A stretch of DNA of 64,000 nt from Gracilaria domingensis (lineage: Eukaryota > Rhodophyta > Florideophyceae > Gracilariales > Gracilariaceae). The notes under the pieces are model-generated. The model had not been told where the DNA came from and made no database searches. It saw only the letters and a program-made list of their open reading frames with translations. Every line of letters starts with the position of its first letter. The first letter of the stretch is position 1. The stretch lies in assembly GCA_022539475.1 (NCBI GenBank), contig VCMS01000220.1:29854-93853 (forward strand). Reading direction: 5' to 3'. Below are positions 1 through 64,000 of the stretch, piece by piece. The position numbers were made by a program, and so were the translations under genes.

Positions 1-1
1 A

Positions 2-613
2 CAGCCGCTCAAAGGTCATGCAGACACGGTGATCTGCGTAGCTTTGAGCGCGGACGAGACGCGCATCGCATCAGGCTCATGGGACGGTACGGTGCGTTTG
101 TGGGACGCGCTACGCTGCAACGCCATCGGGCAGCCGCTTCGAGGTCACACAAGCCGTGTGACTTGCGTAGCTATGAGCGCGGACGGCACTCGCATCGTGT
201 CCGGCTCGTACGACGAAACGGTGCGTGTATGGGACGCTGAAACCGGCAACGCCATTGGACAGCCGCTCCGAGGTCACAGAGACACGGTGCGTCAAGTCGC
301 GGTGAGCGCGGGTGGCAGCCATGTTGTGTCATCCGATCGACGCATGCAACGGCTGTGGGCGTTGAACGGCGATGGCGGTGAGTGCGTGCTCACTTCACGT
401 GATTTCGTGTGGCAGCTTACCATTGAATCGCTCTCGACGAGCTGGAGCGGTTCTGAGCACTTCGAGTGGCCCCCGTGGGAGTATGTAGTGCGCGAGCTCG
501 CAGACGACGGCTCAGAGCTAATGCTTGGCGTCACTGAGCGCGCGTTGCGCAACTTCCGCGGAGGAGATGTGTACTTCACACAAGACTTCCGATCGTGTCG
601 TATCGTGCGCTGA
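2..613 (+). CDS. WD40-repeat protein, C-terminal part (5' end outside window)
   Basis: The frame is open from the window edge to TGA at 611-613, so this is the C-terminal end of a longer protein. It holds about two and a half WD40 blades with the usual GH...V...A.S.DG..I.SGS.D.TVR.WDA pattern; successive blades share an NAIGQPLRGH linker. A non-repeat tail of about 100 residues (Trp-rich, ending NFRGGDVYFTQDF...CRIVR) follows. WD40 propellers are protein-protein scaffolds; with the N-terminus missing I cannot say what this one is fused to. Blades this alike within one gene suggest recent internal duplication. The 2.3 kb downstream contains decayed copies of both blade and tail, so the gene belongs to a local duplicating family. 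Confidence 0.85.
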   Translation, partial: QPLKGHADTVICVALSADETRIASGSWDGTVRLWDALRCNAIGQPLRGHTSRVTCVAMSADGTRIVSGSYDETVRVWDAETGNAIGQPLRGHRDTVRQVAVSAGGSHVVSSDRRMQRLWALNGDGGECVLTSRDFVWQLTIESLSTSWSGSEHFEWPPWEYVVRELADDGSELMLGVTERALRNFRGGDVYFTQDFRSCRIVR

Positions 614-879
614 GATCCCACCAAGATCCATCAGTTCACGCGCTTTGCGGGGGTGTCAATGGCGCCGAGCATTACCGGCCTTGCGTCTTCGTGTCAAGTC
701 GATGTACTACAGACGGTGTGCGACTGAATTGTGGCAGCGTGCGAAGATTGTTGAAGCCGTTCTGTTCGCACGGTCTCATCCTTTGCTACGACAGAGTTAT
801 TCGTTGAGGTGTGCAATGTCGCAGAAAACGGCTCGGGGATGAATATCTCGAGTACGAGCGAGTGCGGCCTGGGCTATGA

Positions 880-1210
880 TGTGCACTGCCAAATCTAGGG
901 AGAATGTGCCATGTCACGCGCATTTATCGCAGCGCCATTCCTCGAGACCCAGCTTGGACTGCGCGGCACGAGGCTCGTGCCACGACGAGGCGACAGCCGA
1001 TTCGGCGAAGCCGAAGGATTCAGCGTGCAATGTCACTTGGTCCGGGCTCCGACGGTGGGAGCCATCGCGGCGAGGGGTGCACGACTTGGCAGAGAATGGA
1101 TCGGACATTGTGCTGCGCGGCTACGAACACGCTCCGCCCTGTGCAACTTTCGCGGTGGTGAGGCGTAGTTCATAACAGAGATGCGATCTTGCCGTATTGT
1201 GCGATGACCC
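880..1210 (+). pseudogene. Decayed copy of the WD40 gene tail
   Basis: The stretch around 1080-1205 aligns by eye with the tail of the upstream WD40 gene: GAGCTCGCAGACGACGGCTC-type sequence, then CGCAACTTCCGCGG, then a TCTTGCCGTATTGTGCGATGA end. Frameshifts and stops break it. No intact WD40 reading frame survives. Confidence 0.55.
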
Positions 1211-1959
1211 ACGAGACGCCTTCTCTTCGCTCGCGTTCCGCTGCGATCATTGACGACTCTGTAGATGTGGCCATCCGCGTGTGCAATTATGCGGACGCTG
1301 TTCTGCTCGCCATGACCTTCGTGGATCGTACGCGGTTGCTCGTGGACCTAGCTGCGGCTGGTAGCCCGTCTGCTTCTAGACGAGATCGACTTGTCTATGT
1401 TTGGCAATGCAGCAGTGCACCGCTCCGAAATGGTTGTGCGCAGGCGTCAGCGATCGTAAATACGAGCGGATATTGCGTGAAACAGCAGCAGAAAAGTTCT
1501 GGTGGGATGTCCATGTAGCTATTTGCCCCGCACTTGAAATGCTTGAAACGACGGAGCACGGGCGTTGCGCCAGGCTGAGTTGCTGTGTAGGCGTGGCTGT
1601 ATTAGACGTGGCGCCGGATAATACCACCGTGTTGCAGTAAGGGGGACGGCACCACTGCGGCGCTGCGCGAGCCCGACTCACCGCAAGCAAAGGAAGCTAC
1701 GAAATGTGGACGCGTACAGATGATAAACAGTAGTAGACGATCCCTCTCTCCGAGCCCTAGTCGAATATCAGAAAGTACGTAATGCATTCCTCGCCCGTCG
1801 ACGTGTTCACCGTGAGTGCCAAAGTTCTGCTCAAGAAGTGGCTCATTCATGAGCTCTTGAGAACAGCAGCAGAATCGGGCTGGGTTCACGGGAAAGACTA
1901 GTGTGAGTGTTGGACGTTCGACGCGGCAGCCTACGTCGCGAGAAAGGCGATTCTAGGGC

Positions 1960-2345
1960 ACAAAGGTGAGTAACGGTCCGTGCCAATGAGCCCCGACCAG
2001 ACGCACCTCATGCCCATCTCGTGGCACAGAATGGTGCGTGTGTCGGACGCTGAAAGCCGCAGCATCAGCAGGCAGCTCCGAGATCACGGCGAGTGCGTGC
2101 GTCGAACGAGTGGCAAGGAACATACCGATGGCATCCACCTTGTGTTGGAACACGCAGAAACGCATCGGCTGCGGGGTTCGGACAGTGGAGTTGGCGTCTT
2201 TGTGCTCACGTAACTTGATCCTCTGCGGCAGCAAAATATCGACGCGCTCACGCTCACTTGTTCCGTGCTCGCAGAGAAGGGCTCTGAAGTCAATGGCTTT
2301 GACGTGTACCTGACGCAACAAGGGAGAATGTGATGTGTTGTGCCC
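1960..2345 (+). pseudogene. Second decayed WD40 copy (one blade plus tail)
   Basis: At 1985-2110 a blade-like reading (MSPDQTHLMPIS...MVRVSDAESRSI...QLRDHGECVR) matches, position by position, the blade MSADGTRIVSGS...TVRVWDAETGNAIGQPLRGH of the gene at the window start. The Trp of WD and the GH dipeptide are lost. At 2275-2335 a tail-like block follows. The copy is broken by frameshifts and is non-functional. The surrounding 614-2900 sequence appears to be further degraded material of the same family. Confidence 0.5.
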
Positions 2346-2919
2346 CAGTTTGAAACCGTTGCTGCTGCAGACTCCGTGCTCCAGAGATCCATCTTTCTGC
2401 GCTATGCCGGAGAAAAGCAAAGAATATAGGCTCCCATGATGAACGCCTATGATGGACGACTCAACGGCTTTCGCTATCTGCGGTACAGTGACCTTGGCTT
2501 GCCGCGCCAGTCTCCGTGCACGAAACGACGCAGCGTGGTCGTGGACAGGGTGTGGAAGGGTGGCGGTAAGGCGTCAGATTGGGTGTTCCACGAGACGGTT
2601 GTCGGAGATCGAAGCTGTTTGGTCATCCATGGTCGGCCATGGGGTTACGGTTGACGACCCTCGCCGACGGAAGAGATCAAGCCTACGGTACGGGGTAAAG
2701 GTCGGCGTATTCAGCGTGCAACGTGCGCTACGCTTACACGTTGATACAAAATATTTGGTGTTTGGATTTCAGGACCTCAAGTCAAGCGCCAAAGAAGGCT
2801 ACAAGGCTACCGACGGCACAAGGATACCACCATTTTGCAGACTACCACCTTTTGCCCCCGTTTTTTCAATGCATAATGACAGCGATGCAAAGTGGACACG
2901 ATGCCTGATTGTAGCAATT

Positions 2920-3346
2920 TGAATGAATGTTTTTAAACATTTAAAAAATGTTTTGGATTAGAAATGCAAGTTTTGTCCCAGACAAAACCCAAAATTAAAA
3001 TTCAGAACACTGATAGCATAATTGCCACGCCTTCCACGTAAACTACGCTCCAAAAGCCAATCTATTTCATTCTTTCTTCCAAGTTTTCGGCAGTTCCGAG
3101 ATTTCATTTCTTTTCATACATGTTTCCGAATATGCAATACTCTAGATAGAGAGTATATGAGAAGGAAGAAAGTGCATTCATTTCGATTATTCATTCCCAA
3201 AAAGTGACAAAACTCGCATTGTACTCTTCGCTATCTTATGGCGAATTTGCGTCATTGCGATGAGAATCCCCCCTGATGCAACTCATATGTAGAACGTACG
3301 ATATGTAGAGCTGCTTGCCGCGGTTTGTTCGACTGAGTATCAGCTC
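2920..3346. other. AT-rich intergenic region
   Basis: AT-rich sequence with no supported gene. It separates the WD40 debris from the zinc-finger gene and ends in that gene's promoter. Confidence 0.5.
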
Positions 3347-3354
3347 TATATAAT
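3347..3354 (+). promoter_or_regulatory. TATA box of zinc-finger gene
   Basis: TATATAAT lies 80 bp upstream of the ATG at 3434, a spacing that leaves a short 5' UTR. Confidence 0.5.
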
Positions 3355-3433
3355 AGCACCACATCAAGTCTTCAATCTCAATGAAGTAAAAGACCTGATA
3401 TAGGAGTGAATTGTCTTGCACAGGCCTTCAACC

Positions 3434-4219
3434 ATGAGTGACTCCGGTCCACCTACACCCACACCGTCTGACATCGAGGCAGCTCGCCAGAACTACAGAC
3501 AAATTTTCAACAACCTTGGGAGGGACGAAAATCACGAGAGCAATCCGAGCGCATCGAACGATAACGCACCGACCACACCCCTTTCCGCACCATTGTCTCC
3601 CCTTGAGAGGTTTCTGAGAAACCTTCCTCCTCCCCCACCATCCCAAGATCCCATAGTCGTCACTCGTGTCCCGCCACTGGTAGAACCGTCAATTGCAAAT
3701 CCATACCCTTGCTTCAGTTGCGGCCAAAGCTTTGGCACGAGGGCCGGTAGAGATCGGCACCGCTGCAACGTATATGAATGTACTCGTTGCGACTTCGTAA
3801 CAACTACTAGACATATCTTTCACACTCATTTAGAGAGGCACCGCCTTCCAACGTCCGAAGCAGCTGCGGAGGCTCACTTTCAATGTTTCGTTTGTCACTG
3901 TTGGTTCAGACATCAGCGTAGTCTGGCAAGGCACATGAGGGTGCATGCAGATGTTAGATCCAATTGCCACCACTGCAACGGTTCGTTTTCTCGTTTCTAC
4001 CTCATGCGGAATCACGTTCGTGCTTTCCATGACGACGGCGTGAGAAAGCATTGCCTCTATTGTCACTACGTGGGCACTCCAAACCAAATGGAAGCTCATG
4101 TGCTCCAGGCCCATGGCTATCATGAATGCTCGTTTTGCAGGTCCAAGAAGAGGCCAGCAGATCTTGCCGTGCACAAGACTGTTTGTTCGCACAACCCTCG
4201 AAACCCGGAGCAGCATTAA
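3434..4219 (+). CDS. C2H2 zinc-finger protein
   Basis: A 261-residue single-exon protein starting at the first ATG after the TATA box. The first 90 residues are Pro/Ser/Asn-rich and probably disordered. A run of Cys/His motifs follows: CFSC...H.C, CTRC...H..H, CFVC..WFRHQRSLARHMRVH (the most canonical finger), CHHCNGSFSR...NHVRAFH, CLYC...H...H and CSFC...H...C. About five to six fingers are degenerate or variably spaced, so the protein may bind DNA, RNA or protein. A nuclear regulatory role is inferred from the family. The gene stands alone with no operon-like partner. A second unrelated C2H2 gene lies 3.6 kb downstream. Confidence 0.85.
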   Translation: MSDSGPPTPTPSDIEAARQNYRQIFNNLGRDENHESNPSASNDNAPTTPLSAPLSPLERFLRNLPPPPPSQDPIVVTRVPPLVEPSIANPYPCFSCGQSFGTRAGRDRHRCNVYECTRCDFVTTTRHIFHTHLERHRLPTSEAAAEAHFQCFVCHCWFRHQRSLARHMRVHADVRSNCHHCNGSFSRFYLMRNHVRAFHDDGVRKHCLYCHYVGTPNQMEAHVLQAHGYHECSFCRSKKRPADLAVHKTVCSHNPRNPEQH

Positions 4220-5735
4220 TGGGAGTTCTTTGGTGCTTCTAAAAGGCAGCTTCTGGATATGTTTCAATCCTTGTACTTGAGTGAAAATAAGTTGTAAATA
4301 GAAAAAAGAGTTGGGCGTGTCTTATGGCTTTGAATATCCTGGCTACCAGGAAATGCCGGGAGTAAATGTACTTAGTCGATACATAGCGTATTTACTTCGT
4401 GCATCGACTACTCTCCATTTTGCACTCTTGATTTGTGAGATTGTCTCTAGTACATTGTGCCAACTCACGTTAAAGATCACGATAGAGCACCAAGGAACTG
4501 AACGTCAGATGGTTTCATGCCATCTGACCTCCTTTCTGATCGCAAATCTCGGCGATCAGGTGCCTTTATAGTGCTTGACTCTACTTACTATGCGTAGCTA
4601 GCTTCTAATTAAACCACGAAGCACCACTGAGCTCAAAATTCTTAGTCTAATTAGGCCTCTGTAGCACTAGCACTAGCAATTCAAACTAGAACCGTCCACG
4701 CTCTTATTCGCTTCATCATGTTCCTTCTAGTCGAAAAGAGTACGGTTTCATAAATGTCCCACACTTGTTTCGAAGACGGCCATACTTGATGAGTCATCCA
4801 TTAGTATAAAAGTTGATATCAGTGGCTAGAATGGTATGCATCCGACCGGGACAAGTGTCAGGTTTCGGATTAGAAATGTATCAGACATGTCTGCATGAAG
4901 GTTGCGCGCTACAATCTTGAAGCGGAGGACGTTTATTGGTACCCATGGAGGATCTGCTTTCAAACACAGGTGTTTCGGAAAAGGTTGAAAGTAAACTCAT
5001 CGAATTTATCGAAGACGACCTTAAAATGAGTTGGCATTGAAGTACAAATCCATAACTTGTCGAGGGAGCAGGTTGTGGGAGACCCCCCGCAAGCTGCGCC
5101 GTGTTCGACGACGGCGGCTAAAGCGCTGGAGTTGCCGTAAACGACGTTCGCGCTCGGCCCCGCCGCCGCCGGCGCAGCAGTACTTTAAACGCGCGTACGA
5201 TAGTCTCTTATTTAGTCTAGTGGTAATCAATTCTATCGTATCCTCTACAAGTAAGCGAACTACAGCTTTACGACGGTCCTTGACCGAGGGCGACGCAGCC
5301 CCTCGCTGGGCCGTAAGTCCGCACGCATGACATACCTCCACACCGGAGGCGAAAGTCGCGTTGCACATGCTGCCCTCCACCGGGGCCGCCACTGTGCCGA
5401 TCAGTCTGCCTAATCTCACTCGGAGACCAGATTGGATCGTACGACAGACTTCAACATAACTATCTCGATTTCTCTCATTTTTGGTTACCCCTGATTATGG
5501 GGCAGAAAATCCATCACGTCTGAGCCCTTCGCTAAATAGAAGCTTTCTTTGGATACCTAAAGCAAGACAGCACGAGAGAAAAATCTGATCTCTTTCTCTT
5601 AGAGTTTCCGTGCGTGTTGATGTCGAGGCTCCGGCCAAGGCTTCAACAAAGGTGCTTATTTCTAAACACGCATCTGGAATAAAGCCACGCATGTCGAAGT
5701 CAAGTCTCTGGATTGTAAATGACCGAAAATGTTTA
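4220..5735. other. Intergenic region with a GC-rich island at about 5040-5440
   Basis: No convincing protein gene. Most of the stretch is AT-rich, but 5040-5440 changes abruptly to GC-rich sequence with many short self-complementary runs (for example CCACACCGGAGG, CCCTCGCTGGGCC). Open frames on both strands there look like by-products of GC content. See the finding on a possible structured RNA. Confidence 0.4.
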
Positions 5736-6638
5736 TTAATTCAACTGTCGATCGCCACTATTATCTCTCAGATATCCAAAACTATAACTATCATCTCCAT
5801 CTTTCTTCATCTCTAGCATTTTTCTTACTAATTTATAATCTGGCTTAATTTCCTTCCCTGCAAGCGATTGAACGTAATCGATCAAAGGAGCGTACTCCGG
5901 AAGCTTCGCTGCCACTTCCCACAGATTGTAGTCATAAACGTTCCTAATCTTTTTCTCTTCTACCCACAAATCGAAGAATGTGTATAACAAAAAAATCAAA
6001 TCCCTCCGAACACCAGCATAATTGTAAAACTGAGTGCAGTCATACATCTCAGTAATCACAACTTTTGAGGCCGCTTCAGATATCATGCTGCATATTATGT
6101 TTGAAGCACTCATAGTACCAAGCAAAAGTGCTCTATCATTCAACGCTTTCATGCAGTCGAGCAAAGAAATGCACATAGATACCGCTTCTTCCTTAGTAAA
6201 CTTTCCCGATTCCTCTATCCGCTCGCTTGCCAGCAGCCCTTCGTCAGACATTACCAACATTTTAGCATCGGCAAGGGCGATAAGTTTGTGAACTTTTGCA
6301 AAAGGTAGTTGGATAAGGTCTTGCATTGTCTTCCTGCAGTAACTGTATGTAAAATACATCGCTTGTGCTGTTGAATTACAACCATTCTTTTCTATTTGCA
6401 GCAATACCTTTTGATTTTTCGAAGAATCATAAGCGCGAATGATGACCTTGGATTCGAACTTGCTGACAACTTTATCTACTCGGTACTGATCAGCAATATA
6501 TTGACCAGCGGAAAAGTTAGAGATTGCTTCGAAGGTAGATTCGGGCATGCTGTCGGCGTGAATTATAGATGCAGAGTCTATGGAGTACAGGTCGCTGTGC
6601 AAAGGAGTTGATATTGTGCACGATTGAAGTTGGGACAT
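5736..6638 (-). CDS. Casein kinase 1-like pseudokinase
   Basis: A 300-residue protein with the layout of the CK1 family. About 50 N-terminal residues come first, then the N-lobe start QYRVDKVVSKFESKVIIRA at 51-69. VLLQIEK at 78-84 sits where CK1 has VAIKxE. KMLVMSDEGLLASERIEES at 126-144 matches the CK1 LVMxLLGPSLEDLF segment. GVRRDLIFLLY at 209-219 matches SRRDDLESLGY, and LPEYAPLIDYVQSL...KPDYKLVRKML at 246-275 matches the CK1 C-lobe. Catalysis looks impossible: the VAIK Lys is replaced by Gln, the HRD loop reads ALLLGTMSASNI with no Asp, and no DFG is recognisable. A scaffold or decoy role is therefore more likely than phosphotransfer. Start is the first ATG; a TATATA run lies about 30 bp upstream. 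Confidence 0.75.
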   Translation of the reverse strand: MSQLQSCTISTPLHSDLYSIDSASIIHADSMPESTFEAISNFSAGQYIADQYRVDKVVSKFESKVIIRAYDSSKNQKVLLQIEKNGCNSTAQAMYFTYSYCRKTMQDLIQLPFAKVHKLIALADAKMLVMSDEGLLASERIEESGKFTKEEAVSMCISLLDCMKALNDRALLLGTMSASNIICSMISEAASKVVITEMYDCTQFYNYAGVRRDLIFLLYTFFDLWVEEKKIRNVYDYNLWEVAAKLPEYAPLIDYVQSLAGKEIKPDYKLVRKMLEMKKDGDDSYSFGYLRDNSGDRQLN

Positions 6639-6639
6639 T

Positions 6640-7746
6640 TTACGAAAGTATGTCGACGTCAGAAAATATATAAACTAGAAGTATTACACATCGTTCAACT
6701 TTTGAAGACAACTCTCTGAGCGGGAATCTGGATGCATTTTAACATGTATTTCCTGGATTATTTGGTCATAGTGATAGCCGCGACGTAGCAGAGAGATGAC
6801 TTTAATATGAAAAACTTTAAAAACTTTAAAAACTCGGGAGAAAGCTTTAAGGAAACCAAAAACTAAGTTCTACCTTCAAATTCCTTCACGCCAGGTATTG
6901 ATTAGAGTCTTCATGGCGAAACTTAAGCGGTTTATAACTATTGTTATTGCTGCAAAAATTGTCTCTATGAAAATATTTTCTGTTTCTTTTCTAACAGCGC
7001 CAGTTTACAAATGTAGGAATGGAGTAGAAATAAAATCTATTTGATGTGAAGTGTGTCCATTTTCTAGAACTGTTGGAAAAAGAATTAAGCACGTTCTACA
7101 TTTAATAAGAATCTAGACAATCATCCCAACCATTGTGGAAACTTAAGTCATTGTCGCCTAAAAGTTTTTGCTGCTCCAGAAAATAGAAAAATGCCACACA
7201 CTGTGTTACACAACGAATTTCATGCTTTCTTCTGCGATTTCTCAAGATTAAATCAAGCAGCTCATATACTTTGAAAGCTGCAAATGCGTTTTGCAGACTT
7301 TCGCGATATGACTTCGCGGTTTGATCTAATTGCTACTTTTGGGTCCGATGGAGCCTGGCGATAAAATTGGAGGAATATCTTCTGTACTTTAGAAAAGCAT
7401 AGCAAATTTTCAGAAAGTTTTTTTCTGAATTTAAATTATTTATGAAATCATCCACTAAGTTTCATCAAAACTGAAACTTTGAACGATCTAATTTTCGTTC
7501 TGAAGAATTGGCAAAGCTTCTCATATTAGTTTTGATATAAATTCCTTCATAATTCTCCTTTTCAAGGCATAGATCCTCATAACTGCTGCAGCATCTTTGT
7601 CATAAATTCCTGTTATACCCCTAGTCTAGACTCAACAGCTTATGAAACATCTGAAGGTACATTTATTCTATTCGCTTATGATTTCTAGTTCAATTTTGTC
7701 TATAGTTGACTGGAGATGTGAGTTACTACAGGGCAGACTAAGCTAG
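6640..7746. other. AT-rich intergenic region
   Basis: No supported gene. AT-rich sequence with short local repeats such as AAAAACTTTAAAAACTTTAAAAACT near 6810-6835. It contains the divergent upstream regions of the pseudokinase and of the second zinc-finger gene. Confidence 0.45.
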
Positions 7747-7754
7747 TATAAATA
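7747..7754 (+). promoter_or_regulatory. TATA box of second zinc-finger gene
   Basis: A TATAAATA consensus box, 116 bp upstream of the ATG at 7870, in an otherwise non-coding stretch. Confidence 0.55.
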
Positions 7755-7869
7755 TATTTCCATCGCAAGCGCTTATATACCGCCTCCTACCCAGTTAGTC
7801 TTCTCTACATCTTCGCAAACAAGAGAAACATACACATAAAAGAGACATATACGCAGTACTTACAGAACA

Positions 7870-8493
7870 ATGAGTTCTCGCAGGAACGGTTCTTCTTCTG
7901 GTGGTGGGGGAGGAAATAGGGGTAATCCGTCCCCAAATAAGATGGAATTGCAGTACATTCTAAACCAGCAAACATCGTCGGGCTCTGCATCGGCGAACCA
8001 AGGCCGAAATCCTGGGTCTAGATGTTCTAGAAAGACTGAAAGCTCCAAAAAGAGTGGAAGCTCGAAAAGAAGAGGCGGTTCCACTTCCCATCCCCATGCG
8101 TCTGAGGACGAAATTCAACCGAATGTGGTCCAAAGTCAGCAGGTCAGGGCTCCGGCAAGCAGCTCTGGCGCCTATGGTGCGGGTGCCAGTGCGAGTGGCA
8201 TGGTTCCGCTTGACAGTCCGTTTGCAAGACAGCCATGCCCTAAATGTAACGCCTTGATCACTCAGAAGCATATGCATCGCCATCTGAGCAAGTGCGGAGA
8301 GTATACTTGTGATCATCCAGGCTGCTCATACAAAGCAAACATGACTTCTAAGTTGAATACTCATAAGAGAGTGCATAGGAAAGACTTTGTTTGCATGTTG
8401 TGTGGGGCAAAGTTCAACCGAAAGAATTTGTTGACCAAACACCAGAGAGAGTCCTGTCCCCAAAGAATTAGTTTGGAAGACAGCCGGCAATGA
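7870..8493 (+). CDS. C2H2 zinc-finger protein with disordered basic N-terminus
   Basis: A 207-residue single-exon protein. Residues 1-115 are low complexity: Ser/Gly-rich with a Lys/Arg-Ser cluster (KKSGSSKRRGG) that could serve as a nuclear localisation signal. The C-terminal 85 residues hold three finger units: CPKC....H..RHLSKC (a CCHC-like variant), CDHPGCSYKANMTSKLNTHKRVH (canonical C2H2, C-x4-C form) and CMLCGAKFNRKNLLTKHQRESC (C2HC). A sequence-specific nuclear binding protein is the likely role, with the target unknown. A polyadenylation signal AATAAA lies at 8552-8557, about 60 bp past the stop. The protein is not closely similar to the other zinc-finger gene in the window. Confidence 0.85.
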   Translation: MSSRRNGSSSGGGGGNRGNPSPNKMELQYILNQQTSSGSASANQGRNPGSRCSRKTESSKKSGSSKRRGGSTSHPHASEDEIQPNVVQSQQVRAPASSSGAYGAGASASGMVPLDSPFARQPCPKCNALITQKHMHRHLSKCGEYTCDHPGCSYKANMTSKLNTHKRVHRKDFVCMLCGAKFNRKNLLTKHQRESCPQRISLEDSRQ

Positions 8494-8551
8494 CCAGAGA
8501 ATAAGAGTTGTCGAAACGTCTCGTAGGAAGCATATGTAGTGTAGAAAAAAT

Positions 8552-8557
8552 AATAAA
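8552..8557 (+). terminator. Polyadenylation signal AATAAA
   Basis: Lies about 60 bp after the TGA of the 207-residue zinc-finger gene, the expected place for 3'-end processing. Confidence 0.45.
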
Positions 8558-9643
8558 CAACTGTAAATTGAATTCGTTTTCCGGGAATCTGTGCTTGTCT
8601 GATACTCTTGTAAAACGAAAGGACATTTGGAATCTCCGGGAACCAGGAAGCTGATTTATTTGGAATGGAAAATTGTGGCGGAAAGATCGATCTTTCAACC
8701 GCGGAGAGTATGTGCTTTGCACAGCCGTAGCTCTGTCTTTGGGTGCAACTCCTTCGCCATGAATTTGCTCTGGTCGCTCCAGTCTTTGACAATAATCGGA
8801 TCTTCACCCTCAGATTTAGCTTTTAAGCACCCGCCTCATCCACCCTGGGCGCAGTGAGGTTCCTATGGAACTCACTGAGCGCGCAAAGTTTTGCGTTGCG
8901 GAGTAGCAGAGCATCGGAAGCATCCGTTTCTCTGCGTCTCCCAGTCCAAAAACAATAAAGATCGCATTGAGAGCTTAACGCGAAAGACACAATAAAAACA
9001 TTTATTCGGCAAACTGCGTTGGGAGGATTTAATCTCGTCTATTTCTAGAAAAACAGAATTCTGTTTCTTAAGTTTCTATTTAGTCTCATATTGGTCTATT
9101 CATAGAAGCTAAAAGACGACGAGCAGGATGATTCTTCTATGGACCCAGGAAGAAGTATGTGGCCGTTCAGATGTATGCCATGACATGTTTCGTGTGGCTG
9201 CATATGTCTAAAGCAATTACAAGGATATTTTGTGGGTTACAGATGTATTGTTTTTTTTGGGGGCGCAGGGACGACTGAAAACAAGAACTGGGTGCCTCAC
9301 AAGGTGCACATATTGTACGCCCTGCCTCGCAACCGCAGTAAGAAAGAGAGGACTGTATCTAATTAAAGGGAGAATTGGGAGTAGGAACGTGGAAAGCACG
9401 TTGAAGGTAATGTCAATTGAGTTCAGATAAGCGAGATGAGCAATTGGTGTTTATCACCTCAAGAACTCATTACATTTACGACTGATTCAAAAGCACCCGA
9501 AAAGAAACAGAACTTTACACACCGTATGCGTAAAGGATTCAGTACTGAGGAAGCCGTAAAAAATTCACCATCTGCCTTAACACATGAATCTTTCTCGTTT
9601 CGCTGTAGGATTGTCATTGCGATTTAAACGTCTTCCCTCCCCA
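8558..9643. other. Intergenic region without a supported gene
   Basis: Mixed-composition sequence. Short open frames here have no recognisable motif. A T8G5 run lies near 9248-9264. Confidence 0.4.
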
Positions 9644-10030
9644 TCAGTGATATCTGTTGTAGTATCTCGGATAAAGAAACTGGAAGAATGAGAACGGCCT
9701 GGGGCGAGTTTCGATTGGTCTTGGAGGCGGCTTCGGCTTCGTCGTACGTGGAGCCGTAGTCCGGGGAGGCGTAGTCGTTGGCGCTCGCGTCCGAGGTGGA
9801 GTAGTCCTCGGAGCTCGAGTTCGTGGAGGAGTTCTGGTCGGCGGTCTGGTGAAGGTCGGTCTTTGTGGTGCCACAGGGGACGGGATGAACGATGCAGCTG
9901 AAACTGTGGACGCCGCTGGTGGTGGAAGCGGTTGCAGAAACTCTGCGCCGACGCCGACGGGACGTGGGGCTTGAGCGACTGCTAGAGACACCGCGCAGAG
10001 CAGCAGGCTGACGGGGATGATGTGCTTCAT
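9644..10030 (-). CDS. Small secreted Pro/Thr/Arg-rich protein
   Basis: A 128-residue protein with a clear signal peptide: MKHII, a hydrophobic core VSLLLCAVSLAVA, and a likely cut before QAP. A conserved block QAPRPVGVGAEFLQPLPPP follows. The middle is a repetitive stretch of about 45 residues built from RTPPRTRAP/RTTPPRTRAPT units, then a Tyr/Phe-rich end. Repetitive basic Pro/Thr sequence after a signal peptide suggests an extracellular-matrix or cell-wall protein, possibly O-glycosylated; this is inference from composition. The gene at 11650 on the other strand shares the post-signal block, so the two form a small family arranged head to head. TTTATA on the plus strand at 10140-10145 reads TATAAA toward this gene. 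Confidence 0.75.
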   Translation of the reverse strand: MKHIIPVSLLLCAVSLAVAQAPRPVGVGAEFLQPLPPPAASTVSAASFIPSPVAPQRPTFTRPPTRTPPRTRAPRTTPPRTRAPTTTPPRTTAPRTTKPKPPPRPIETRPRPFSFFQFLYPRYYNRYH

Positions 10031-10139
10031 GTTGGAGTGGAGCGTTTGTCGGCGATCGGATGTGGGTGTTGGCTTCCTCTTGCCGGTTAGTAGGTAGATT
10101 TAGCTAGATCGGGTGATGCTGGTCGAGGCAGCTCAGTGT

Positions 10140-10145
10140 TTTATA
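10140..10145 (-). promoter_or_regulatory. TATA box of secreted protein gene
   Basis: TATAAA on the minus strand, 110 bp upstream of the ATG at 10030. Confidence 0.45.
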
Positions 10146-11570
10146 GAGAACGGGCTTGAGTAGGGTCACAAGACTGAGAAGGGGTGTAACGACGGTACCG
10201 GAGCGTCCTAGGCTTCAAGTGTAATGAGATTTTGCATGGTTGATTGATTTGAACAAGATAATCTCACGCTTCTGAGCTTGAAGCCGTCTTGTATGTTTTG
10301 ACCATACTTTTGCGTTGATTAAGTGGGAGGCGAGTGAGCAGAGAAGGGAGAAACAGCGTGATCGTGCATGAACATGGACGCTATCTAGACACTATACGCA
10401 AGGCGATTGGGGCGATGGCTGGCAACTGGCGGGAGGGGATGGGGCGTCATCCTGGAGGTGAGACTGGACTCCAGTCACTTGACTGCATTGTATGAGTTTC
10501 AGACCGACGTTATGCTGTCACTAGAGTAGAAAGGTCAGGCTACACGACGAGGCTTGAGCACGATGCATACATGCCACAAATTTAAGTGCTCAGAGCAAAC
10601 CTTGTAAGAATGTAGGCTGATGTGATTCGGTGCAGAAGCGTGTCGCTTCAACGACATGAGCAGAGACTAGTACCGACACGCACATGCCTCGTAGGCAGAA
10701 CGGCGCGCTGCACAGGGTGTAATTGAGATGCAGACGGTGACAAGGAGAAAGGCCAAATGAATTGCGGGGCGCTTCCGTCGGCTACACGTGAGAGGAAGAC
10801 TTCTCACGTCGATGGCAAGTAAGGTACAAGCACCGTCGGTATGCTCTCGCAGTTTCTCGCCGAAACTGATCACTCTTTCCAACCGCACCGCGGCTATCAT
10901 ACGTGTGGCGAAGGCGAGCTGCTACGAGTGAATGGCGGCGGCGCGGTGGAAGTTGGACAGCGGCCCAAATTTAGCGCGATCGCGGCACGTGGAGCTGATC
11001 CTCGTCGGCTCACCGCATGTTCCAACGCGTCGAAACGCAACCAGGCTGGACTCGTTGATTCACAGATTCTGATTTTCAGAACGCAGCGCGCCATCCATCG
11101 CTCACCGGCGATGTCGGCGGGGACACGGGTGCCAGCGTCCACACGCACCCGCCCTGGCCACGCCGACACGCTGGTCCTGGCGTGTACAGCATGCCACGTC
11201 GTCCACTTGCTCGTGTTATTCCCGCCAGCGTGGCACGGCGCGCATGTTACAGATGCCGACGTAGTCAGGTTGTACAAGGGTGCTGCACCTGTCACAGCCG
11301 CATGCATCGACGCCGAGAAATCGGGGCCCACTCGGTCTCTGCCACATGTGCGACTACCTGTTGCCGCATCCTCGCGCCTACCACTGGCGCAACGCCATTG
11401 CGCCGCCGATACGCCCGCATTCGTCCTGCGACTGCCCGCATCAGTCTGCGTCACCGTCCACCTTGCTGCCGCCACTGCCGCCTCTGCCGCCAAGCCCGGC
11501 CAGCGCTCTGCCACCATGTCGGACAAGCAGTCTCACGAGCAAGCCCCGCGCCGCGGCGGCGCGGCGTCCA
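10146..11570. other. Shared upstream region between two secreted-protein genes
   Basis: The two paralogous secreted-protein genes diverge from this 1.4-kb region. From about 10840 it becomes GC-rich and shows long overlapping open frames on several strands. None has a motif or a biased composition I would accept as a gene. It is treated as promoter or non-coding sequence. Confidence 0.4.
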
Positions 11571-11577
11571 TATAAAG
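11571..11577 (+). promoter_or_regulatory. TATA box of second secreted protein gene
   Basis: TATAAAG, 73 bp upstream of the ATG at 11650. Confidence 0.55.
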
Positions 11578-11649
11578 CGATACCTTCCACCCGGATCACT
11601 CCCCGCCAACCGCTCACGTACCCTAGGACGTCTCCACATATCGTGAACA

Positions 11650-11976
11650 ATGGCTCGATCCACTGGCATCTCACTTTTGGCTAAGCTTCTCGTGGCCGTC
11701 GGCATGCTGCAGCTCACTGCTGCGCAGGCGCCTGAGCCCGTCGGTCTCGGCGCCGAGAAGCTCGAGCCTTTGCCGCCGGCGCCAGCTTCTACGGTGCCAT
11801 TGACCGTCACGGTGCTCCCACCGCCGCAGATCGCCGCCTTCTTCAACGTGCAGCAGCAGGCTGCCTCTCCGTCTCCAGTCGCTGTCTCCGTAGAGCCCGA
11901 AGTTGAGGAGCCCACTGCCACCCCCGTCGCTGAGGAACCGATTCCGACGCCATTTGTCGTGCCTATGCCTTGTTAG
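11650..11976 (+). CDS. Small secreted Pro/Val/Glu-rich protein, paralogue of the 9644 gene
   Basis: A 108-residue protein with a signal peptide (hydrophobic LLAKLLVAVGMLQLTAA, predicted cut before QAP). It is followed by QAPEPVGLGAEKLEPLPPA, the same block as in the minus-strand gene at 9644-10030, with the PxPVGxGAExLxPLPP residues kept. After that the two diverge completely: this one has an acidic Pro/Val/Glu tail (EPEVEEPTATPVAEEP) ending in a single Cys, while the other is basic and Arg/Thr-rich. The conserved block may therefore be an anchor or processing signal and the tails the variable part. The function is unknown. The start is fixed by the TATA box and signal peptide. Confidence 0.75.
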   Translation: MARSTGISLLAKLLVAVGMLQLTAAQAPEPVGLGAEKLEPLPPAPASTVPLTVTVLPPPQIAAFFNVQQQAASPSPVAVSVEPEVEEPTATPVAEEPIPTPFVVPMPC

Positions 11977-13730
11977 AGCCCACAGGCGGTTTTGGTTCCA
12001 CGCACCGAGTGCCTTGCTCGGTGAATTGGTTCCTTTTCAATGCAGTCGTTTAGGATGGTCACGTTCTGGTGCCTCTGTGCTTTTCTTGTAGCCAGTTCTA
12101 ACTCGGTACTATCAAAAGTAAAACTTCTTTGACAAAATTAATATCATGTCAACCAAACTGGTTGTGGCGTTACATCTCACAGAATGTGAAGCTCCCCATG
12201 TGACACAACGAAGTGTCAACCTTTCTAAGAACTGGCATTCTCGTTGAGGATCTTATACCACTTTCCACCATACAGGCCCTCTTCTGCTGAGTTGCAATGC
12301 GCACCAATAGCTCGCATGTCTCAAACATTGACTTGAAACGACCGCCGATACGTACTTGTCACAAGCTTGAGGCGATGTTTGAGTCTGCATCCACACCCTG
12401 ACAGCTTGTCGCCCGATGATACGTGTTGTGGAACAAAATGGCTATGCCTGACGTAGCATAGTTAGTCCACGTCCGAGTTTCGGTTTATCTGTTCGGTCGT
12501 CCTAGCCCTGCGGAAATAGAATCTCAAGACTTGTGTACTATACGAAATGAGAAGGAAAACTTTCGACTGCAGGACGCATAGCTATTCTCGTCCGACTTAT
12601 TTCGCGAGGCACTGGTGGTGCACGGTTTGTTGGAAGTCATCAGCAATGGTCAAGCAAGGAGCACTTGCGGTCACCAGTTATGATGAGTCAGGCGGTCATT
12701 ATCTCAGCTGAGCAAAAGAGAATGCCTCATTTACGAAGTAGATGCCACTGGACCTTGAAGGCCATCATTGTGAGACCACAGGACTAGTCGAGAGAGTTCC
12801 ATCGAGGAAGCATCTAGAATGCTCCGGAAGCAACTAGAACATGGTTCTTTTTAAGTTCCCTGGAAGCCTCTAAATCCTTCTGTAGAAATCCTGAGAGAAA
12901 CATGATGATGTAGGAACCTTATATTTTATAGAACCATCTACAATATTTCATGAAGAAAGTAACAGAGCTCGCAAGACTCTCTGTCTTGTTTGAAACAGCG
13001 CAACGAAGAGTCATTAATGAAACCTTGAGTATGTTTAAACCTTTCCGTCATGATGCCTTCGTAAAAAGAATCAGAATAGGACTTCGATTCATTGACAACT
13101 ATTCTACAAACGGACGCTCGGTTTGGCGGCTTTCTACATACAAGAACTTTTTGGTCGAAATGCACGTATAGCGGCGGTGTAAAGGTTTCTCCTTTGCGAG
13201 AAACTCGTCATCGGCAGTACTGATTAACATGCATTGTACCTGCTGAGAAACATATGCCCAATAAGCAGCTTGAGTCCAGTTTAGCAGAGAACCGATTGCT
13301 TTGTGCACGCTCTAGAGCCCACAGGGATTTATCAGAGATATTCTGAGAGAGGGTCGAGGTCTTACTTGGCTAATAATATAGCAAACAACAAATAGTCTAC
13401 AGATATGAGAGTTGTGGATGTTATTTTGTAGTACAATGACGCGGCTGGTGACTATAAAAGGGTTGAGACACAGTACAGAGGACCAGGCAGAGCGCCGGAG
13501 TTGCTCATTGGTTTTTCCATAGTGACGACGCCCACAAAAAGCAGAACTTATTGTTCGCCTTCAGCTTGTTGATCTTTATTAGTTGGTAGAAATGGGATTG
13601 AACGACAAGCAGCAACTTGTCGTCGAGAGAAAGGCATTTGCCTTTCTCCCACAGCAAGACCGAAATAGATAGAGCTGTACCCAACACAAAAGAACAGTTT
13701 CGTAGGAGCTGATAGATCTGCAGCGCGAAC
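11977..13730. other. Intergenic region, no supported gene
   Basis: No motif-bearing reading frame. A CTATAAAAGGG box at about 13454 followed by a GC-rich leader resembles an LTR-type core promoter but no matching LTR was found. Confidence 0.4.
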
Positions 13731-13736
13731 GTCTCG

Positions 13737-13949
13737 TCATCCAGTAATAAGCGGTTTCAAGCGCGACAGTCCATCAGCGGCATTGAGCTTTGAGCAGATG
13801 TGAATAAGAGAGACGCGAATGTTAAAAGCCAAAATAAATGCTGCAAACCGACGACAGCGCAGATGGGGAATGGAGATAATCTTCCTTTGTCCATTTTTCC
13901 GAGGGTAACCATAGAATCGATGAAGAAAACGACCCAATTCGAAATACAA
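13737..13949 (-). pseudogene. Retroelement RNase H tail fragment
   Basis: The minus-strand reading ends VSLIHICSKLNAADGLSRLKP. This resembles the conserved end of retroelement RNase H domains (H..G..N..AD.LSR), including the Asn-x-x-Ala-Asp and Leu-Ser-Arg core. Upstream residues are too diverged to place. It is a short relic, with no flanking LTR recognised. Confidence 0.45.
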
Positions 13950-15020
13950 TCTAAAACTACCCCGTTGAAGGCTAGAACGGCTGTCGCGGCTTCGGGGTAG
14001 GTAATATGTTCTTCATTACGCCACGTTTAGACAAAAGCTGTCGCCTACGATATTTTTCGATAAATAACTTTTGATAGAGCAACATGTGGTGCAATCCCAG
14101 AAAAGAAAAAGCCAGCAAGGGAGTTTGAATCCCCGCTCTCAGACGAGGTTTGCGCAGCGACAGTGCACCCCATATCGTTCAGAGTGGATGTAAATCCACG
14201 AACATTTCAGGCTTTACTACAGGGTTAAGAAAAAATGCTCAAATGAGAAACAGTGCCCAAAAAAGCAAACACAGCAGTGTAAATTAAGATGACCAATGGT
14301 GGTATCTGTAGCTAAATGTAGACATCCAAAGATAAAACAACTAAATAGGTATAGGCGTTAATGAACCAAACCACTGGTAAAAAGAAAACAAAGAACAGAA
14401 AAAAACCCAAGTACTAATGCAAAGAGAAAATATAAGTCAGTAAACAAATATATGTGCACTTTACGAGTCACACGAAAAACAAAATAAAAACAAGACCAAT
14501 GATGGTATGCACTGCGTGCACTCTTCTGTGTGGAGCTGAGGGATAATTTGACCGTGCTCCAATAAGTCGCTCCTCAAGGAGTTACAATCGTGGCGCAAGC
14601 AAAACAGCTAGAGTCGGCCACCGGGTTACTTTTACTACATTGGATATGACGGTGGCCCATCACCTGAGTAGTAGAATCGGCGGCTCTCTAGAGGGGTATA
14701 AAAAATATCTAAGTAATAGATTAATCTAGCACCTTGTGCGCACCTCCCGTCCCGGGCAGTCTTGACAGTGTTCGACCAAAACCCACGCGGTATTTCTAAA
14801 AATGAAGAAAAGACTGAGTCCATCCAAACAACCCAATTTTAGGATACATGTACACATTGCGGGTCCAGATCTACGTTATCGTGCTACTCATAACCTCCAG
14901 TTTCCCATCGATGAGCTTCTCAATAACTTATGATTGCCACTACCGAAACGGTATCTTTGAAAAAGTTTTGCTCTACACATCCCACTTCTTAAAAGAAAAC
15001 CGCCCTAGTTAAGGACGAAT
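13950..15020. other. AT-rich non-coding stretch
   Basis: A-rich sequence (14220-14500 especially) with no supported coding region or RNA gene. Confidence 0.4.
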
Positions 15021-15244
15021 TCCGTGACGGACATCAGTATTAATATACTACCGCGTTTGTGGGTTCTGAACGTTTGGCTTCTATACATCCACACTCCGAT
15101 CTCATACCAGTCTCTCCAAACCTCTCGAACGCAAGTGTATCTATACCCTTCCTACTTTCTCCTTCGAAATCTTCGATATCGGAAAGCAACTCTAACCAAC
15201 CGATTCCTCCGTCTTCCTGACAACAGCTCACCGGTTGCACTACA

Positions 15245-16738
15245 GTGGGCGCGTGGAACGCTTCCGATCCTATGCCGACCGTGCCGGCCGGTCCAACTTG
15301 GATTCCGCGGAGGGTACTTGTCAACCGTGATCCTTTGCAGGACCCCCGATTGTATTCCCGGGCACCTCGATTCCATACCGTAGCGGTAAATGACGCCGCA
15401 TTGTTAGACTCGTATGACGAGAATGGTGTACGTCCTGGTGACCTTCCAGTTGCGGTTGCCCAGTGTAGAGCAACGCATTTTGCGTGGTTATCAGGATGAT
15501 GCGCCTCATATACTCAGGGGAGTGATACGAGGATGCACTCGAAGAGTTATGAGTTGGACCCAATTTTGGCGGTTACTTTTGGAATGGCTTTCCCACAGTT
15601 ACCTGTAATCAGGGTTGCCATTGCTGGCCAATACCGCTAGGTGGACGCGTGTACTACACCACCGTGTGTGTGCATATTACGGGACAATAGGTAGTGCACC
15701 TGAGGTGCCTGACACTGGGCTAGCCACGTGTACGGACCCCTGCGGGTGTGCACCACGTGTACATAGTTAGTTTAGACCTACTTAGGTGAGCTCGACCTCG
15801 TCGTCGCGAGCACCTTTGTAAAGTCAACCCGAGCACTTCTAAGTGAACTCTTTGTCGAGTAGCGCTCTCCTGAGTGGACTCACACGAGTGAGGCTCTGGC
15901 GCCAACCGCCTACGTGGGTTATCACTCTCGCGAGTATAGCCACGTCTGGTTACGGTGGTCCTACCCTCTCGGTACCTTTGAGGAACATCTGTCGTTGATG
16001 TCGGGACCTGAGGGTCGTACCGAGGAGGTATAGGACTAGATTACGAAGTGATCCGACTCTGTATAGAGTTTTGCCGTGTTTACGGAAACCCGTGCATTAC
16101 CGTTGGAGGATCTCTCCCCGCTCCGGGCACAGTGCCGAGGAGGCCCTACCTGTCGCGTGTGGGTGTTGTTTGGTTGTTGTTTTCTGTTGCTTTCCCTCTC
16201 GGGACTACACCTGTCGTTGGTCGTGTTTCATCGTTGCCGATACCACCCCATCTCTGGAGTTTCTCATCGTTTCCTCACCACGTGGCCTAGCACCTCTGTA
16301 GGTATAGCCAGTTGCCACTTCGGCCTTACAACCGAGTTACGGTGGTACAGAGGGCTCTGTCACTGGTCTGCCATCTCTCACGAGAGCGGACCTCCGGACA
16401 GTCTGGTGGGTTTCACTGTTCCGAGTTTGCCCCACACTCAGTAGATGGATTGGCGCGTGCGCGTCGCGATACCTATTGCTCATCTCCGGGTGAGACATGG
16501 TCAGACTCGTGACGACGCGAGAAGTAACATGGCGAGAATCGCATACCAACGCTTGGTCCGTACCCCTGGTAATACCTTCATTCCACCCGAGTACGGGTTC
16601 GATATTGCCATCTTCCAAACTCGCCGAGAAGAATCTTACGGTGCCAACTTTTCTGCCTTTTGCAACTGTGAAAACGACGCGGATGATCCTGTAAAGAACC
16701 AGAGCTGCGTTTGCTGGCCATGCATTAAAGATAACTGA
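15245..16738 (+). pseudogene. Older, interrupted copy of the chromovirus antisense gene
   Basis: Two plus-strand segments, 15245-about 15470 and 16445-16738, are homologous to consecutive parts of the antisense gene at 18686. In the first, RDP...AP...AV.D..LLDSY...G..PGDLPVAVA matches RDP...AP...AVRDTELVDSY..DGQLPGGLPADV. In the second, DWRVRVAIP...TR...NMARIAYQR...P.....P.EYGFDIA matches DWIARVAVIP...TRQFVRNEMARIGYAR...P.....PAQYQYDVA. They are separated by about 950 bp of unrelated, hairpin-rich DNA, read here as an insertion. As in the chromovirus, the copy lies antisense to a reverse transcriptase relic immediately downstream, so the pairing is old. It is broken and unlikely to be expressed as a whole. 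Confidence 0.65.
15500..16440. repeat. Hairpin-rich insertion inside the old antisense gene
   Basis: This block interrupts the pseudogene. It contains many perfect micro-palindromes, for example GCACCTGAGGTGC at 15696-15708, CTCACACGAGTGAG at 15879-15892 and ACTCTCGCGAGT at 15924-15935. The style is the same as in the neighbouring chromovirus LTRs. It could be a solo LTR of a related element, but I could not identify its ends or a target duplication. Confidence 0.4.
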
Positions 16739-17505
16739 GATGTCATCAATAATTTGAAGCAGAAGCGGAGAACTAGGAGAAATGAGAAAGGGCCATTTTT
16801 CGGGGGTGAAGGAAATCAAATCCATGGAAGGAAAGGGCGCGAGATTGGACTGACGAAAGATGTGGGACGCTTGATGTAGTAGGCTTTGGGCAAAAGTATG
16901 GCTGACGTACACAGAGCATTTAAAGCCCATTGGCATTGATGCCTGGCACGGCCGAAGCAGTGTGTTGCCTGTGATGTGCTGATCAAGACTAGTGGTGATG
17001 TCCTGGATAGTGCCGGATGGAAGGTCCTTTGCCAGCACTTTCGGAAGCGGGAACAGGCGAGAGAGAGAAAACCGGAAGCGTGATGTTATGAAACATGGTT
17101 TCAACATCAAAAAAGAAGCCAGAGAGATTTTCAGTAGCTTGGATCGAAGAGAATAGCTCAGGATCTGGTAGAAAGGTGTGGAGCGGATCTGCAAGAAGCT
17201 GGTTTTGGATCTTTGGACAGGAAATTAATCTGTCGCTGTCGCGGGACTTTGTCACTGCAAAGAGGGTGAGCTGGATAACATCGGCTAAACTGGTGTAGCT
17301 TGGGGACTCAATCTGTATGACAGACCAGTTGATCATTCCTGCTGAATGTAAACGAGAGACAAGTCTGATATATTTGCGCGGTGTGGTGTGAGTAATCGGC
17401 TTTGGGCAGGGCTGGAGCAGGACATTGCTTGTTGCTCGAAAGGAGCACTTTAACTAAGTAGGCTTCGAAAGGGGACTGACCACTAGAGGGAAAGAGATGC
17501 TGCAC
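16700..17505 (-). pseudogene. Reverse transcriptase relic (non-Gypsy type)
   Basis: Minus-strand frames carry, in order, FFFDVETMFHNITLP (the RT palm Asp block), LRPCQASMPMGFKCSVYVSHTFAQSLL (the equivalent of QxxLPFGLxxSP) and LLLQIIDDISVIF (a YxDD-like catalytic box with Ile for Tyr). Frame changes separate them, so the copy is dead. The MPMGFK signature differs from the chromovirus RT in this window, so this is a different retroelement lineage. Its minus orientation, with the old antisense gene just beyond its 3' side, mirrors the chromovirus layout. Material up to about 17770 probably belongs to the same relic. Confidence 0.6.
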
Positions 17506-17780
17506 TTCTTTGGGAGTCCGATTTATCCACTGAACGGCGTTGGAGGGATGAGGAGGGGGTTTATTGGTGGGCAGCGCGATTCGGTCGGGGTCGATTCTTT
17601 TGAAAATTCTGTCGTCGAAACTCGCTTCGGGATCGTTGAAGAGAGGTAAGAGATCTCCAGGTAGGTGAAAGGAATCGGAAAGAAGATTGTGTGATACAGA
17701 AGGACAATTGGGATTTGTTGAGGAATTGCGCTGTCGGAGGTGATTAGATGATATAAGGGCAAGTATTGTGCTCTGTGTGG

Positions 17781-18632
17781 TGCAAACCCTCGACGGGAAA
17801 ACAACAAGCCGCGTCGCGGACGGGCACCTCAGGGTGTTCAGACCCTGCTCCCTGTGAAGGGCAGTCGAGCGGCAGAACCCTCCGATAGGGCCAACACGAG
17901 CCGGGTGTAAATCCGGGTGGCCCCGATCTGGGCGTGCAGTCGGAGGTAGAAGGGGTAGAATCGGCGTAGGTATCCGGATGGTTCCGGCGAGCCACAGCGA
18001 GTGGGGGTATCCAGCCCAACGGTATGGGGCGACAAAAGATCAACAAACGAGCCGCACTGCGGAGCACTGACTCGCGATAAGCGGGAAAACTCCCGAGACA
18101 AATGGGACAAACCTACAATGTAGGGCAGAGTAGCGAAAGCCGTAAGACGGAAATGAAAACAATAAAATAGATGAGAAAAGTGCCGTGACGACGGATCAGT
18201 ACTCTTCAGGGACGGAGGTTGGTTGATCAGCCCGGAATGGCGGCGGTATTCCCCAGGATGGGGCTTGTGACCGTGCGCAAGCGGCAAGAAGATCAGAGCC
18301 AAAGGCCTCGTTGAGGTTTACTTCCCTTACAGTGGCGGCAAGTGCCGCCACTTATATACGGCACTTGAAAATATCCATTAAAATATCTAGCTATCCGGCG
18401 ATGCCGGCCAATACACTACAGGTGTGCACCTGTGGCAAGTTTGCCACGGCGCACCCGCTATCGGGCCAACTTGGCACACGTGTGGAGAAATACTACCCTT
18501 CCTAGGCATACCCCAAAATAGGGCCACTATCACAGTAGCCTCTCATAACCTGAGGTGTCGAAGCCGGTAACGGATCAACAAACTATGAAAAGAACCTCGG
18601 TGCATCCCCACAAAAGGGCGTTTTGCTCTACA
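17781..18632 (-). repeat. 3' LTR of chromovirus
   Basis: 852 bp, near-identical to 28648-29497. TG...CA termini on the element strand. It carries several perfect stem-loops, e.g. CCGGCGATGCCGG at 18395, ACAGGTGTGCACCTGT at 18418, GTGGCAAGTTTGCCAC at 18432, and a 10-bp stem with a 2-nt loop at 18331-18352. Confidence 0.9.
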
Positions 18633-18645
18633 TCTCCGCCTTCTC
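18633..18645 (-). other. Polypurine tract
   Basis: On the element strand GAGAAGGCGGAGA directly abuts the TGTAGAGC start of the 3' LTR, the expected site for plus-strand priming. Confidence 0.6.
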
Positions 18646-18685
18646 AGGCTGAGACACCGACCCCGTCGGCTCGACACGCCTCGCG

Positions 18686-19528
18686 ATGGAGGGATATAAG
18701 GAGGTATCCCAAGACGGGTCTGCCGAGAACTGTTCGGAGCCACCAACACCTCCGGTGTCCATAGCGAACCTCGCCATCACGAGCTCCCCTGCGATGTCCA
18801 ACGCACCGAACGGCCCTCCGTCCTCGACGGCACGTATGCAAGTGTCCAACCCGCCATTCCGGTCTGTACCTCTTCCGCAGTCAGCGGCTGCCTCTCAACC
18901 GGGCTCTTCCGGACAGGATCACGCTCCAGCTCAGGCTGGTCCCGCGCCCGTGTGGGATTGGTTCAACGCCGAGATGCCAGCTACGCTGGGTGGGTGGCCT
19001 ACCGCAGGCGCGTTACGCATCCGGGATCCGCACCGGCACAGTTTTCTTTTCGCCCAGGCTCCCTGGCTTGACGCCGAGGCCGTTCGGGATACCGAGCTCG
19101 TCGACTCGTACGCTGTCGACGGTCAACTCCCTGGTGGGCTTCCTGCTGACGTTACCCGTTCATGGGACTGGATCGCCCGCGTTGCGGTTATACCGAGTTG
19201 CCTGTTTGTAGGTCGAAACGAGACAAGACAGTTCGTTCGCAATGAGATGGCCCGGATTGGGTACGCGCGACACTTCCGGGCTCCGAATGAACATCCGGTG
19301 CCGGCACAGTACCAGTACGACGTGGCACGCTACCGAACTTTCGGCGAAGTCGGCTACGGCGACCACTTAGCCAACGCGTTGGACAAAATTGACCGATATT
19401 CGGACACCGTTCAGCCGCAGCAGGAGTTGCTCCTGTGGGCGCGGCCTATTCTTCGCGCCGAGTTCCGGTTCCTTCGCCGTCCTGGACGGTCTCAATTTCA
19501 TGAAGGCCTCCGATTCGAGAGGAAATAG
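18686..19528 (+). CDS. Antisense accessory gene of the chromovirus, 5' part
   Basis: A 280-residue reading frame on the strand opposite to gag-pol, starting 54 bp inside the internal region from the LTR edge. The first 85 residues are Pro/Ser-rich and probably disordered. A Trp/Tyr-rich globular region follows, with conserved blocks RDPHRHSFLFAQAPWLDAEAV, DSYAVDGQLPGGLP, WDWIARVAV and NEMARIGYARHF. These blocks recur in the decayed copy at 15245-16738, so the gene has been kept through divergence of two elements. The frame ends at TAG 19526-19528 and continues in the same frame as the next entry. I do not recognise the family. The LTR next to it could supply an outward promoter, but none is proven. 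Confidence 0.6.
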   Translation: MEGYKEVSQDGSAENCSEPPTPPVSIANLAITSSPAMSNAPNGPPSSTARMQVSNPPFRSVPLPQSAAASQPGSSGQDHAPAQAGPAPVWDWFNAEMPATLGGWPTAGALRIRDPHRHSFLFAQAPWLDAEAVRDTELVDSYAVDGQLPGGLPADVTRSWDWIARVAVIPSCLFVGRNETRQFVRNEMARIGYARHFRAPNEHPVPAQYQYDVARYRTFGEVGYGDHLANALDKIDRYSDTVQPQQELLLWARPILRAEFRFLRRPGRSQFHEGLRFERK

Positions 19529-19543
19529 CGTTCCCGCTTCGGA

Positions 19544-20491
19544 GTGCTGGCGCCGTACCAGTGCACGGAGGTGGAGCACATCGCGCGTCACTCCCATACT
19601 GGGCGATACCTGCCGCTGCCGTCATTTTGGCCCGCGGTCGAAGTCCCACGAGGGTGTCACGTAGAGCTACCGCACTGCCTAACTTACATAGGCTCGTATT
19701 TCATGAACGATCCGCCTCGCGGCCTGTGGAGCATTCTGTCAACAGAATGGACCGTCCGCGTTCCGGCTTTCCTCCTCATCGAGGCATATGATTCGTACCG
19801 AGTTTGGTTCATCCCGGAGCTCATCCGGCAAGCGATCCGAGCGTTGGATCTCTCCGAAGTGCTTGGCTCGGTCCGCAATGCGCGCGAAGCCACCACGTTG
19901 GTGGACGTCATAGACCAGATTGACTGGAATGAGGTGCCTGCTAGTCAGGTTTCCGACGGGGTTCGTCGGCAGTCGGACCGTTCTCCCGGACGGAACGTCA
20001 ACGAAGGCGACGTCGTATACTTTGAACTATGGATTTGGGAGGTAATTGGTCCCGCTGAGGCGGCTGGTCGCCGCCGAGAGGAGCGATATATCCGGGAAGG
20101 GCACCCGCGTGGGTTCGTATACGTCGATGACGACGGTGATGACCCTACTGAGGGAGGAAGCCCCATGGATAAGGGGAGCCCAGATGGCGTGGGGGAAGAA
20201 CCAGAGCCCGAAGCTATGGGCGACGACGACGACGTCGTGGTCGTGGTCCCACCCGCTGTAGCGGCTCCCGACCCGACCGGCCCGTGGGCTCAGGACGTAG
20301 CATCCACCGGGGGCGGCAGTTCCTCTCTCACTCCGCGAGCGGCGGTCATCCGCGACTTCCTCCGAGGCGTGGGAGTGGCCGTTCCCGATACGGTGACCGA
20401 CGAGTCGGAGTTGCAAGCGATAGCGGCACAGCGCTTCTCCGGGGCTCCCGGTAGTGGGGGCACCCCAGGTGCTGGGTCGCCCGGCGCGTAA
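19544..20491 (+). CDS. Antisense accessory gene of the chromovirus, 3' part
   Basis: In the same frame as the preceding 280-codon segment and separated from it by one TAG, so the original gene was probably about 600 codons. This part is 315 residues. The first 175 are compact, with a Trp-rich core (PSFWPAVEVP, RGLWSILSTEWTVRVPAFLLIEAYDSY, YFELWIWEVIGPAEA). The remainder is disordered: an acidic run around MGDDDDVVVVVPP, then Pro/Gly/Ser-rich sequence. It starts at the first ORF start after the stop; if the TAG is a mutation, there is no separate start. No known domain recognised. It ends about 500 bp from the convergent chromodomain frame, with a hairpin array between them. Confidence 0.5.
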   Translation: MLAPYQCTEVEHIARHSHTGRYLPLPSFWPAVEVPRGCHVELPHCLTYIGSYFMNDPPRGLWSILSTEWTVRVPAFLLIEAYDSYRVWFIPELIRQAIRALDLSEVLGSVRNAREATTLVDVIDQIDWNEVPASQVSDGVRRQSDRSPGRNVNEGDVVYFELWIWEVIGPAEAAGRRREERYIREGHPRGFVYVDDDGDDPTEGGSPMDKGSPDGVGEEPEPEAMGDDDDVVVVVPPAVAAPDPTGPWAQDVASTGGGSSSLTPRAAVIRDFLRGVGVAVPDTVTDESELQAIAAQRFSGAPGSGGTPGAGSPGA

Positions 20492-20838
20492 TTCCCCGGC
20501 TCGCGATCCCTGACGGGCTACGGTAGTCCGCGATAGACCCCGATGATGAGCGGCGACTGAATAGTTAGAGGTAAACTTCTCCAGCCGTGCTGGCTTGGCT
20601 CAAACTCTTCGTCTTGTTCTCCCCCTTCTCAGTGAGCAATACCTCATTCGAGGCTGTTGCGAATGGCCCACAAGAGAGGGGTAACTCTTCCGCACAAGCG
20701 GCTGTAGCGATAAAACTTCTTAGTCTTCCTTCCAGTGTCCTGGATTCTTCTCCTTCTTCTTAGGCTTCTTTCCTCTTCTTCTTCTCCACCGTAAGTGGCT
20801 TCCGCGTTTCGCGGCATGTTTGTTCAGCAAAAAGCTGT

Positions 20839-20971
20839 CCGCTTAGAGCGGCCTGGTCCGCCTGAGGCGGCTAAGTGATCTCAAATAAACTTAGTTTCAT
20901 CCGCTTGACGCGGCATATTCTTGCGTAATGCAATACTGTCCGCATGAGGCGGCATATTCCGTCTGAGACGG
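20839..20971. repeat. Array of five short hairpins between convergent genes
   Basis: Five stem-loops of 13 nt lie within 133 bp: CCGC-TTAGA-GCGG (20839), CCGCC-TGA-GGCGG (20858), CCGC-TTGAC-GCGG (20901), CCGC-ATGAG-GCGG (20940) and CCGTC-TGA-GACGG (20959). They sit between the 3' ends of the antisense gene and the pol-chromodomain frame. A role in RNA 3'-end formation or stability is possible but unproven. The rest of 20492-20996 holds no gene. Confidence 0.75.
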
Positions 20972-20996
20972 CTGTGCTCAATAGAGACGTGAGTGG

Positions 20997-21785
20997 TCAA
21001 CCCACTTGGGCCTCGTCCAGCGTAGCCGGTATCGGTCTCCGTGTGCGACGGTGGTACCGCAAAACCTTCGAGCGAGGAAAGTGCTCAATGGGCTCGTGCG
21101 TATCCTCTGAAGAGGCGTAGCCGAACCAACGGACTCGATACAGTAGTTCCCCGTCAGGGGCGTAGCCGTGACTTACCAGACGGTCAACGACATATTCCTC
21201 GTCCAGAAATCTCCGCTCTGTGTGCGGCTTGCTCGAGGAATCCTCTTTCGAGGCGTAGTCGTCGCTTCTCCTGCCGTGGGCATCGTCGTTGGTGATCGGC
21301 TTCCGTCCTGACGGCAGTACATCCTGTACGCCAGGCTTTGGTCTTCGTGACCATGGTGCTTTCCTGACATTCATGCTTCCAGATTCCTGGCTCTTCTCCC
21401 CATGCTGCTGGGCTGTGACCGTGCTTCGGTCTTCTCGAATAGCGAGCTTCCGGCGTTCCGGCACAATCTCCCGTTGCGACGGTGAACCGTCCGCAGAGCG
21501 GTGAGCCAGCGAGTGGTGTTCTGGCACGTGCCGTGGTGGCGGTTCGCCGCGCGCTCCGGTTTGCGACACCTGCGCCTTTGCATGGCTGTCAAGAGCCGAT
21601 TCAAATTCGGAATTTTTTGAACCGTTTTTAGACGGCGCCAGGTCTGTGGCTGGCACGTGCCCGGCTTGCGCACTGTAATCCTCGGTTGGAGGCGGATCTC
21701 CGACGGAGCTCGACACTTGGCGCGACGTGCACGCTTCGTCAGTGCTTGAGTGCTGCCCACTTGCTGTGGCTTGACTGTTCGCCAC
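20997..21785 (-). CDS. Chromodomain-containing extension of pol
   Basis: A 262-residue frame. The first 190 residues are polar, low-complexity linker. A C-terminal chromodomain lies at about 195-247: EEYVVDRLVSHGYAPDGELLYRVRWFGY.....THEPIEHFPRSKVLRYH. The aromatic positions Tyr, Trp and Tyr that line the histone-tail cage are largely present. Chromodomains at the end of Ty3/Gypsy integrases steer insertion toward heterochromatin marks (established for chromoviruses). The frame is continuous with pol upstream except for a single TAG at 21885-21887, and begins with no ATG nearby, so it is best read as the detached C-terminus of the polyprotein. Confidence 0.8.
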   Translation of the reverse strand: MANSQATASGQHSSTDEACTSRQVSSSVGDPPPTEDYSAQAGHVPATDLAPSKNGSKNSEFESALDSHAKAQVSQTGARGEPPPRHVPEHHSLAHRSADGSPSQREIVPERRKLAIREDRSTVTAQQHGEKSQESGSMNVRKAPWSRRPKPGVQDVLPSGRKPITNDDAHGRRSDDYASKEDSSSKPHTERRFLDEEYVVDRLVSHGYAPDGELLYRVRWFGYASSEDTHEPIEHFPRSKVLRYHRRTRRPIPATLDEAQVG

Positions 21786-21884
21786 ACTGGTGGTTGATTC
21801 CGTATTTTTGACGGCTTTGGCACTCGGTGCTGCACCAAAATCTCCCGAAGTCGGATCTGCCGTAACAGCACGGTTTTTTTCGAA

Positions 21885-24800
21885 CTAACTCTTCTTCTCC
21901 GGACTTCCGGCTTTGCGATTCACCATAATGGTGCCTTCCACCTTAGCTTTCGGTGGTAACCGCATGTCCTCCTCTTCCGGTCTTCCGACTTCAATCGTCA
22001 CCGAGGTGGCGCCCTTCTCAGAAGGCCTCCGCGAAACTGTGCGATCCCTCCGGCTCTCCGGCTGCAAATCACGTACCACATCAGTACTGTGTTCCCGTTC
22101 TTGGGCCTGCAAACTTAACTCCGTCCGCGACGGCGGTGGTGAGCGAGAGTGATCTTCCTCCTCTCGAGGCTTCCGCGGTAGCTGCCCGTCGTTCTCTTCT
22201 TTCCGGCTCTCCGGCTGTGTGTCGCGCGCTGACGTGCATTCATCACGACTTGCGTGCGATACAGAGGCCTGCGAAGGCGACTCCGTCGACGACGGCGACA
22301 ACGAAAATGAGCGACCTGCCTCCTCCCCCTCCTCAGTTGGAGCGTCGGGGGTGGCGGCGAGGATCCCTACAGGGGCCATTATCCGCGTGTGCACATGTGC
22401 GGCATTGGAGACCGACGGGTCAGATTCCGGCTTAGCTGGCAAGTGAGCAAGTCCGCGATCCGGATGCGGCAACACAGACCGTTGAGTGCGAGTACCCGCT
22501 GCGCCGGCTGTTTCCGTTTCGACGGCTGTTTCCACAGTGGGTGCGGTAGGGGCCGACGATGACGGTAGCGATTCCTGCGAAACAGGCTTTGGCGCAGGCG
22601 TTATGCGATCTAGCGACAAACGCTCGTGCTCTCCCTTGATATCAAGGACAACCGTTGTGTCGGTAACAGCAATAACCCGGAACGGGCCGTCCGCGATAGG
22701 AGAAAGCTTGTGGCGCTTCTCCTTCTGGGGGTTGTAGTACTCCTTCCGTACGAAGGCGTAGCTACCTTCCCTGATCGGAGGGGCATTCTTACGCACTCTA
22801 GCGTCGAAATTTCGCTTGTATGCGGCCTGTGCCTTAGCGATATTCTGCCCAACTGTAGGGATAATGTTCTTGAGCCAGTCCTTCCAGGCGTCCCTGTGTA
22901 GACGGGGCGACGGGAACTTATCCATAGTTGGCTGTGGCTCGATAGCCACCGAAGGTGGGACGCCTGATATCACAAGCTCGAACGGCGAGATCTGAGTCGT
23001 GCGATGAACCTGGGTATTGTAGGCATATGTCACCGCATCGGTGTACTGATCCCATTTCGACGGATGCTCGGCAACAAACGTCCGCACTGCGTTGAGCATC
23101 GTGCGGTTAAAACGCTCAACCTGCCCATTACTCTGGGGATGATATGTTGTCGTAAACCAGTTTTGCACCCGCAAGATGCGGCATACGTCCTGAAAGAACT
23201 TAGCCGTGAACTGCGCTCCGTTATCCGATAGTAAGTCAATCGGCGGTCCGTAGACAAAAACCCAGTGAGTAACAAAAGCTTGGAGGACCGCACTAGCAGT
23301 AACCTTCTTTAAAGGCACAGTCCGTACCAGCTTAGAAAAGCGGTCGGTGATAACAAGCAAAAACCGGCTTCCCCGGCGGGTGCGAATAAACTCAGCACGT
23401 AGATCGATCGCCACAAACTCCAGTGGAGCCCTAGCAGGGAATAGTACCAACTTCTTGGAATACTTCCGCAGCTTGACGCGGTTCTTCGCGCAGTCAGAAC
23501 ATCCACGAACAGTGGCATACGCGTCGAAAGCCATTGCTGGCCAGTAAAAGTCCTTCCGTAAGGTGTAGTACAACTTCCGGCCACCAGGGTGGGCTGACAA
23601 TTTCGCATGGTGCGACAAATGCAGTACTCGTGACTGAAGTGAGTGCGGAACCACAATCTGTGGCCTGTTTCCGACAGTTCGGATTAGAAATCCTTGGTCG
23701 TTCTCGACGAAAGGCAACTGTGCTCCACCGTTTAGACCGCTACGAATCTCCGTACAAAAACGGTCGGTGTGCTGCTCCCGGATGAGTTCTTCCGGCTTGA
23801 TCGGTACGAAAGAGCCCGGTTCGGGTTGCGTGTCTGACACGGCTAAAACAGCATCGTAGATGTCCCATCCTTCCGATTCTTCATCTGCATCGCTCGAGCC
23901 GTCTTCCGCGAGGAAGCACGGTATCTCCAGATCATCGACTGGCGCAGCTTCAGCCGCTGTTTCCAAGCGGGACAGTGCATCAGCCTGAGTGTTCAGGAGT
24001 CCTTTCTCGTAACAGATTTCGAAGTCGAATTCCGACAAGCGAAGTCTCCACCGCATCAAGCGGCCAGATGGCTCTGCAACAGAGAGTAGCCAGCGCAAGG
24101 CCGAATGATCGGTATGAACAATGAAGTGAGTTCCCATAAGATAGGGCCGCAGTGTCTGCAGTGCCCAGACAACTTCCAAGCACTCCTTCTCGGATACCGA
24201 GTAATTCCTCTCGTGAACGTTGAGGCTTCGTGACCAATAACCAATTGGCACTCGTTCGCCATCTTCGGTGGTCTGGAACAGAGCGCAGCCAACTTGGTAA
24301 TCACTAGCATCCGTGTCGATGGCATACGGCAAACCAGCCCTAGGTAGGGATAGAACCGGTGGCGATGTCACCGCGTTGATCAGAGACGAAAAAGCCGCCG
24401 CCTTACGGTCGTCGAATGCTTCCAGTTGTACTGGCTGTCCCTTGCGAAGAAGCTCGTTCAGAGGTGATGCAATATCCGCAAAGTTCGGAATGAAGCGGCG
24501 ATAAACGTTGCACAAGCCGAGAAAAGATCGGAGTTCAGTCTGCGTCCGTGGATGCCTAGCCTCTTTGAGGGATTTCACCCGAACTTCGTCGATCGATAGC
24601 CGTCCAGGACGGATGACGTGGCCGAGATACCTGACGGTTTCGGTAAAGAACTCACACTTTTTGAGCTTGAGCGTAATGCCTGCATCGCGTAGGACTCGCA
24701 TCACCTCCCGTACGTGGGTCAAGTGCTCATCCAGGTTGCTGGAGTAGACAATGATGTCATCCAGGTATACCAGGCAAGTATTCCAGTTGAAGCGGGCTAG

Positions 24801-25634
24801 CAAAGTATCCACAGCTCGTTGGAAAGTGGCTGGCGCGTTCGTTAACCCAAAGGGCATCCGAATAAATCGGTACAATCCTTCATGACAAACGAAGGCTGTC
24901 TTGTCACGATCCTCAGCCCTCACGGGAACTTGCCAATAGCCCCAATTCGCATCTAGGGTTGTGGACACTTTCGCGTCGCCCAATGAATCGATGCATTCAT
25001 CCATTCGTAGGATAGGATACACATCCTTGACCGTAGCCGCGTTCAACTTGCGGTAGTCGATGCAAAATCGCCAAGACCCATCAGCTTCGGGCGCGAGCAC
25101 CACCGGCGATGCCCATGGTGACTGAGCCGGCTCAATAACTCCAGCGCGGAGCATTTTCTCAACTTGAGCTTTCTCCTCTTCCCGAGCTGTCGGTCCTGCC
25201 CTGTAAGGGTGCTGGGAGATGGGCCATGTATTCGGTAGCAAATCAATCCGATGTTCAATAATACCAATCTTCCCGAGGGAACCATCCCACATGGGCGTGA
25301 ACTCTTTGAGCATATGCCGCAGTTTACCGCGCTGAGTCTCTGGGACGTGAGCAAGGTCCAGAGACTCAAGCTCCTCTAGGGCTGTCTTCTTATCCACATC
25401 TTGTGATTCTCGCTCCTTATCCGATGAAGTCGGCTTTGCAATTGAACTTCCCGGTACGCCGGTCTGTTCCGAATATTTTCGGTGGCTCTCCGCCTCCTCA
25501 GCTTCGAGGATTCCGAGAACCTCAGCAGTAGACACCTGAGTAGGCACTATAGCCGCAGGGTGCGGAAGTAATGAACCAATAACTTGGCTTCGCACCAACC
25601 GTTGGTGATAACGGCTGAAGTTGGCTACCAGCAC
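21885..25634 (-). CDS. pol: Ty3/Gypsy Pol polyprotein (RT, RNase H, integrase)
   Basis: A 1249-residue frame. RT spans about 120-330, with RFCIDYRKLN, FIRMPFGLTNAPATFQ and the catalytic YLDD box (LVYLDDIIVY). RNase H spans about 430-550, with YAIDTDASDYQVG, the Glu of SEKECLEVVWAL and the Asp of VHTDHSALRW. Integrase spans about 650-900: an HHCC zinc region (HLSHHAKLSAHPGGRK...CSDC), catalytic Asp in FVAIDLR, Asp in LLSDNGAQF and Glu in NGQVERFNRT. A GPY/F-like module follows (KLSPIADGPFRVIAV), then a long Ser/Glu-rich tail to the TAG. All catalytic residues are present. It starts with a non-ATG codon because coding continues upstream (VFVEPDKPY) in shifted frames; this copy lost the protease-pol junction. 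Confidence 0.95.
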   Translation of the reverse strand: MLVANFSRYHQRLVRSQVIGSLLPHPAAIVPTQVSTAEVLGILEAEEAESHRKYSEQTGVPGSSIAKPTSSDKERESQDVDKKTALEELESLDLAHVPETQRGKLRHMLKEFTPMWDGSLGKIGIIEHRIDLLPNTWPISQHPYRAGPTAREEEKAQVEKMLRAGVIEPAQSPWASPVVLAPEADGSWRFCIDYRKLNAATVKDVYPILRMDECIDSLGDAKVSTTLDANWGYWQVPVRAEDRDKTAFVCHEGLYRFIRMPFGLTNAPATFQRAVDTLLARFNWNTCLVYLDDIIVYSSNLDEHLTHVREVMRVLRDAGITLKLKKCEFFTETVRYLGHVIRPGRLSIDEVRVKSLKEARHPRTQTELRSFLGLCNVYRRFIPNFADIASPLNELLRKGQPVQLEAFDDRKAAAFSSLINAVTSPPVLSLPRAGLPYAIDTDASDYQVGCALFQTTEDGERVPIGYWSRSLNVHERNYSVSEKECLEVVWALQTLRPYLMGTHFIVHTDHSALRWLLSVAEPSGRLMRWRLRLSEFDFEICYEKGLLNTQADALSRLETAAEAAPVDDLEIPCFLAEDGSSDADEESEGWDIYDAVLAVSDTQPEPGSFVPIKPEELIREQHTDRFCTEIRSGLNGGAQLPFVENDQGFLIRTVGNRPQIVVPHSLQSRVLHLSHHAKLSAHPGGRKLYYTLRKDFYWPAMAFDAYATVRGCSDCAKNRVKLRKYSKKLVLFPARAPLEFVAIDLRAEFIRTRRGSRFLLVITDRFSKLVRTVPLKKVTASAVLQAFVTHWVFVYGPPIDLLSDNGAQFTAKFFQDVCRILRVQNWFTTTYHPQSNGQVERFNRTMLNAVRTFVAEHPSKWDQYTDAVTYAYNTQVHRTTQISPFELVISGVPPSVAIEPQPTMDKFPSPRLHRDAWKDWLKNIIPTVGQNIAKAQAAYKRNFDARVRKNAPPIREGSYAFVRKEYYNPQKEKRHKLSPIADGPFRVIAVTDTTVVLDIKGEHERLSLDRITPAPKPVSQESLPSSSAPTAPTVETAVETETAGAAGTRTQRSVLPHPDRGLAHLPAKPESDPSVSNAAHVHTRIMAPVGILAATPDAPTEEGEEAGRSFSLSPSSTESPSQASVSHASRDECTSARDTQPESRKEENDGQLPRKPREEEDHSRSPPPSRTELSLQAQEREHSTDVVRDLQPESRRDRTVSRRPSEKGATSVTIEVGRPEEEDMRLPPKAKVEGTIMVNRKAGSPEKKS

Positions 25635-25746
25635 CTGTAAGGCTTGTCGGGTTCAACGAAAACGATCCCATTAGCAAGGGCAAGCTGATGCTTCTCCTGC
25701 AAGGCAGGCAGCGGTTGTAACGTTTGTAGGCCACACTGTGGAGACG

Positions 25747-26475
25747 TCACAGTGACCCAGGCCTGCGATTCCGCGGGATGCAAATAGACCGAGCTACTCG
25801 GAGCTTCGTCGACTTCCGTTCATCGGCGGTGGGCTCTTGCGCAGCAGGCAATGGTACTTGCTTCTTCAAAGCCCTTCTAAGGGGACGCCGAACGATCGGT
25901 ACGCTCGTGCCGTCTTCCATTTCGACGGTTCTTGCCCGCGGTCGAATTGATTGGACGAAGAGGTCGCAGAAGTCACATCCCAAGATAACGGGGGCTGCGA
26001 GCTGCTTGCAAACCAAGAAATCGAGCTTCACCACGTAGCGGCAGAGCCTGACGAGCAGGTCGATAACTCCCACTGTCGAAAGTGGCCGATTGTTCGCATC
26101 CGCAATGTCAACAAGCGGCGCAGCGCGAATACGAGACCGCAGATGCAGCGGGATGAGCGACTGAACCAAAAAGTTTGGCCCAGCGCCTGTATCCAGGACA
26201 GACAACTGCCGAACCATATACTGGTCGGAAACACCTAGGTCGGCGTAAACTTTGTAGTTACGTTTCGCGATGACCAGGACTCTATCCGGGGACCGGCTAT
26301 TCTTAGACCGTATCCACGGGCGACGCAAGACACTAAGGTGCTCAGAGTCCACGTCTGTAGTGGCCAGTTTCCTCGAAAGAATTGTGACCGGGGAGCGAGG
26401 CTTCTCAGCCTCAGGCACACGAAACCCCGTCGCGGGGGGCGCCTCTCCATTGCTGGAGGCTCCCTTGCTCAGTTT
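25747..26475 (-). CDS. Retroviral-type aspartic protease
   Basis: Entered from gag by a -1 frame change at 26472-26478. The catalytic loop is VLDTGAGPNFL (the Asp-Thr-Gly-Ala active site), followed by VIDLLVRL and a C-terminal ILGCDFCDLF motif (the usual ILG.DF). This is the standard pepsin-like retroelement protease that would cut Gag-Pol. The frame runs to a TGA at 25747 and pol resumes in other frames 110 bp later, so at least one indel has broken the polyprotein here. Confidence 0.8.
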   Translation of the reverse strand, partial: KLSKGASSNGEAPPATGFRVPEAEKPRSPVTILSRKLATTDVDSEHLSVLRRPWIRSKNSRSPDRVLVIAKRNYKVYADLGVSDQYMVRQLSVLDTGAGPNFLVQSLIPLHLRSRIRAAPLVDIADANNRPLSTVGVIDLLVRLCRYVVKLDFLVCKQLAAPVILGCDFCDLFVQSIRPRARTVEMEDGTSVPIVRRPLRRALKKQVPLPAAQEPTADERKSTKLRVARSICIPRNRRPGSL

Positions 26476-28508
26476 TTCTGAGCGTCGCCGCCAATCTGCG
26501 GAGGTTGCGATTCCGCAGGGGCGGCTACAGTTCCACCATTCGATGGCACCGTTTCCTGGTTTCCAGGCTGAGTCTCCGCCTTCGCACGAAGGTACGATTT
26601 GTCGCGAACACGTTCCCGATCGGCGGGCGTCAACGACTCGTACTGAGGCACTATCTTCGCCATATTCCGTATGGGCATTAAGCAATTCGGAGCGATGTGC
26701 CCTGGCCTGTAACAGGTATGACAAATAAGGTGACGGAGAAGATTCGCGTTGGGCGGCCGGCGCTCCTGTCGAGGAGGATACGGGTCCCTCCATCCAGGGC
26801 GTTTGCTTCGATATCCGCCTGAGTGCGGCACGGACAATGCCCGGACTTGACGTCCGGCGTACAGAGCGGGGTCCACCTATACTGTAGACTGCTCCGTCGT
26901 CGACGCCAATTCCGAACTCGGCATTGAACCATCGTCCTGTAACAGGTGTAGATTATCATAACCCCCTTGAACAGAACCTCGCGAGTGAGGTAGTGAAGAG
27001 TCTCGGCCTTCTACATGAAGGAGTCGGCCCGTGCGCGTCTTGATGCCAGCGCGTGCTCGAGCTGCATCTCCCTCAGCTTGGGCAAATTGAACGAGTTCCA
27101 GATAGGTAATCCGGCGTTTGTTCTCCCGATAATGGGCTACCAAAGTCCGAATTGATCGGTCCAGTCCATCAACAAACATCGTACACCGCCCAGCTGCGGA
27201 GAACACGTTGCCACATCTGTGGAACGCCTTATTGAGGCGGGTCGAATAAACGGTTTCCGACTCTTCGGCTCCTTGCTTCGTGTCTCGCAGCGCGAGTATA
27301 GCACCTTTTATCGCATTGCCTGTCGCGTAAGAGCGCAGGAGGTATTGTATCGCTTCCGGCCAGCACGTAACTCCTCCTTCGGAGGCGCGAGACGACCCAC
27401 GAACCGAATTGAATTGATCTTCGGCTACACCCGTCAAAAAGTACGGCAGCGCGATGTAGACCTGCGCCTCACTCATCCGAAGTACATCGGCTTCTGCTAC
27501 GAAGCGGCTAAGAAAATCCAAGACAAGAATTGGATCTTCCCCAGAGAACTTGTGGGGCTTTAGCGTGAGCTCCATTTGTCGGAGATGATTTCGCACTTTG
27601 CCAGTCCCACGTGGGGTCCTCTGTGGCGTCGTGTCATCAAGCCGATATTATCGGTACGATAGCAGCTTCCGATACAGTAAGTTCGTCGGCTTCAATTCCT
27701 TCAATCCGAGGTGTCTCCGTCCTTTCGTACGGCCTCGTACAACACCAGAGGTGGCTTCAGTAGCCCGCGAGCGGGATGCACGATAGCGAGAGCGCTCTTC
27801 GGCGCTGTCCGAAGAGTCGGTAGACGATCCCTTTTTAGGGGCCTCCTCATCAGAAGAGGATGAAGAGGACGAGTCACACTCGACCTTGACCTTCATCTTT
27901 GCCGGGCGATCCCGGGAACGGCGCGAGTGCTGAGAACGCTCAGAAACTGGGGCTTCCGGCGCAGCAGCATCAGATATGATGATTTGCTCGACCGTCTCCA
28001 GACGGGTAGCCAGGCGGTCCAGGCGTGCAGAAGCCTGCTCGTGCAGGGCAGCCGACACCTGTCGGTGTTCCATAATCTGGTTGATATCAGACCGTAAAAC
28101 ACGGACGTCGCTCGAAACATCCCGGACAGCGGCTTCATCGAGCCGTTGCCGGAGTTTCGTAATATTCCGGACGAGGCCCACTTGGGAGTTCTGCAGGATG
28201 CGAACCTGAGCCTCTAATTCACGGAGGGTATACTCGTCGGACCGCGACGACATAACGTCAACCGCTGAGGCGGCATCAGCCGCAGGTGCGGTCTCAGTTG
28301 GCCCACGAGTGGGTGCGGTCCCGTTATCAGAACGGCGGCCCCGGGAAGCCGGTTTCGGGTCGCCATTGCCTGGGACCTCCAGTTCGTCCTTCGGCAACGG
28401 AGGCAAACTTGCCGGCAAGCCGGACGAACCGGGCACAGAAGCGGCACGTGACGCGCTACTCCTGCGACGGGACGACATCGTCCACCGACACAGTCGGCCA
28501 ATTGGCAA
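26469..28508 (-). pseudogene. gag: Gag of the chromovirus, two in-frame stops
   Basis: One frame of about 680 codons. The N-terminal 290 codons are Ser/Arg-rich with a predicted coiled coil (LRELEAQVRILQNSQVGLVRNITKLRQRLDE) and an acidic Ser run. The central 240 codons are the Gag core (LKPHKFSGEDPILVLDFLSRF...EAIQYLLRSYATGNA). The C-terminal 135 codons carry a CCHC zinc knuckle, CHTCYRPGHIAPNC. Stops TAA at 27648-27650 and TAG at 26877-26879 interrupt it without a frame change, so both are point lesions. The frame closes with TGA at 26469-26471, immediately after an AAAAAC run that leads into protease in the -1 frame. Confidence 0.85.
26472..26478 (-). other. Candidate -1 ribosomal frameshift site, gag to protease
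   Basis: GAAAAAC precedes the gag TGA by zero codons (CAG AAA AAC TGA). Slipping back one base enters the protease frame directly (GAA AAA CTG AGC). The sequence is close to the X XXY YYZ heptamer but with G at the first position. Confidence 0.5.
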
Positions 28509-28621
28509 TCAAAACAACTTCCGAAAACGGACAATGAGAGAACCGTAAAAACGGATATTCCCAACTATCTGGGCTCCAAACAAACGAACCAGCTCCAACG
28601 ATTGTTGGCCAATAAAGCCAA

Positions 28622-28639
28622 TTCTAGGTCTGGAGACCA
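28622..28639 (-). other. Candidate primer-binding site
   Basis: On the element strand TGGTCTCCAGACCTAGAA starts 8 nt after the 5' LTR end. The leading TGG pairs with a tRNA 3' CCA. The cognate tRNA was not identified. Confidence 0.4.
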
Positions 28640-28647
28640 GTTTGCGG

Positions 28648-29497
28648 TGCAAACCTTCGACGGGAAAACAACAAGCCGCGTCGCGGACGGGCACCTCAGA
28701 GTGTTCAGGCCCTGCTCCCTGTGAAGGGCAGTCGAGCGGCAGAACCCTTCGATAGGGCCAACACGAGCCGGGTGTAAATCCGGGTGGCCCCGATCTGGGC
28801 GTGCAGTCGGAGGTAGAAGGGGTAGAATCGGCGTAGGTATCCGGATGGTTACGGTGAGCCACAGCGAGTGGGGGTATCCAGCCCAACGGTATGGGGCGAC
28901 AAAAGATCAACAAACGAGCCGCACTGCGGAGCACTGACTCGCGATAAGCGGGAAAACTCCCGAGACAAATGGGACAAACCTACAATGTAGGGCAGAGTAG
29001 CGAAAGCCGTAAGACGGAAATGAAAACAATAAAATAGATAAGAAAAGTGCCGTGACGACGGATTAGTACTCCTCAGGGACGGAGGTTGGTTGATCAGCCC
29101 GGAATGGCGGCGGTATTCCCCAGGATGGGGCTTGTGGCCATGCGCAAGCGGCAAGAAGATCAGAGCCAAAGGCCTCGTTGAGGTTTACTTCCCTTACAGT
29201 GGCGGCAAGTGCCGCCACTTATATACGGCACTTGAAAATATCCATTAGAATATCTAACTATCCGGCGATGCCGGCCAATACACTACAGGTGTGCACCCGT
29301 GGCAAGTTTGCCACGGCGCACCCGCTATCGGGCCAACTTGGCACACGTGTGGAGAAATACTACTCTTCCTAGGCATACCCCAAAATAGGGCCACTATCAC
29401 AGTAGCCTCTCATAACCAGTTGTAGAAGCCGGTAACGGATCAAAAAACTATGAAAAGCACCTCGGTGCATCCCCACAAAAGAGCGTTTTGCTCTACA
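28648..29497 (-). repeat. 5' LTR of chromovirus
   Basis: 850 bp with the same TG...CA termini as the LTR at 17781-18632 and roughly twenty substitutions by eye. Confidence 0.9.
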
Positions 29498-29530
29498 CTC
29501 TGGGCGATGAATTGCGATGCCGGGGGAGGA

Positions 29531-30090
29531 ATGTTAGAGTTCGTCTCATGCTACGGTGAATTAGAGGGACCGTGATATAGACTGCAAAGGATATAAAAGA
29601 GTAGGTTTGCAGAAGCATGCTCTGTCGAGGTGTCGGGGAGATGCGGGACGGAGAAGATTTTATTGCGCGATTTGACTGATCTCAATTGCGTTTCGGACTC
29701 TTGTTCGCGCTTCTGCCGTCCTCGCTGTTTTCGGGATTCCTCGGAGTTCGCTTCTGGCGTTTCTTCACGCGGAATTCTTGAATAGACTTGATGCTGCTGA
29801 ATCTCCTCTTTTTCAGAGAGATGTGTTTGGTTATGTGCACGTCTAGTTCCTGTTATCTGATGGTTCTTCGAGACTTCTAGTATGTGTTCGACTTCCTCTC
29901 ATGCGTCTTTGTAGTCATGATGAACCCCGGTCGAAATAGACTCTTGGACATGGAGAATGGCGTACAGCTTCCGGAGTGCGACTTCTAGCAGTTTATTATT
30001 CGAGACTTTGTCTGGAGTTGGCGTGGGCTTTTGCAGTTAACATTTTTGTTGTTTTCTTTTCTGCATCAGTGCAAATCGCCATTCTTGGCT
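29531..30090 (+). repeat. Probable LTR of a second Gypsy element
   Basis: It starts TGTTAGAG directly after a purine tract (CCGGGGGAGGAA). A GGATATAAAAGAG core-promoter box lies at about 29588. A TGGTAGCC motif near 30088, ahead of a gag-like region, could be a primer-binding site. I found no second copy, so the ends are approximate. A purine tract before it would suit a 3' LTR, while the gag after it suits a 5' LTR. Confidence 0.4.
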
Positions 30091-30154
30091 GGTAGCCTCT
30101 GGCATTTCTGCTTTCTGTGGGGTTTGTCACCACCCTCGTCATTATACTACAAAA

Positions 30155-31050
30155 ATGACGTCCACATGCTACTTCCAGCAAGGCCCTGTGCCGCGTGAAA
30201 CTATCATGTCATTCAACAGGTCTTCCACGGATATCAGAAAGCCCCCGTTCTATTTTGAGCATGTTACTACATATGGCATGGATGCCGCTTACAGAGCTCC
30301 GAAGCTTCTTGGTTACCTGGAAGGAGAAGCTTTCAACTTCTATTACGGCACCTAAGCCATGAATGGGTCTCTGACGAGTGAGACCCATGATTAAGAGGAA
30401 ATGAAGCAAACCCTCATCAACCCCTTCAAGGCTGCTGAGGAACCGGAAGAGCAGATCCGATGTGCTGTCACTGCTCTTCTGGATTACGGGGACATTCTCG
30501 AGTCCCTGAAGAAGATGGACGTCTGGTTTGATTTAGAGTTCAATGAGAAAGCTAAGTTTATCCTTCTCGTCAATGCTGCTATGGAGTATGCGAATTTGCC
30601 CCGTTTGTGATCTTTCACGTGGCTAATAGTTATGAAGCCCTCAAGCGTATCGTCAAGTCCCTCATTGCTGGAAAGAATGCCCTAGATTCCTATGGAGCAT
30701 TTAGTGCGCTTCCGCCGCTCAGGCAAGTATTGCAGGGGCCGGGGAAGCGAAAAAATGCACGCCTGAGTGCAGTGCCACTAGAAGAAAAGTTTGAGCGACT
30801 GACTGAACCGATGGCGGAACGTAACTTCCTTGTTAAGAACAACGAGAATCGTGGAACTCGAAGGGACAAGGATCAGACGTGTTTGTACTGCTAGCAACCT
30901 GGTCACTTCGCAAATCGTTTTGAGTTGAACACACACCGCAACACCAGTTGCGGTCGTTGTGGAAGGATGGGACATTCCGCCACGAATTGTTGTTCCAACC
31001 CTAAGGCCGACGCAGAGCGCAATGTGTCATTTGAAGGTTTAAAATGAGAA
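30155..31050 (+). pseudogene. Gag relic of second Gypsy element
   Basis: Plus-strand frames broken by stops at 30354, 30608 and 30892 read through a gag core (RKPPFYFEHVTTYGMDAAYRA..LLGYLEGEAFNFYY, MKQTLINPFKAAEEPEEQI). They continue into two zinc knuckles, CLYC..PGHFANRF and CGRCGRMGHSATNC. This is the normal Gag order. The copy is dead. It leads into the protease and RT relics downstream on the same strand. Confidence 0.7.
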
Positions 31051-31779
31051 TGAGCCCCTCAGAGAGACTTCAAGGAGAGGAACGCTGTCAACAAGGCTGA
31101 GGAGAACCAAGTTTCAGTTGTTATTAATGACTTCGATGATGAGGGATTGTGACTGCAAGGAAGAGAGATGCGAATGGTGCCCCTCTACCGAAGCAACCGC
31201 GTATGAATGTGCTAACCGGTATCTCGCCAGTGATGTTCCCACAGAACCAACCCAGGTAGAACTTTGCGTAGTTAAATATTCATTTACTTTTCTGTCAGTA
31301 AGCAAATTTTTGTAGATGCTCAAGACATTTTCAATGGATCAAAATTTTCAGAAAAATTGCTTTCAATAGAATATCAATGGATTTTGATGCAGTGGGGACA
31401 TCATGACACACGAATTGGCCGAATGAAAATTTACGGAACAAAAAATGAAAATCTTATGATAATCGAATTAAATTTGATTGCACGAGTTTTTGTTAGGCCA
31501 GGCGCCGGACTGGCCCCTACAACTCCATTCGGAAGCTCAATGGCCAGGTCCAAGTTACGTAAGGCGTAGGTAGTGAAGTCAAAGGCCAAGCTTGGGGGGA
31601 TCAAGATACAGGAGCACATCGGCAAGTACAACGTTTACGAGAAACTTGCCGAAGCCCCGTCGGGTATTACCTTTGGCTAGCTGGCCCCTGGTGATGCCGA
31701 CAAAGCGAAGAAGAACCTTCGAAGAATTCTATCTGTGAGCTACACTGGGAAGAAAGTTGCTTTTGTTCAAGCTGCGGCC

Positions 31780-32150
31780 TAGCACCGGCTTTAAAGGTTG
31801 TCGATGTGGCCATGTATGGAACGATTTCACAGGCATTCTTGGAGTCAGGAGCCATCCTTAATCTAATGTTGACGGCCCTCAGTCATAAACTCTCACTCAG
31901 GCTAAAGCCTTCCAACAGGAGGATAAGCGTTGCAAACGGTACGAAGCCTCTGGTTCGAGGGAGCCTGCAGAACATCCCAGTGGTCTTCGGAACCCTCCGA
32001 GTTCCACTTGACTTCTGAGAATACACCTTTATATGTAATCATTGGATGCTCGGCTTTGGAATCGATTTTAGCCTGTTTGCACCTCGGTACACAGCAAGTG
32101 TCAATGCAGTTTGACCGACATTCAGCTGTGTTACCATTTGACCATCATTG
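31780..32150 (+). pseudogene. Protease relic of second Gypsy element
   Basis: FLESGAILNLM.TALSHKLSLRLKPSNRRISVANGT corresponds to a retropepsin LDSGAS.N.M..... block with the catalytic Asp replaced by Glu, followed by the VPLDF and IIGCSALESI region. It is frame-broken and inactive. An AT-rich insertion of about 230 bp (near 31270-31500) lies between gag and this piece. Confidence 0.55.
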
Positions 32151-32445
32151 ACCTAATCTGGAGCTAATTGATGTCAATGTGCATACTGACAGCGACAAAT
32201 TTACGTCGGCTTCGGAATCCTTTTTCTCTGAAAGCGAAAGGGACGAGGATGAAGAAAATGGCATCTCCTTATCTGGAGACAAGCCGGACATTTCCAACGA
32301 TGCTTTGGCTACGATGAGTGGGGCGGTAGTCCAAGCCTCTGAACAGGGCGCTTCAGCTGTATTTGCAGAACAGGAAGCCGTGGGACTTGTCGCTGAACTC
32401 AATATTGCCAAGAATCAAAGCGAGCCTGTTCCCTGTGAGATAAAG

Positions 32446-32880
32446 TGATGCGCAATGGATGTCCACCGGATCAAAAATTGGGACATCTATGGGATATCAG
32501 TTGGATATCTTCTGCGCATCCAGGATATCCGAATGATATGTCATGGTACTCCGTTGGATGCGCCTAATTGATTCCCTTTATATGTCTTTTGGATGTACTT
32601 TTGGATGTACAAAAACTATTCCAAAGATATTCATATGATGCACGAAGATATGTTCCACGGATGTCCGGAAATCAGCTGTGCATCATTTGGGCATCACAAA
32701 ATCCTATGGACATCTTTTCGTACATTATATGCGTATCAGGCGGTTATCATTTGGAAATACTTAATTCACCATCTAAGCATCATTTACGTATATCATATGG
32801 ACATCCTCAGGTCTCGTAATTCTAATATGGGTTACCTGGGGGACATCATACGGACATCAATTCACCTCTCTGGGGTTTTT
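32446..32880. repeat. GGATGTCC/GGACATCC-type repeat
   Basis: About 430 bp dominated by variants of TGGATGT, GGACATC and GGATATC on both strands, spaced roughly 10-25 bp. Many of them pair as inverted repeats. It splits the Gypsy relic between protease and RT, so it inserted there. See finding. Confidence 0.65.
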
Positions 32881-33849
32881 CGTGGGTCACAAGTGTTGGA
32901 CGAGGAGCGACGCAATTTTGAAGATGCAGAGGAGAGTGAAGAAAGTTTGAGTGAAGACGATGGCTAAAACTCTCCTGCACCTGAACAAACCCTCTTGCCA
33001 CCGATTAGAATTGATGTTGTCTTGCTCCGACCTGAAGACCCCAAGCGCCGACCGGACTATCTTATTTTCCGTGTGTGCCGCTACCCTCAGCTGACTCCAG
33101 GAGATCCGATTCATACTCGCTTTTCTGAGTTTCCATATGGCGAGATAGGTGCCCCAGAACTCGACCATCTAGAAGAGCAGGTGGTTCTTTGTGGTGAAGG
33201 ATGGCCGATTCCAGAAGCCATTGTTGAAGAAACTCCTGCCTAGCCACCTGGAAGAGAAGAAACTGATGAGCACTTCACCTACGTGGGAATTGAAGATTCT
33301 GATGATCGCAAGGAAGGTCGACCGATCAGCTTCGGAAAACGTCATAAGCACAATACCCCCGATACTTACGGCACAAATTCTTCATCATTCCAGAGCTTCC
33401 TCATCCGCACCAATGTCGAGCAATATTTTGGTGGCGATGTTCCGATTGACGAAAGTGGGGACGATAGAGAAGATGTTACAAATAAAGACTATGAAGATGA
33501 AGCTTATGAAGCAAAAGACGAAGCAGGAGCTGAAGCTGAAGCTGAAGATGAAGACGATGAGAATTCCTTTCCAGAAGAGGTTGAGATATCTGATACGCTG
33601 ATTTAATGTGATCCTGTTCTGACTATATCCGTTAAAGATGATGTGAAATTGCTACCACTGGAAGAGGGTGAGTTCGTTAGCAAATTTCTATTCATACGCG
33701 TGGAAATACGTTATTCCGTTTCTTTCCCGCCTTTCCACCTCACTTAGGAGTATGGAATATGCCTTATGGCTGCATGAAACACCTGGAACAGGAAGCTGAT
33801 GGTAGATGGGTGATCGCGTTTGAAGAAAAACATCTGCAAGATGAGTTCT

Positions 33850-35575
33850 AGCCTCAATTGGGCTCGCTAGAGGAACGCTCCAGAGCTCAACCGGGATCTT
33901 CACAGATAGAAGGCACTCCCTGGGCCTCAAATGCCACGCCAGATGATGAAAGTTCAGATGTCGTTCAGACGGTCCCTGAAGAGCAGGGAGAAGGGGACCA
34001 CGGTGATTCGGAAGAAGCATGCCCTACTCAAGAAATCAAGTACTCATTGTTCGATCACATTGCTGAAGATTCTAGTGAACGAATGTTCGACAGGCAAGAA
34101 TACCATCCCGACACGGATCAGGAATCGGTCATTTCGGAGAGGAGATCTCACTTGTCTCCTCAGACCAAGGAGAGGCTGCGTACTACTCTATTTGATTTAG
34201 ATGTCTTGGCCTGGTCATTTTATGATCTTTGCCCTTCGGATGTCCTCCATGCACCGGTTCTCCCTTACCGACGATACACTGATACATTCGCGAGTACGCT
34301 GCCCGACACCAAAACGTGACGAAGTAGTTAAGAGAGAAGTAGATAGGATGCTATCAGCCAGTATCATCAAGCCTTGTACGTCCCCTTAATCCGTCAGGGT
34401 CATCATAGCGACTAAGAAACATCGGAAATCAAGGTTTTGGGTGGATTACAGGGCTCTGAATAAGGTTATGAAGGCTGATCGCTGGGCGCTTCCTCACATG
34501 GACTAGATCTTTGATGACTTGCGAGGCGCGCCCTATTTCACCACTGTGGACCGTTTTCTGGCTACTGGCTGATCCTGAGTTTACCTAAATGCAAGCAAAT
34601 GACCACTTTCGTCTGCAGGCAAGGCACGATCAGTTTTAAGTCAGGCCTTTTGGACTCATGAATGCACCTTATACATTCCAGTGCATGATGGACTCGAATT
34701 TGAACCATTGTGAATACGCTCGCGTTTATGTGGAAGACGCCATGAGAGCTATAGAAACACATGGGCTTAGGTTGAAGGTTTCCAAATGTGAGTTTGCACA
34801 ACCTAGACTGAGCTGCTTGGGCATGTCGTGGACAAAACTGGTGTCGCAGTGGACATGAAGGAGATCGATACATTTCACAAAACACCTGTTCCAACTACCG
34901 TCACTGAGTTAAGAAGCTTTCTGGGCCTTGCAGGTTATTACCGTCGTTTCATCTTGCACTTTGTTAAAACCTCGTCGGTCTTGCATGCCTCCATCTCAAT
35001 TAAGGAAAGACTTGAATTCAGTGACGACATGCTCAAGGCTTTCAAACGACCTGATGCAAAAGCTCACAAGTCTACCTGTGTTGGCATTCCCCGATTTTTC
35101 TGACCTTCTCGTGTGGTGACCGACGCTTCGTCAGTTGCGCTCAGAGCTGTCCTCGCTAAAAGAAAATCGGATATAATGTATCACCCCGTGCAGTACGCAA
35201 GCAGAACCATGTGGTCACAGCCGCAGAAACGAAGTACTCAGTGTGTGAGAAAGAAGCTTTGGGTGTCATTTTCGTCTTGAAAAGAAATTTAGAATGTATC
35301 TGCTTGGCTCTCAACCTTTCCAGTTGATCACAGACCACCAGGTTTTGAGGTATAAATTCTCTAAGAAAGATATGCATCGCAAATTGGCAAGATGGTTAAA
35401 CTTCCTGGCTGAATACGAGTTCGAGATCGTGTACCGAGCAGGTAACAAGAACCATGCCGCTGATTACCTCTCTCGTTATGCCGCTGCAAAGAAGACAGCA
35501 GAAGAAGAGGAGACCGCGGTGGTTGCTGCCCTTATTACGGACGCCTTTTACTGGACTGGGAACGTACTACGCTAA
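33850..35575 (+). pseudogene. Reverse transcriptase-RNase H relic of second Gypsy element
   Basis: A linker with acidic residues leads into the pre-RT and RT region: RCPTPKRDEVVKREVDRMLSAS, then RFWVDYRALNKVMKADRWALPHM, GAPYFTTVD, a damaged catalytic region, and LRSFLGLAGYYRRFI. RNase H ends with LITDHQVLRYKF...RWLNFLAEYEFEIVYRAGNKNHAADYLSRY. Several stops and frameshifts, including around the YxDD position, leave it inactive. No integrase follows; another element in reverse orientation begins at 35659. Confidence 0.8.
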
Positions 35576-35658
35576 CATCGGAAGACAATTGAACCAGATG
35601 CCCATTAATGAACCTAACACGAAGATCAGATCTGCTGTGAAGCTCAATGCGAAAAAGT

Positions 35659-37960
35659 TCACTTTGTGAGAAGGATGCCTCTACTGCCCGTACTGGTACT
35701 GGGCTGAGACTTGCTCTTGACATAGTCGAAAGAATCCAAATCAAGAAAACTCTGTACTTCTTTTACGTTAGAGGGTGTTTCCCAATCGGAGATTGACTCA
35801 GTTTCTTTCGGATTCACTTTGATCCCATTTGATGTGATGATATGTCCTAAGTAATCAATTGAATCTTTCATGAATTCACACTTTTTGAGATTTCCGAACA
35901 GTTTGTTCTTTCTTAATATCTCAAATGCGTTTCTTAAATGACTTAACTGTTCTTCTTTTGACTTACTATAAACCAGAATTTTGTCCAGATATACTAGGAT
36001 AAAATCGTCTAGGTACTTCCCGAAGGGCATGTTCATGTATGTCTGAAAACAACCTGGGGCTCCTGTGAGTCCAAAGCGTGTCACGAGATATTCAAACTGA
36101 TCGTACCTTGTACGGAATGCAGTCTTCTCAATATCTCTGTCTTTAATTCTGATTTGGTTATATCCTGACCTAAAATCTAGGACAGAAAAATACTTTGCTC
36201 GACCTAATGATCCAATACGTCATCAATTCTGGGTAGTGGTACTCTGGAGAGCCATCGTTTTCTTGGTGAACAACACCGGAGTTCCACATGGACGAATACT
36301 GGGTTTTATAAATCTGTGCGCTAATAAATCACTTAACTGTGATTTCATTTTTTGGAGCTCTAACTTTGAGAGCTTATACAATGGTCCAACTTTTGGCTTT
36401 GCATCTTCAATGAGATCTATTCTCATCTCAACTTCTCTCTCTGGAGGTAGCTTCTTTGGTAATTCTTTTGGGAAAACATCTTGGTACTCACTTAATAACT
36501 TGGTTAATTGGATATCCATACTTGCTGCGTAAGGCCTTACTCAACTTGCACCGATTATTAAACTGCAGTGACTTTACAACGATGTGATATGCCGTACTTC
36601 TCTACTTTCTTACAAGCTCCACGAATTGCTTACTAGAAAGCATGTCTGACGGACGAGATGCATTCCCATGCTCACTAGCCTCTGCCTTCAGAGTAATAAA
36701 GCTATCCCCGCGACGGATTAGCATACTGTTGTTTTTCCAATAAATGAGTGCATTAATGTTAGAAAGCCATGAATGCCTAGGATGATGTCAAAAGCTAATA
36801 CATCCACTACATATAATTAGTTGTTAACTCAGTATCTTCGATCCTTAGGAAGACAGAACTTGAACCTTTATACATGGGAATAAGGGTTCCATCCCGCAAC
36901 TCTGCTTGTAAATTTGACTTTGTAAATTCCAGATTAATTTTGTCTGCGAACTTCTTAGAGATAACGATCTCTTCACACCCACTGTCCACTAGGACTTGAC
37001 AACTCTCTGGTTGTGGTGTGGAACTTAGTACCTTTCTTTTGTAAACCAAAAGTGTTTGATTTCTTTTTCTTGAATTCTTTTTTCTCCTGTACGGGAAAAA
37101 AGAACATAACTTCATTACGCAACGTTGCTTTGACTTCACTTTTCTTTGTTTTCTGATTTTTTTGTCTTTTTCTTGGTTTTCATTGTTGCTACCTTTCTGC
37201 GCTAATTCGCTTGTTTCCACTAGCGCCACAGCTAGTTTTTCGGCGATCTATAACCTTTTTCATAGTTAATTTTGGCAATACAACCTTTTCGTTTGCGTAC
37301 AAAACATTTTCGTTCTTGTAAACCTTTTTTCCTTTCTTCACCACTTATATGTGGAATCCTCTTAGTGTTTATGTTTCCTATTTGCATTGGTACTGGCCCT
37401 TGACGGCTATTCCCATTACTACTCCTCGAAAGGTTAGAGTTACTACTAAAATTTCCACCGTTACGGTAAATTTGTTCCAACCTATCTGCAATTTTTATTG
37501 CTTCTCGTAGAGTTCTTGGCTCAGATTTTTCCACGTCAATTCTTCTGTTTGTCTTTAAATCTTGACTGTAGTAGAATAATTGTTCTGGGTCGGTCATTGT
37601 GGGGATTTGCAACAACCATTTTGTGAACGCTTTGTTACAACAGGCCCTTCCTCCTTTCCTCAGTCTCGTGAAAGAAACACTGGATGAGCACTCTATTACA
37701 TACTTCCCAGAAAAGACAAGGATAACTCTGGTGAATTCGGCCCTCGTGAAAGGCGGTTTCGTTCCGACTCTTGAACACTTCGATTCGTCTTCTAAGGCAC
37801 TTAAGCTGGGACGACCCAAATACCCCATCATCCAACGAGTCTTCGCTTCTCCAGCATTTGGTCCCAGTAGAAAGCCAAAGTTTTCCACTGTATTGGTAAG
37901 CGGAGAAATTCAGAGACTTGGGTTGCCGAGGTAGTCGCTCTGATTCGAATATCTCTCCTT
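35659..37960 (-). mobile_element. Third Gypsy relic, minus strand
   Basis: Reading on the minus strand: gag piece at 37232-37960 (FTKWLLQIPTMTDPEQLFYYSQDL..TLREAIKIADRLEQIYR), protease at 36807-37229 (CQVLVDSGCEEIVISKKF), pre-RT and RT N-terminus at 36223-36519 (LLSEYQDVFPKELPKKLPPER..VEMRIDL), and RT C-terminus at 35659-36084 (FGLTGAPGCFQTYMN, ILVYLDKILVYSKS, CEFMKDSIDYLGHIITSNGIKV). The catalytic YLDD reads YLDK. It is inactive and truncated before RNase H, abutting the RNase H of the plus-strand Gypsy relic. No LTRs seen. Confidence 0.8.
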
Positions 37961-38324
37961 GATTCTGCACTTACCGCACCAGAGGGTGGCATTCGTCCGG
38001 TATTTCGAGGTTTTACTCCCCGCAACAAACATCGACCACATATTGAAATGCATATCTTTACGGTGGGCTACAAACGATGAAAAGAACCACACTCTTCCGT
38101 TCCCTTGTCATTCCAAAGCGGGGACTATCGTAGAGTTAACTCCTTGGTACGGGATGGTTCCGGCTTCTGCACTACAGGGAACTGTCCATGTTGTTCGATC
38201 AAACTACCCTGCTCCACCTTTTTGTCCTCCACTTCAATGGTTTCAACACCGATTCTACATCAATCGATTCTATCATGATTCAGATGAAGGACCAACTGAG
38301 CACGTTGATCTTGTACAGCCTTAA
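37959..38324 (+). CDS. Unrecognised ORF, probably a C-terminal gene fragment
   Basis: A 121-codon frame of which the last 90 look protein-like (aromatic and Pro-rich: ELTPWYGMVP, HVVRSNYPAPPF, FYINRFYHDSDEGP). The sequence just upstream belongs to the minus-strand Gypsy relic, so the gene's 5' part was probably lost to that insertion. It converges on the minus-strand gene at 38321, their stop codons overlapping. No family recognised; it may be a gene of the same unit as the inverted arms. Confidence 0.35.
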   Translation: MILHLPHQRVAFVRYFEVLLPATNIDHILKCISLRWATNDEKNHTLPFPCHSKAGTIVELTPWYGMVPASALQGTVHVVRSNYPAPPFCPPLQWFQHRFYINRFYHDSDEGPTEHVDLVQP

Positions 38325-39205
38325 ACATTAAGGGCTCCATCCTCTACATGTTCACCTTGTGGTGCCTTTTCTTGTGATCCTGTGTTACTTCCGAAATCGT
38401 TCATGTCCATTTCCTTAAACTCCATATCCCCTTCCTCGCATTCACCAACGAAACAATCGCTAATAGACCCCAATCTTCGGCTCACACTGTCAATAAAAAA
38501 TTGTTCTTTCACAGTGAGGTAAAGTCTTCCGTTCGACGGCATTCGATATCCAAATGTAGCCTCTCTCATGTCATTACCAAGAACCTTAGTCCAATCTTCC
38601 GTTGTCGTTCCAAAATTATGAAACTCGCTGGAATTGGTACTCAAGACACGTTGCCTAACATCCCCCAGAACATTCTTTAAACACAGAGGTAGCAGTTGGG
38701 CAAACGTTTTTGTAAACAGTTTCTGTCTCTGGCCACCCCTTGACACATCCGTACTTAGAAGGCTCACCACCGTCAACACCCAAGCGTCCAAACGTGCGAG
38801 CAACAGTATTGCGCCATCTAAAAAGGTGCCGGTATCCTTGTCTTCCACATCATACCCAATAAACTCCTTCAGTACTTGTACCCCGACACGGTTCCGGAAG
38901 AACAAGTCTTGATCTTCCGTCGGCATATCCTCGATATTGCCCGCATTGGAGTACTTTAGACGAACAAATGGGGCTTTTCTCCACCATGAAGTGTTCGGTA
39001 CACCATTTTCGTCAAGACGCAGTATGTTCTCCTGCGCTTCCTTCAACTGCATTGTGAGTTCGTCAGCATTCTCTTCTACCAGCTTTGTTCTTCTCCAAAT
39101 CAGATCGTACCTAAGGAACAGAAATAGTTTATCCCTCGTATTTCTCTTCCGAAGGTACAGGAAGTGCCGGGAGGAGTGTTTTGGGAGGTCTCCGGAGGGT
39201 GCCAA
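38321..39205 (-). CDS. Unrecognised gene, 5' end truncated at the palindromic block
   Basis: A 294-codon frame whose first 17 codons are just the palindromic repeat read in frame (the same peptide can be read elsewhere in the repeats). The gene-specific part therefore begins near 39150 and the true N-terminus is missing. The remainder is helical and charged: WRRTKLVEENADELTMQLKEAQENILRL, then FFRNRVGVQVLKEFIGYDVEDKDTGTFLDGAILLLARLDAWVLTVVSLL, a Lys/Phe-rich stretch, and an acidic tail. I do not recognise it. It points away from the arm, as does the gene at 62845 on the other side. It could be the distal part of that gene's left-hand counterpart, but the two do not overlap in this window. Confidence 0.5.
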   Translation of the reverse strand: MAPSGDLPKHSSRHFLYLRKRNTRDKLFLFLRYDLIWRRTKLVEENADELTMQLKEAQENILRLDENGVPNTSWWRKAPFVRLKYSNAGNIEDMPTEDQDLFFRNRVGVQVLKEFIGYDVEDKDTGTFLDGAILLLARLDAWVLTVVSLLSTDVSRGGQRQKLFTKTFAQLLPLCLKNVLGDVRQRVLSTNSSEFHNFGTTTEDWTKVLGNDMREATFGYRMPSNGRLYLTVKEQFFIDSVSRRLGSISDCFVGECEEGDMEFKEMDMNDFGSNTGSQEKAPQGEHVEDGALNV

Positions 39206-39563
39206 AAAATCGTCCAGAACGTGCCCGCGGGCGGGGGGGGGTGTCAGTCGTGTTAGGGTACCTATCCTAACACGACCGGACCCCCCCGCCCGCGGGCACG
39301 TTTTGGACGATTTTTTGAAAAATGTGCGATTTTATGCCCGCGGGTGGGGGGGTCCGGTCGTGTTAGGGTAGGTACCATAACACGACCGACCCCCCCGGCC
39401 CGCGGGCACGTTTTGGGCGATTTTTTGAAAAATGTGCGATTTTATGCCCGCGGGCGGGGTGGTCCGGTCGTGTTAGGGTACCTACCCTAACACGACCGAC
39501 CCCCTCCACCCGCGGGCACGTTCTGGCCACATTCCGGCGCCTTCCCGGGACCTCCCAAAGCAC
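39159..39563. repeat. Nested palindromic block, left
   Basis: A foldback of about 400 bp. The outer arm AGGAAGTGCCGGGAGGAGTG recurs inverted, diverged, at the far end. Inside are three palindromes with a core of GTTAGGGTACC/GGTACCCTAAC flanked by CGTGT, Gn runs and CCCGCGGGC. These are separated by spacers reading TTTTGGACGATTTTTTGAAA. It lies between divergent genes. Confidence 0.85.
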
Positions 39564-39843
39564 GCTGCGGCGCAGTGATTTCGCTACACCCGGCCGCCGG
39601 TACGTTGGCGCCGCTGTCCACGTGTATTGGCGGGAGTAGGCTGTACATGGAAGTGAATGAGTGTACTCTTGACTACTACGCAAAGCATTTGAAGAGCATG
39701 ATTAGAGAGCGCGACCATTGCTCGCGTGAGTCATCATTGCGCGAACTCCACGACTCTAAAGCGTACAATCAGTGTGCGAGCGGCCACGGACAGGACACGG
39801 ACGAGACTGGCAGTGCGCTGGGAGGAGCTGCCGAAAGCGAGGG

Positions 39844-39875
39844 TGCCCAGCGTAAGTCGCCATTTAAAGGCTCGC
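39844..39875 (+). promoter_or_regulatory. Shared promoter block, copy 1
   Basis: TGCCCAGCGTAAGTCGCC followed by ATTTAAAGGCTCGC. The TTTAAA box (39863-39868) is 77 bp before the ATG of the ParB-like gene. The same block occurs at 61452-61483 (minus) and 62791-62822 (plus). Confidence 0.7.
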
Positions 39876-39944
39876 ATCCGTTCTTGTATCGTCCAGAGCG
39901 AGCGTATTGTTGATATACACCTTTCACTGCAATAGCGGTTGAAC

Positions 39945-41660
39945 ATGAAGCCAACTCGTGTTCGAAAGCGTACGCAAAGCGTGACTCCTCGCACTCGGCG
40001 GAGCACTCGATTATTGCAAGGTGGAATGCGGGTTTCTCTGCAGATGGATATTGAGAATGAAGGAAAGGTGATAGTCGGGGAAGCGTTGTTGCATGGAATT
40101 GGAAGTGTTCTACGCCGCGAGTTGCACGGGAAGCAATTGGACCCAGGTCTTGTGGTGGTTCATAATATTCTCATCAGTCGAAGCGGTCAGACGTTCTACC
40201 CTTACCGGGCGGAGGGCCTGAATCTTCCACAATATATCCAGGATCTCCGGACGGCCGCTCCTTGGGATGAGAAAATGATGAAACCGGTGTCAGCCAGCAT
40301 TCCGGCGTCGAAGCGAGGAACGGTGAGCGCTATGAGTGAGGTGATGACGCCGACAAGCCGCACGGAGCCAATTCGAAGTTCATCAACACCGAGAGGTAGC
40401 GCATCAGTAGCACCTCCGCGGGCAGGTCCGTCGTCTGTTACGAAGCGGTCTATGGAGACGAGAGCATCCCCAGCTACGAAGCGGACAGGTCAAACAAAGT
40501 CTACCTCCGCTACGAAGCCCACTGCATCGAAAAGGGCATCTCCTGCGATGAATCAGACCGTCGACACAAGCGGATCTTCTGCGTCGAAACAGACGGTTTA
40601 GCAGGGGACGGCTGTGCAAGAGGATAAAGATGAGATCATGAAAGGTCCCCTTCCAGACGCGGATGCGCAATCCGCACAAGGAGCTGGTCCATCTGTACCC
40701 CAAACTGCACCAGAAACTGCGGAGCAGCAGGACGATGACGTTGTGCTTCTGTCCACAAGAATGGCACGTTCAAGTGTTTCTGGCGAGCGGTCTGGAACAC
40801 AAGGGACACCTACTCGGAGCAAGACGTACAGACGAATTCGTCAGAAGGTACCAAAGGTGAACCTCAATCAGTACCGGATGGTTGTTGTTACTGTTGACAT
40901 CACTCTGGTGGACACTCTGCCCAATTTACTCCGTGGAGTAAGTAAACGCCACGTTGAAGCCCTTGTGAAGAGTATGGAGGAGCGGGGGATATTGCAGTCG
41001 ATGGGTTCTCCAGTGGTGGCCTTACAAGATGCTACTACGGGAGAGAGGGATACTGACAAGGGACGCCTAACGAAGAAGTGCTTCATTGTAGATAGTTTGC
41101 ATGGTCTGAAAGCTATACAATATTTGGCAGCGACTGGTGCACCGAAGTGGAAGCGATTAGCCAAGTTTTGGCGTTGCAATCTGCTGATACGAAGAGATGG
41201 GAGGCCCATTGGGATGAAGGAATTGTTATGTGTTGCTTCGTACCTCAATGAGTCGACGAGTACCATGCGAAGGATGATGTTTGCAGACAAGATACACTCT
41301 ATAGTTAGTGTGGTCGCCATTCTAATTGAAGATGTTGAGGGGGTGACGCCGGCAGACGTGGATCCTGCAGAAGTGACAGAAGTGTTGAAGGAGAGCCAAC
41401 TGATTGGGACTGTGCAAGAGCTTCAGTACCTCAGATATGCCAATGTCGCCCTGCAACTCATGTCTCGTGAGGGAATGCTGGCCCATTTCGAGGATATATG
41501 TGAGACTGTGAGTGACATAGGTCTCACACATCTGTCCCATACTCCGCTATATATTTTGGATGCCGAGGAGTTTTCCTTCATTCTTGATTGTCTTCAGATG
41601 TTTCTATTGAAGGGCAAGTCGACAAAGACAAAGCAATGGAAAAGCTTTGAGGAGGTTTGA
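39945..41660 (+). pseudogene. ParB-like domain protein, left copy (nonsense mutation)
   Basis: Left-arm copy of the intact 571-codon gene at 59667-61382. It starts at ATG 39945 after the shared promoter. The frame is broken once: a TAG at 40599-40601 where the right copy has CAG (C to T). Everything after the stop remains open to TGA 41658-41660, including the ParB-like segment. The lesion is therefore recent and this copy is probably inactive unless the stop is read through. Domain description is given under the intact copy. Confidence 0.7.
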
Positions 41661-41681
41661 GGTTTCTTTTATGATAGAGCA

Positions 41682-43445
41682 GTGTCTCTGTTCCGCGCGG
41701 CTCGGGCAGTGAGGAATGAACTGAACGAGGAAGAGTCCATGGAAGTGTTCCTGAAACGCGAAGTCAGTCTTTCTGCTCCATCGAATGAAGATGACGTTGA
41801 AGACCCAGACAACAACGCAGCTGTGTATCAGTTCCTTTTGGGACAAGTTGTGAACTTCAACACATTGCCGCGTGTTCGGAGCAGGACGAACTCAATTAGT
41901 ACTGCCACGACTTCCGTTCAGAATCGATTGCGGACGATGCTCAAGGTAATTCCGCCCCCCGCACCAGTGAAGCAGTCCGTGACGAAGAGGAGGACTCCCG
42001 CTGCTGCTGCTGCAACATCTGCCAGTGAAGAAGGGGAGCCGCGAAGAAGTGCACGAGAACGGGCGCAGGTGAGTTATAGGGAAATTGAGCACGGCAGAAA
42101 TCGAGGTGCCATAGAAGTTCTGGATAGCTCTGAAGAAGAACAGCGGGCTCCGCCGAGGAAGAAACGGAGAAAGACTTTCACACAACAGATGAGATCTACT
42201 CTGAACAGCATGACACCGGATGACCTGATGTCTCAACTAAATGAACATGTGCTGAGAGGAAGGTCGATGAAGGTTCAGTTCGTGGCATTGGGAGAGGGAG
42301 CGAATGCAGAGAACGCAGGCAGTTCTGCATTTGTGGATGACGATGAGCTTCTTTCTGTGACAGTTCCACGGGTTGTCACCGTCGAGAAAGATGCTGCGCC
42401 AGACGATCAGCAAGAGACAGGTGGGGGGTCATTTGATGACGAGTTACCTACAGCTCTTCCGGAATATGAGGAGCACGGACTTGTTCGAGGTGACCCATAT
42501 GATGGCCCACCGAACCCATCATGGTGCGGGTATGCCAGGCTGAGACCGCAGGAATGGCAAGGGAAGAACGTAATTGAGCACAAGGACCCCTGGCTCAGAG
42601 TCATTCACTTGCCGAAGGGACATAGGTCGGAGCTGCTAAGTGTCTCGAATCTCAGAGATGTACACCATCTTGTCTTTTGGCACGCTGCAAGGGCTGAACA
42701 TCGCCTACGGGCGGAGACATTTGGTATGCAGTATCCTCGTACTCGACCGACAGGTATGGATGATGAAGAGGTGCTGTGGGTTGCTGCGAAGGAGCATGAC
42801 GAATTTGGGCAAATGTTCTTCGCCCGAATGCAAGCTGAGCTAAGGCAGAATGGATATTGCGTGCTTGATGGCTTTGCGATGGATAATGGTGTCCCTAAAT
42901 GGGAGGAGTTGGAAGAAGTTCCGGAGTTCGGAGATGTGTCGGGGAAGTTGGTGGACTTCTTCGAGAATGAGTATGGAGCGATGCCCGATATACGGAAAGG
43001 AGAGGAACAGAAGTCGTTTGTTCAAATAATCAACGATGATGAAGGATGGAAGGACGGTAGCGATGGACCATTTGAGGGGAGAGTGATGTCGACAAGTTGG
43101 GGTACGGTGGAGAAGCCGGAGGATAATGAGGAGCTCAGGTGGGTTGTAAGGTCGCGTGCTTTACTTGATGTTCGAATGGGTACAATTGCTGCGGCTTTAA
43201 GACTATGGGACAATGAAAGGGAAGCTGTGAAGATGTACACTCCGAAAACTGGTGGTCGATTTCTGGGGACGACGAGAAAGTGGAAGCGCCAGACGCTGCA
43301 CACCGACTTCAGTGGTCTGGTTACGAAGGAAACAATGAATACTGGCAACCCCGGATACTTTGTAATGGCCTCTGGGAAAGAGAGCTTTCCTCTCTGGGTG
43401 AGCGCTGGAGCGCACAGGATGAAAGGAGCCATTTTCGCTTCATAA
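41682..43445 (+). pseudogene. 2OG-Fe(II) dioxygenase-like protein, left copy (C-terminus deleted)
   Basis: A 587-codon frame following the ParB-like frame by 21 nt in the same phase. The first in-frame ATG is at 41739. Residues 1-290 are disordered and charged, with a basic patch PPRKKRRKTF (a possible nuclear signal) and an acidic linker. The catalytic half begins near 380 (FARMQAELRQNGYCVLDGF) and reaches the HxD motif HTDFSG at 540. It then leaves the gene at a deletion junction after WVSAG, losing the distal His and Arg seen in the right copy. It therefore cannot bind iron or co-substrate and is a truncated copy. Confidence 0.7.
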
Positions 43446-43469
43446 ATGACGTGAACGGGTTCTATAGCT

Positions 43470-43810
43470 TCACTCGGATTGCCATAATTAAAAGGATGGA
43501 GTTCGGTTGCGCCCGAATACGTCTATAAAGGTCGTAGAAGCACTTATGAAGGAAGGTGTAGACATGTTATTGTTGATGACGATGGAGCCAGGGTTTGGAG
43601 GACAGGCGTTTATGGAGGGCGTTCTTGATAAGGTGCGACATGCAAGGGAGTTGTACCCAGAATAGGGATACAGGTGGATGGCGGTATTGAACTGAGTACT
43701 GTGAAAGGAGTAGTGAAGGCCGGTGCAAACATTTCAGTTGCAGGATCTGCCATCTTTGGCTCGAGTAACCCAGCTCGTGTCATAGCTGGTTTTCGAAAGA
43801 TTGGTTAGAG
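43470..43810 (+). pseudogene. Ribulose-phosphate 3-epimerase C-terminal fragment, left copy
   Basis: Carries the epimerase motifs RPNTS, LLLMTMEPGFGGQAFMEG, QVDGGIELSTVK and GANISVAGSAIFGSS, but with a frameshift near 43500 (shared with the right copy) and an additional one-base loss near 43660 (CCCAGAATAGGG). No N-terminal half of the epimerase exists in the arm. It is a captured gene piece, non-functional as an enzyme. Confidence 0.8.
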
Positions 43811-43849
43811 ATAGTAGCATAAATTTATTGTTTATTACATTGTTACCTT

Positions 43850-44240
43850 TACGTGTTATCACGACTATATTCTCCGTCTTCATTGGAGATGTATTCCTCT
43901 TGTATCACAATCAGTCAAGGATGTCAGAGAACATCAATATATCCCCAGTGGACGCTGAGAGGGAGGATGAACTGCTCTACGTGCTATCATTGTTACCCAT
44001 CCGGTCGAGTGGTGACATATTCTTTCTTTGTCACAACCCACAAAGGATGTGACGGAAGAAGAACATGCCCCCAGTCGAGACAGAGGGTGAGCAACTCTAA
44101 GTACAATCACTAGTCCCTAGCTTGCCTCCACTGGCAATATCTTCCTGTTTTGCTATAACCATCGAGTGGGGTTATGGTGGAAGAGAAAAATATCGCCGGT
44201 CGAGGCGAGGTGGGTGGGGATTATGTGAGCGCGAAAGAGG
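43850..44240 (+). repeat. Three diverged tandem units of about 125 bp, left arm
   Basis: Units start near 43850, 43980 and 44099. Each reads roughly: GTG.TATCA..., an ATATTCT/ATCTTCC block, a TATCACAAC/TGTCACAAC box, AAGGATGT, CCCCAGT.GA, and ends GAACTGCTC or GCAACTCTA. The mirror image is at 52760-53098. They lie upstream of the coiled-coil gene. Confidence 0.6.
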
Positions 44241-44446
44241 AGACAGAGAGGTGGCGCTCAAATAGTGGAAGGTGCGGAGGTGTACAGTAGATGTTTTGGC
44301 GGGAAATGGGATGAGGGAAACAGGGACAATCATGGTGCTGGATATAGCGCGTGTGGTTGGACAGTGGGGGTGGACAGCACAGTTTAGCTCGATTGCACTG
44401 TATCGCAGCGGAAACTTCGATCCAACTACTACTTCTTCTTCTGAAG

Positions 44447-45376
44447 ATGTCGAACGGATACGTGAAGAATGAGGAGCTGTTGGCGCTGTTGGAGGGGAAG
44501 GAGGTACCGCCGACGCCGTCACCAAAGCGGGAAGAGGACGTGATTACGGCGGCTGGTCGGATGTCGCAGAAGAAGGAAGTGGCTGATGAAGGAAAGAAGT
44601 GTGAGGCGAGGAGAGGGGATGGTGATGAGGTGGAGAAGGGTGTAGAATTGGAGGTGGAGGGGGTCGCAATGGAGAGAAGGGGTGCGGTGCATCTGAGTCA
44701 GTTAGAGGTTGGAGACCAGATAGAGAGTGAGGGCGGAGAGGGTGACAGGGAGATGCGGTTTGTGGGGGAGATGAAGGCGAGAGTGGAGATGTTGGGGTTG
44801 GTGATGAAAGAGCAACTGGACGATGGAATTGTGGAGATTGTAACGGAAATGGGCGGTGTGGTGCTGAGTGGGGGTGGTAGTGGTGTTTCGGTTGAGGCGA
44901 TTTCGAGCCTGCGGAATTCGTTGTCGGTATTGAGAGTGGAGATGAGAAATCATGTGTATGGGATAGTGGAGTGTGCGGGAAGGGAGGTTGGAGAGTTGCG
45001 GGAGGAGAATAGGGTTCTGAACGAGAGGTTGGACGTGCTGGAGAAGGAGGTGAAGGAGCTGTGCAAGAGGAAAAGATTGGTGGAAGAGGAGACGGTGAAA
45101 GGAGGTGTGGAGGGAAAGACGGAGAAGGGAAGTGTGGGAAGGGTGGCGGTGCAGAAGGGGTCTCCTGTGACACCGAAGACAAAGGGTGGTGGGGTTGGGG
45201 ATGGGAAGAGCCGTCTGAAGAAGAGGCGTAAGGAGAGGAAGAAGCTGGTGGAGGAGGTGCCGCGGGAGGGAGTCGGAGCTCCGGTGGTGACTGGGTTTAG
45301 GAGTGCGGCGGAGGTAGCGCGGACTGCGAAGGGGATTCTGAGGGGACAGGAGGAGAGAAGGATGGGAGGGATTTGA
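44447..45376 (+). CDS. Coiled-coil protein of the duplicated unit, left copy
   Basis: 309 residues from the first ATG (44447). It is very rich in Glu, Lys, Gly and Val. A central heptad region (SSLRNSLSVLRVEMRNHVYGIVE, then VGELREENRVLNERLDVLEK) predicts a coiled coil at about 155-210. A basic C-terminal stretch follows (KSRLKKRRKERKKL) that could bind nucleic acid or target the nucleus. The layout, coiled coil plus basic tail, resembles structural or ORF1-type proteins of mobile elements, but no homology is recognised. The coding strand is strikingly purine-rich, which creates long spurious frames on the other strand. It is intact in both arms, unlike the enzyme genes. Confidence 0.65.
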   Translation: MSNGYVKNEELLALLEGKEVPPTPSPKREEDVITAAGRMSQKKEVADEGKKCEARRGDGDEVEKGVELEVEGVAMERRGAVHLSQLEVGDQIESEGGEGDREMRFVGEMKARVEMLGLVMKEQLDDGIVEIVTEMGGVVLSGGGSGVSVEAISSLRNSLSVLRVEMRNHVYGIVECAGREVGELREENRVLNERLDVLEKEVKELCKRKRLVEEETVKGGVEGKTEKGSVGRVAVQKGSPVTPKTKGGGVGDGKSRLKKRRKERKKLVEEVPREGVGAPVVTGFRSAAEVARTAKGILRGQEERRMGGI

Positions 45377-45859
45377 AGCCGTTTTGGGACGAGGCGGGTA
45401 TATGAGAAGGGGGAGGGTTGTCCACCTGAATTCTACAAAATGACGTTTGCGGAGACGGAGAGAGAGGATGCGAACGCGTGATGGGCGAGAAATGGGTAAA
45501 TAGCGGGGGTGGTGTGGACTGGGAAGAAGTGATGGGATGATTGAGGTGGGATGAGTTGCGATTGGCATTCCAACATGGGAGAAAATGGAAACGCAAACTA
45601 GCACGAGTGCAGTTTTGAGAGAGGGTCGCGGAAAAGAGTGAATGGGGTGGTGCGGCGAAGTAGAACCTCTACAAAAACTAGGGGACCCAAGAACTAAACT
45701 GCGCGAAATGGAATTTAATATTCCAAAATTTCTTAATTTTTTGAGTGCCAGCCTCTGCTACCCCCTAGCGCGCCCCAAATAGCCCCAAAACTAGCTTAGT
45801 TTCCAAAGCGAACAGACTATATTCTACTTTGCAGAACATAGACGATATGTCGTCAATGC

Positions 45860-48220
45860 CTCTGACCATATCGTCGTGATTTCTTCGAATGAGAACCTGC
45901 AGGGAGCTCGCTCACATACTGCTTATGAGGACATCCGGCTCGTGCCTGAGTCATCGATACTCGCCGAGCTCGACAAGCAGGAACTTGGATAGGATTCCTT
46001 CCCTACTTATCAACCGACCAGCCAGGAAGTTGAGGTAGTGCATATGGAACTTGATACCCAGGATGAATTCTTCGTCTTCTGTCCTCATCTCAGACCTCAT
46101 TCCTGCGGCCTTCAATGTTCTCCACCCACTAGGATTTGAAGCTCAACCTCTCGAGGAACCGAACCTGTGGTCTCTGCAACCTCTCTCTTGTACCCTCCTG
46201 TTTCGTAATTCTCGTCTTATCGATGCATCCTGTCTTGACGTTGGGGACTCCTTGCTTCAGAAAGATATCGGGAGCACGCCGGTGCGTTTCCCAATTAATG
46301 GCGAAGGACTCCAGTCGTCCGAGCAGAGGTCTCTCCAGGAGGTCAAGTCGGTCATTGGAGACCAACTGGTTTCGGAACACAAACTAAAATTCGCCCCGCG
46401 ATGGATTATCGAGAAGGCTACCGGTGCTGAAAGGCGCAATTAGGTTGAGGCGGAAGCATATAAGCCCGTTTCTATCCGAAGTTTTCCTCGAACTGCCAAT
46501 GTTATCTCGTCACATCACTTTTTCGTACTCAAGTAAGAAAGTTGGCTTTGCTTTGAAACATGACAAAGGACCCAAGGCAGTTGAGAAAAGCAAGAAACTC
46601 TCTACTGTCTCGGCTGGTGCTCCTGTGTACGTCTATCGTGATTCATCTACGAGTTGAGAGGGACCATTCAATTTCATTCATCTTGAGGGAGAAACGGTCG
46701 TAGTTCAGCTTCCTTACGCGAGAAGGATTTTCCGTTCAAACGTAGTGAAAGCCGCTACTGGTTCAACATCAGTCCTGGAGGTGAGCAAAAGGGTACGGGT
46801 GAACTCACCAAAGAGAAAGTGGAGGAAGGGGTAATGTTCTCGTCTACCGACGTTCTCACTGCTTTGTTTGGCGAGCCTACATATACTACTGATTTGTCAA
46901 ATTCGAGTGAAGTCCATGACTTTAGGAAATACAGAGAGAAAGAATTGAAAGGGCTACTCGCTCGTGGAACATTCGAAGAAGTGGATGTGGATTCTATTCC
47001 TGATGGAACGAGAATATATGGGTCACGATGAGTCGATGCATTGAAGACTCTAGACGGAAAGGTCACTGAGAAATCCAGATTGGTACCCCAAAACTACCGC
47101 GATAGAGGTGCTCTTGATATTGCTACCAAGTCTCCGACTGTCAGTAGTCTCGCTCAGCGAGTTGCATTTGTGCTATCTGCAATGACTTCGGGACATCCAT
47201 CGTACATACGTGATACCTCTCAAGCGTATATACAATCGGAGTCACTGATTGAAAGGAAGATCTATCTCCGCCCACCATCTGAGCTCGGACTCTCGCCCCG
47301 AAAGGTATTGCGAGTAATGAAACCACTCTATGGTATCCCAGAAAGTGGGTTGCATTGGTTTCTTACATATCATGGTCACCATATTCATAAGCTCAATATG
47401 ACAACTACAAGAGGCGACACTTGCTTACTGTACAATAGAAATGAGAAGGAGCTAGAAGGAGTGACTATCCTTCAAGTCGATGACTCATTTGGTCATGGAA
47501 CACCACGCTTTCTTGACGATGAAGACCGAGAAGCTGAAAAGTTCAAGTCTAAGCCACGCGTAAATTGAAGAATGTAGAATCATCAACCTTCAATGGGGTA
47601 ACGATTCGTAAGAATTCTGAGGAGGGGCTTCAAATTCTACAGAGTGACAAGCTTCGTGCCTTCAAGATTCCAGAGTCTCAGTCCGAATTTGCTAGCGTAC
47701 TTGCTCAAGTTCAGTACATTGGCTGTTGCACACGCCCGGACCTCTGCGCTGCTGTTCAGCTTCTGGCAAGTTCAGTCACGAATCCTTTGCCAACACACTA
47801 CCGCGCTATGAAGAAAGTAATTGAAAGGTGTCATGAGACAGCTGACGTCGGTTTGAAGTTTGTGCCGCTTAACTTGGAATCGAATTAACTCGTGCTATTT
47901 ACGGATTCATCTTTCGATAATGCAGACGGTATGAAGTCGCAGTTGGGATTTGTATTGCTGCTTGTTGATGGCAACAATCACGCTAATATCATTGATTATG
48001 GCAGTGCACGATGCAAACGAGTTGTTCGAAGCGTCATGGCTGCTGAGATACACGCTCTCCTGTTCGGTTTTGACAGCGCCTTCGTTGCTAACGATATATT
48101 AGACCTTCATCGCAGTTTTGTTGCAATATTGTTGTTGCATGGTGAAATACTAAGTTACATAGGTTTTCTACGAGGAATATCAGTAAATATTAAGTTGCGT
48201 ACTTTTCTGCTGTCGTAATT
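45860..48220 (+). mobile_element. Ty1/Copia relic in the spacer
   Basis: Plus-strand pieces in Copia order. The integrase C-terminus near 46590-46740 reads VYVYRDSSTS.EGPFNFIHLEGETVVVQLPYARRIFRSNVVK. An RVT_2-type RT spans 47040-47568 (VTEKSRLVPQNYRDRG, YIRDTSQAYIQSESLIERKIYLRPPSE, MKPLYGIPESGLHWF, VDDSFGHG). RNase H spans 47640-48110 (QSEFASVLAQVQYIGCCTRPDLC, LVLFTDSSFDNADG.KSQLGFVLLL, AAEIHALLFGFDSA). Several stops and frameshifts; dead. No LTRs recognised. Confidence 0.8.
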
Positions 48221-48715
48221 CGAACGATGCAGTTTGTATTTCTACAAAGCAGCGATTCAATAACAATTTATATGACTGAGTAAATTAAAAGTCTATTATC
48301 TCATTAAGTATAAATAAATAAACATAGGAAGTAGCTGAGTAGTTGCGCAGTTTCTCCAACTCTCACCCGAACCCTTTTTCTCTTACAACACGATGCCTAC
48401 ACCACCTCCACTTTCCCGCGGCGACAGTACGAACGCTCTAGAACTGCTGTAAAACGCCCGTCTGGAGCAGAGACTAGAGCTTGAAAATTTTCGACAACCT
48501 CAGATGTCGATGATTCTGATTTAGAGAGCGATTCAAACTCGCCTATATATGATTCATTTTTTTCCGACGGCAGAACACAGACCATTACAAACATGACTAA
48601 TTTTACAGCGCATGTTTTTCAGGGAATTTGGGGCCGCTTAATAAATTTTATTCGTAATAATTGGGATGTAGGCAGAGATCTCTGATGTGCATATGCACCG
48701 AAGGACGTTCTGTTT
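48220..48715. other. AT-rich sequence between Copia relic and transposase
   Basis: No gene supported. It may contain the 5' terminal region of the DDE element that follows; no terminal inverted repeat was pinned down. Confidence 0.35.
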
Positions 48716-49557
48716 ATGACGTTGACAACGTTACGACATGGGGGCCAATGGGAATTTTTGGCGCATATGTTTCGTACAAAAGATACTACCTTCGAGAGGA
48801 TGATCACGAAATTTATCCCTTGTCTCTCACATGAAATATTGCAGAAATTCATATTTGAATTTGAGCCGAAATATACGTTTTCCCCAATAATTTGCGAGAA
48901 AAAAGTATTTAAACTTTTTCTTATGCTCTATATTCGACGGACGTAATTTTTCATCATTCGAATTGTCCCTCTGGAAATATGAAAGAAGGGAAAACTTATT
49001 TCAGCGGAAAACACAACTTATATGGTTTCAAAACAGAAGTGTTTGTTTTATCTAATGAAATTGCGATTGGATGTTCGAATCATTTTCCGGGTTCAAAATC
49101 AGACGTGGACATATTTTATGACAACATAGATTTTCATGAAGTGGCTCTGAAGAAGAGGGAAAATGAAAATTAAATAGCCGATATTGGTAAAATGCATGCC
49201 AAGTATGGAGAGCAGTGAGCCGTTCTCGCTGATAAGGGATATCAAGGAGGTGAAGATTATGTTCGTTTAATTCATCCAAAGAAAATGCCGCAAAATGGTC
49301 TTCTTACTGCCGGGAATATTGCTAGAAACCGTTGTGTTTCTTCGGATAGGATTATTGTTGAAAATGGGTTTGGTCGATTTTGCAATATGCGGGCTTTGTT
49401 TGCTACAAAATACCGCTGGTCGGAGAAAAACTATGAAGAAGTTTTTCATTTTGCTATGGCACTGACATATTTGCATATTAAATGGAACCCTCTGAGCGCA
49501 GAAAGTGCAGAGTATTTTCAACCTGTAAAATATCGTTTGCGCTACATTGGAGATTAA
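48716..49557 (+). pseudogene. Harbinger-like DDE transposase (DDE_Tnp_4 type), broken
   Basis: Three frames in sequence give the expected order. First comes an N-terminal helical part (FERMITKFIPCLSHEIL). A frame change near 48940 leads to TDVIFHHSNCPSG with the first catalytic Asp, then YFSGKHNLYGFKTEV. CSNHFPGSKSDVDIF carries the second Asp. After a TGA near 49216 comes LADKGYQGGEDYVRLIHP with the third acidic residue, and IIVENGFGRFCNMRALF..YRWSEKNYEEVFHFAMALTYLHI. All three catalytic acids are readable, but the stop and frameshift make this copy inactive. Confidence 0.75.
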
Positions 49558-49919
49558 ATTTGCGAGAAACGTCGTTTGGTTCAACAAAATTATCCTTAGA
49601 ACAAAAGAAGGCGTTTATATCAAACTTTTACTCGCTTTGATGAAGGCGAGGAGGAAACGCTCCTGCCATAAGTTAAAATAGTAAATATCAGTAAACTGTG
49701 CAGTTACAATGATTACTGCATGCCAGACGGGCATCGTCACGATTCATGCCGTAGCCATGGAAGAATGGCTCTCGGTCAAGGGACCAAAGCTTGAACGGGA
49801 CACCAAGTGCGGAAGCGATGCTGACTGCCGATTACAAGCCAACAACGCTGCGGGCGCACCTAATATCTAGGATTTAGTTATGATCATCAGGTCCTTCGAT
49901 CCACCTGGTGGCTCCACGC

Positions 49920-51130
49920 CTACATTTTAGCCTCGATTGGCGTTCGAAGGTCTGAAGCCTCCCCGAAAAAACCCTTCAGGTTGTCCATTCTTTTGCGACT
50001 CCTTCTAGAGGCGCACCATTCTCTGAAGATACGTCTTTCCGTTCTTGTATTTGAACTCCTTGGAATTCGGATAATTTTGAGTGGATCTGCAGTCGAAAAA
50101 GAATCCTTTCTTGGTGTTTTGCCTCTCCGCATTAGGGCTGAATTGTTCTCCACCGCGCTTCAACGGGTCTCAGCCGCCCTTATTTCTCTTTTTCTTCTTC
50201 TTATTACTACCAGAAGTCTTATTCTTGGTGTACTGATTGGGATCAGAAGCCTGAACAACATCAGAAAGAAGGGCCTTGTGAACCCCTGACTGCACTATAG
50301 CTTCGATGTCAGTACGAGAGAGATCGCTCGAAGCTTGTTTGATGGCTGGAAAAAGAAAGTAAAGGACAGAAACAGCGTCTTCAAATTGCAAAACAACTCG
50401 CGGAGCTACCAGCTTTGCAATGGCCTTGATATTCTCCAGTTTCCTGTTTCCCTTAAGTTCGGGCAGCTCTGTAAGATGCAAAGCAAGGGCTTCTGAGGCG
50501 TCTTTCCTCTTCCTATCGTAGTCTTCGAGATGGGCCTGCATGGCTTCCAGTGTCTCTGGAACTTCCATGGAGTTAAGTTATGGAGGGAGGCAATCGGAAA
50601 TATCCATTATCTTCTCCATATCTGTGAAAGGCACAAGATCATGGTCAATTGCCGTTGCACCATGCTCGGCGCGTGATTGTGCTTGCGCTAAGAGCTGCAA
50701 AACGGCATTGTGGAGCATGTTCTCCGGTAAATTGGCGTTCTTGATCAACGTGATGTTCACGACTTCGCCAATATGGGTAGAAGGTTGAAACCCAGCGTGA
50801 ATCAGTTGCCGTTAGACCAGTTCCCGAAATAGGTCTACGAAGCGAATGAGCTCTTCGTTCTTCCTGCGGCGGCAAGTAGATACCTTATTGAAAGAAGATA
50901 TAAACCGATTGACGATGGCCACTTGGAGATCGACCGCGACAAGGTTCACAATTTCTTGAACTGCACGAATCTGTTCCCCTTCACGGAAATCGATCCTTTC
51001 TTTTGCTTGGTCTCTCTCGACTATACTGTCCTGAGCTTTGGGGGGCTCGCGCTCTACAAGAAGGCGACCTATAATGGTGAACATATTATTGTACTTCTAG
51101 TGCGGACCTTTTTAAACAGCGATGGGCACG
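49920..51130 (-). pseudogene. Gag-like retroelement relic, minus strand
   Basis: Minus-strand frames include RRRKNEELIRFVDLFREL (a Gag-type segment), NANLPENMLHNAVLQLLAQAQ, and a 132-codon frame (MEVPETLEAMQAHLEDYDRKRKDASEALALHLTEL...KNKTSGSNKKKKKRNKGG) with a Lys-rich end. The composition and order resemble a Copia-type Gag, but I see no zinc knuckle. It is opposite in strand to the Copia pol relic in the same spacer, so the two may come from different insertions. The region 49560-49919 holds no recognisable gene. Confidence 0.45.
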
Positions 51131-51569
51131 GCGTCTGTGTTCTGCAAAGTGGAATATAGTCTGTTCGCTTTGGAAACTAAGCTAGTTTTGGGTCTATTTG
51201 GAACGCGCGAGGGGGTAGCAGAGGCTGGCACTCAAAAAATCAAGAAATTTTGGAATATTAAATTCCATCTCGCGCAGTTTAGTTCTTGGGTCCCCTAGTT
51301 TTTGTAGAGGTTCTACTTCGCCGCATGGTCCCATTCACTCTTTTCCGCGACCCTCTCTCAAAACTGCACTCGTGCTAGTTTGCGTTTCCATTTTCTCCCA
51401 TGTTGGAATGCCAATCGCAACTCATCCCACCTCAATCATCCCATCACTTCTTCCCAGTCCACACCACCCCCGCTATTTACCCATTTCTCGCCCATCACGC
51501 GTTCATTTTGTAGAAGTCAGGTGCACAACTCTCCCCCTTCTCGTATACCCGCCTCGCCCCAAAACGGCT

Positions 51570-52499
51570 TCAAATCCCTCCCATCCTTCTCTCCTCCTGT
51601 CCCCTCAGAATCCCCTTCGCAGTCCGCGCTACCTCCGCCGCACTCCTAAACCCAGTCACCACCGGAGCTCCCACTCCCTCCCGCGGCACCTCCTCCACCA
51701 CCTTCTTCATCTCCTTACGCCTCTTCTTCAGACGGCTCTTCCCATCCCCAACCCCACCACCCTTTGTCTTCGGTGTCACAGGAGACCCCTTCTGCACCGC
51801 CACCCTTCCCACACTTCCCTTCTCCGTCTTTCCTTCCACACCTCCTTTCACCGTCTCCTCTTCCACCAATCTTTGCCTCTTGCACAGCTCCTTCACCTCC
51901 TTCTCCAGCACGTCCAACCTCTCGTTCAGAACCCTATTCTCCTCCCGCAACTCTCCAACCTCCCTTCCCGCACACTCCACTATCCCATACACATGATTTC
52001 TCATCTCCATTCCCAATACCGACAACGAATTCCGCAGGCTCGAAATCGCCTCAACCGAAACACCACTACCACCCCCACTCAGCACCACACCGCCCATTTC
52101 CGTTACAATCTCCACAATTCCATCGTCCAGTTGCTCCTTCATCACCAACCTCAACATCCCCATCCTCGCCTTCATCTCCCCCACAAACCGCATCTCCCTG
52201 TCACCCTCTCCGGCCCCACTCTCTATCTGGTCTCCAACCTCTAACTGACTCAGATTCACCGCACCCCTTCTCTCCATTGCGACCCCCTCCACCTCCAATT
52301 CTACCCCTTTCTCCACCTCATCACCATCCCCTCTCCTCGCCTCACACTTCTTTCCTTCATCAGCCACTTCCTTCTTCTGCGACATGCGACCAGCCGCCGT
52401 AATCACGTCCTCTTCCCGCTTTGGTGACGGCGTTTGCGGTACCTCCTTCCGCTCCAACAGCGCCAACAGCTCCTCATCCTTCACGTATCCGTTCGACAT
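51570..52499 (-). CDS. Coiled-coil protein of the duplicated unit, right copy
   Basis: 309 residues, near-identical to the left-arm copy (a handful of substitutions such as Arg-Val to Gly-Met in the central region and Lys to Gln before the LVEEE motif). Same architecture: charged N-terminal third, coiled coil at about 155-210, basic RLKKRRKEMKK near the C-terminus. Keeping both copies open while the neighbouring genes acquired stops is mild evidence that the protein is under constraint, or that the duplication is simply too young to show decay here. The start is the first ATG of the conserved reading. Confidence 0.65.
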   Translation of the reverse strand: MSNGYVKDEELLALLERKEVPQTPSPKREEDVITAAGRMSQKKEVADEGKKCEARRGDGDEVEKGVELEVEGVAMERRGAVNLSQLEVGDQIESGAGEGDREMRFVGEMKARMGMLRLVMKEQLDDGIVEIVTEMGGVVLSGGGSGVSVEAISSLRNSLSVLGMEMRNHVYGIVECAGREVGELREENRVLNERLDVLEKEVKELCKRQRLVEEETVKGGVEGKTEKGSVGRVAVQKGSPVTPKTKGGGVGDGKSRLKKRRKEMKKVVEEVPREGVGAPVVTGFRSAAEVARTAKGILRGQEERRMGGI

Positions 52500-52759
52500 C
52501 TTCAGAAGAAGAAGTAGCAGTTGGATCGAAGTTTCCGCTGCGATACAGTGCAATCGAGCTAAACTGTGCTGTCCACCCCCACTGTCCAACCACACGCGCT
52601 ATATCCAGCACCATGATTGTCCTTGTTTCCCTCATCCCATTTCCCGCCAAAACATCTACTGTACACCTTCGCACCTTCCACTATTTGAGCGCCACCTCTC
52701 TGTCTCCTCTTTCGCGCTCACATAATCCCCACCCACCTCGCCTCGACCGGCGATATTTT

Positions 52760-53098
52760 TCTCTTCCACCATAACCCCACTCGATGGTTATAGCAAAACA
52801 GGAAGATATTGCCAGTGGAGGCAAGCTAGGGACTAGTGATTGTACTTAGAGTTGCTCACCCTCTGTCTCGACTGGGGGCATGTCCTTCTTCCGTCACATC
52901 CTTTGTGGGTTGTGACAAAAAAAGAATATGTCACCACTCGACACCGGAGGGGTAACAATGGTAGCACGTAGAGTAGTTCATCCTCCCTCTCAGCGTCCAC
53001 TGGGGATATATTGATGTTCTCTCACATCCTTTCCCCGTTGTGATACAAGAGAAATACATCTCCAATGGACACGGAGAATATAGTCGTGATAACACGTA
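52760..53098 (-). repeat. Three diverged tandem units of about 125 bp, right arm
   Basis: Mirror copy of 43850-44240, lying between the coiled-coil gene's upstream side and the epimerase fragment. Confidence 0.6.
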
Positions 53099-53139
53099 AA
53101 GGTAACAATGTAATAAACAATAAATTTATGCTACTATCT

Positions 53140-53480
53140 CTAACCAACCTTTCGAAAACCAGCTATGACATGAGCTGGGTTACTCGAGCCAAAGATGGCA
53201 GATCCTGCAACTGAAATGTTTGCACCGGCCTTCACTACTGCTTTCACAGTACTCAGTCCAATACCTCCATCCACCTGTATCCCTATTCTTGGGTACACCT
53301 TCCTTGCATGTCGCACCTTATCAAGAACACCCTCCATAAACGACTGTCCTCCAAACCCTGGCTCCACCGTCATCAACAATAACACGTCTACAACTCCTTC
53401 CTTCATAAGTGCTTCTACGACCTTTATAGACGTATTCGGGCGCAATCCAACTCCATCCTTTTAATTATGGCAATCCGAGT
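53140..53480 (-). pseudogene. Ribulose-phosphate 3-epimerase C-terminal fragment, right copy
   Basis: A 101-codon open stretch (53140-53445) with RPNTSIKVVEAL, LLMTVEPGFGGQSFMEG, IQVDGGIGLSTVKAV and GANISVAGSAIFGSS, all diagnostic of the (beta/alpha)8 pentose-phosphate epimerase and covering its phosphate-binding loops and a catalytic Asp (VDGG). Upstream, IAIIKRM continues the family pattern in a different frame, implying loss of one G in ATGG(G)AG; the left copy shares this lesion. The N-terminal half, with the other catalytic Asp and metal-binding His residues, is absent. It is a captured and inactivated host gene fragment. Confidence 0.85.
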
Positions 53481-53841
53481 GAAGCTATAAAACCCGTTCA
53501 CGTCATTTATGAAGCCAAAATGGCTCCTTTCATCCTGTATTCAAGCTCCCCGTAACCCGTACTTTACAACTACTTTACAACTCAGGTTCGAAATCAGTTT
53601 CCACCTCTTCCACCTACCTTTCATAAAACATCATCACACTTTGTGGCTTGTCGTCTCATACAAGCCCTATCATTCATTCAGTACAATCACATATCATACA
53701 TTTCGCTCACTTTCACAAAGTGAACCATGTTCCCGTTCTGCGCTTCCCAACCGTTTGTACTTAAGTATCACTCTTTACCCCAGCAGTTCTCCGCCCCATC
53801 TTCCATTTCTATCGTCACACAAAAACATTCGAACACTTGCA

Positions 53842-54744
53842 ATGAACTCCCAGTCCGACATGCCTCCCAGTCCGCCTCCGAGTCCCAGATACTCTGACGT
53901 CCCTCAGGCCTCATCTCCCGCCCGAAGGACTCGGGCCGTTATTGTTGGAAGGGGGCGTATAGGTACCATGCTGGCGAACGAAGAAGATACGGTCATTTCC
54001 GCACACGAATTCTGCAGCATGGCTGCTACCTCTCATCTTTCTGATGTACCGATACTAGTTTGTGGAAGAACGAACACCCTGGAGACCGTAATTCAGGCTT
54101 GCCCTTATTCGCTCAGAGAGAATCTCGTTTTCTTCCAGAATGGGGACATCATACCATTGGTTTCGAAGCTCGGTGTGGACAAATGTTCAAAAGTTGTCCT
54201 ATACGTTGGTGTCCCCTCAAGAAACGCAGCTCCGCAGGATGGTGTCACTCCTCAAAGTCCGGATGGTCTCACTGTCGCAACAGGAAAGTGGGCCTCGAAC
54301 GTTGCAGACAGGTTTAGGTCTATGGGTCTCACTTGCGGGGTTGTCGACGAAGACACATTTCTCGTAAGCTATTATGAGAAGCTCGTGTGGCTATCAGCGT
54401 TCAACATCGTCGGGGCCTCAAGAGGTTTCATTCCTATGGACGTAGTCGCTACGGAGTGCAGTACGGTTGTGCTCACAATAATGAAAGAGCTGTTGAAGAT
54501 AGTTTCGCTTAAGACAGGTACTACTTTCAACCTGGAAGAGACCGTTGGGCGACTTCTTGCATATGGGAAAACTCTCGTTGGCTTCCCTACTTCTTTATCC
54601 GACTTTCAGTTTAGGAACGCGTACTTCTACGACTTTTCCCGCCAAGAAAGAAACATTGTAGGCGGTGACCCCGCTCCTTTTCATACAAACTACGTCAACG
54701 TTGTTAAGGAAAAGTTATCCCCCTCCCCATTCCCCCAGCTTTGA
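53842..54744 (+). CDS. Ketopantoate reductase (ApbA/PanE)-like protein
   Basis: 300 residues from the ATG at 53842; the frame is open 111 codons further upstream but that part has no protein character. A disordered Pro/Ser N-terminus (35 residues) precedes a Rossmann motif AVIVGRGRIGTMLA (GxGxxG). LVFFQNGDIIPLVSKLGV matches the family's QNG block, and VLYVGVPS and YYEKLVWLSAFNIVGA match the helix with the catalytic Lys and the KxxxN pair. ETVGRLLAYGKTLVGFPTSLSDF occupies the C-terminal helical domain. PanE reduces ketopantoate to pantoate with NADPH; similarity is at fold level, so the substrate is uncertain. It lies in the portion of the right arm missing on the left, next to the HAD genes. 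No visible lesions. Confidence 0.7.
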   Translation: MNSQSDMPPSPPPSPRYSDVPQASSPARRTRAVIVGRGRIGTMLANEEDTVISAHEFCSMAATSHLSDVPILVCGRTNTLETVIQACPYSLRENLVFFQNGDIIPLVSKLGVDKCSKVVLYVGVPSRNAAPQDGVTPQSPDGLTVATGKWASNVADRFRSMGLTCGVVDEDTFLVSYYEKLVWLSAFNIVGASRGFIPMDVVATECSTVVLTIMKELLKIVSLKTGTTFNLEETVGRLLAYGKTLVGFPTSLSDFQFRNAYFYDFSRQERNIVGGDPAPFHTNYVNVVKEKLSPSPFPQL

Positions 54745-55370
54745 GGTTAGAACACATGACTTTTCGGTGTTGTAAACCTTTTAGAGATAGTTAAACATAA
54801 AATTTACTTTATCGAAATGACCTGTTCCTATTACATTACTTATATTGTTCGTTCTTCTGTGGTTCAAATATGCCCCTTTAAATCCTACATCCCTTATCAC
54901 TAATACCTGGCTAAATTTTTGCTAGATGGAAAAGGGTCATTCCACATCATTAAAGTGCACGATACTAGTAGGGAAACAAGTACAAAATTGTGATATTTCT
55001 GAAGAACTAAGCGTTTGCATTACTTGGGGCACCCGTATAAAGTAAGGTAACCCTTTTATGGGTTTCAACCTCTAATGGAGATTGTTTTACTCTTCTTGAT
55101 TTCCAAGCTCATGTTAAAGATATTTACAGTTTTCTTTACCCACTTGAACCCGTACATATAATTTATGACTAAATCATCCTTTCTTTACTTCAAATCGATG
55201 CAAAAACTTCTCCTCCTAGTAACGTTTTAAAACAGTACTACAATACCCGTATATGGTCGTTCTTAGACTCTTTTTATACTACGAAACACCTTGTGAACAT
55301 CAATCACATCCTTCTCATTCGTAGACCCACACCCATTTGCAAAACTAACCCTTTCGAAATCTTTCAAAAC
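54745..55370. other. AT-rich intergenic region
   Basis: No gene supported. A TTTTTATAC box near 55271-55279 is a plausible TATA element for the HAD-like gene that follows. Confidence 0.4.
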
Positions 55371-56243
55371 ATGTATAACTCAGAAGTTAGAGCCCAAGAA
55401 GTAACTCCTCAGCAGCTGGCTAACGAAATATTCGAAAATGGCTACGCCGTGATTAGTGATGTTGACGGTACTCTGAAAAGAGCTGGGGAGAACATTCCTG
55501 CCGAAACAGTCAAATGCATGAAGTACATCAACGCACGCGTTGGTTTCGGAATTGCTACTGGGCGAGATATAGAGGATGCCGAGAGTTTCATGGAGCACCT
55601 GGGTGGCTACACTTTTGGCATCTCTGGAAACCAAGGCGCACGGGTGAGATTATCCAATGGTACCGAAATTGATCAGGACCTTGACAGGGAAGGCTACGAA
55701 AGATGTGCAGCCGAACTTGAGAGACTTGCACTCTCCTTAAATGAATCGCACGGACTTCACGAAGAGCGTCAACAAGCAGTGGTGAGCACTAGAAAAGACA
55801 GTGGACTCCCTAACTTCACGTACAATGGACTGTCGAAGTGGAAAACAGAAGTTAACTCCGGTATTTCAAAAGTGTTGACATCCTTTCCGAACCTGGTTGC
55901 GTACCCTCAAGATGAAAACTGTGACATAGGGGACATTCGTTTCACGAAAAATAGTGGGGCGCTAGCCTTGGTTGAAAACGACCCCCAGTTCGACACATAT
56001 TTAATCGTTGCTTTCGGGAATGCTTCCAATGATGGCCCTCTATATGAAATGGCAACCCTGACAGTTCATGTGAAGGGAGAAGACCATCCAGCGGCGGTAA
56101 CATATCTTGTTGATGGGGTGGAGGACGTGCATGAGACCATCAGAAGGGTGGCAGAACTGTACGGGTACAGAAAATGCAAGTGTCAAAGGTTTAGAAATGC
56201 TCTTGGAATTTGTTTCAAGTGCTACGATGCCTTTAATACTTAG
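55371..56243 (+). CDS. HAD-superfamily phosphatase-like protein (Cof/trehalose-phosphatase-like)
   Basis: 290 residues from ATG 55371. HAD motif I is AVISDVDGTLKRAGE (nucleophile and acid/base Asp both present). Motif II is FGIATGRDIED. GISGNQGARVRLSNG is the cap entry. A Lys-containing cap region and motif IV-like FGNASNDGPLYEMA follow, then VHVKGEDHPAAVTYLVDGVEDVHETIRRVAEL, as in the C-terminal part of Cof-type and trehalose-6-phosphate phosphatases. A sugar-phosphate phosphatase is the best functional guess. It ends in a short Cys-rich tail. AATAAA lies at 56264-56269. Convergent with a diverged paralogue 52 bp downstream. Confidence 0.75.
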   Translation: MYNSEVRAQEVTPQQLANEIFENGYAVISDVDGTLKRAGENIPAETVKCMKYINARVGFGIATGRDIEDAESFMEHLGGYTFGISGNQGARVRLSNGTEIDQDLDREGYERCAAELERLALSLNESHGLHEERQQAVVSTRKDSGLPNFTYNGLSKWKTEVNSGISKVLTSFPNLVAYPQDENCDIGDIRFTKNSGALALVENDPQFDTYLIVAFGNASNDGPLYEMATLTVHVKGEDHPAAVTYLVDGVEDVHETIRRVAELYGYRKCKCQRFRNALGICFKCYDAFNT

Positions 56244-56295
56244 CTATGATATGATATCTCAGTAATAAAAGTGTCGTGTATATCTCAATACCCTT

Positions 56296-57207
56296 TTATG
56301 AATCATGGTGGTTTTTATCGTGCTGCTTTTCCTCGTAGCCGTACAACAGAGCCACCAACATAATTGTCGAATGTACATCCTCCACGCTTTCGAACAGGTT
56401 GTGTACTCCACCCGGGATACAATCTTCTTTGACGTGAACGCCGTACACGCCTACCTCATGCAAAAGCCCGTCGCTCAAAGCACTTCCGAACGTCACGACG
56501 TCATCCGTATCAATAAATCTCGGTTCATTATCCACAAGATTTTCTCCTCCGCTTCCTTTTGTGTATCGCTTGTCCACAATTTCGCAACTTTTATCGCCGG
56601 GATAGATAACAAACGCATCCATCTTCTGCAACAGGTCCCCAATAGCAGAATCCACTTCTTCTTTCCACTGCCACAGTTTGTTGTACACGAAATTGGGAAG
56701 GCCACTATCACTTCTGGTCTCCACGAACCCCTTGTCATCATCATTCACAATACCATGCCTCCTATTCAAATCCCTTGCCAGGAACAGTAGTCCGTCAACA
56801 GTGTGGTCAAGGGTGTGATCATTGAATGCACCCTTAATTTCCCTCTCGTCAGAGAAACGCAGGAAAGCTCCATGATTCGCCGAGACACCAAACTTATAGT
56901 CTCCGAGTCCTTCCATTTTCCCCTCCACGTCGCCCACATCACCCCCTGTGACAAGTCCGAAACCAACACGTTCGTCAATGAACTTCATACACTTCACAAC
57001 TTCTTCTGGAATTGACTCTCCTTCTCTTCTCAACGTTCCATCAACGGAACTTAATATACCGTAACCATTGGCATATATGAACTTAGACAAGGTATTTGGT
57101 GAAATTTCCGCCAAGTCTCTCTGTTCCTCTGCCATTTCTCCTGATACCGTCACCATACTGCCACAAGTACCGCATAGACAGGAACTGTATAGGCTTCTCA
57201 GTTTCAT
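56296..57207 (-). CDS. HAD-like paralogue with lost catalytic residues
   Basis: 303 residues, tail to tail with the gene at 55371 and alignable along its length. The key motifs are eroded. Motif I reads GILSSVDGTLRREGE, so the nucleophilic Asp is Ser. Motif II reads GLVTGGDVGD (Arg lost). Motif IV reads FGSALSDGLLHEVG. Cap features such as RSDSGLPNFVYNKLWQWKEEVDSAI are retained. The fold is probably kept but phosphatase activity is not expected; a ligand-binding or regulatory partner role is possible. Several alternative N-terminal Met codons exist (57207, 57156, 57135); the first is used here. The Cys-rich N-terminus (SSCLCGTCGS) is only present with the long start. Confidence 0.75.
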   Translation of the reverse strand: MKLRSLYSSCLCGTCGSMVTVSGEMAEEQRDLAEISPNTLSKFIYANGYGILSSVDGTLRREGESIPEEVVKCMKFIDERVGFGLVTGGDVGDVEGKMEGLGDYKFGVSANHGAFLRFSDEREIKGAFNDHTLDHTVDGLLFLARDLNRRHGIVNDDDKGFVETRSDSGLPNFVYNKLWQWKEEVDSAIGDLLQKMDAFVIYPGDKSCEIVDKRYTKGSGGENLVDNEPRFIDTDDVVTFGSALSDGLLHEVGVYGVHVKEDCIPGGVHNLFESVEDVHSTIMLVALLYGYEEKQHDKNHHDS

Positions 57208-57465
57208 ACTTCTCTTAAAAGCAACCTTAAGTGCAGTTTCAGAAATGCGCTACATGTTCAATTGCGAATTGACTGGTGCCACCAATTATGTTAACGATAC
57301 CGAGCATTTGGCATCTTGCAATTAGACGCAACTGGACCAAAGAAGTTTGACATTTGTTCAATTACCAGCCTGCTGCACCTTTTCTATGTTCATATGTATA
57401 GCCTTGTAATAGTATACTACTCTTAGTACTCGCAAGACACACATAATTTACTAATCATCTCATTC

Positions 57466-59645
57466 TCATCCACTTCGAGGCGCTCGCAGCCTCATTATTG
57501 GCAAATCGTCATCACTACTACTCTCGAGCACTTCGGTTCTACCGGCGTCCGCTTCCACACCAATCTCCACGACCACTTGGTCTTCGTCCATGTCAACCGC
57601 CCCACCCTCCTTATCGGACAACAGTTCATCCTCCGCCTCCTCCTCCTCGTCACCATTGACAAACGTGGGTCGGAAATCCCGCACCCGATGAACAGCATCA
57701 GGTAGTGCGTAGCCCTCTGGTACCATGTACATGTGGTATCTAACCAGCAAATCCATAGACTCGGGCCTATCCACCTTGTCCTTCCCACTTGCTCCAGCAT
57801 GTGTCACATCACCACGGCCCACGAATACAGAGTACGGTGGGATGATTATCTTCTTCGCTGGATACACCTCCGACATCACTCGCAACTGTTGGTTGTTCAT
57901 CCCCACCAGTTGATGGCTTCCAGCGCTCACCCAGAGAGGAAAGCCCTCTTTCCCAGAGGCCATTACAAAGTATCCGGGGTTGCCAGTATTCATTGTTTCC
58001 TTCGTAACCAGACCACTGAAGTCGGTGTGCAGCGCTGGCGCTTGCACTTTCTCGTCGTCCCCAGAAATCGACCACCAGTTTTCGGAGTGTACATCTTCAC
58101 AGCTTCCCTTTCATTGTCCCATAGTCCCAAAGCCGCAGCAATTGTACCCATTCGAACATCAAGTAAAGCACGCGACCTTACAACCCACCTGAGCTCCTCA
58201 TTATCCTCCGGCTTCTCCACCGTACCCCAACGTGTCGACATCACTCTCCCCTCAAATGGTCCATCGCTACCGTCCTTCCATCCTTCATCATCGTTGATTA
58301 TTTGAACAAACGACTTCTGTTCCTCTCCTTTCCGTATATCGGGCATCGCTCCATACTCATTCTCGAAGAAGTCCACCAACTTCCGCGACACATCTCCGAA
58401 CTCCCGAACTTCTTCCAACTCCTCCCATTTAGGGACACCATTATCCGTCGCAAAGCCATCAAGCACGCAATATCCATTCTGCCTTAGCTCAGCTTGCATT
58501 CGGGCTAAGAACATTTGCCCAAATTCGTCATGCTCATTCGCAGCAACCCACAGCACCTCTTCATAATCCATACCTGTCGGTCGAGTACGAGGATACTGCA
58601 TATCAAATGTCTCCGCCCGTAGGCGATGTTCAGCCCTTGCAGCGTGCCAAAAGACAAGATGGTGTACATCTCTGAGATTCGAGACACTTAGCAGCTCCGA
58701 CCTATGTCCCTTCGGCAAGTGAATGACTCTGAGCCAGGGGTCCTTGTGCTCAATTACGTTCTTCCCTTGCCATTCCTGCGGTCTCAGCCTGGCATACCCG
58801 CACCATGATGGGTTCAGTGGGCCATCATATGGGTCACCTCGAACAAGTCCGTGCTCCTCAGATTCCGGAAGAGCTGTAGGTAACTCGTCATCAAATGACC
58901 CCCCACCTGTCTCTTGCTGATCGTCTGGCGCAGCATCTTTCTCGACGGTGACAACCCGTGGAACTGACACAGCAAGAAGCTCTTCGTCATCCACAAATGC
59001 AGAACTGCCTGCGTTCTCTGCATTCGCTCCCTCTCCCAATGCCACGAACTGAACCTTCATCGACCTTCCTCTCAGCACATGTTCATTTAGTTGAGACATC
59101 AGGTCATCCGGTGTCATGCTGTTCAGAGTAGATTTCATCTGTTGGGTGAAAGTCATTCTCCGTTTCTTCCTCGGCGGAGCCCGCTGTTCTTCTTCAGAGC
59201 TATCCAGAACTTCTATGGCACTTCGATTTCTGCCGTGCTCAATTTCCCTATAACTCACCTGCGCCCGTTCTCGTGCACTTCTTCGCGGCTCCCCTTCTTC
59301 ACTGGCAGATGTTGCAGCAGCAGCAGCGGGAGTCCTCCTCTTCGTCACGGACTGCTTCACTGGTGCGGGGGGCGGAATTACCTTGAGCATCGTCCGCAAT
59401 CGATTCTGAACGGAAGTCGTGGCAGTTCTAATTGAGTTCGTCCTGCTCCGAACACGCAGCAATGTGTTGAAGTTCACAACTTGTCCCAAAAGGAACTGAT
59501 ACACAGCTGCGTTGTTGTCTGGGTCTTCAACGTCATCGTCATTGGATGGAGCAGAAAGACGGACTTCGCGTTTCAGGAACACTTCCATGGACTCTTCCTC
59601 GTTCAGTTCATTCCTCACTGCCCGAGCCGCGCGGAACAGAGACAC
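57466..59645 (-). pseudogene. 2OG-Fe(II) dioxygenase-like protein, right copy (1-bp deletion)
   Basis: The only copy that preserves the full catalytic region. The frame at 59645-57990 covers the disordered N-terminus, basic patch and GYCVLDGF start of the catalytic core. A one-base loss near 58044 (CAGCGCTG against CAGACGCTG on the left) shifts it into the frame 58047-57466. That frame carries HTDFSG (HxD iron ligands), LWVSAGSHQLVG, IIIPPYSVFVGRGDVTHAGA (distal His) and LLVRYHMYMVP (Arg for 2-oxoglutarate). Order and spacing fit the double-stranded beta-helix 2OG dioxygenase fold, closest in style to phytanoyl-hydroxylase-like members. An acidic Ser-rich C-terminus follows. The substrate is unknown; protein or nucleic-acid hydroxylation are both possible. 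Confidence 0.7.
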
Positions 59646-59666
59646 TGCTCTATCACAAAAGAAACC

Positions 59667-61382
59667 TCAAACCTCCTCAAAGCTTTTCCATTGCTTTGTC
59701 TTCGTCGACTTGCCCTTCAATAGAAACATCTGAAGACAATCAAGAATGAAGGAAAACTCCTCGGCATCCAAAACATAAAGCGGAGTATGGGACAGATGTG
59801 TGAGACCTATGTCACTCACAGTCTCACATATATCCTCGAAATGGGCCAGCATTCCCTCACGAGACATGAGTTGCAGGGCGACATTGGCATATCTGAGGTA
59901 CTGACGATCTTGCACAGTCCCAATCAGTTGGCTCTCCTTCAACACTTCTGTCACTTCTGCAGGATCCACGTCTTCCGGCGTCACCCCCTCAACATCTTCA
60001 ATTAGAATGGCGACCACACTAACTATAGAGTGTATCTTGTCTGCAAACATCATCCTTCGCATGGTACTCGTCGACTCATTGAGGTACGAAGCAACACATA
60101 ACAATTCCTTCATCCCAATGGGCCTCCCATCTCTTCGTATCAGCAGATTGCAACGCCAAAACTTGGCTAATCGCTTCCACTTCGGTGCACCAGTCGCTGC
60201 CAAATATTGTATAGCTTTCAGACCATGCAAACTATCTACAATGAAGCACTTCTTCGTTAGGCGTCCCTTGTCAGTATCCCTCTCTCCCGTAGTAGCATCT
60301 TGTAAGGCCACCACTGGAGAACCCATCGACTGCAATATCCCCCGCTCCTCCATACTCTTCACAAGGGCTTCAACGTGGCGTTTACTTACTCCACGGAGTA
60401 AATTGGGCAGAGTGTCCACCAGAGTGATGTCAACAGTAACAACAACCATCCGGTACTGATTGAGGTTCACCTTTGGTACCTTCTGACGAATTCGTCTGTA
60501 CGTCTTGCTCCGAGTAGGTGTCCCTTGTGTTCCAGACCGCTCGCCAGAAACACTTGAACGTGCTATTCTTGCGGACAGAAGCACAACGTCATCGTCCTGC
60601 TGCTCCGCAGTTTCTGGTGCAGTTTGGGGTACAGATGGACCAGCTCCTTGCGCGGATTGCGCATCCGCGTCTGGAAGGGGACCTTTCATGATCTCATCTT
60701 CCTCCTCTTGCACAGCCCTCCCCTGCTGAACCGTCTGTTTCGACGCAGAAGATCCGCTTGTGTCGACGGTCTGATTCATCGCAGGAGAAGCCCTTTTCGA
60801 CGCAGTGGGCTTCGTAGCGGAGGTAGACTTTGTTTGACCTGTCCGCTTCGTAGCTGGGGATGCTCTCGTCTCTATAGACCGCTTCGTAACAGACGACGGA
60901 CCTGCCCGCGGAGGTGCTACTGATGCGCTACCTCTCGGTGTTGATGAACTTCGAATTGGCTCCGTGCGGCTTGTCGGCGTCATCACCTCACTCATAGCGC
61001 TCACCGTTCCTCGCTTCGACGCCGGAATGCTGGCTGACACCGGTTTCATCATTTTCTCATCCCAAGGAGCGGCCGTCCGGAGATCCTGGATATATTGTGG
61101 AAGATTCAGGCCCTCCGCCCGGTAAGGGTAGAACGTCTGACCGCTTCGACTGATGAGAATATTATGAACCACCACAAGACCTGGGTCCAATTGCTTCCCG
61201 TGCAACTCGCGGCGTAGAACACTTCCAATTCCATGCAACAACGCTTCCCCGACTATCACCTTTCCTTCATTCTCAATATCCATCTGCAGAGAAACCCGCA
61301 TTCCACCTTGCAATAATCGAGTGCTCCGCCGAGTGCGAGGAGTCACGCTTTGCGTACGCTTTCGAACACGAGTTGGCTTCAT
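59667..61382 (-). CDS. ParB-like domain protein of the duplicated unit, intact copy
   Basis: 571 residues from ATG 61382. The first 95 residues are compact and basic at the start (RVRKRTQSVTPRTRRSTRLL). Residues about 105-300 are low-complexity Ser/Thr/Ala/Lys repeats (KRASPATKRTGQTKS-like). The C-terminal 270 residues are globular. There, KRHVEALVKSMEERGILQ (about 334) followed by CFIVDSLHGLKAIQYLAATGA (about 380) and MKELLCVASYLNESTS resemble the ParB/sulfiredoxin nuclease fold pattern (helix, then IVDG.HR..A). This assignment is tentative. ParB-like proteins bind or cut DNA or use CTP. The gene starts from the shared promoter at 61452-61483 and is followed in the same frame, after one TGA, by the dioxygenase. 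Confidence 0.6.
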   Translation of the reverse strand: MKPTRVRKRTQSVTPRTRRSTRLLQGGMRVSLQMDIENEGKVIVGEALLHGIGSVLRRELHGKQLDPGLVVVHNILISRSGQTFYPYRAEGLNLPQYIQDLRTAAPWDEKMMKPVSASIPASKRGTVSAMSEVMTPTSRTEPIRSSSTPRGSASVAPPRAGPSSVTKRSIETRASPATKRTGQTKSTSATKPTASKRASPAMNQTVDTSGSSASKQTVQQGRAVQEEEDEIMKGPLPDADAQSAQGAGPSVPQTAPETAEQQDDDVVLLSARIARSSVSGERSGTQGTPTRSKTYRRIRQKVPKVNLNQYRMVVVTVDITLVDTLPNLLRGVSKRHVEALVKSMEERGILQSMGSPVVALQDATTGERDTDKGRLTKKCFIVDSLHGLKAIQYLAATGAPKWKRLAKFWRCNLLIRRDGRPIGMKELLCVASYLNESTSTMRRMMFADKIHSIVSVVAILIEDVEGVTPEDVDPAEVTEVLKESQLIGTVQDRQYLRYANVALQLMSREGMLAHFEDICETVSDIGLTHLSHTPLYVLDAEEFSFILDCLQMFLLKGKSTKTKQWKSFEEV

Positions 61383-61451
61383 GTTGAACAGCTATTGCAG
61401 TGAAAGGTGTATATCAACAATACGCTCGCTCTCGATGATACAACAACGGAG

Positions 61452-61483
61452 GCGAGCCTTTAAAAGGCGACCTACGCTGGGCA
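61452..61483 (-). promoter_or_regulatory. Shared promoter block, copy 2
   Basis: Minus-strand version of the block at 39844-39875 with a TTTTAAA box, driving the intact ParB-like gene. Confidence 0.7.
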
Positions 61484-61486
61484 CGT

Positions 61487-61600
61487 GTTAGGGTACCTAC
61501 CCTAACACGACCGACCCCCCCCCCCCCGCCCGCGGGCACGTTCTGGCCACATTCTGGCACCCTCCGGAGACCTCCCAAAACACTCCTCCCGGAACTTCCT
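61487..61600. repeat. Partial palindromic block
   Basis: Half of the foldback: a GTTAGGGTACC/GGTACCCTAAC core, a C-run, GCCCGCGGGCACG, then the outer arm ending CTCCCGGAACTTCCT. It directly abuts the promoter block. Confidence 0.8.
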
Positions 61601-61759
61601 GTACCCACTGCGTCACCTTAGTGCACCATCCCGTCATCTTCACCCTCCAGACACTCCCTAAAATCCGGGATGGTGCACTGAGATGACCATCCCGTCTTCT
61701 CCACCCTCCAGAGACTCCCTAATTTCCGGGATGGTTCACAGAGGTGACGCAGTGGGTAC
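61601..61759. repeat. Linker foldback, copy 1
   Basis: Starts GTACCCACTGCGTCACCT and ends with its complement AGGTGACGCAGTGGGTAC. Inside are two tandem units of about 62 bp (CACCATCCCGTC...TTCCGGGATGGTG), each with its own inverted ends. Same structure at 62110-62268. Confidence 0.8.
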
Positions 61760-62109
61760 AAGAAGTGCCGGGAGGAGTGTTTTGGGAGGTCTCCGGAGAG
61801 TGTCAAAAAATCGTCCAAAACGTGCCCGCGGGCGGGGGGGGGTCGGTCGTGTTAGGGTAGCTACCCTAACACGACCGGACCACCCGCCCGCGGGCATAAA
61901 ATCGCACATTTTTCAAAAAATCGTCCAAAACGTGCCCGCGGGCGGGGGGGGGGGGGGGTCGGCCGTGTTACGGTAGGTATCCTGTTACTCGTGTTAGGGT
62001 AGGTACCCTAACACGACCGAACCCCCCCCCCCCCCGCCCGCGGGCACGTTCTGGACGATTTCTTGGCACCCTCCGGAGACCTCCCAAAACACTCCTCCCG
62101 GCACTTCCT
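61760..62109. repeat. Nested palindromic block, right 1
   Basis: A complete foldback with AGAAGTGCCGGGAGGAGTG outer arms in inverted orientation, two GTTAGGGTA palindromic cores, G/C runs and TTTTTTGAAAAATGTGCG-type spacers. A short insertion-like break lies near 61975-61995. Confidence 0.85.
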
Positions 62110-62268
62110 GTACCCACTGCGTCACCTTAGTGCACCATCCCGTCATCTTCACCCTCCAGACACTCCCTAATTTCCGGGATGGTGCACTGAGGTGACCATC
62201 CCGTCTTCTCTACCCTCCAAACACTCCCTAATTTCCGGGATGGTGCACTGAGGTGACGCAGTGGGTAC
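62110..62268. repeat. Linker foldback, copy 2
   Basis: Near-identical to 61601-61759, with the same GTACCCACTGCG...CGCAGTGGGTAC ends. The alternation block-linker-block-linker-block shows tandem amplification. Confidence 0.8.
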
Positions 62269-62578
62269 AGGAAGTGCCGGGAGGAGTGTTTTGGGAGGTC
62301 TCCGGAGGGTGTCAAAAAATCGTCCAAAACGTGCCTGCGGGCGGGGGGGGGGTCGGTCGTGTTAGGGTACCTACCCTAACACGACTGGACCCCCCCGCCC
62401 GCGGGCACATTTTGGACGATTTTTTGAAAAATGTGCGATTTTATGCCCGCGGGCGGGGGGTCCAGTCGTGTCAGGGTAGGTACCCTAACACGACCGACCC
62501 CCCCCGCCCGCAGGCACGTTTTGGACGATTTTTTGACACCTTTCGGAGACCTCCCAAAACACTCCTCCCGGCACTTCC
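62269..62578. repeat. Nested palindromic block, right 2
   Basis: Starts AGGAAGTGCCGGGAGGAGTG and ends CTCCTCCCGGCACTTCC, with two GTTAGGGTACC-type cores. It is followed by CAGTGATTTCGCTGCAC, which also follows the left block at 39570, so block and downstream promoter region travel together. Confidence 0.85.
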
Positions 62579-62790
62579 GGCAGTGATTTCGCTGCACACG
62601 CCGTGCACATATATCAAACTAGAGAAAACTAGCGCTTCACACCCACTTGATCCGCGACTTTTAGCACAATACGGGACCGTTGCAATAGCTCCGAATCGCG
62701 ACGTGGCCGACACGCGACGCTATCGCTCCGAGCGGACACGGACACGGACGAGACTGGCAGTGCGCTGGGAGGAGCTGCCGAAAGCGGGGG

Positions 62791-62822
62791 TGCCCAGCGT
62801 AAGTCGCCATTTAAAGGCTCGC
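62791..62822 (+). promoter_or_regulatory. Shared promoter block, copy 3
   Basis: Identical in its core to 39844-39875, with TTTAAA at 62810-62815, 30 bp upstream of the ATG at 62845. Homology with the left region extends about 50 bp further upstream (CGGACGAGACTGGCAGTGCG). Confidence 0.7.
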
Positions 62823-62844
62823 CTCCGTTGTTTGCGCTGAAGCG

Positions 62845-64000
62845 ATGGATTCCACCGATGTCGGAGAGGAGATACATCCTATCGACATGAGTGCTCCGCC
62901 TCCGGCGTTCCATGCATATGTCAGACTTTTCTTGGTTCTTCGCGATGCTTTGGCAAACAGCGATGGAGGCCCTGATCGGCCACCGGACGTGGGGTTTAGA
63001 GGGTTAATAGAGTTCTGCGCCGAGAACTATAAGGATATTCCGGAGGCAAAGAAGATGTTTGAGGAGGCCACTAACTCCAAGAATCTGCAGAACTTGACAC
63101 TGCAACAGCTGCGAAAGAGTGTTGTGAATAACAAACCTGTGGAACAGCGATATCTTGTAACGAAGCTTCTTGACAAGAAGGACGGGGATGAGGACCAGAG
63201 ACTGCGAGATTTTTTCCTTCTCTCTATGGATATGGGTATATACCTACCGGTGCGATGCCTGGTTGGTTATTTCATGACCAGGAGAAAGCAGGTTCTGAAG
63301 ACGACAGTGTTCATCCCACCAACAGCTGTGAACCCATTTGAGGTCGTTATATACTTATCATACCTCGGCCACATAATGGGAGAGAACGACAACATCCGAA
63401 TGATGAAGAAGAAACAACCGAAAAGAAACGAAAAGTGAACCATGCACCATCTGTGTACATACCCACTTTTACGTCGTTCTCCAAAGACAACTGTGATCGA
63501 CTGGGATTCGCTATCAGTGAGGTCGTATGGGCATGGAGTTGTTTTGCGGCTCATCTTGGATACACGAACGTTCAGCACATGGTGAAACCATACATTTACA
63601 TGAATATGCAGACGTTGAAGTATACGGCGCTAGAGACACGGGAGTCTGGTTATGCCCCGCCGAGCCAGAGTACTCGATTCAACACAAAGGATGTGCCACA
63701 GAGCAGTACTAGTGGATCGGTGGAGACCTTGAGTGATGAATGCGATACAAACCTGCGAATACTGGCTAAAGAGTTCTTGACAGACCTCGAAACCATATGC
63801 ACCCACGATAGCCTCCATAGCTTACGGGCTGATCAGATGAGGAACTGGATAGAGTTTTCGGAGATACGGATAGATACCGTATCTGGTTCTGACTCCGGTG
63901 AGTTGCCTGCTCGATTTCAGAAGTTTTCGGAGTTGCTAGGAAACCGATACATGATATGCGTCATGCGGCATAGGGTTCCATGTCGGCATTCACGCGAAAC
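62845..64000 (+). CDS. Unrecognised gene from the shared promoter, frame change near 63435, runs off the window
   Basis: The first frame gives 197 residues (62845-63438), helical and compact: FHAYVRLFLVLRDAL, RGLIEFCAENYKDIPEAKKMFEEA, FFLLSMDMGIYLPVRCLVGYF. It stops at TGA 63436-63438. From about 63345 a second frame (-1) opens and stays open to the window end. Where they overlap it reads EEETTEKKRKVNHAPSVYIPTF, with a nuclear-signal-like KKRKV, then AISEVVWAWSCFAAHLGY and a further 150 residues without a stop. The join could be a -1 slip at GAAAAG just before the TGA, a one-base mutation, or a small intron. I found no GT-AG pair of the right phase. Family unknown. Confidence 0.55.

Follow-up and report, generated by a model that had tools for sequence, protein, structure and literature searches.

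A probable giant Plavaka-type DNA transposon with ParB-like, oxygenase and methyltransferase cargo in the red alga Gracilaria domingensis

Algae are already reported to harbour giant EnSpm-type elements that carry accessory genes, as well as transposon cargo of the ParB/methyltransferase kind, and we regard the element described here as a variant of these. In red algae, giant EnSpm elements carry multiple accessory genes (Petroll et al. 2025, as cited in PMC12477816). Going by that citing description alone, they resemble our element in host group, transposon group, and the presence of accessory genes. In the same account, Sola1-1 of Ectocarpus is a 21.5-kb element with a ParB-like domain and an N4/N6 methyltransferase as cargo. 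There the two belong to one fused protein in a Sola transposon, whereas our element has a separate methyltransferase and a ParB-like part fused in frame to a 2OG part (PMC12477816). Plavaka itself is placed in the CACTA/EnSpm-Mirage-Chapaev-Transib group, and TET-carrying Plavaka elements are described from fungi (Kojima 2025, PMC12730594). As in that description, which reports oxygenase cargo in some families, our element combines a Plavaka transposase with a 2-bp target-site duplication (TSD). Compared with the fungal elements, however, the host is a red alga, there is far more cargo, and the oxygenase, at most a candidate member of TET/JBP, is joined to a ParB-like part (PMC12730594). The termini differ as well, being CGTCTG..CAGACG here as opposed to TGT..ACA in PlavakaA and CATCA..TGATG in PlavakaB (PMC12730594). 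We take the published termini to be marks of two fungal subgroups and not of the family, in which case CGTCTG..CAGACG would be a new terminal type. Finally, Plavaka giant repeats are known from Amoebidium, where many of the genes are tyrosine recombinases; the terms ParB and adenine methyltransferase are absent from the main text of that paper (PMC11244446).

Our analysis of a 64,000-nucleotide window (C220:29854-93853; Table 1) indicates that it very probably holds two damaged copies, adjacent and in opposite orientation, of a single Plavaka-type cut-and-paste DNA transposon of giant size (about 22.8 kb). As cargo between its short TIRs, the sequence shows genes for an N6/N4 methyltransferase and a SET protein alongside a ParB-like/2OG frame, together with two HAD genes, one for an NAD(P)-binding-like protein, and coiled-coil ORFs. 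The first-pass annotation had described mirror-image genes around a 5.3-kb spacer. We recovered inverted arms in three pairs, at 39843-43409 / 57919-61484 (98.5% identity), 43414-45443 / 51503-53538 (96.8%), and 45472-45844 / 51132-51504 (96.8%), with 5287 bp between them. Likewise, the dozen or so changes it had counted in 571 codons correspond to 11 differing codons, including a stop codon found in arm 1. The mirror image is incomplete, however. The NAD-binding gene, annotated as an epimerase, lies in arm 2 only, within a 4380-bp segment (53539-57918) that also holds both HAD genes and the C-terminal part of the 2OG gene. Most of this segment is contained in 34 scored genome places, its own included. 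Copy 1 lacks e2407-6788 and about e11442-16661 (e, element coordinate), and it is truncated at e18174 inside the transposase gene. This cut, at window position 37639, was rejected as a terminus, since the sequence continues differently in all seven other loci read at that point. Copy 2 runs on through 62845-64000 up to the last base of the window, which is also the end of contig C220. An Rfam search of 37600-64000 returned no match. The spacer consists of older repeat pieces separate from the transposon: its copia fragment has an RVT_2 match (2.4e-7) just under the Pfam cut-off, and in a genome search with the best 40 of 77 candidates scored, it was matched in full length only at its own place and elsewhere in pieces.

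Table 1. Coordinates of features in the window
Feature	Position	Strand	Remarks
Transposon copy 1	37639..45844	-	left terminus 45844, reading leftwards; from mapping to element coordinates
Plavaka transposase C-terminal remnant, copy 1	37639..38320	+	97.96% to L049:3983-5496
Accessory coiled ORF remnant beside transposase, copy 1	38321..39205	-	from ORF and mapping
Three further 26-bp palindromes, copy 1	39249, 39359, 39469		up to 3 mismatches
Left terminus, copy 1	45817-45844	-	begins CGTCTA
Spacer	45845..51131	.	patchwork of repeat pieces including copia reverse-transcriptase fragment; outside the element
Transposon copy 2	51132..64000	+	left terminus 51132; covers e1-12869
Left terminus, copy 2	51132..51159	+	CGTCTGTGTTCTGCAAAGTGGAATATAG; constant start, differing flanks
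Coiled-coil-type ORF	51570..52595	-	341 aa from start codon; arm 1 counterpart 44351-45376 (+)
NAD(P)-binding, oxidoreductase-like gene	53509..54744	+	GRGRIG motif; copy 2 only
HAD hydrolase gene 1	55293..56243	+	PF08282, 1.3e-12
HAD hydrolase gene 2	56296..57207	-	PF08282, 1.5e-4
2OG-Fe(II) dioxygenase-like part	57466..59645	-	HTD ... THAG ... RYH motifs; frame broken in this copy
ParB-like part	59667..61382	-	phrog_3264 ParB-like, 1.3e-3 (L002 copy)
Intergenic array of five 26-bp palindromes	61484..62578	.	CGTGTTAGGGTANNTACCCTAACACG; up to 3 mismatches
Promoter-like segment upstream of divergent 62845 gene	62740..62832	+	same segment at 39793-39885
197-aa ORF divergent to ParB-2OG	62845..63438	+	then open frame matching start of L049 methyltransferase frame

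The matching inner ends of the arms proved to be the true left terminus of the transposon. The left termini of both copies face each other across the spacer, each with different flanks. The element begins and ends with 5'-CGTCTGT...ACAGACG, in short imperfect TIRs (CGTCTGTGTTCTGCA / CGTCTGTCTCTTGCA). Across the genome there are 570 left ends (up to 2 mismatches) and 553 right ends, with none for the reversed-pattern control in either case, and the family makes up an estimated 8 Mb of the 77.9-Mb assembly. A chance mirror is excluded because the genome search for the arm sequence found more copies. Furthermore, ends in these numbers bear out the proposal of a large mobile multigene element with constant ends, as opposed to arms occurring once or a plain segmental duplication with neither other copies nor constant ends. 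A 2-bp TSD flanked 13 of the 14 end pairs shorter than 16 kb (chance 2.9e-15). In this tally the lengths of the C62 and C69 pairs are estimates, C17 and C108 were left out for lack of an identified right and left end, respectively, and C54, with two candidate left ends and a TSD at neither, was entered once. The inverted repeat is thus not the unit, since single copies with both ends and a TSD exist. The transposon reading is further supported by a nested insertion whose empty site is present at 58640-58710 of the window; its right junction is on C23 and the matching left junction, located with 2 mismatches, is on C296, with a TSD of GA. Shorter copies are abundant, for example in a 10.1-11.2 kb class; in the size list, drawn from 100 listed left ends and 91 of 100 listed right ends at zero-mismatch places only, 47 of the 100 left ends were paired. 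The element extends to about 22.8 kb, the part missing from the window being found on contig C91 (read without 117055-121499).

Among pairs of 16 kb or more, a TSD was present in just 2 of 13, with lengths known from their ends of 21,352 and 20,150 bp. Because TSDs are missing in the other 11, we have no proof of a complete 22.8-kb copy deriving from a single insertion. The same shortage would be expected if element-bearing contigs had been mis-joined, and the inverted arrangement could then be an assembly artefact. In line with this, contig C220 itself stops inside an element, and the halves of the nested insertion lie on two contigs, C23 and C296. Yet where each copy meets the spacer there is an ordinary left terminus beside non-element sequence, and copy 1, the spacer, and the start of copy 2 presumably presented no full-length element for the assembly to cross. 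We give a mis-join only a small probability.

The class of the element, which the first-pass annotation could match to none it knew, follows from its transposase together with the short TIRs and the 2-bp TSD. Coding sequence for a Plavaka transposase and a SET domain lies in the part on C91, as does that for a bacterial-type N6/N4 DNA methyltransferase. All three also occur in one contiguous 10-kb stretch, L049, with matches to Plavaka (PF18759, 1e-18; 68.1 bits against a cut-off of 26.3), N6_N4_Mtase (PF01555, 6.2e-16), and SET (2.1e-8). The L049 segment that matches the copy 1 remnant holds the end of a 1100-aa transposase ORF. A search of the transposase against 5.8 billion proteins gave none at E <= 1e-3 among the 8000 candidates sharing most words, and the PDB yielded no solved relative on which its catalytic DDD/E residues could be placed. 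In copy 2, the remainder of the methyltransferase frame lies beyond the contig end. The numerous long uninterrupted genes and the phage-like methyltransferase (phrog_67, 9.3e-24) might suggest an integrated virus, either polinton-like or a giant virus, in place of a transposon. However, the Plavaka transposase, short TIRs, and 2-bp TSD speak against a viral origin, the Pfam matches of the tested genes include neither capsid nor polymerase, and a close-relative search found no relatives of the 2OG, transposase, and ParB parts in viral contigs. We consider a virus extremely improbable.

The ParB-like and 2OG parts form one frame in all six other copies read at the junction codon; both window copies have a stop there that these six lack. 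Similarly, the ParB box has decayed to VDSLHG in both arms but is VDGLHR in the same number of other copies (6/6). The match of the L002 copy to phrog_3264 (1.3e-3) covers residues 312-355. The ParB-like part has no Pfam ParB match, PDB and phage searches gave nothing useful, and the window's decayed copy had no match at E <= 1e-3 among the 8000 of 5.8 billion proteins sharing most words. An AlphaFold model of the ParB part from a single sequence (pLDDT 35) was uninformative as to fold and was discarded. The motifs of the oxygenase part we take to be 2OG-type. Its HxD, distal H, and R are present in many of the copies surveyed and altered in L005, L029, L030, and L032; it matches no Pfam family and has no meaningful PDB sequence match.

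The box and stop shared by both arms, together with 100/99 support for an arm 1 plus arm 2 split in the ParB-2OG region, are what would be expected if one arm had been made from the other by a recent local duplication or fold-back, so that the inverted repeat was a single event. Each arm, however, has its own left terminus and different flanks, and 4380 bp of arm 2 are absent from arm 1. In the left-end region the arms are 97.1% identical to each other, compared with 97.6-98.2% for arm 2 against seven others, and across the ParB-2OG part arm 1 resembles L002, a copy from a different contig, more closely (99.0%) than it does arm 2 (98.7%). The shared changes may instead mark a broken subfamily (eight copies compared). 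A local duplication is, in our judgment, quite unlikely. Under two separate insertions of one transposon, the inverted arrangement would reflect chance or a local hop.

The outer ends of the arms had been read as palindromic foldback ends. Palindromic repeats do occur there (39154-39571 and 61484-62578), but they were rejected as termini because element sequence continues past them; the block lies internally, between two divergent element genes. Shared promoters, also proposed at first pass, were confirmed: the same promoter-like segment lies upstream of both divergent genes in L002, L007, and window copy 2, where the ParB-like gene is preceded only by the core, at 61452 (-). The 26-bp palindrome occurs at 1314 sites genome-wide (up to 1 mismatch; control 0), against about 560 elements. 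Among 50 distinct sites listed, 31 are inside an end-to-end pair, and two of the other 19 (C9:490057 and 490164) are just outside a left end. In L002, whose ParB frame is otherwise good, a search allowing up to 3 mismatches found no palindrome.

We propose the following model for the element. Intact copies would supply transposase in trans, and any copy with both ends could move. The ParB-2OG protein and the methyltransferase would be expressed from one divergent promoter region bearing the palindrome array and may bind and modify the element's own DNA, while the SET protein may modify element chromatin, such that copies stay expressible. Tentatively, and with low probability, these parts could form a self-addressing epigenetic module, in which a ParB-like domain on parS-like 26-bp palindromes brings the 2OG oxygenase, with the bacterial-type adenine methyltransferase and SET protein, to write and erase marks on the element, so that some 560 copies in one red algal genome stay expressible and mobile. 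One DNA transposon family, at an estimated tenth of the assembly, thereby holds metabolic-type genes between short TIRs together with genes for a DNA methyltransferase, an oxygenase, a ParB-like part, and a SET protein. If the ParB-like part directs the modifying enzymes to the palindromes, a eukaryotic mobile element would govern its epigenetic state through a system of bacterial type, and such a self-directed module would bear on the origin of adenine methylation in algae.

Selection was assessed by pN/pS, with copies projected on a reference frame and with loci that are best matches to the query, hence biased. Values of 0.91-1.34 for the ParB-like, 2OG, HAD1, and NAD genes, from few loci, offer no evidence that the modification module is under constraint. 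The NAD(P)-binding gene has very weak matches only, to THF_DHG_CYH_C (0.021, L027 copy) and hydroxyacid dehydrogenases (0.38-0.5). HAD hydrolase gene 2, which had no match in plasmids, has a pN/pS of 0.40-0.47 with seven copies. The coiled-coil-type ORF has no Pfam family above cut-off and a pN/pS of 0.44-0.50 with eight copies. The transposase is constrained, with a pN/pS of 0.20-0.28 with seven copies.

The mirror image in the window is very probably two neighbouring, opposite and broken copies of one Plavaka-type element, whose full-length structure was pieced together from window copy 2 and contig C91. In a self-comparison of the window, the inverted arms were 98.5% identical over 39843-43409 versus 57919-61484, 96.8% over 43414-45443 versus 51503-53538, and 96.8% in their innermost part (45472-45844 versus 51132-51504), with a spacer of 5287 bp separating them. 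The mirror-image duplication proposed in the first-pass annotation therefore holds for arms that are 96.8-98.5% alike, but the arms are unequal, since 4380 bp (53539-57918) are found in arm 2 only. Its estimate of about a dozen changes was close: 11 codons differ along the 571-codon ParB-like stretch, one of them a stop in arm 1. A genome search for arm sequence returned further copies, with at least 40 scored places each for the ParB-like stretch, the coiled-coil stretch and the palindromic block, and at least 34 for the 4380-bp stretch (own places counted). Among the best 40 of 77 candidates for the spacer, its own place alone matched from end to end, and the others matched in pieces.

Alignment of copies bore out the expectation of constant ends. 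The inner end is a true terminus, 5'-CGTCTGTGTTCTGCAAAGTGG, with differing flanks in the 8 places first read, window copy 2 included; in copy 1 it starts CGTCTA. The outer palindromic blocks had also been read as ends, but they are internal, because the sequence beyond them (62600-64000 on the right, 37640-39100 to the left of the arm 1 block) recurs in at least 40 places each, own included. The element continues on C91 (loci L049 and L051), where the right terminus, 5'-CGTCTGTCTCTTGCAGATGCTAG, lies at L051:137. Genome-wide, 570 left and 553 right ends were counted by pattern with up to 2 mismatches, and reversed terminus patterns, used as a control, gave 0 matches.

Target-site duplications, likewise anticipated, are 2 bp long. 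Among 27 end pairs with both sides read, the same two flanking bases occur in 13 of the 14 pairs shorter than 16 kb (chance 2.9e-15) versus 2 of 13 above that length (short versus long, Fisher p 7e-5). For one long pair the reason for the mismatch is visible: its right end is nested inside the 2OG gene of another copy (C23:34522-34552), while the matching left end and the remaining half of the interrupted gene lie on another contig (C296:118155-118192; 2 mismatches). Either an assembly join or recombination may have separated these insertion halves, which may point to mis-joining or exchange between long repeats in this assembly; the other long pairs lacking a duplication would reflect a split of the same kind. 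The empty site of the nested insertion is visible in the window's own 2OG gene, which places the terminal CG in the TIR and makes the duplication GA.

Features of the element, pieced from window copy 2 and C91 with C91:117055-121499 left out (e1, left terminus, window 51132)
Feature	Position	Strand	Basis
Coiled-coil ORF	e439-1464	-	element mapping
NAD(P)-binding-like gene	e2378-3613	+	element mapping
HAD1	e4162-5112	+	Pfam HAD 1.3e-12
HAD2	e5165-6076	-	Pfam HAD 1.5e-4
2OG part	e6335-8514	-	element mapping
ParB-like part (putative)	e8536-10251	-	phrog_3264 1.3e-3; box VDGLHR
Palindromic region	e10353-11447		element mapping
Divergent ORF, then methyltransferase frame	from e11714, frame to e14124	+	Pfam N6_N4_Mtase 6.2e-16
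SET gene	about e14080-14849	+	Pfam SET 2.1e-8
Coiled ORF	about e14889-17492	+	element mapping
Plavaka transposase	e17489-20791	-	Pfam Plavaka 1e-18
Right terminus	e22815

The solved structures closest to the methyltransferase are DpnA and CcrM, and it matches 84 phage records, all below 60% identity (24.5-28.9% in the eight listed). For the SET domain there is a weak match to KMT2A (0.0042). The ParB assignment is putative and goes by the phrog_3264 match and the VDGLHR box. ParB-like and 2OG parts form a single frame across their junction in all six other copies compared there, one of which (L002) has a frame break farther along; both window arms carry a stop at the junction. When the ParB-like part, the transposase and the 2OG part were searched, the sole relative among the protein-database candidates scored was a Gracilaria domingensis hypothetical protein, 93% identical to the 2OG part. 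By this match the host is probably that florideophyte red alga or a closely related species.

By chance, about 5.5 facing left-end pairs within 5.3 kb are expected (570 left ends, 77.9 Mb); none occurs among 100 left ends listed, a set that does not reach the window pair. The arms are not each other's closest relatives in the left-end region. In the ParB-2OG region arm 1 is nearer L002 than arm 2, although a split uniting both arms is nonetheless well supported, and they share the decayed ParB box and stop. Both may derive from one broken subfamily, or the pair may have arisen by a local hop.

The 26-bp palindrome CGTGTTAGGGTANNTACCCTAACACG occurs 1314 times genome-wide, with 0-6 per surveyed locus and a spacing often near 110 bp. 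The sites listed include 50 distinct ones, 31 of which fall within an end-to-end pair; two of the other 19 lie directly beyond a left end on contig C9. The array of copy 1 (39234-39571) folds far better than its shuffles (z -12.7) and sits between two predicted promoters sharing one core. These palindromes are candidate sites for the ParB-like part, which could thereby direct its joined 2OG part, together with the methyltransferase and SET proteins, to the element's own DNA or chromatin; alternatively, their TTAGGG core could be the target of a host telomere-repeat-binding factor. In few loci, chosen as best matches, pN/pS was 0.20-0.28 for the transposase, 0.44-0.50 for the coiled-coil ORF and 0.40-0.47 for HAD2. 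For the ParB-like, 2OG, HAD1 and NAD genes it was 0.91-1.34; constraint is not visible among these copies, which counts against such self-modification. Palindromic units 79-85% like the array, perhaps a related family, occur at positions 4766-5086 of a locus on C108 (C108:211000-218000), in a stretch that otherwise lacks window matches.

Among the ends listed, 47 of 100 left ends pair with a right end (91 of 100 right ends used), at lengths between 6.4 and 24.3 kb, with a median of 13.2 kb; 14 pairs measure 9.9-11.3 kb and 14 at least 18 kb. Mean length multiplied by 560 gives an estimated load of 8.2 Mb, or around one tenth of the assembled sequence, with long pairs possibly mis-joined. Four loci (L010, L012, L014 and L016) have the internal gap e3697-5439 in common, which suggests that deleted copies themselves multiplied, apparently with transposase acting in trans.

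In the literature covered, which did not extend to the closest publication (Petroll et al. 2025), searches on TET JBP with ParB and transposons and on transposable elements in the Gracilaria domingensis genome returned no paper. Plavaka elements with an oxygenase are published from fungi (Kojima 2025, PMC12730594), Plavaka giant repeats from Amoebidium (PMC11244446), giant EnSpm elements with accessory genes from red algae (Petroll et al. 2025, as cited in PMC12477816), and algal transposons with ParB and methyltransferase cargo (PMC12477816). The element is thus a variant within known kinds, not a new class.

A Ty3/gypsy LTR element occupies 17776-29501, with LTRs (17776-18635 and 28643-29501) that are 97.2% alike and RT, RNase H and integrase within a single 1255-aa ORF. 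A Ty3 capsid-like fragment (37235-37909; Ty3_capsid 5e-4, below cut-off) spans the truncation point of copy 1 at 37639, and the retroelement may be its cause or a later arrival. Tc1/mariner-like transposase frames, judged by eye from translations, follow the C91 copy on its right (L051:5836-9503).
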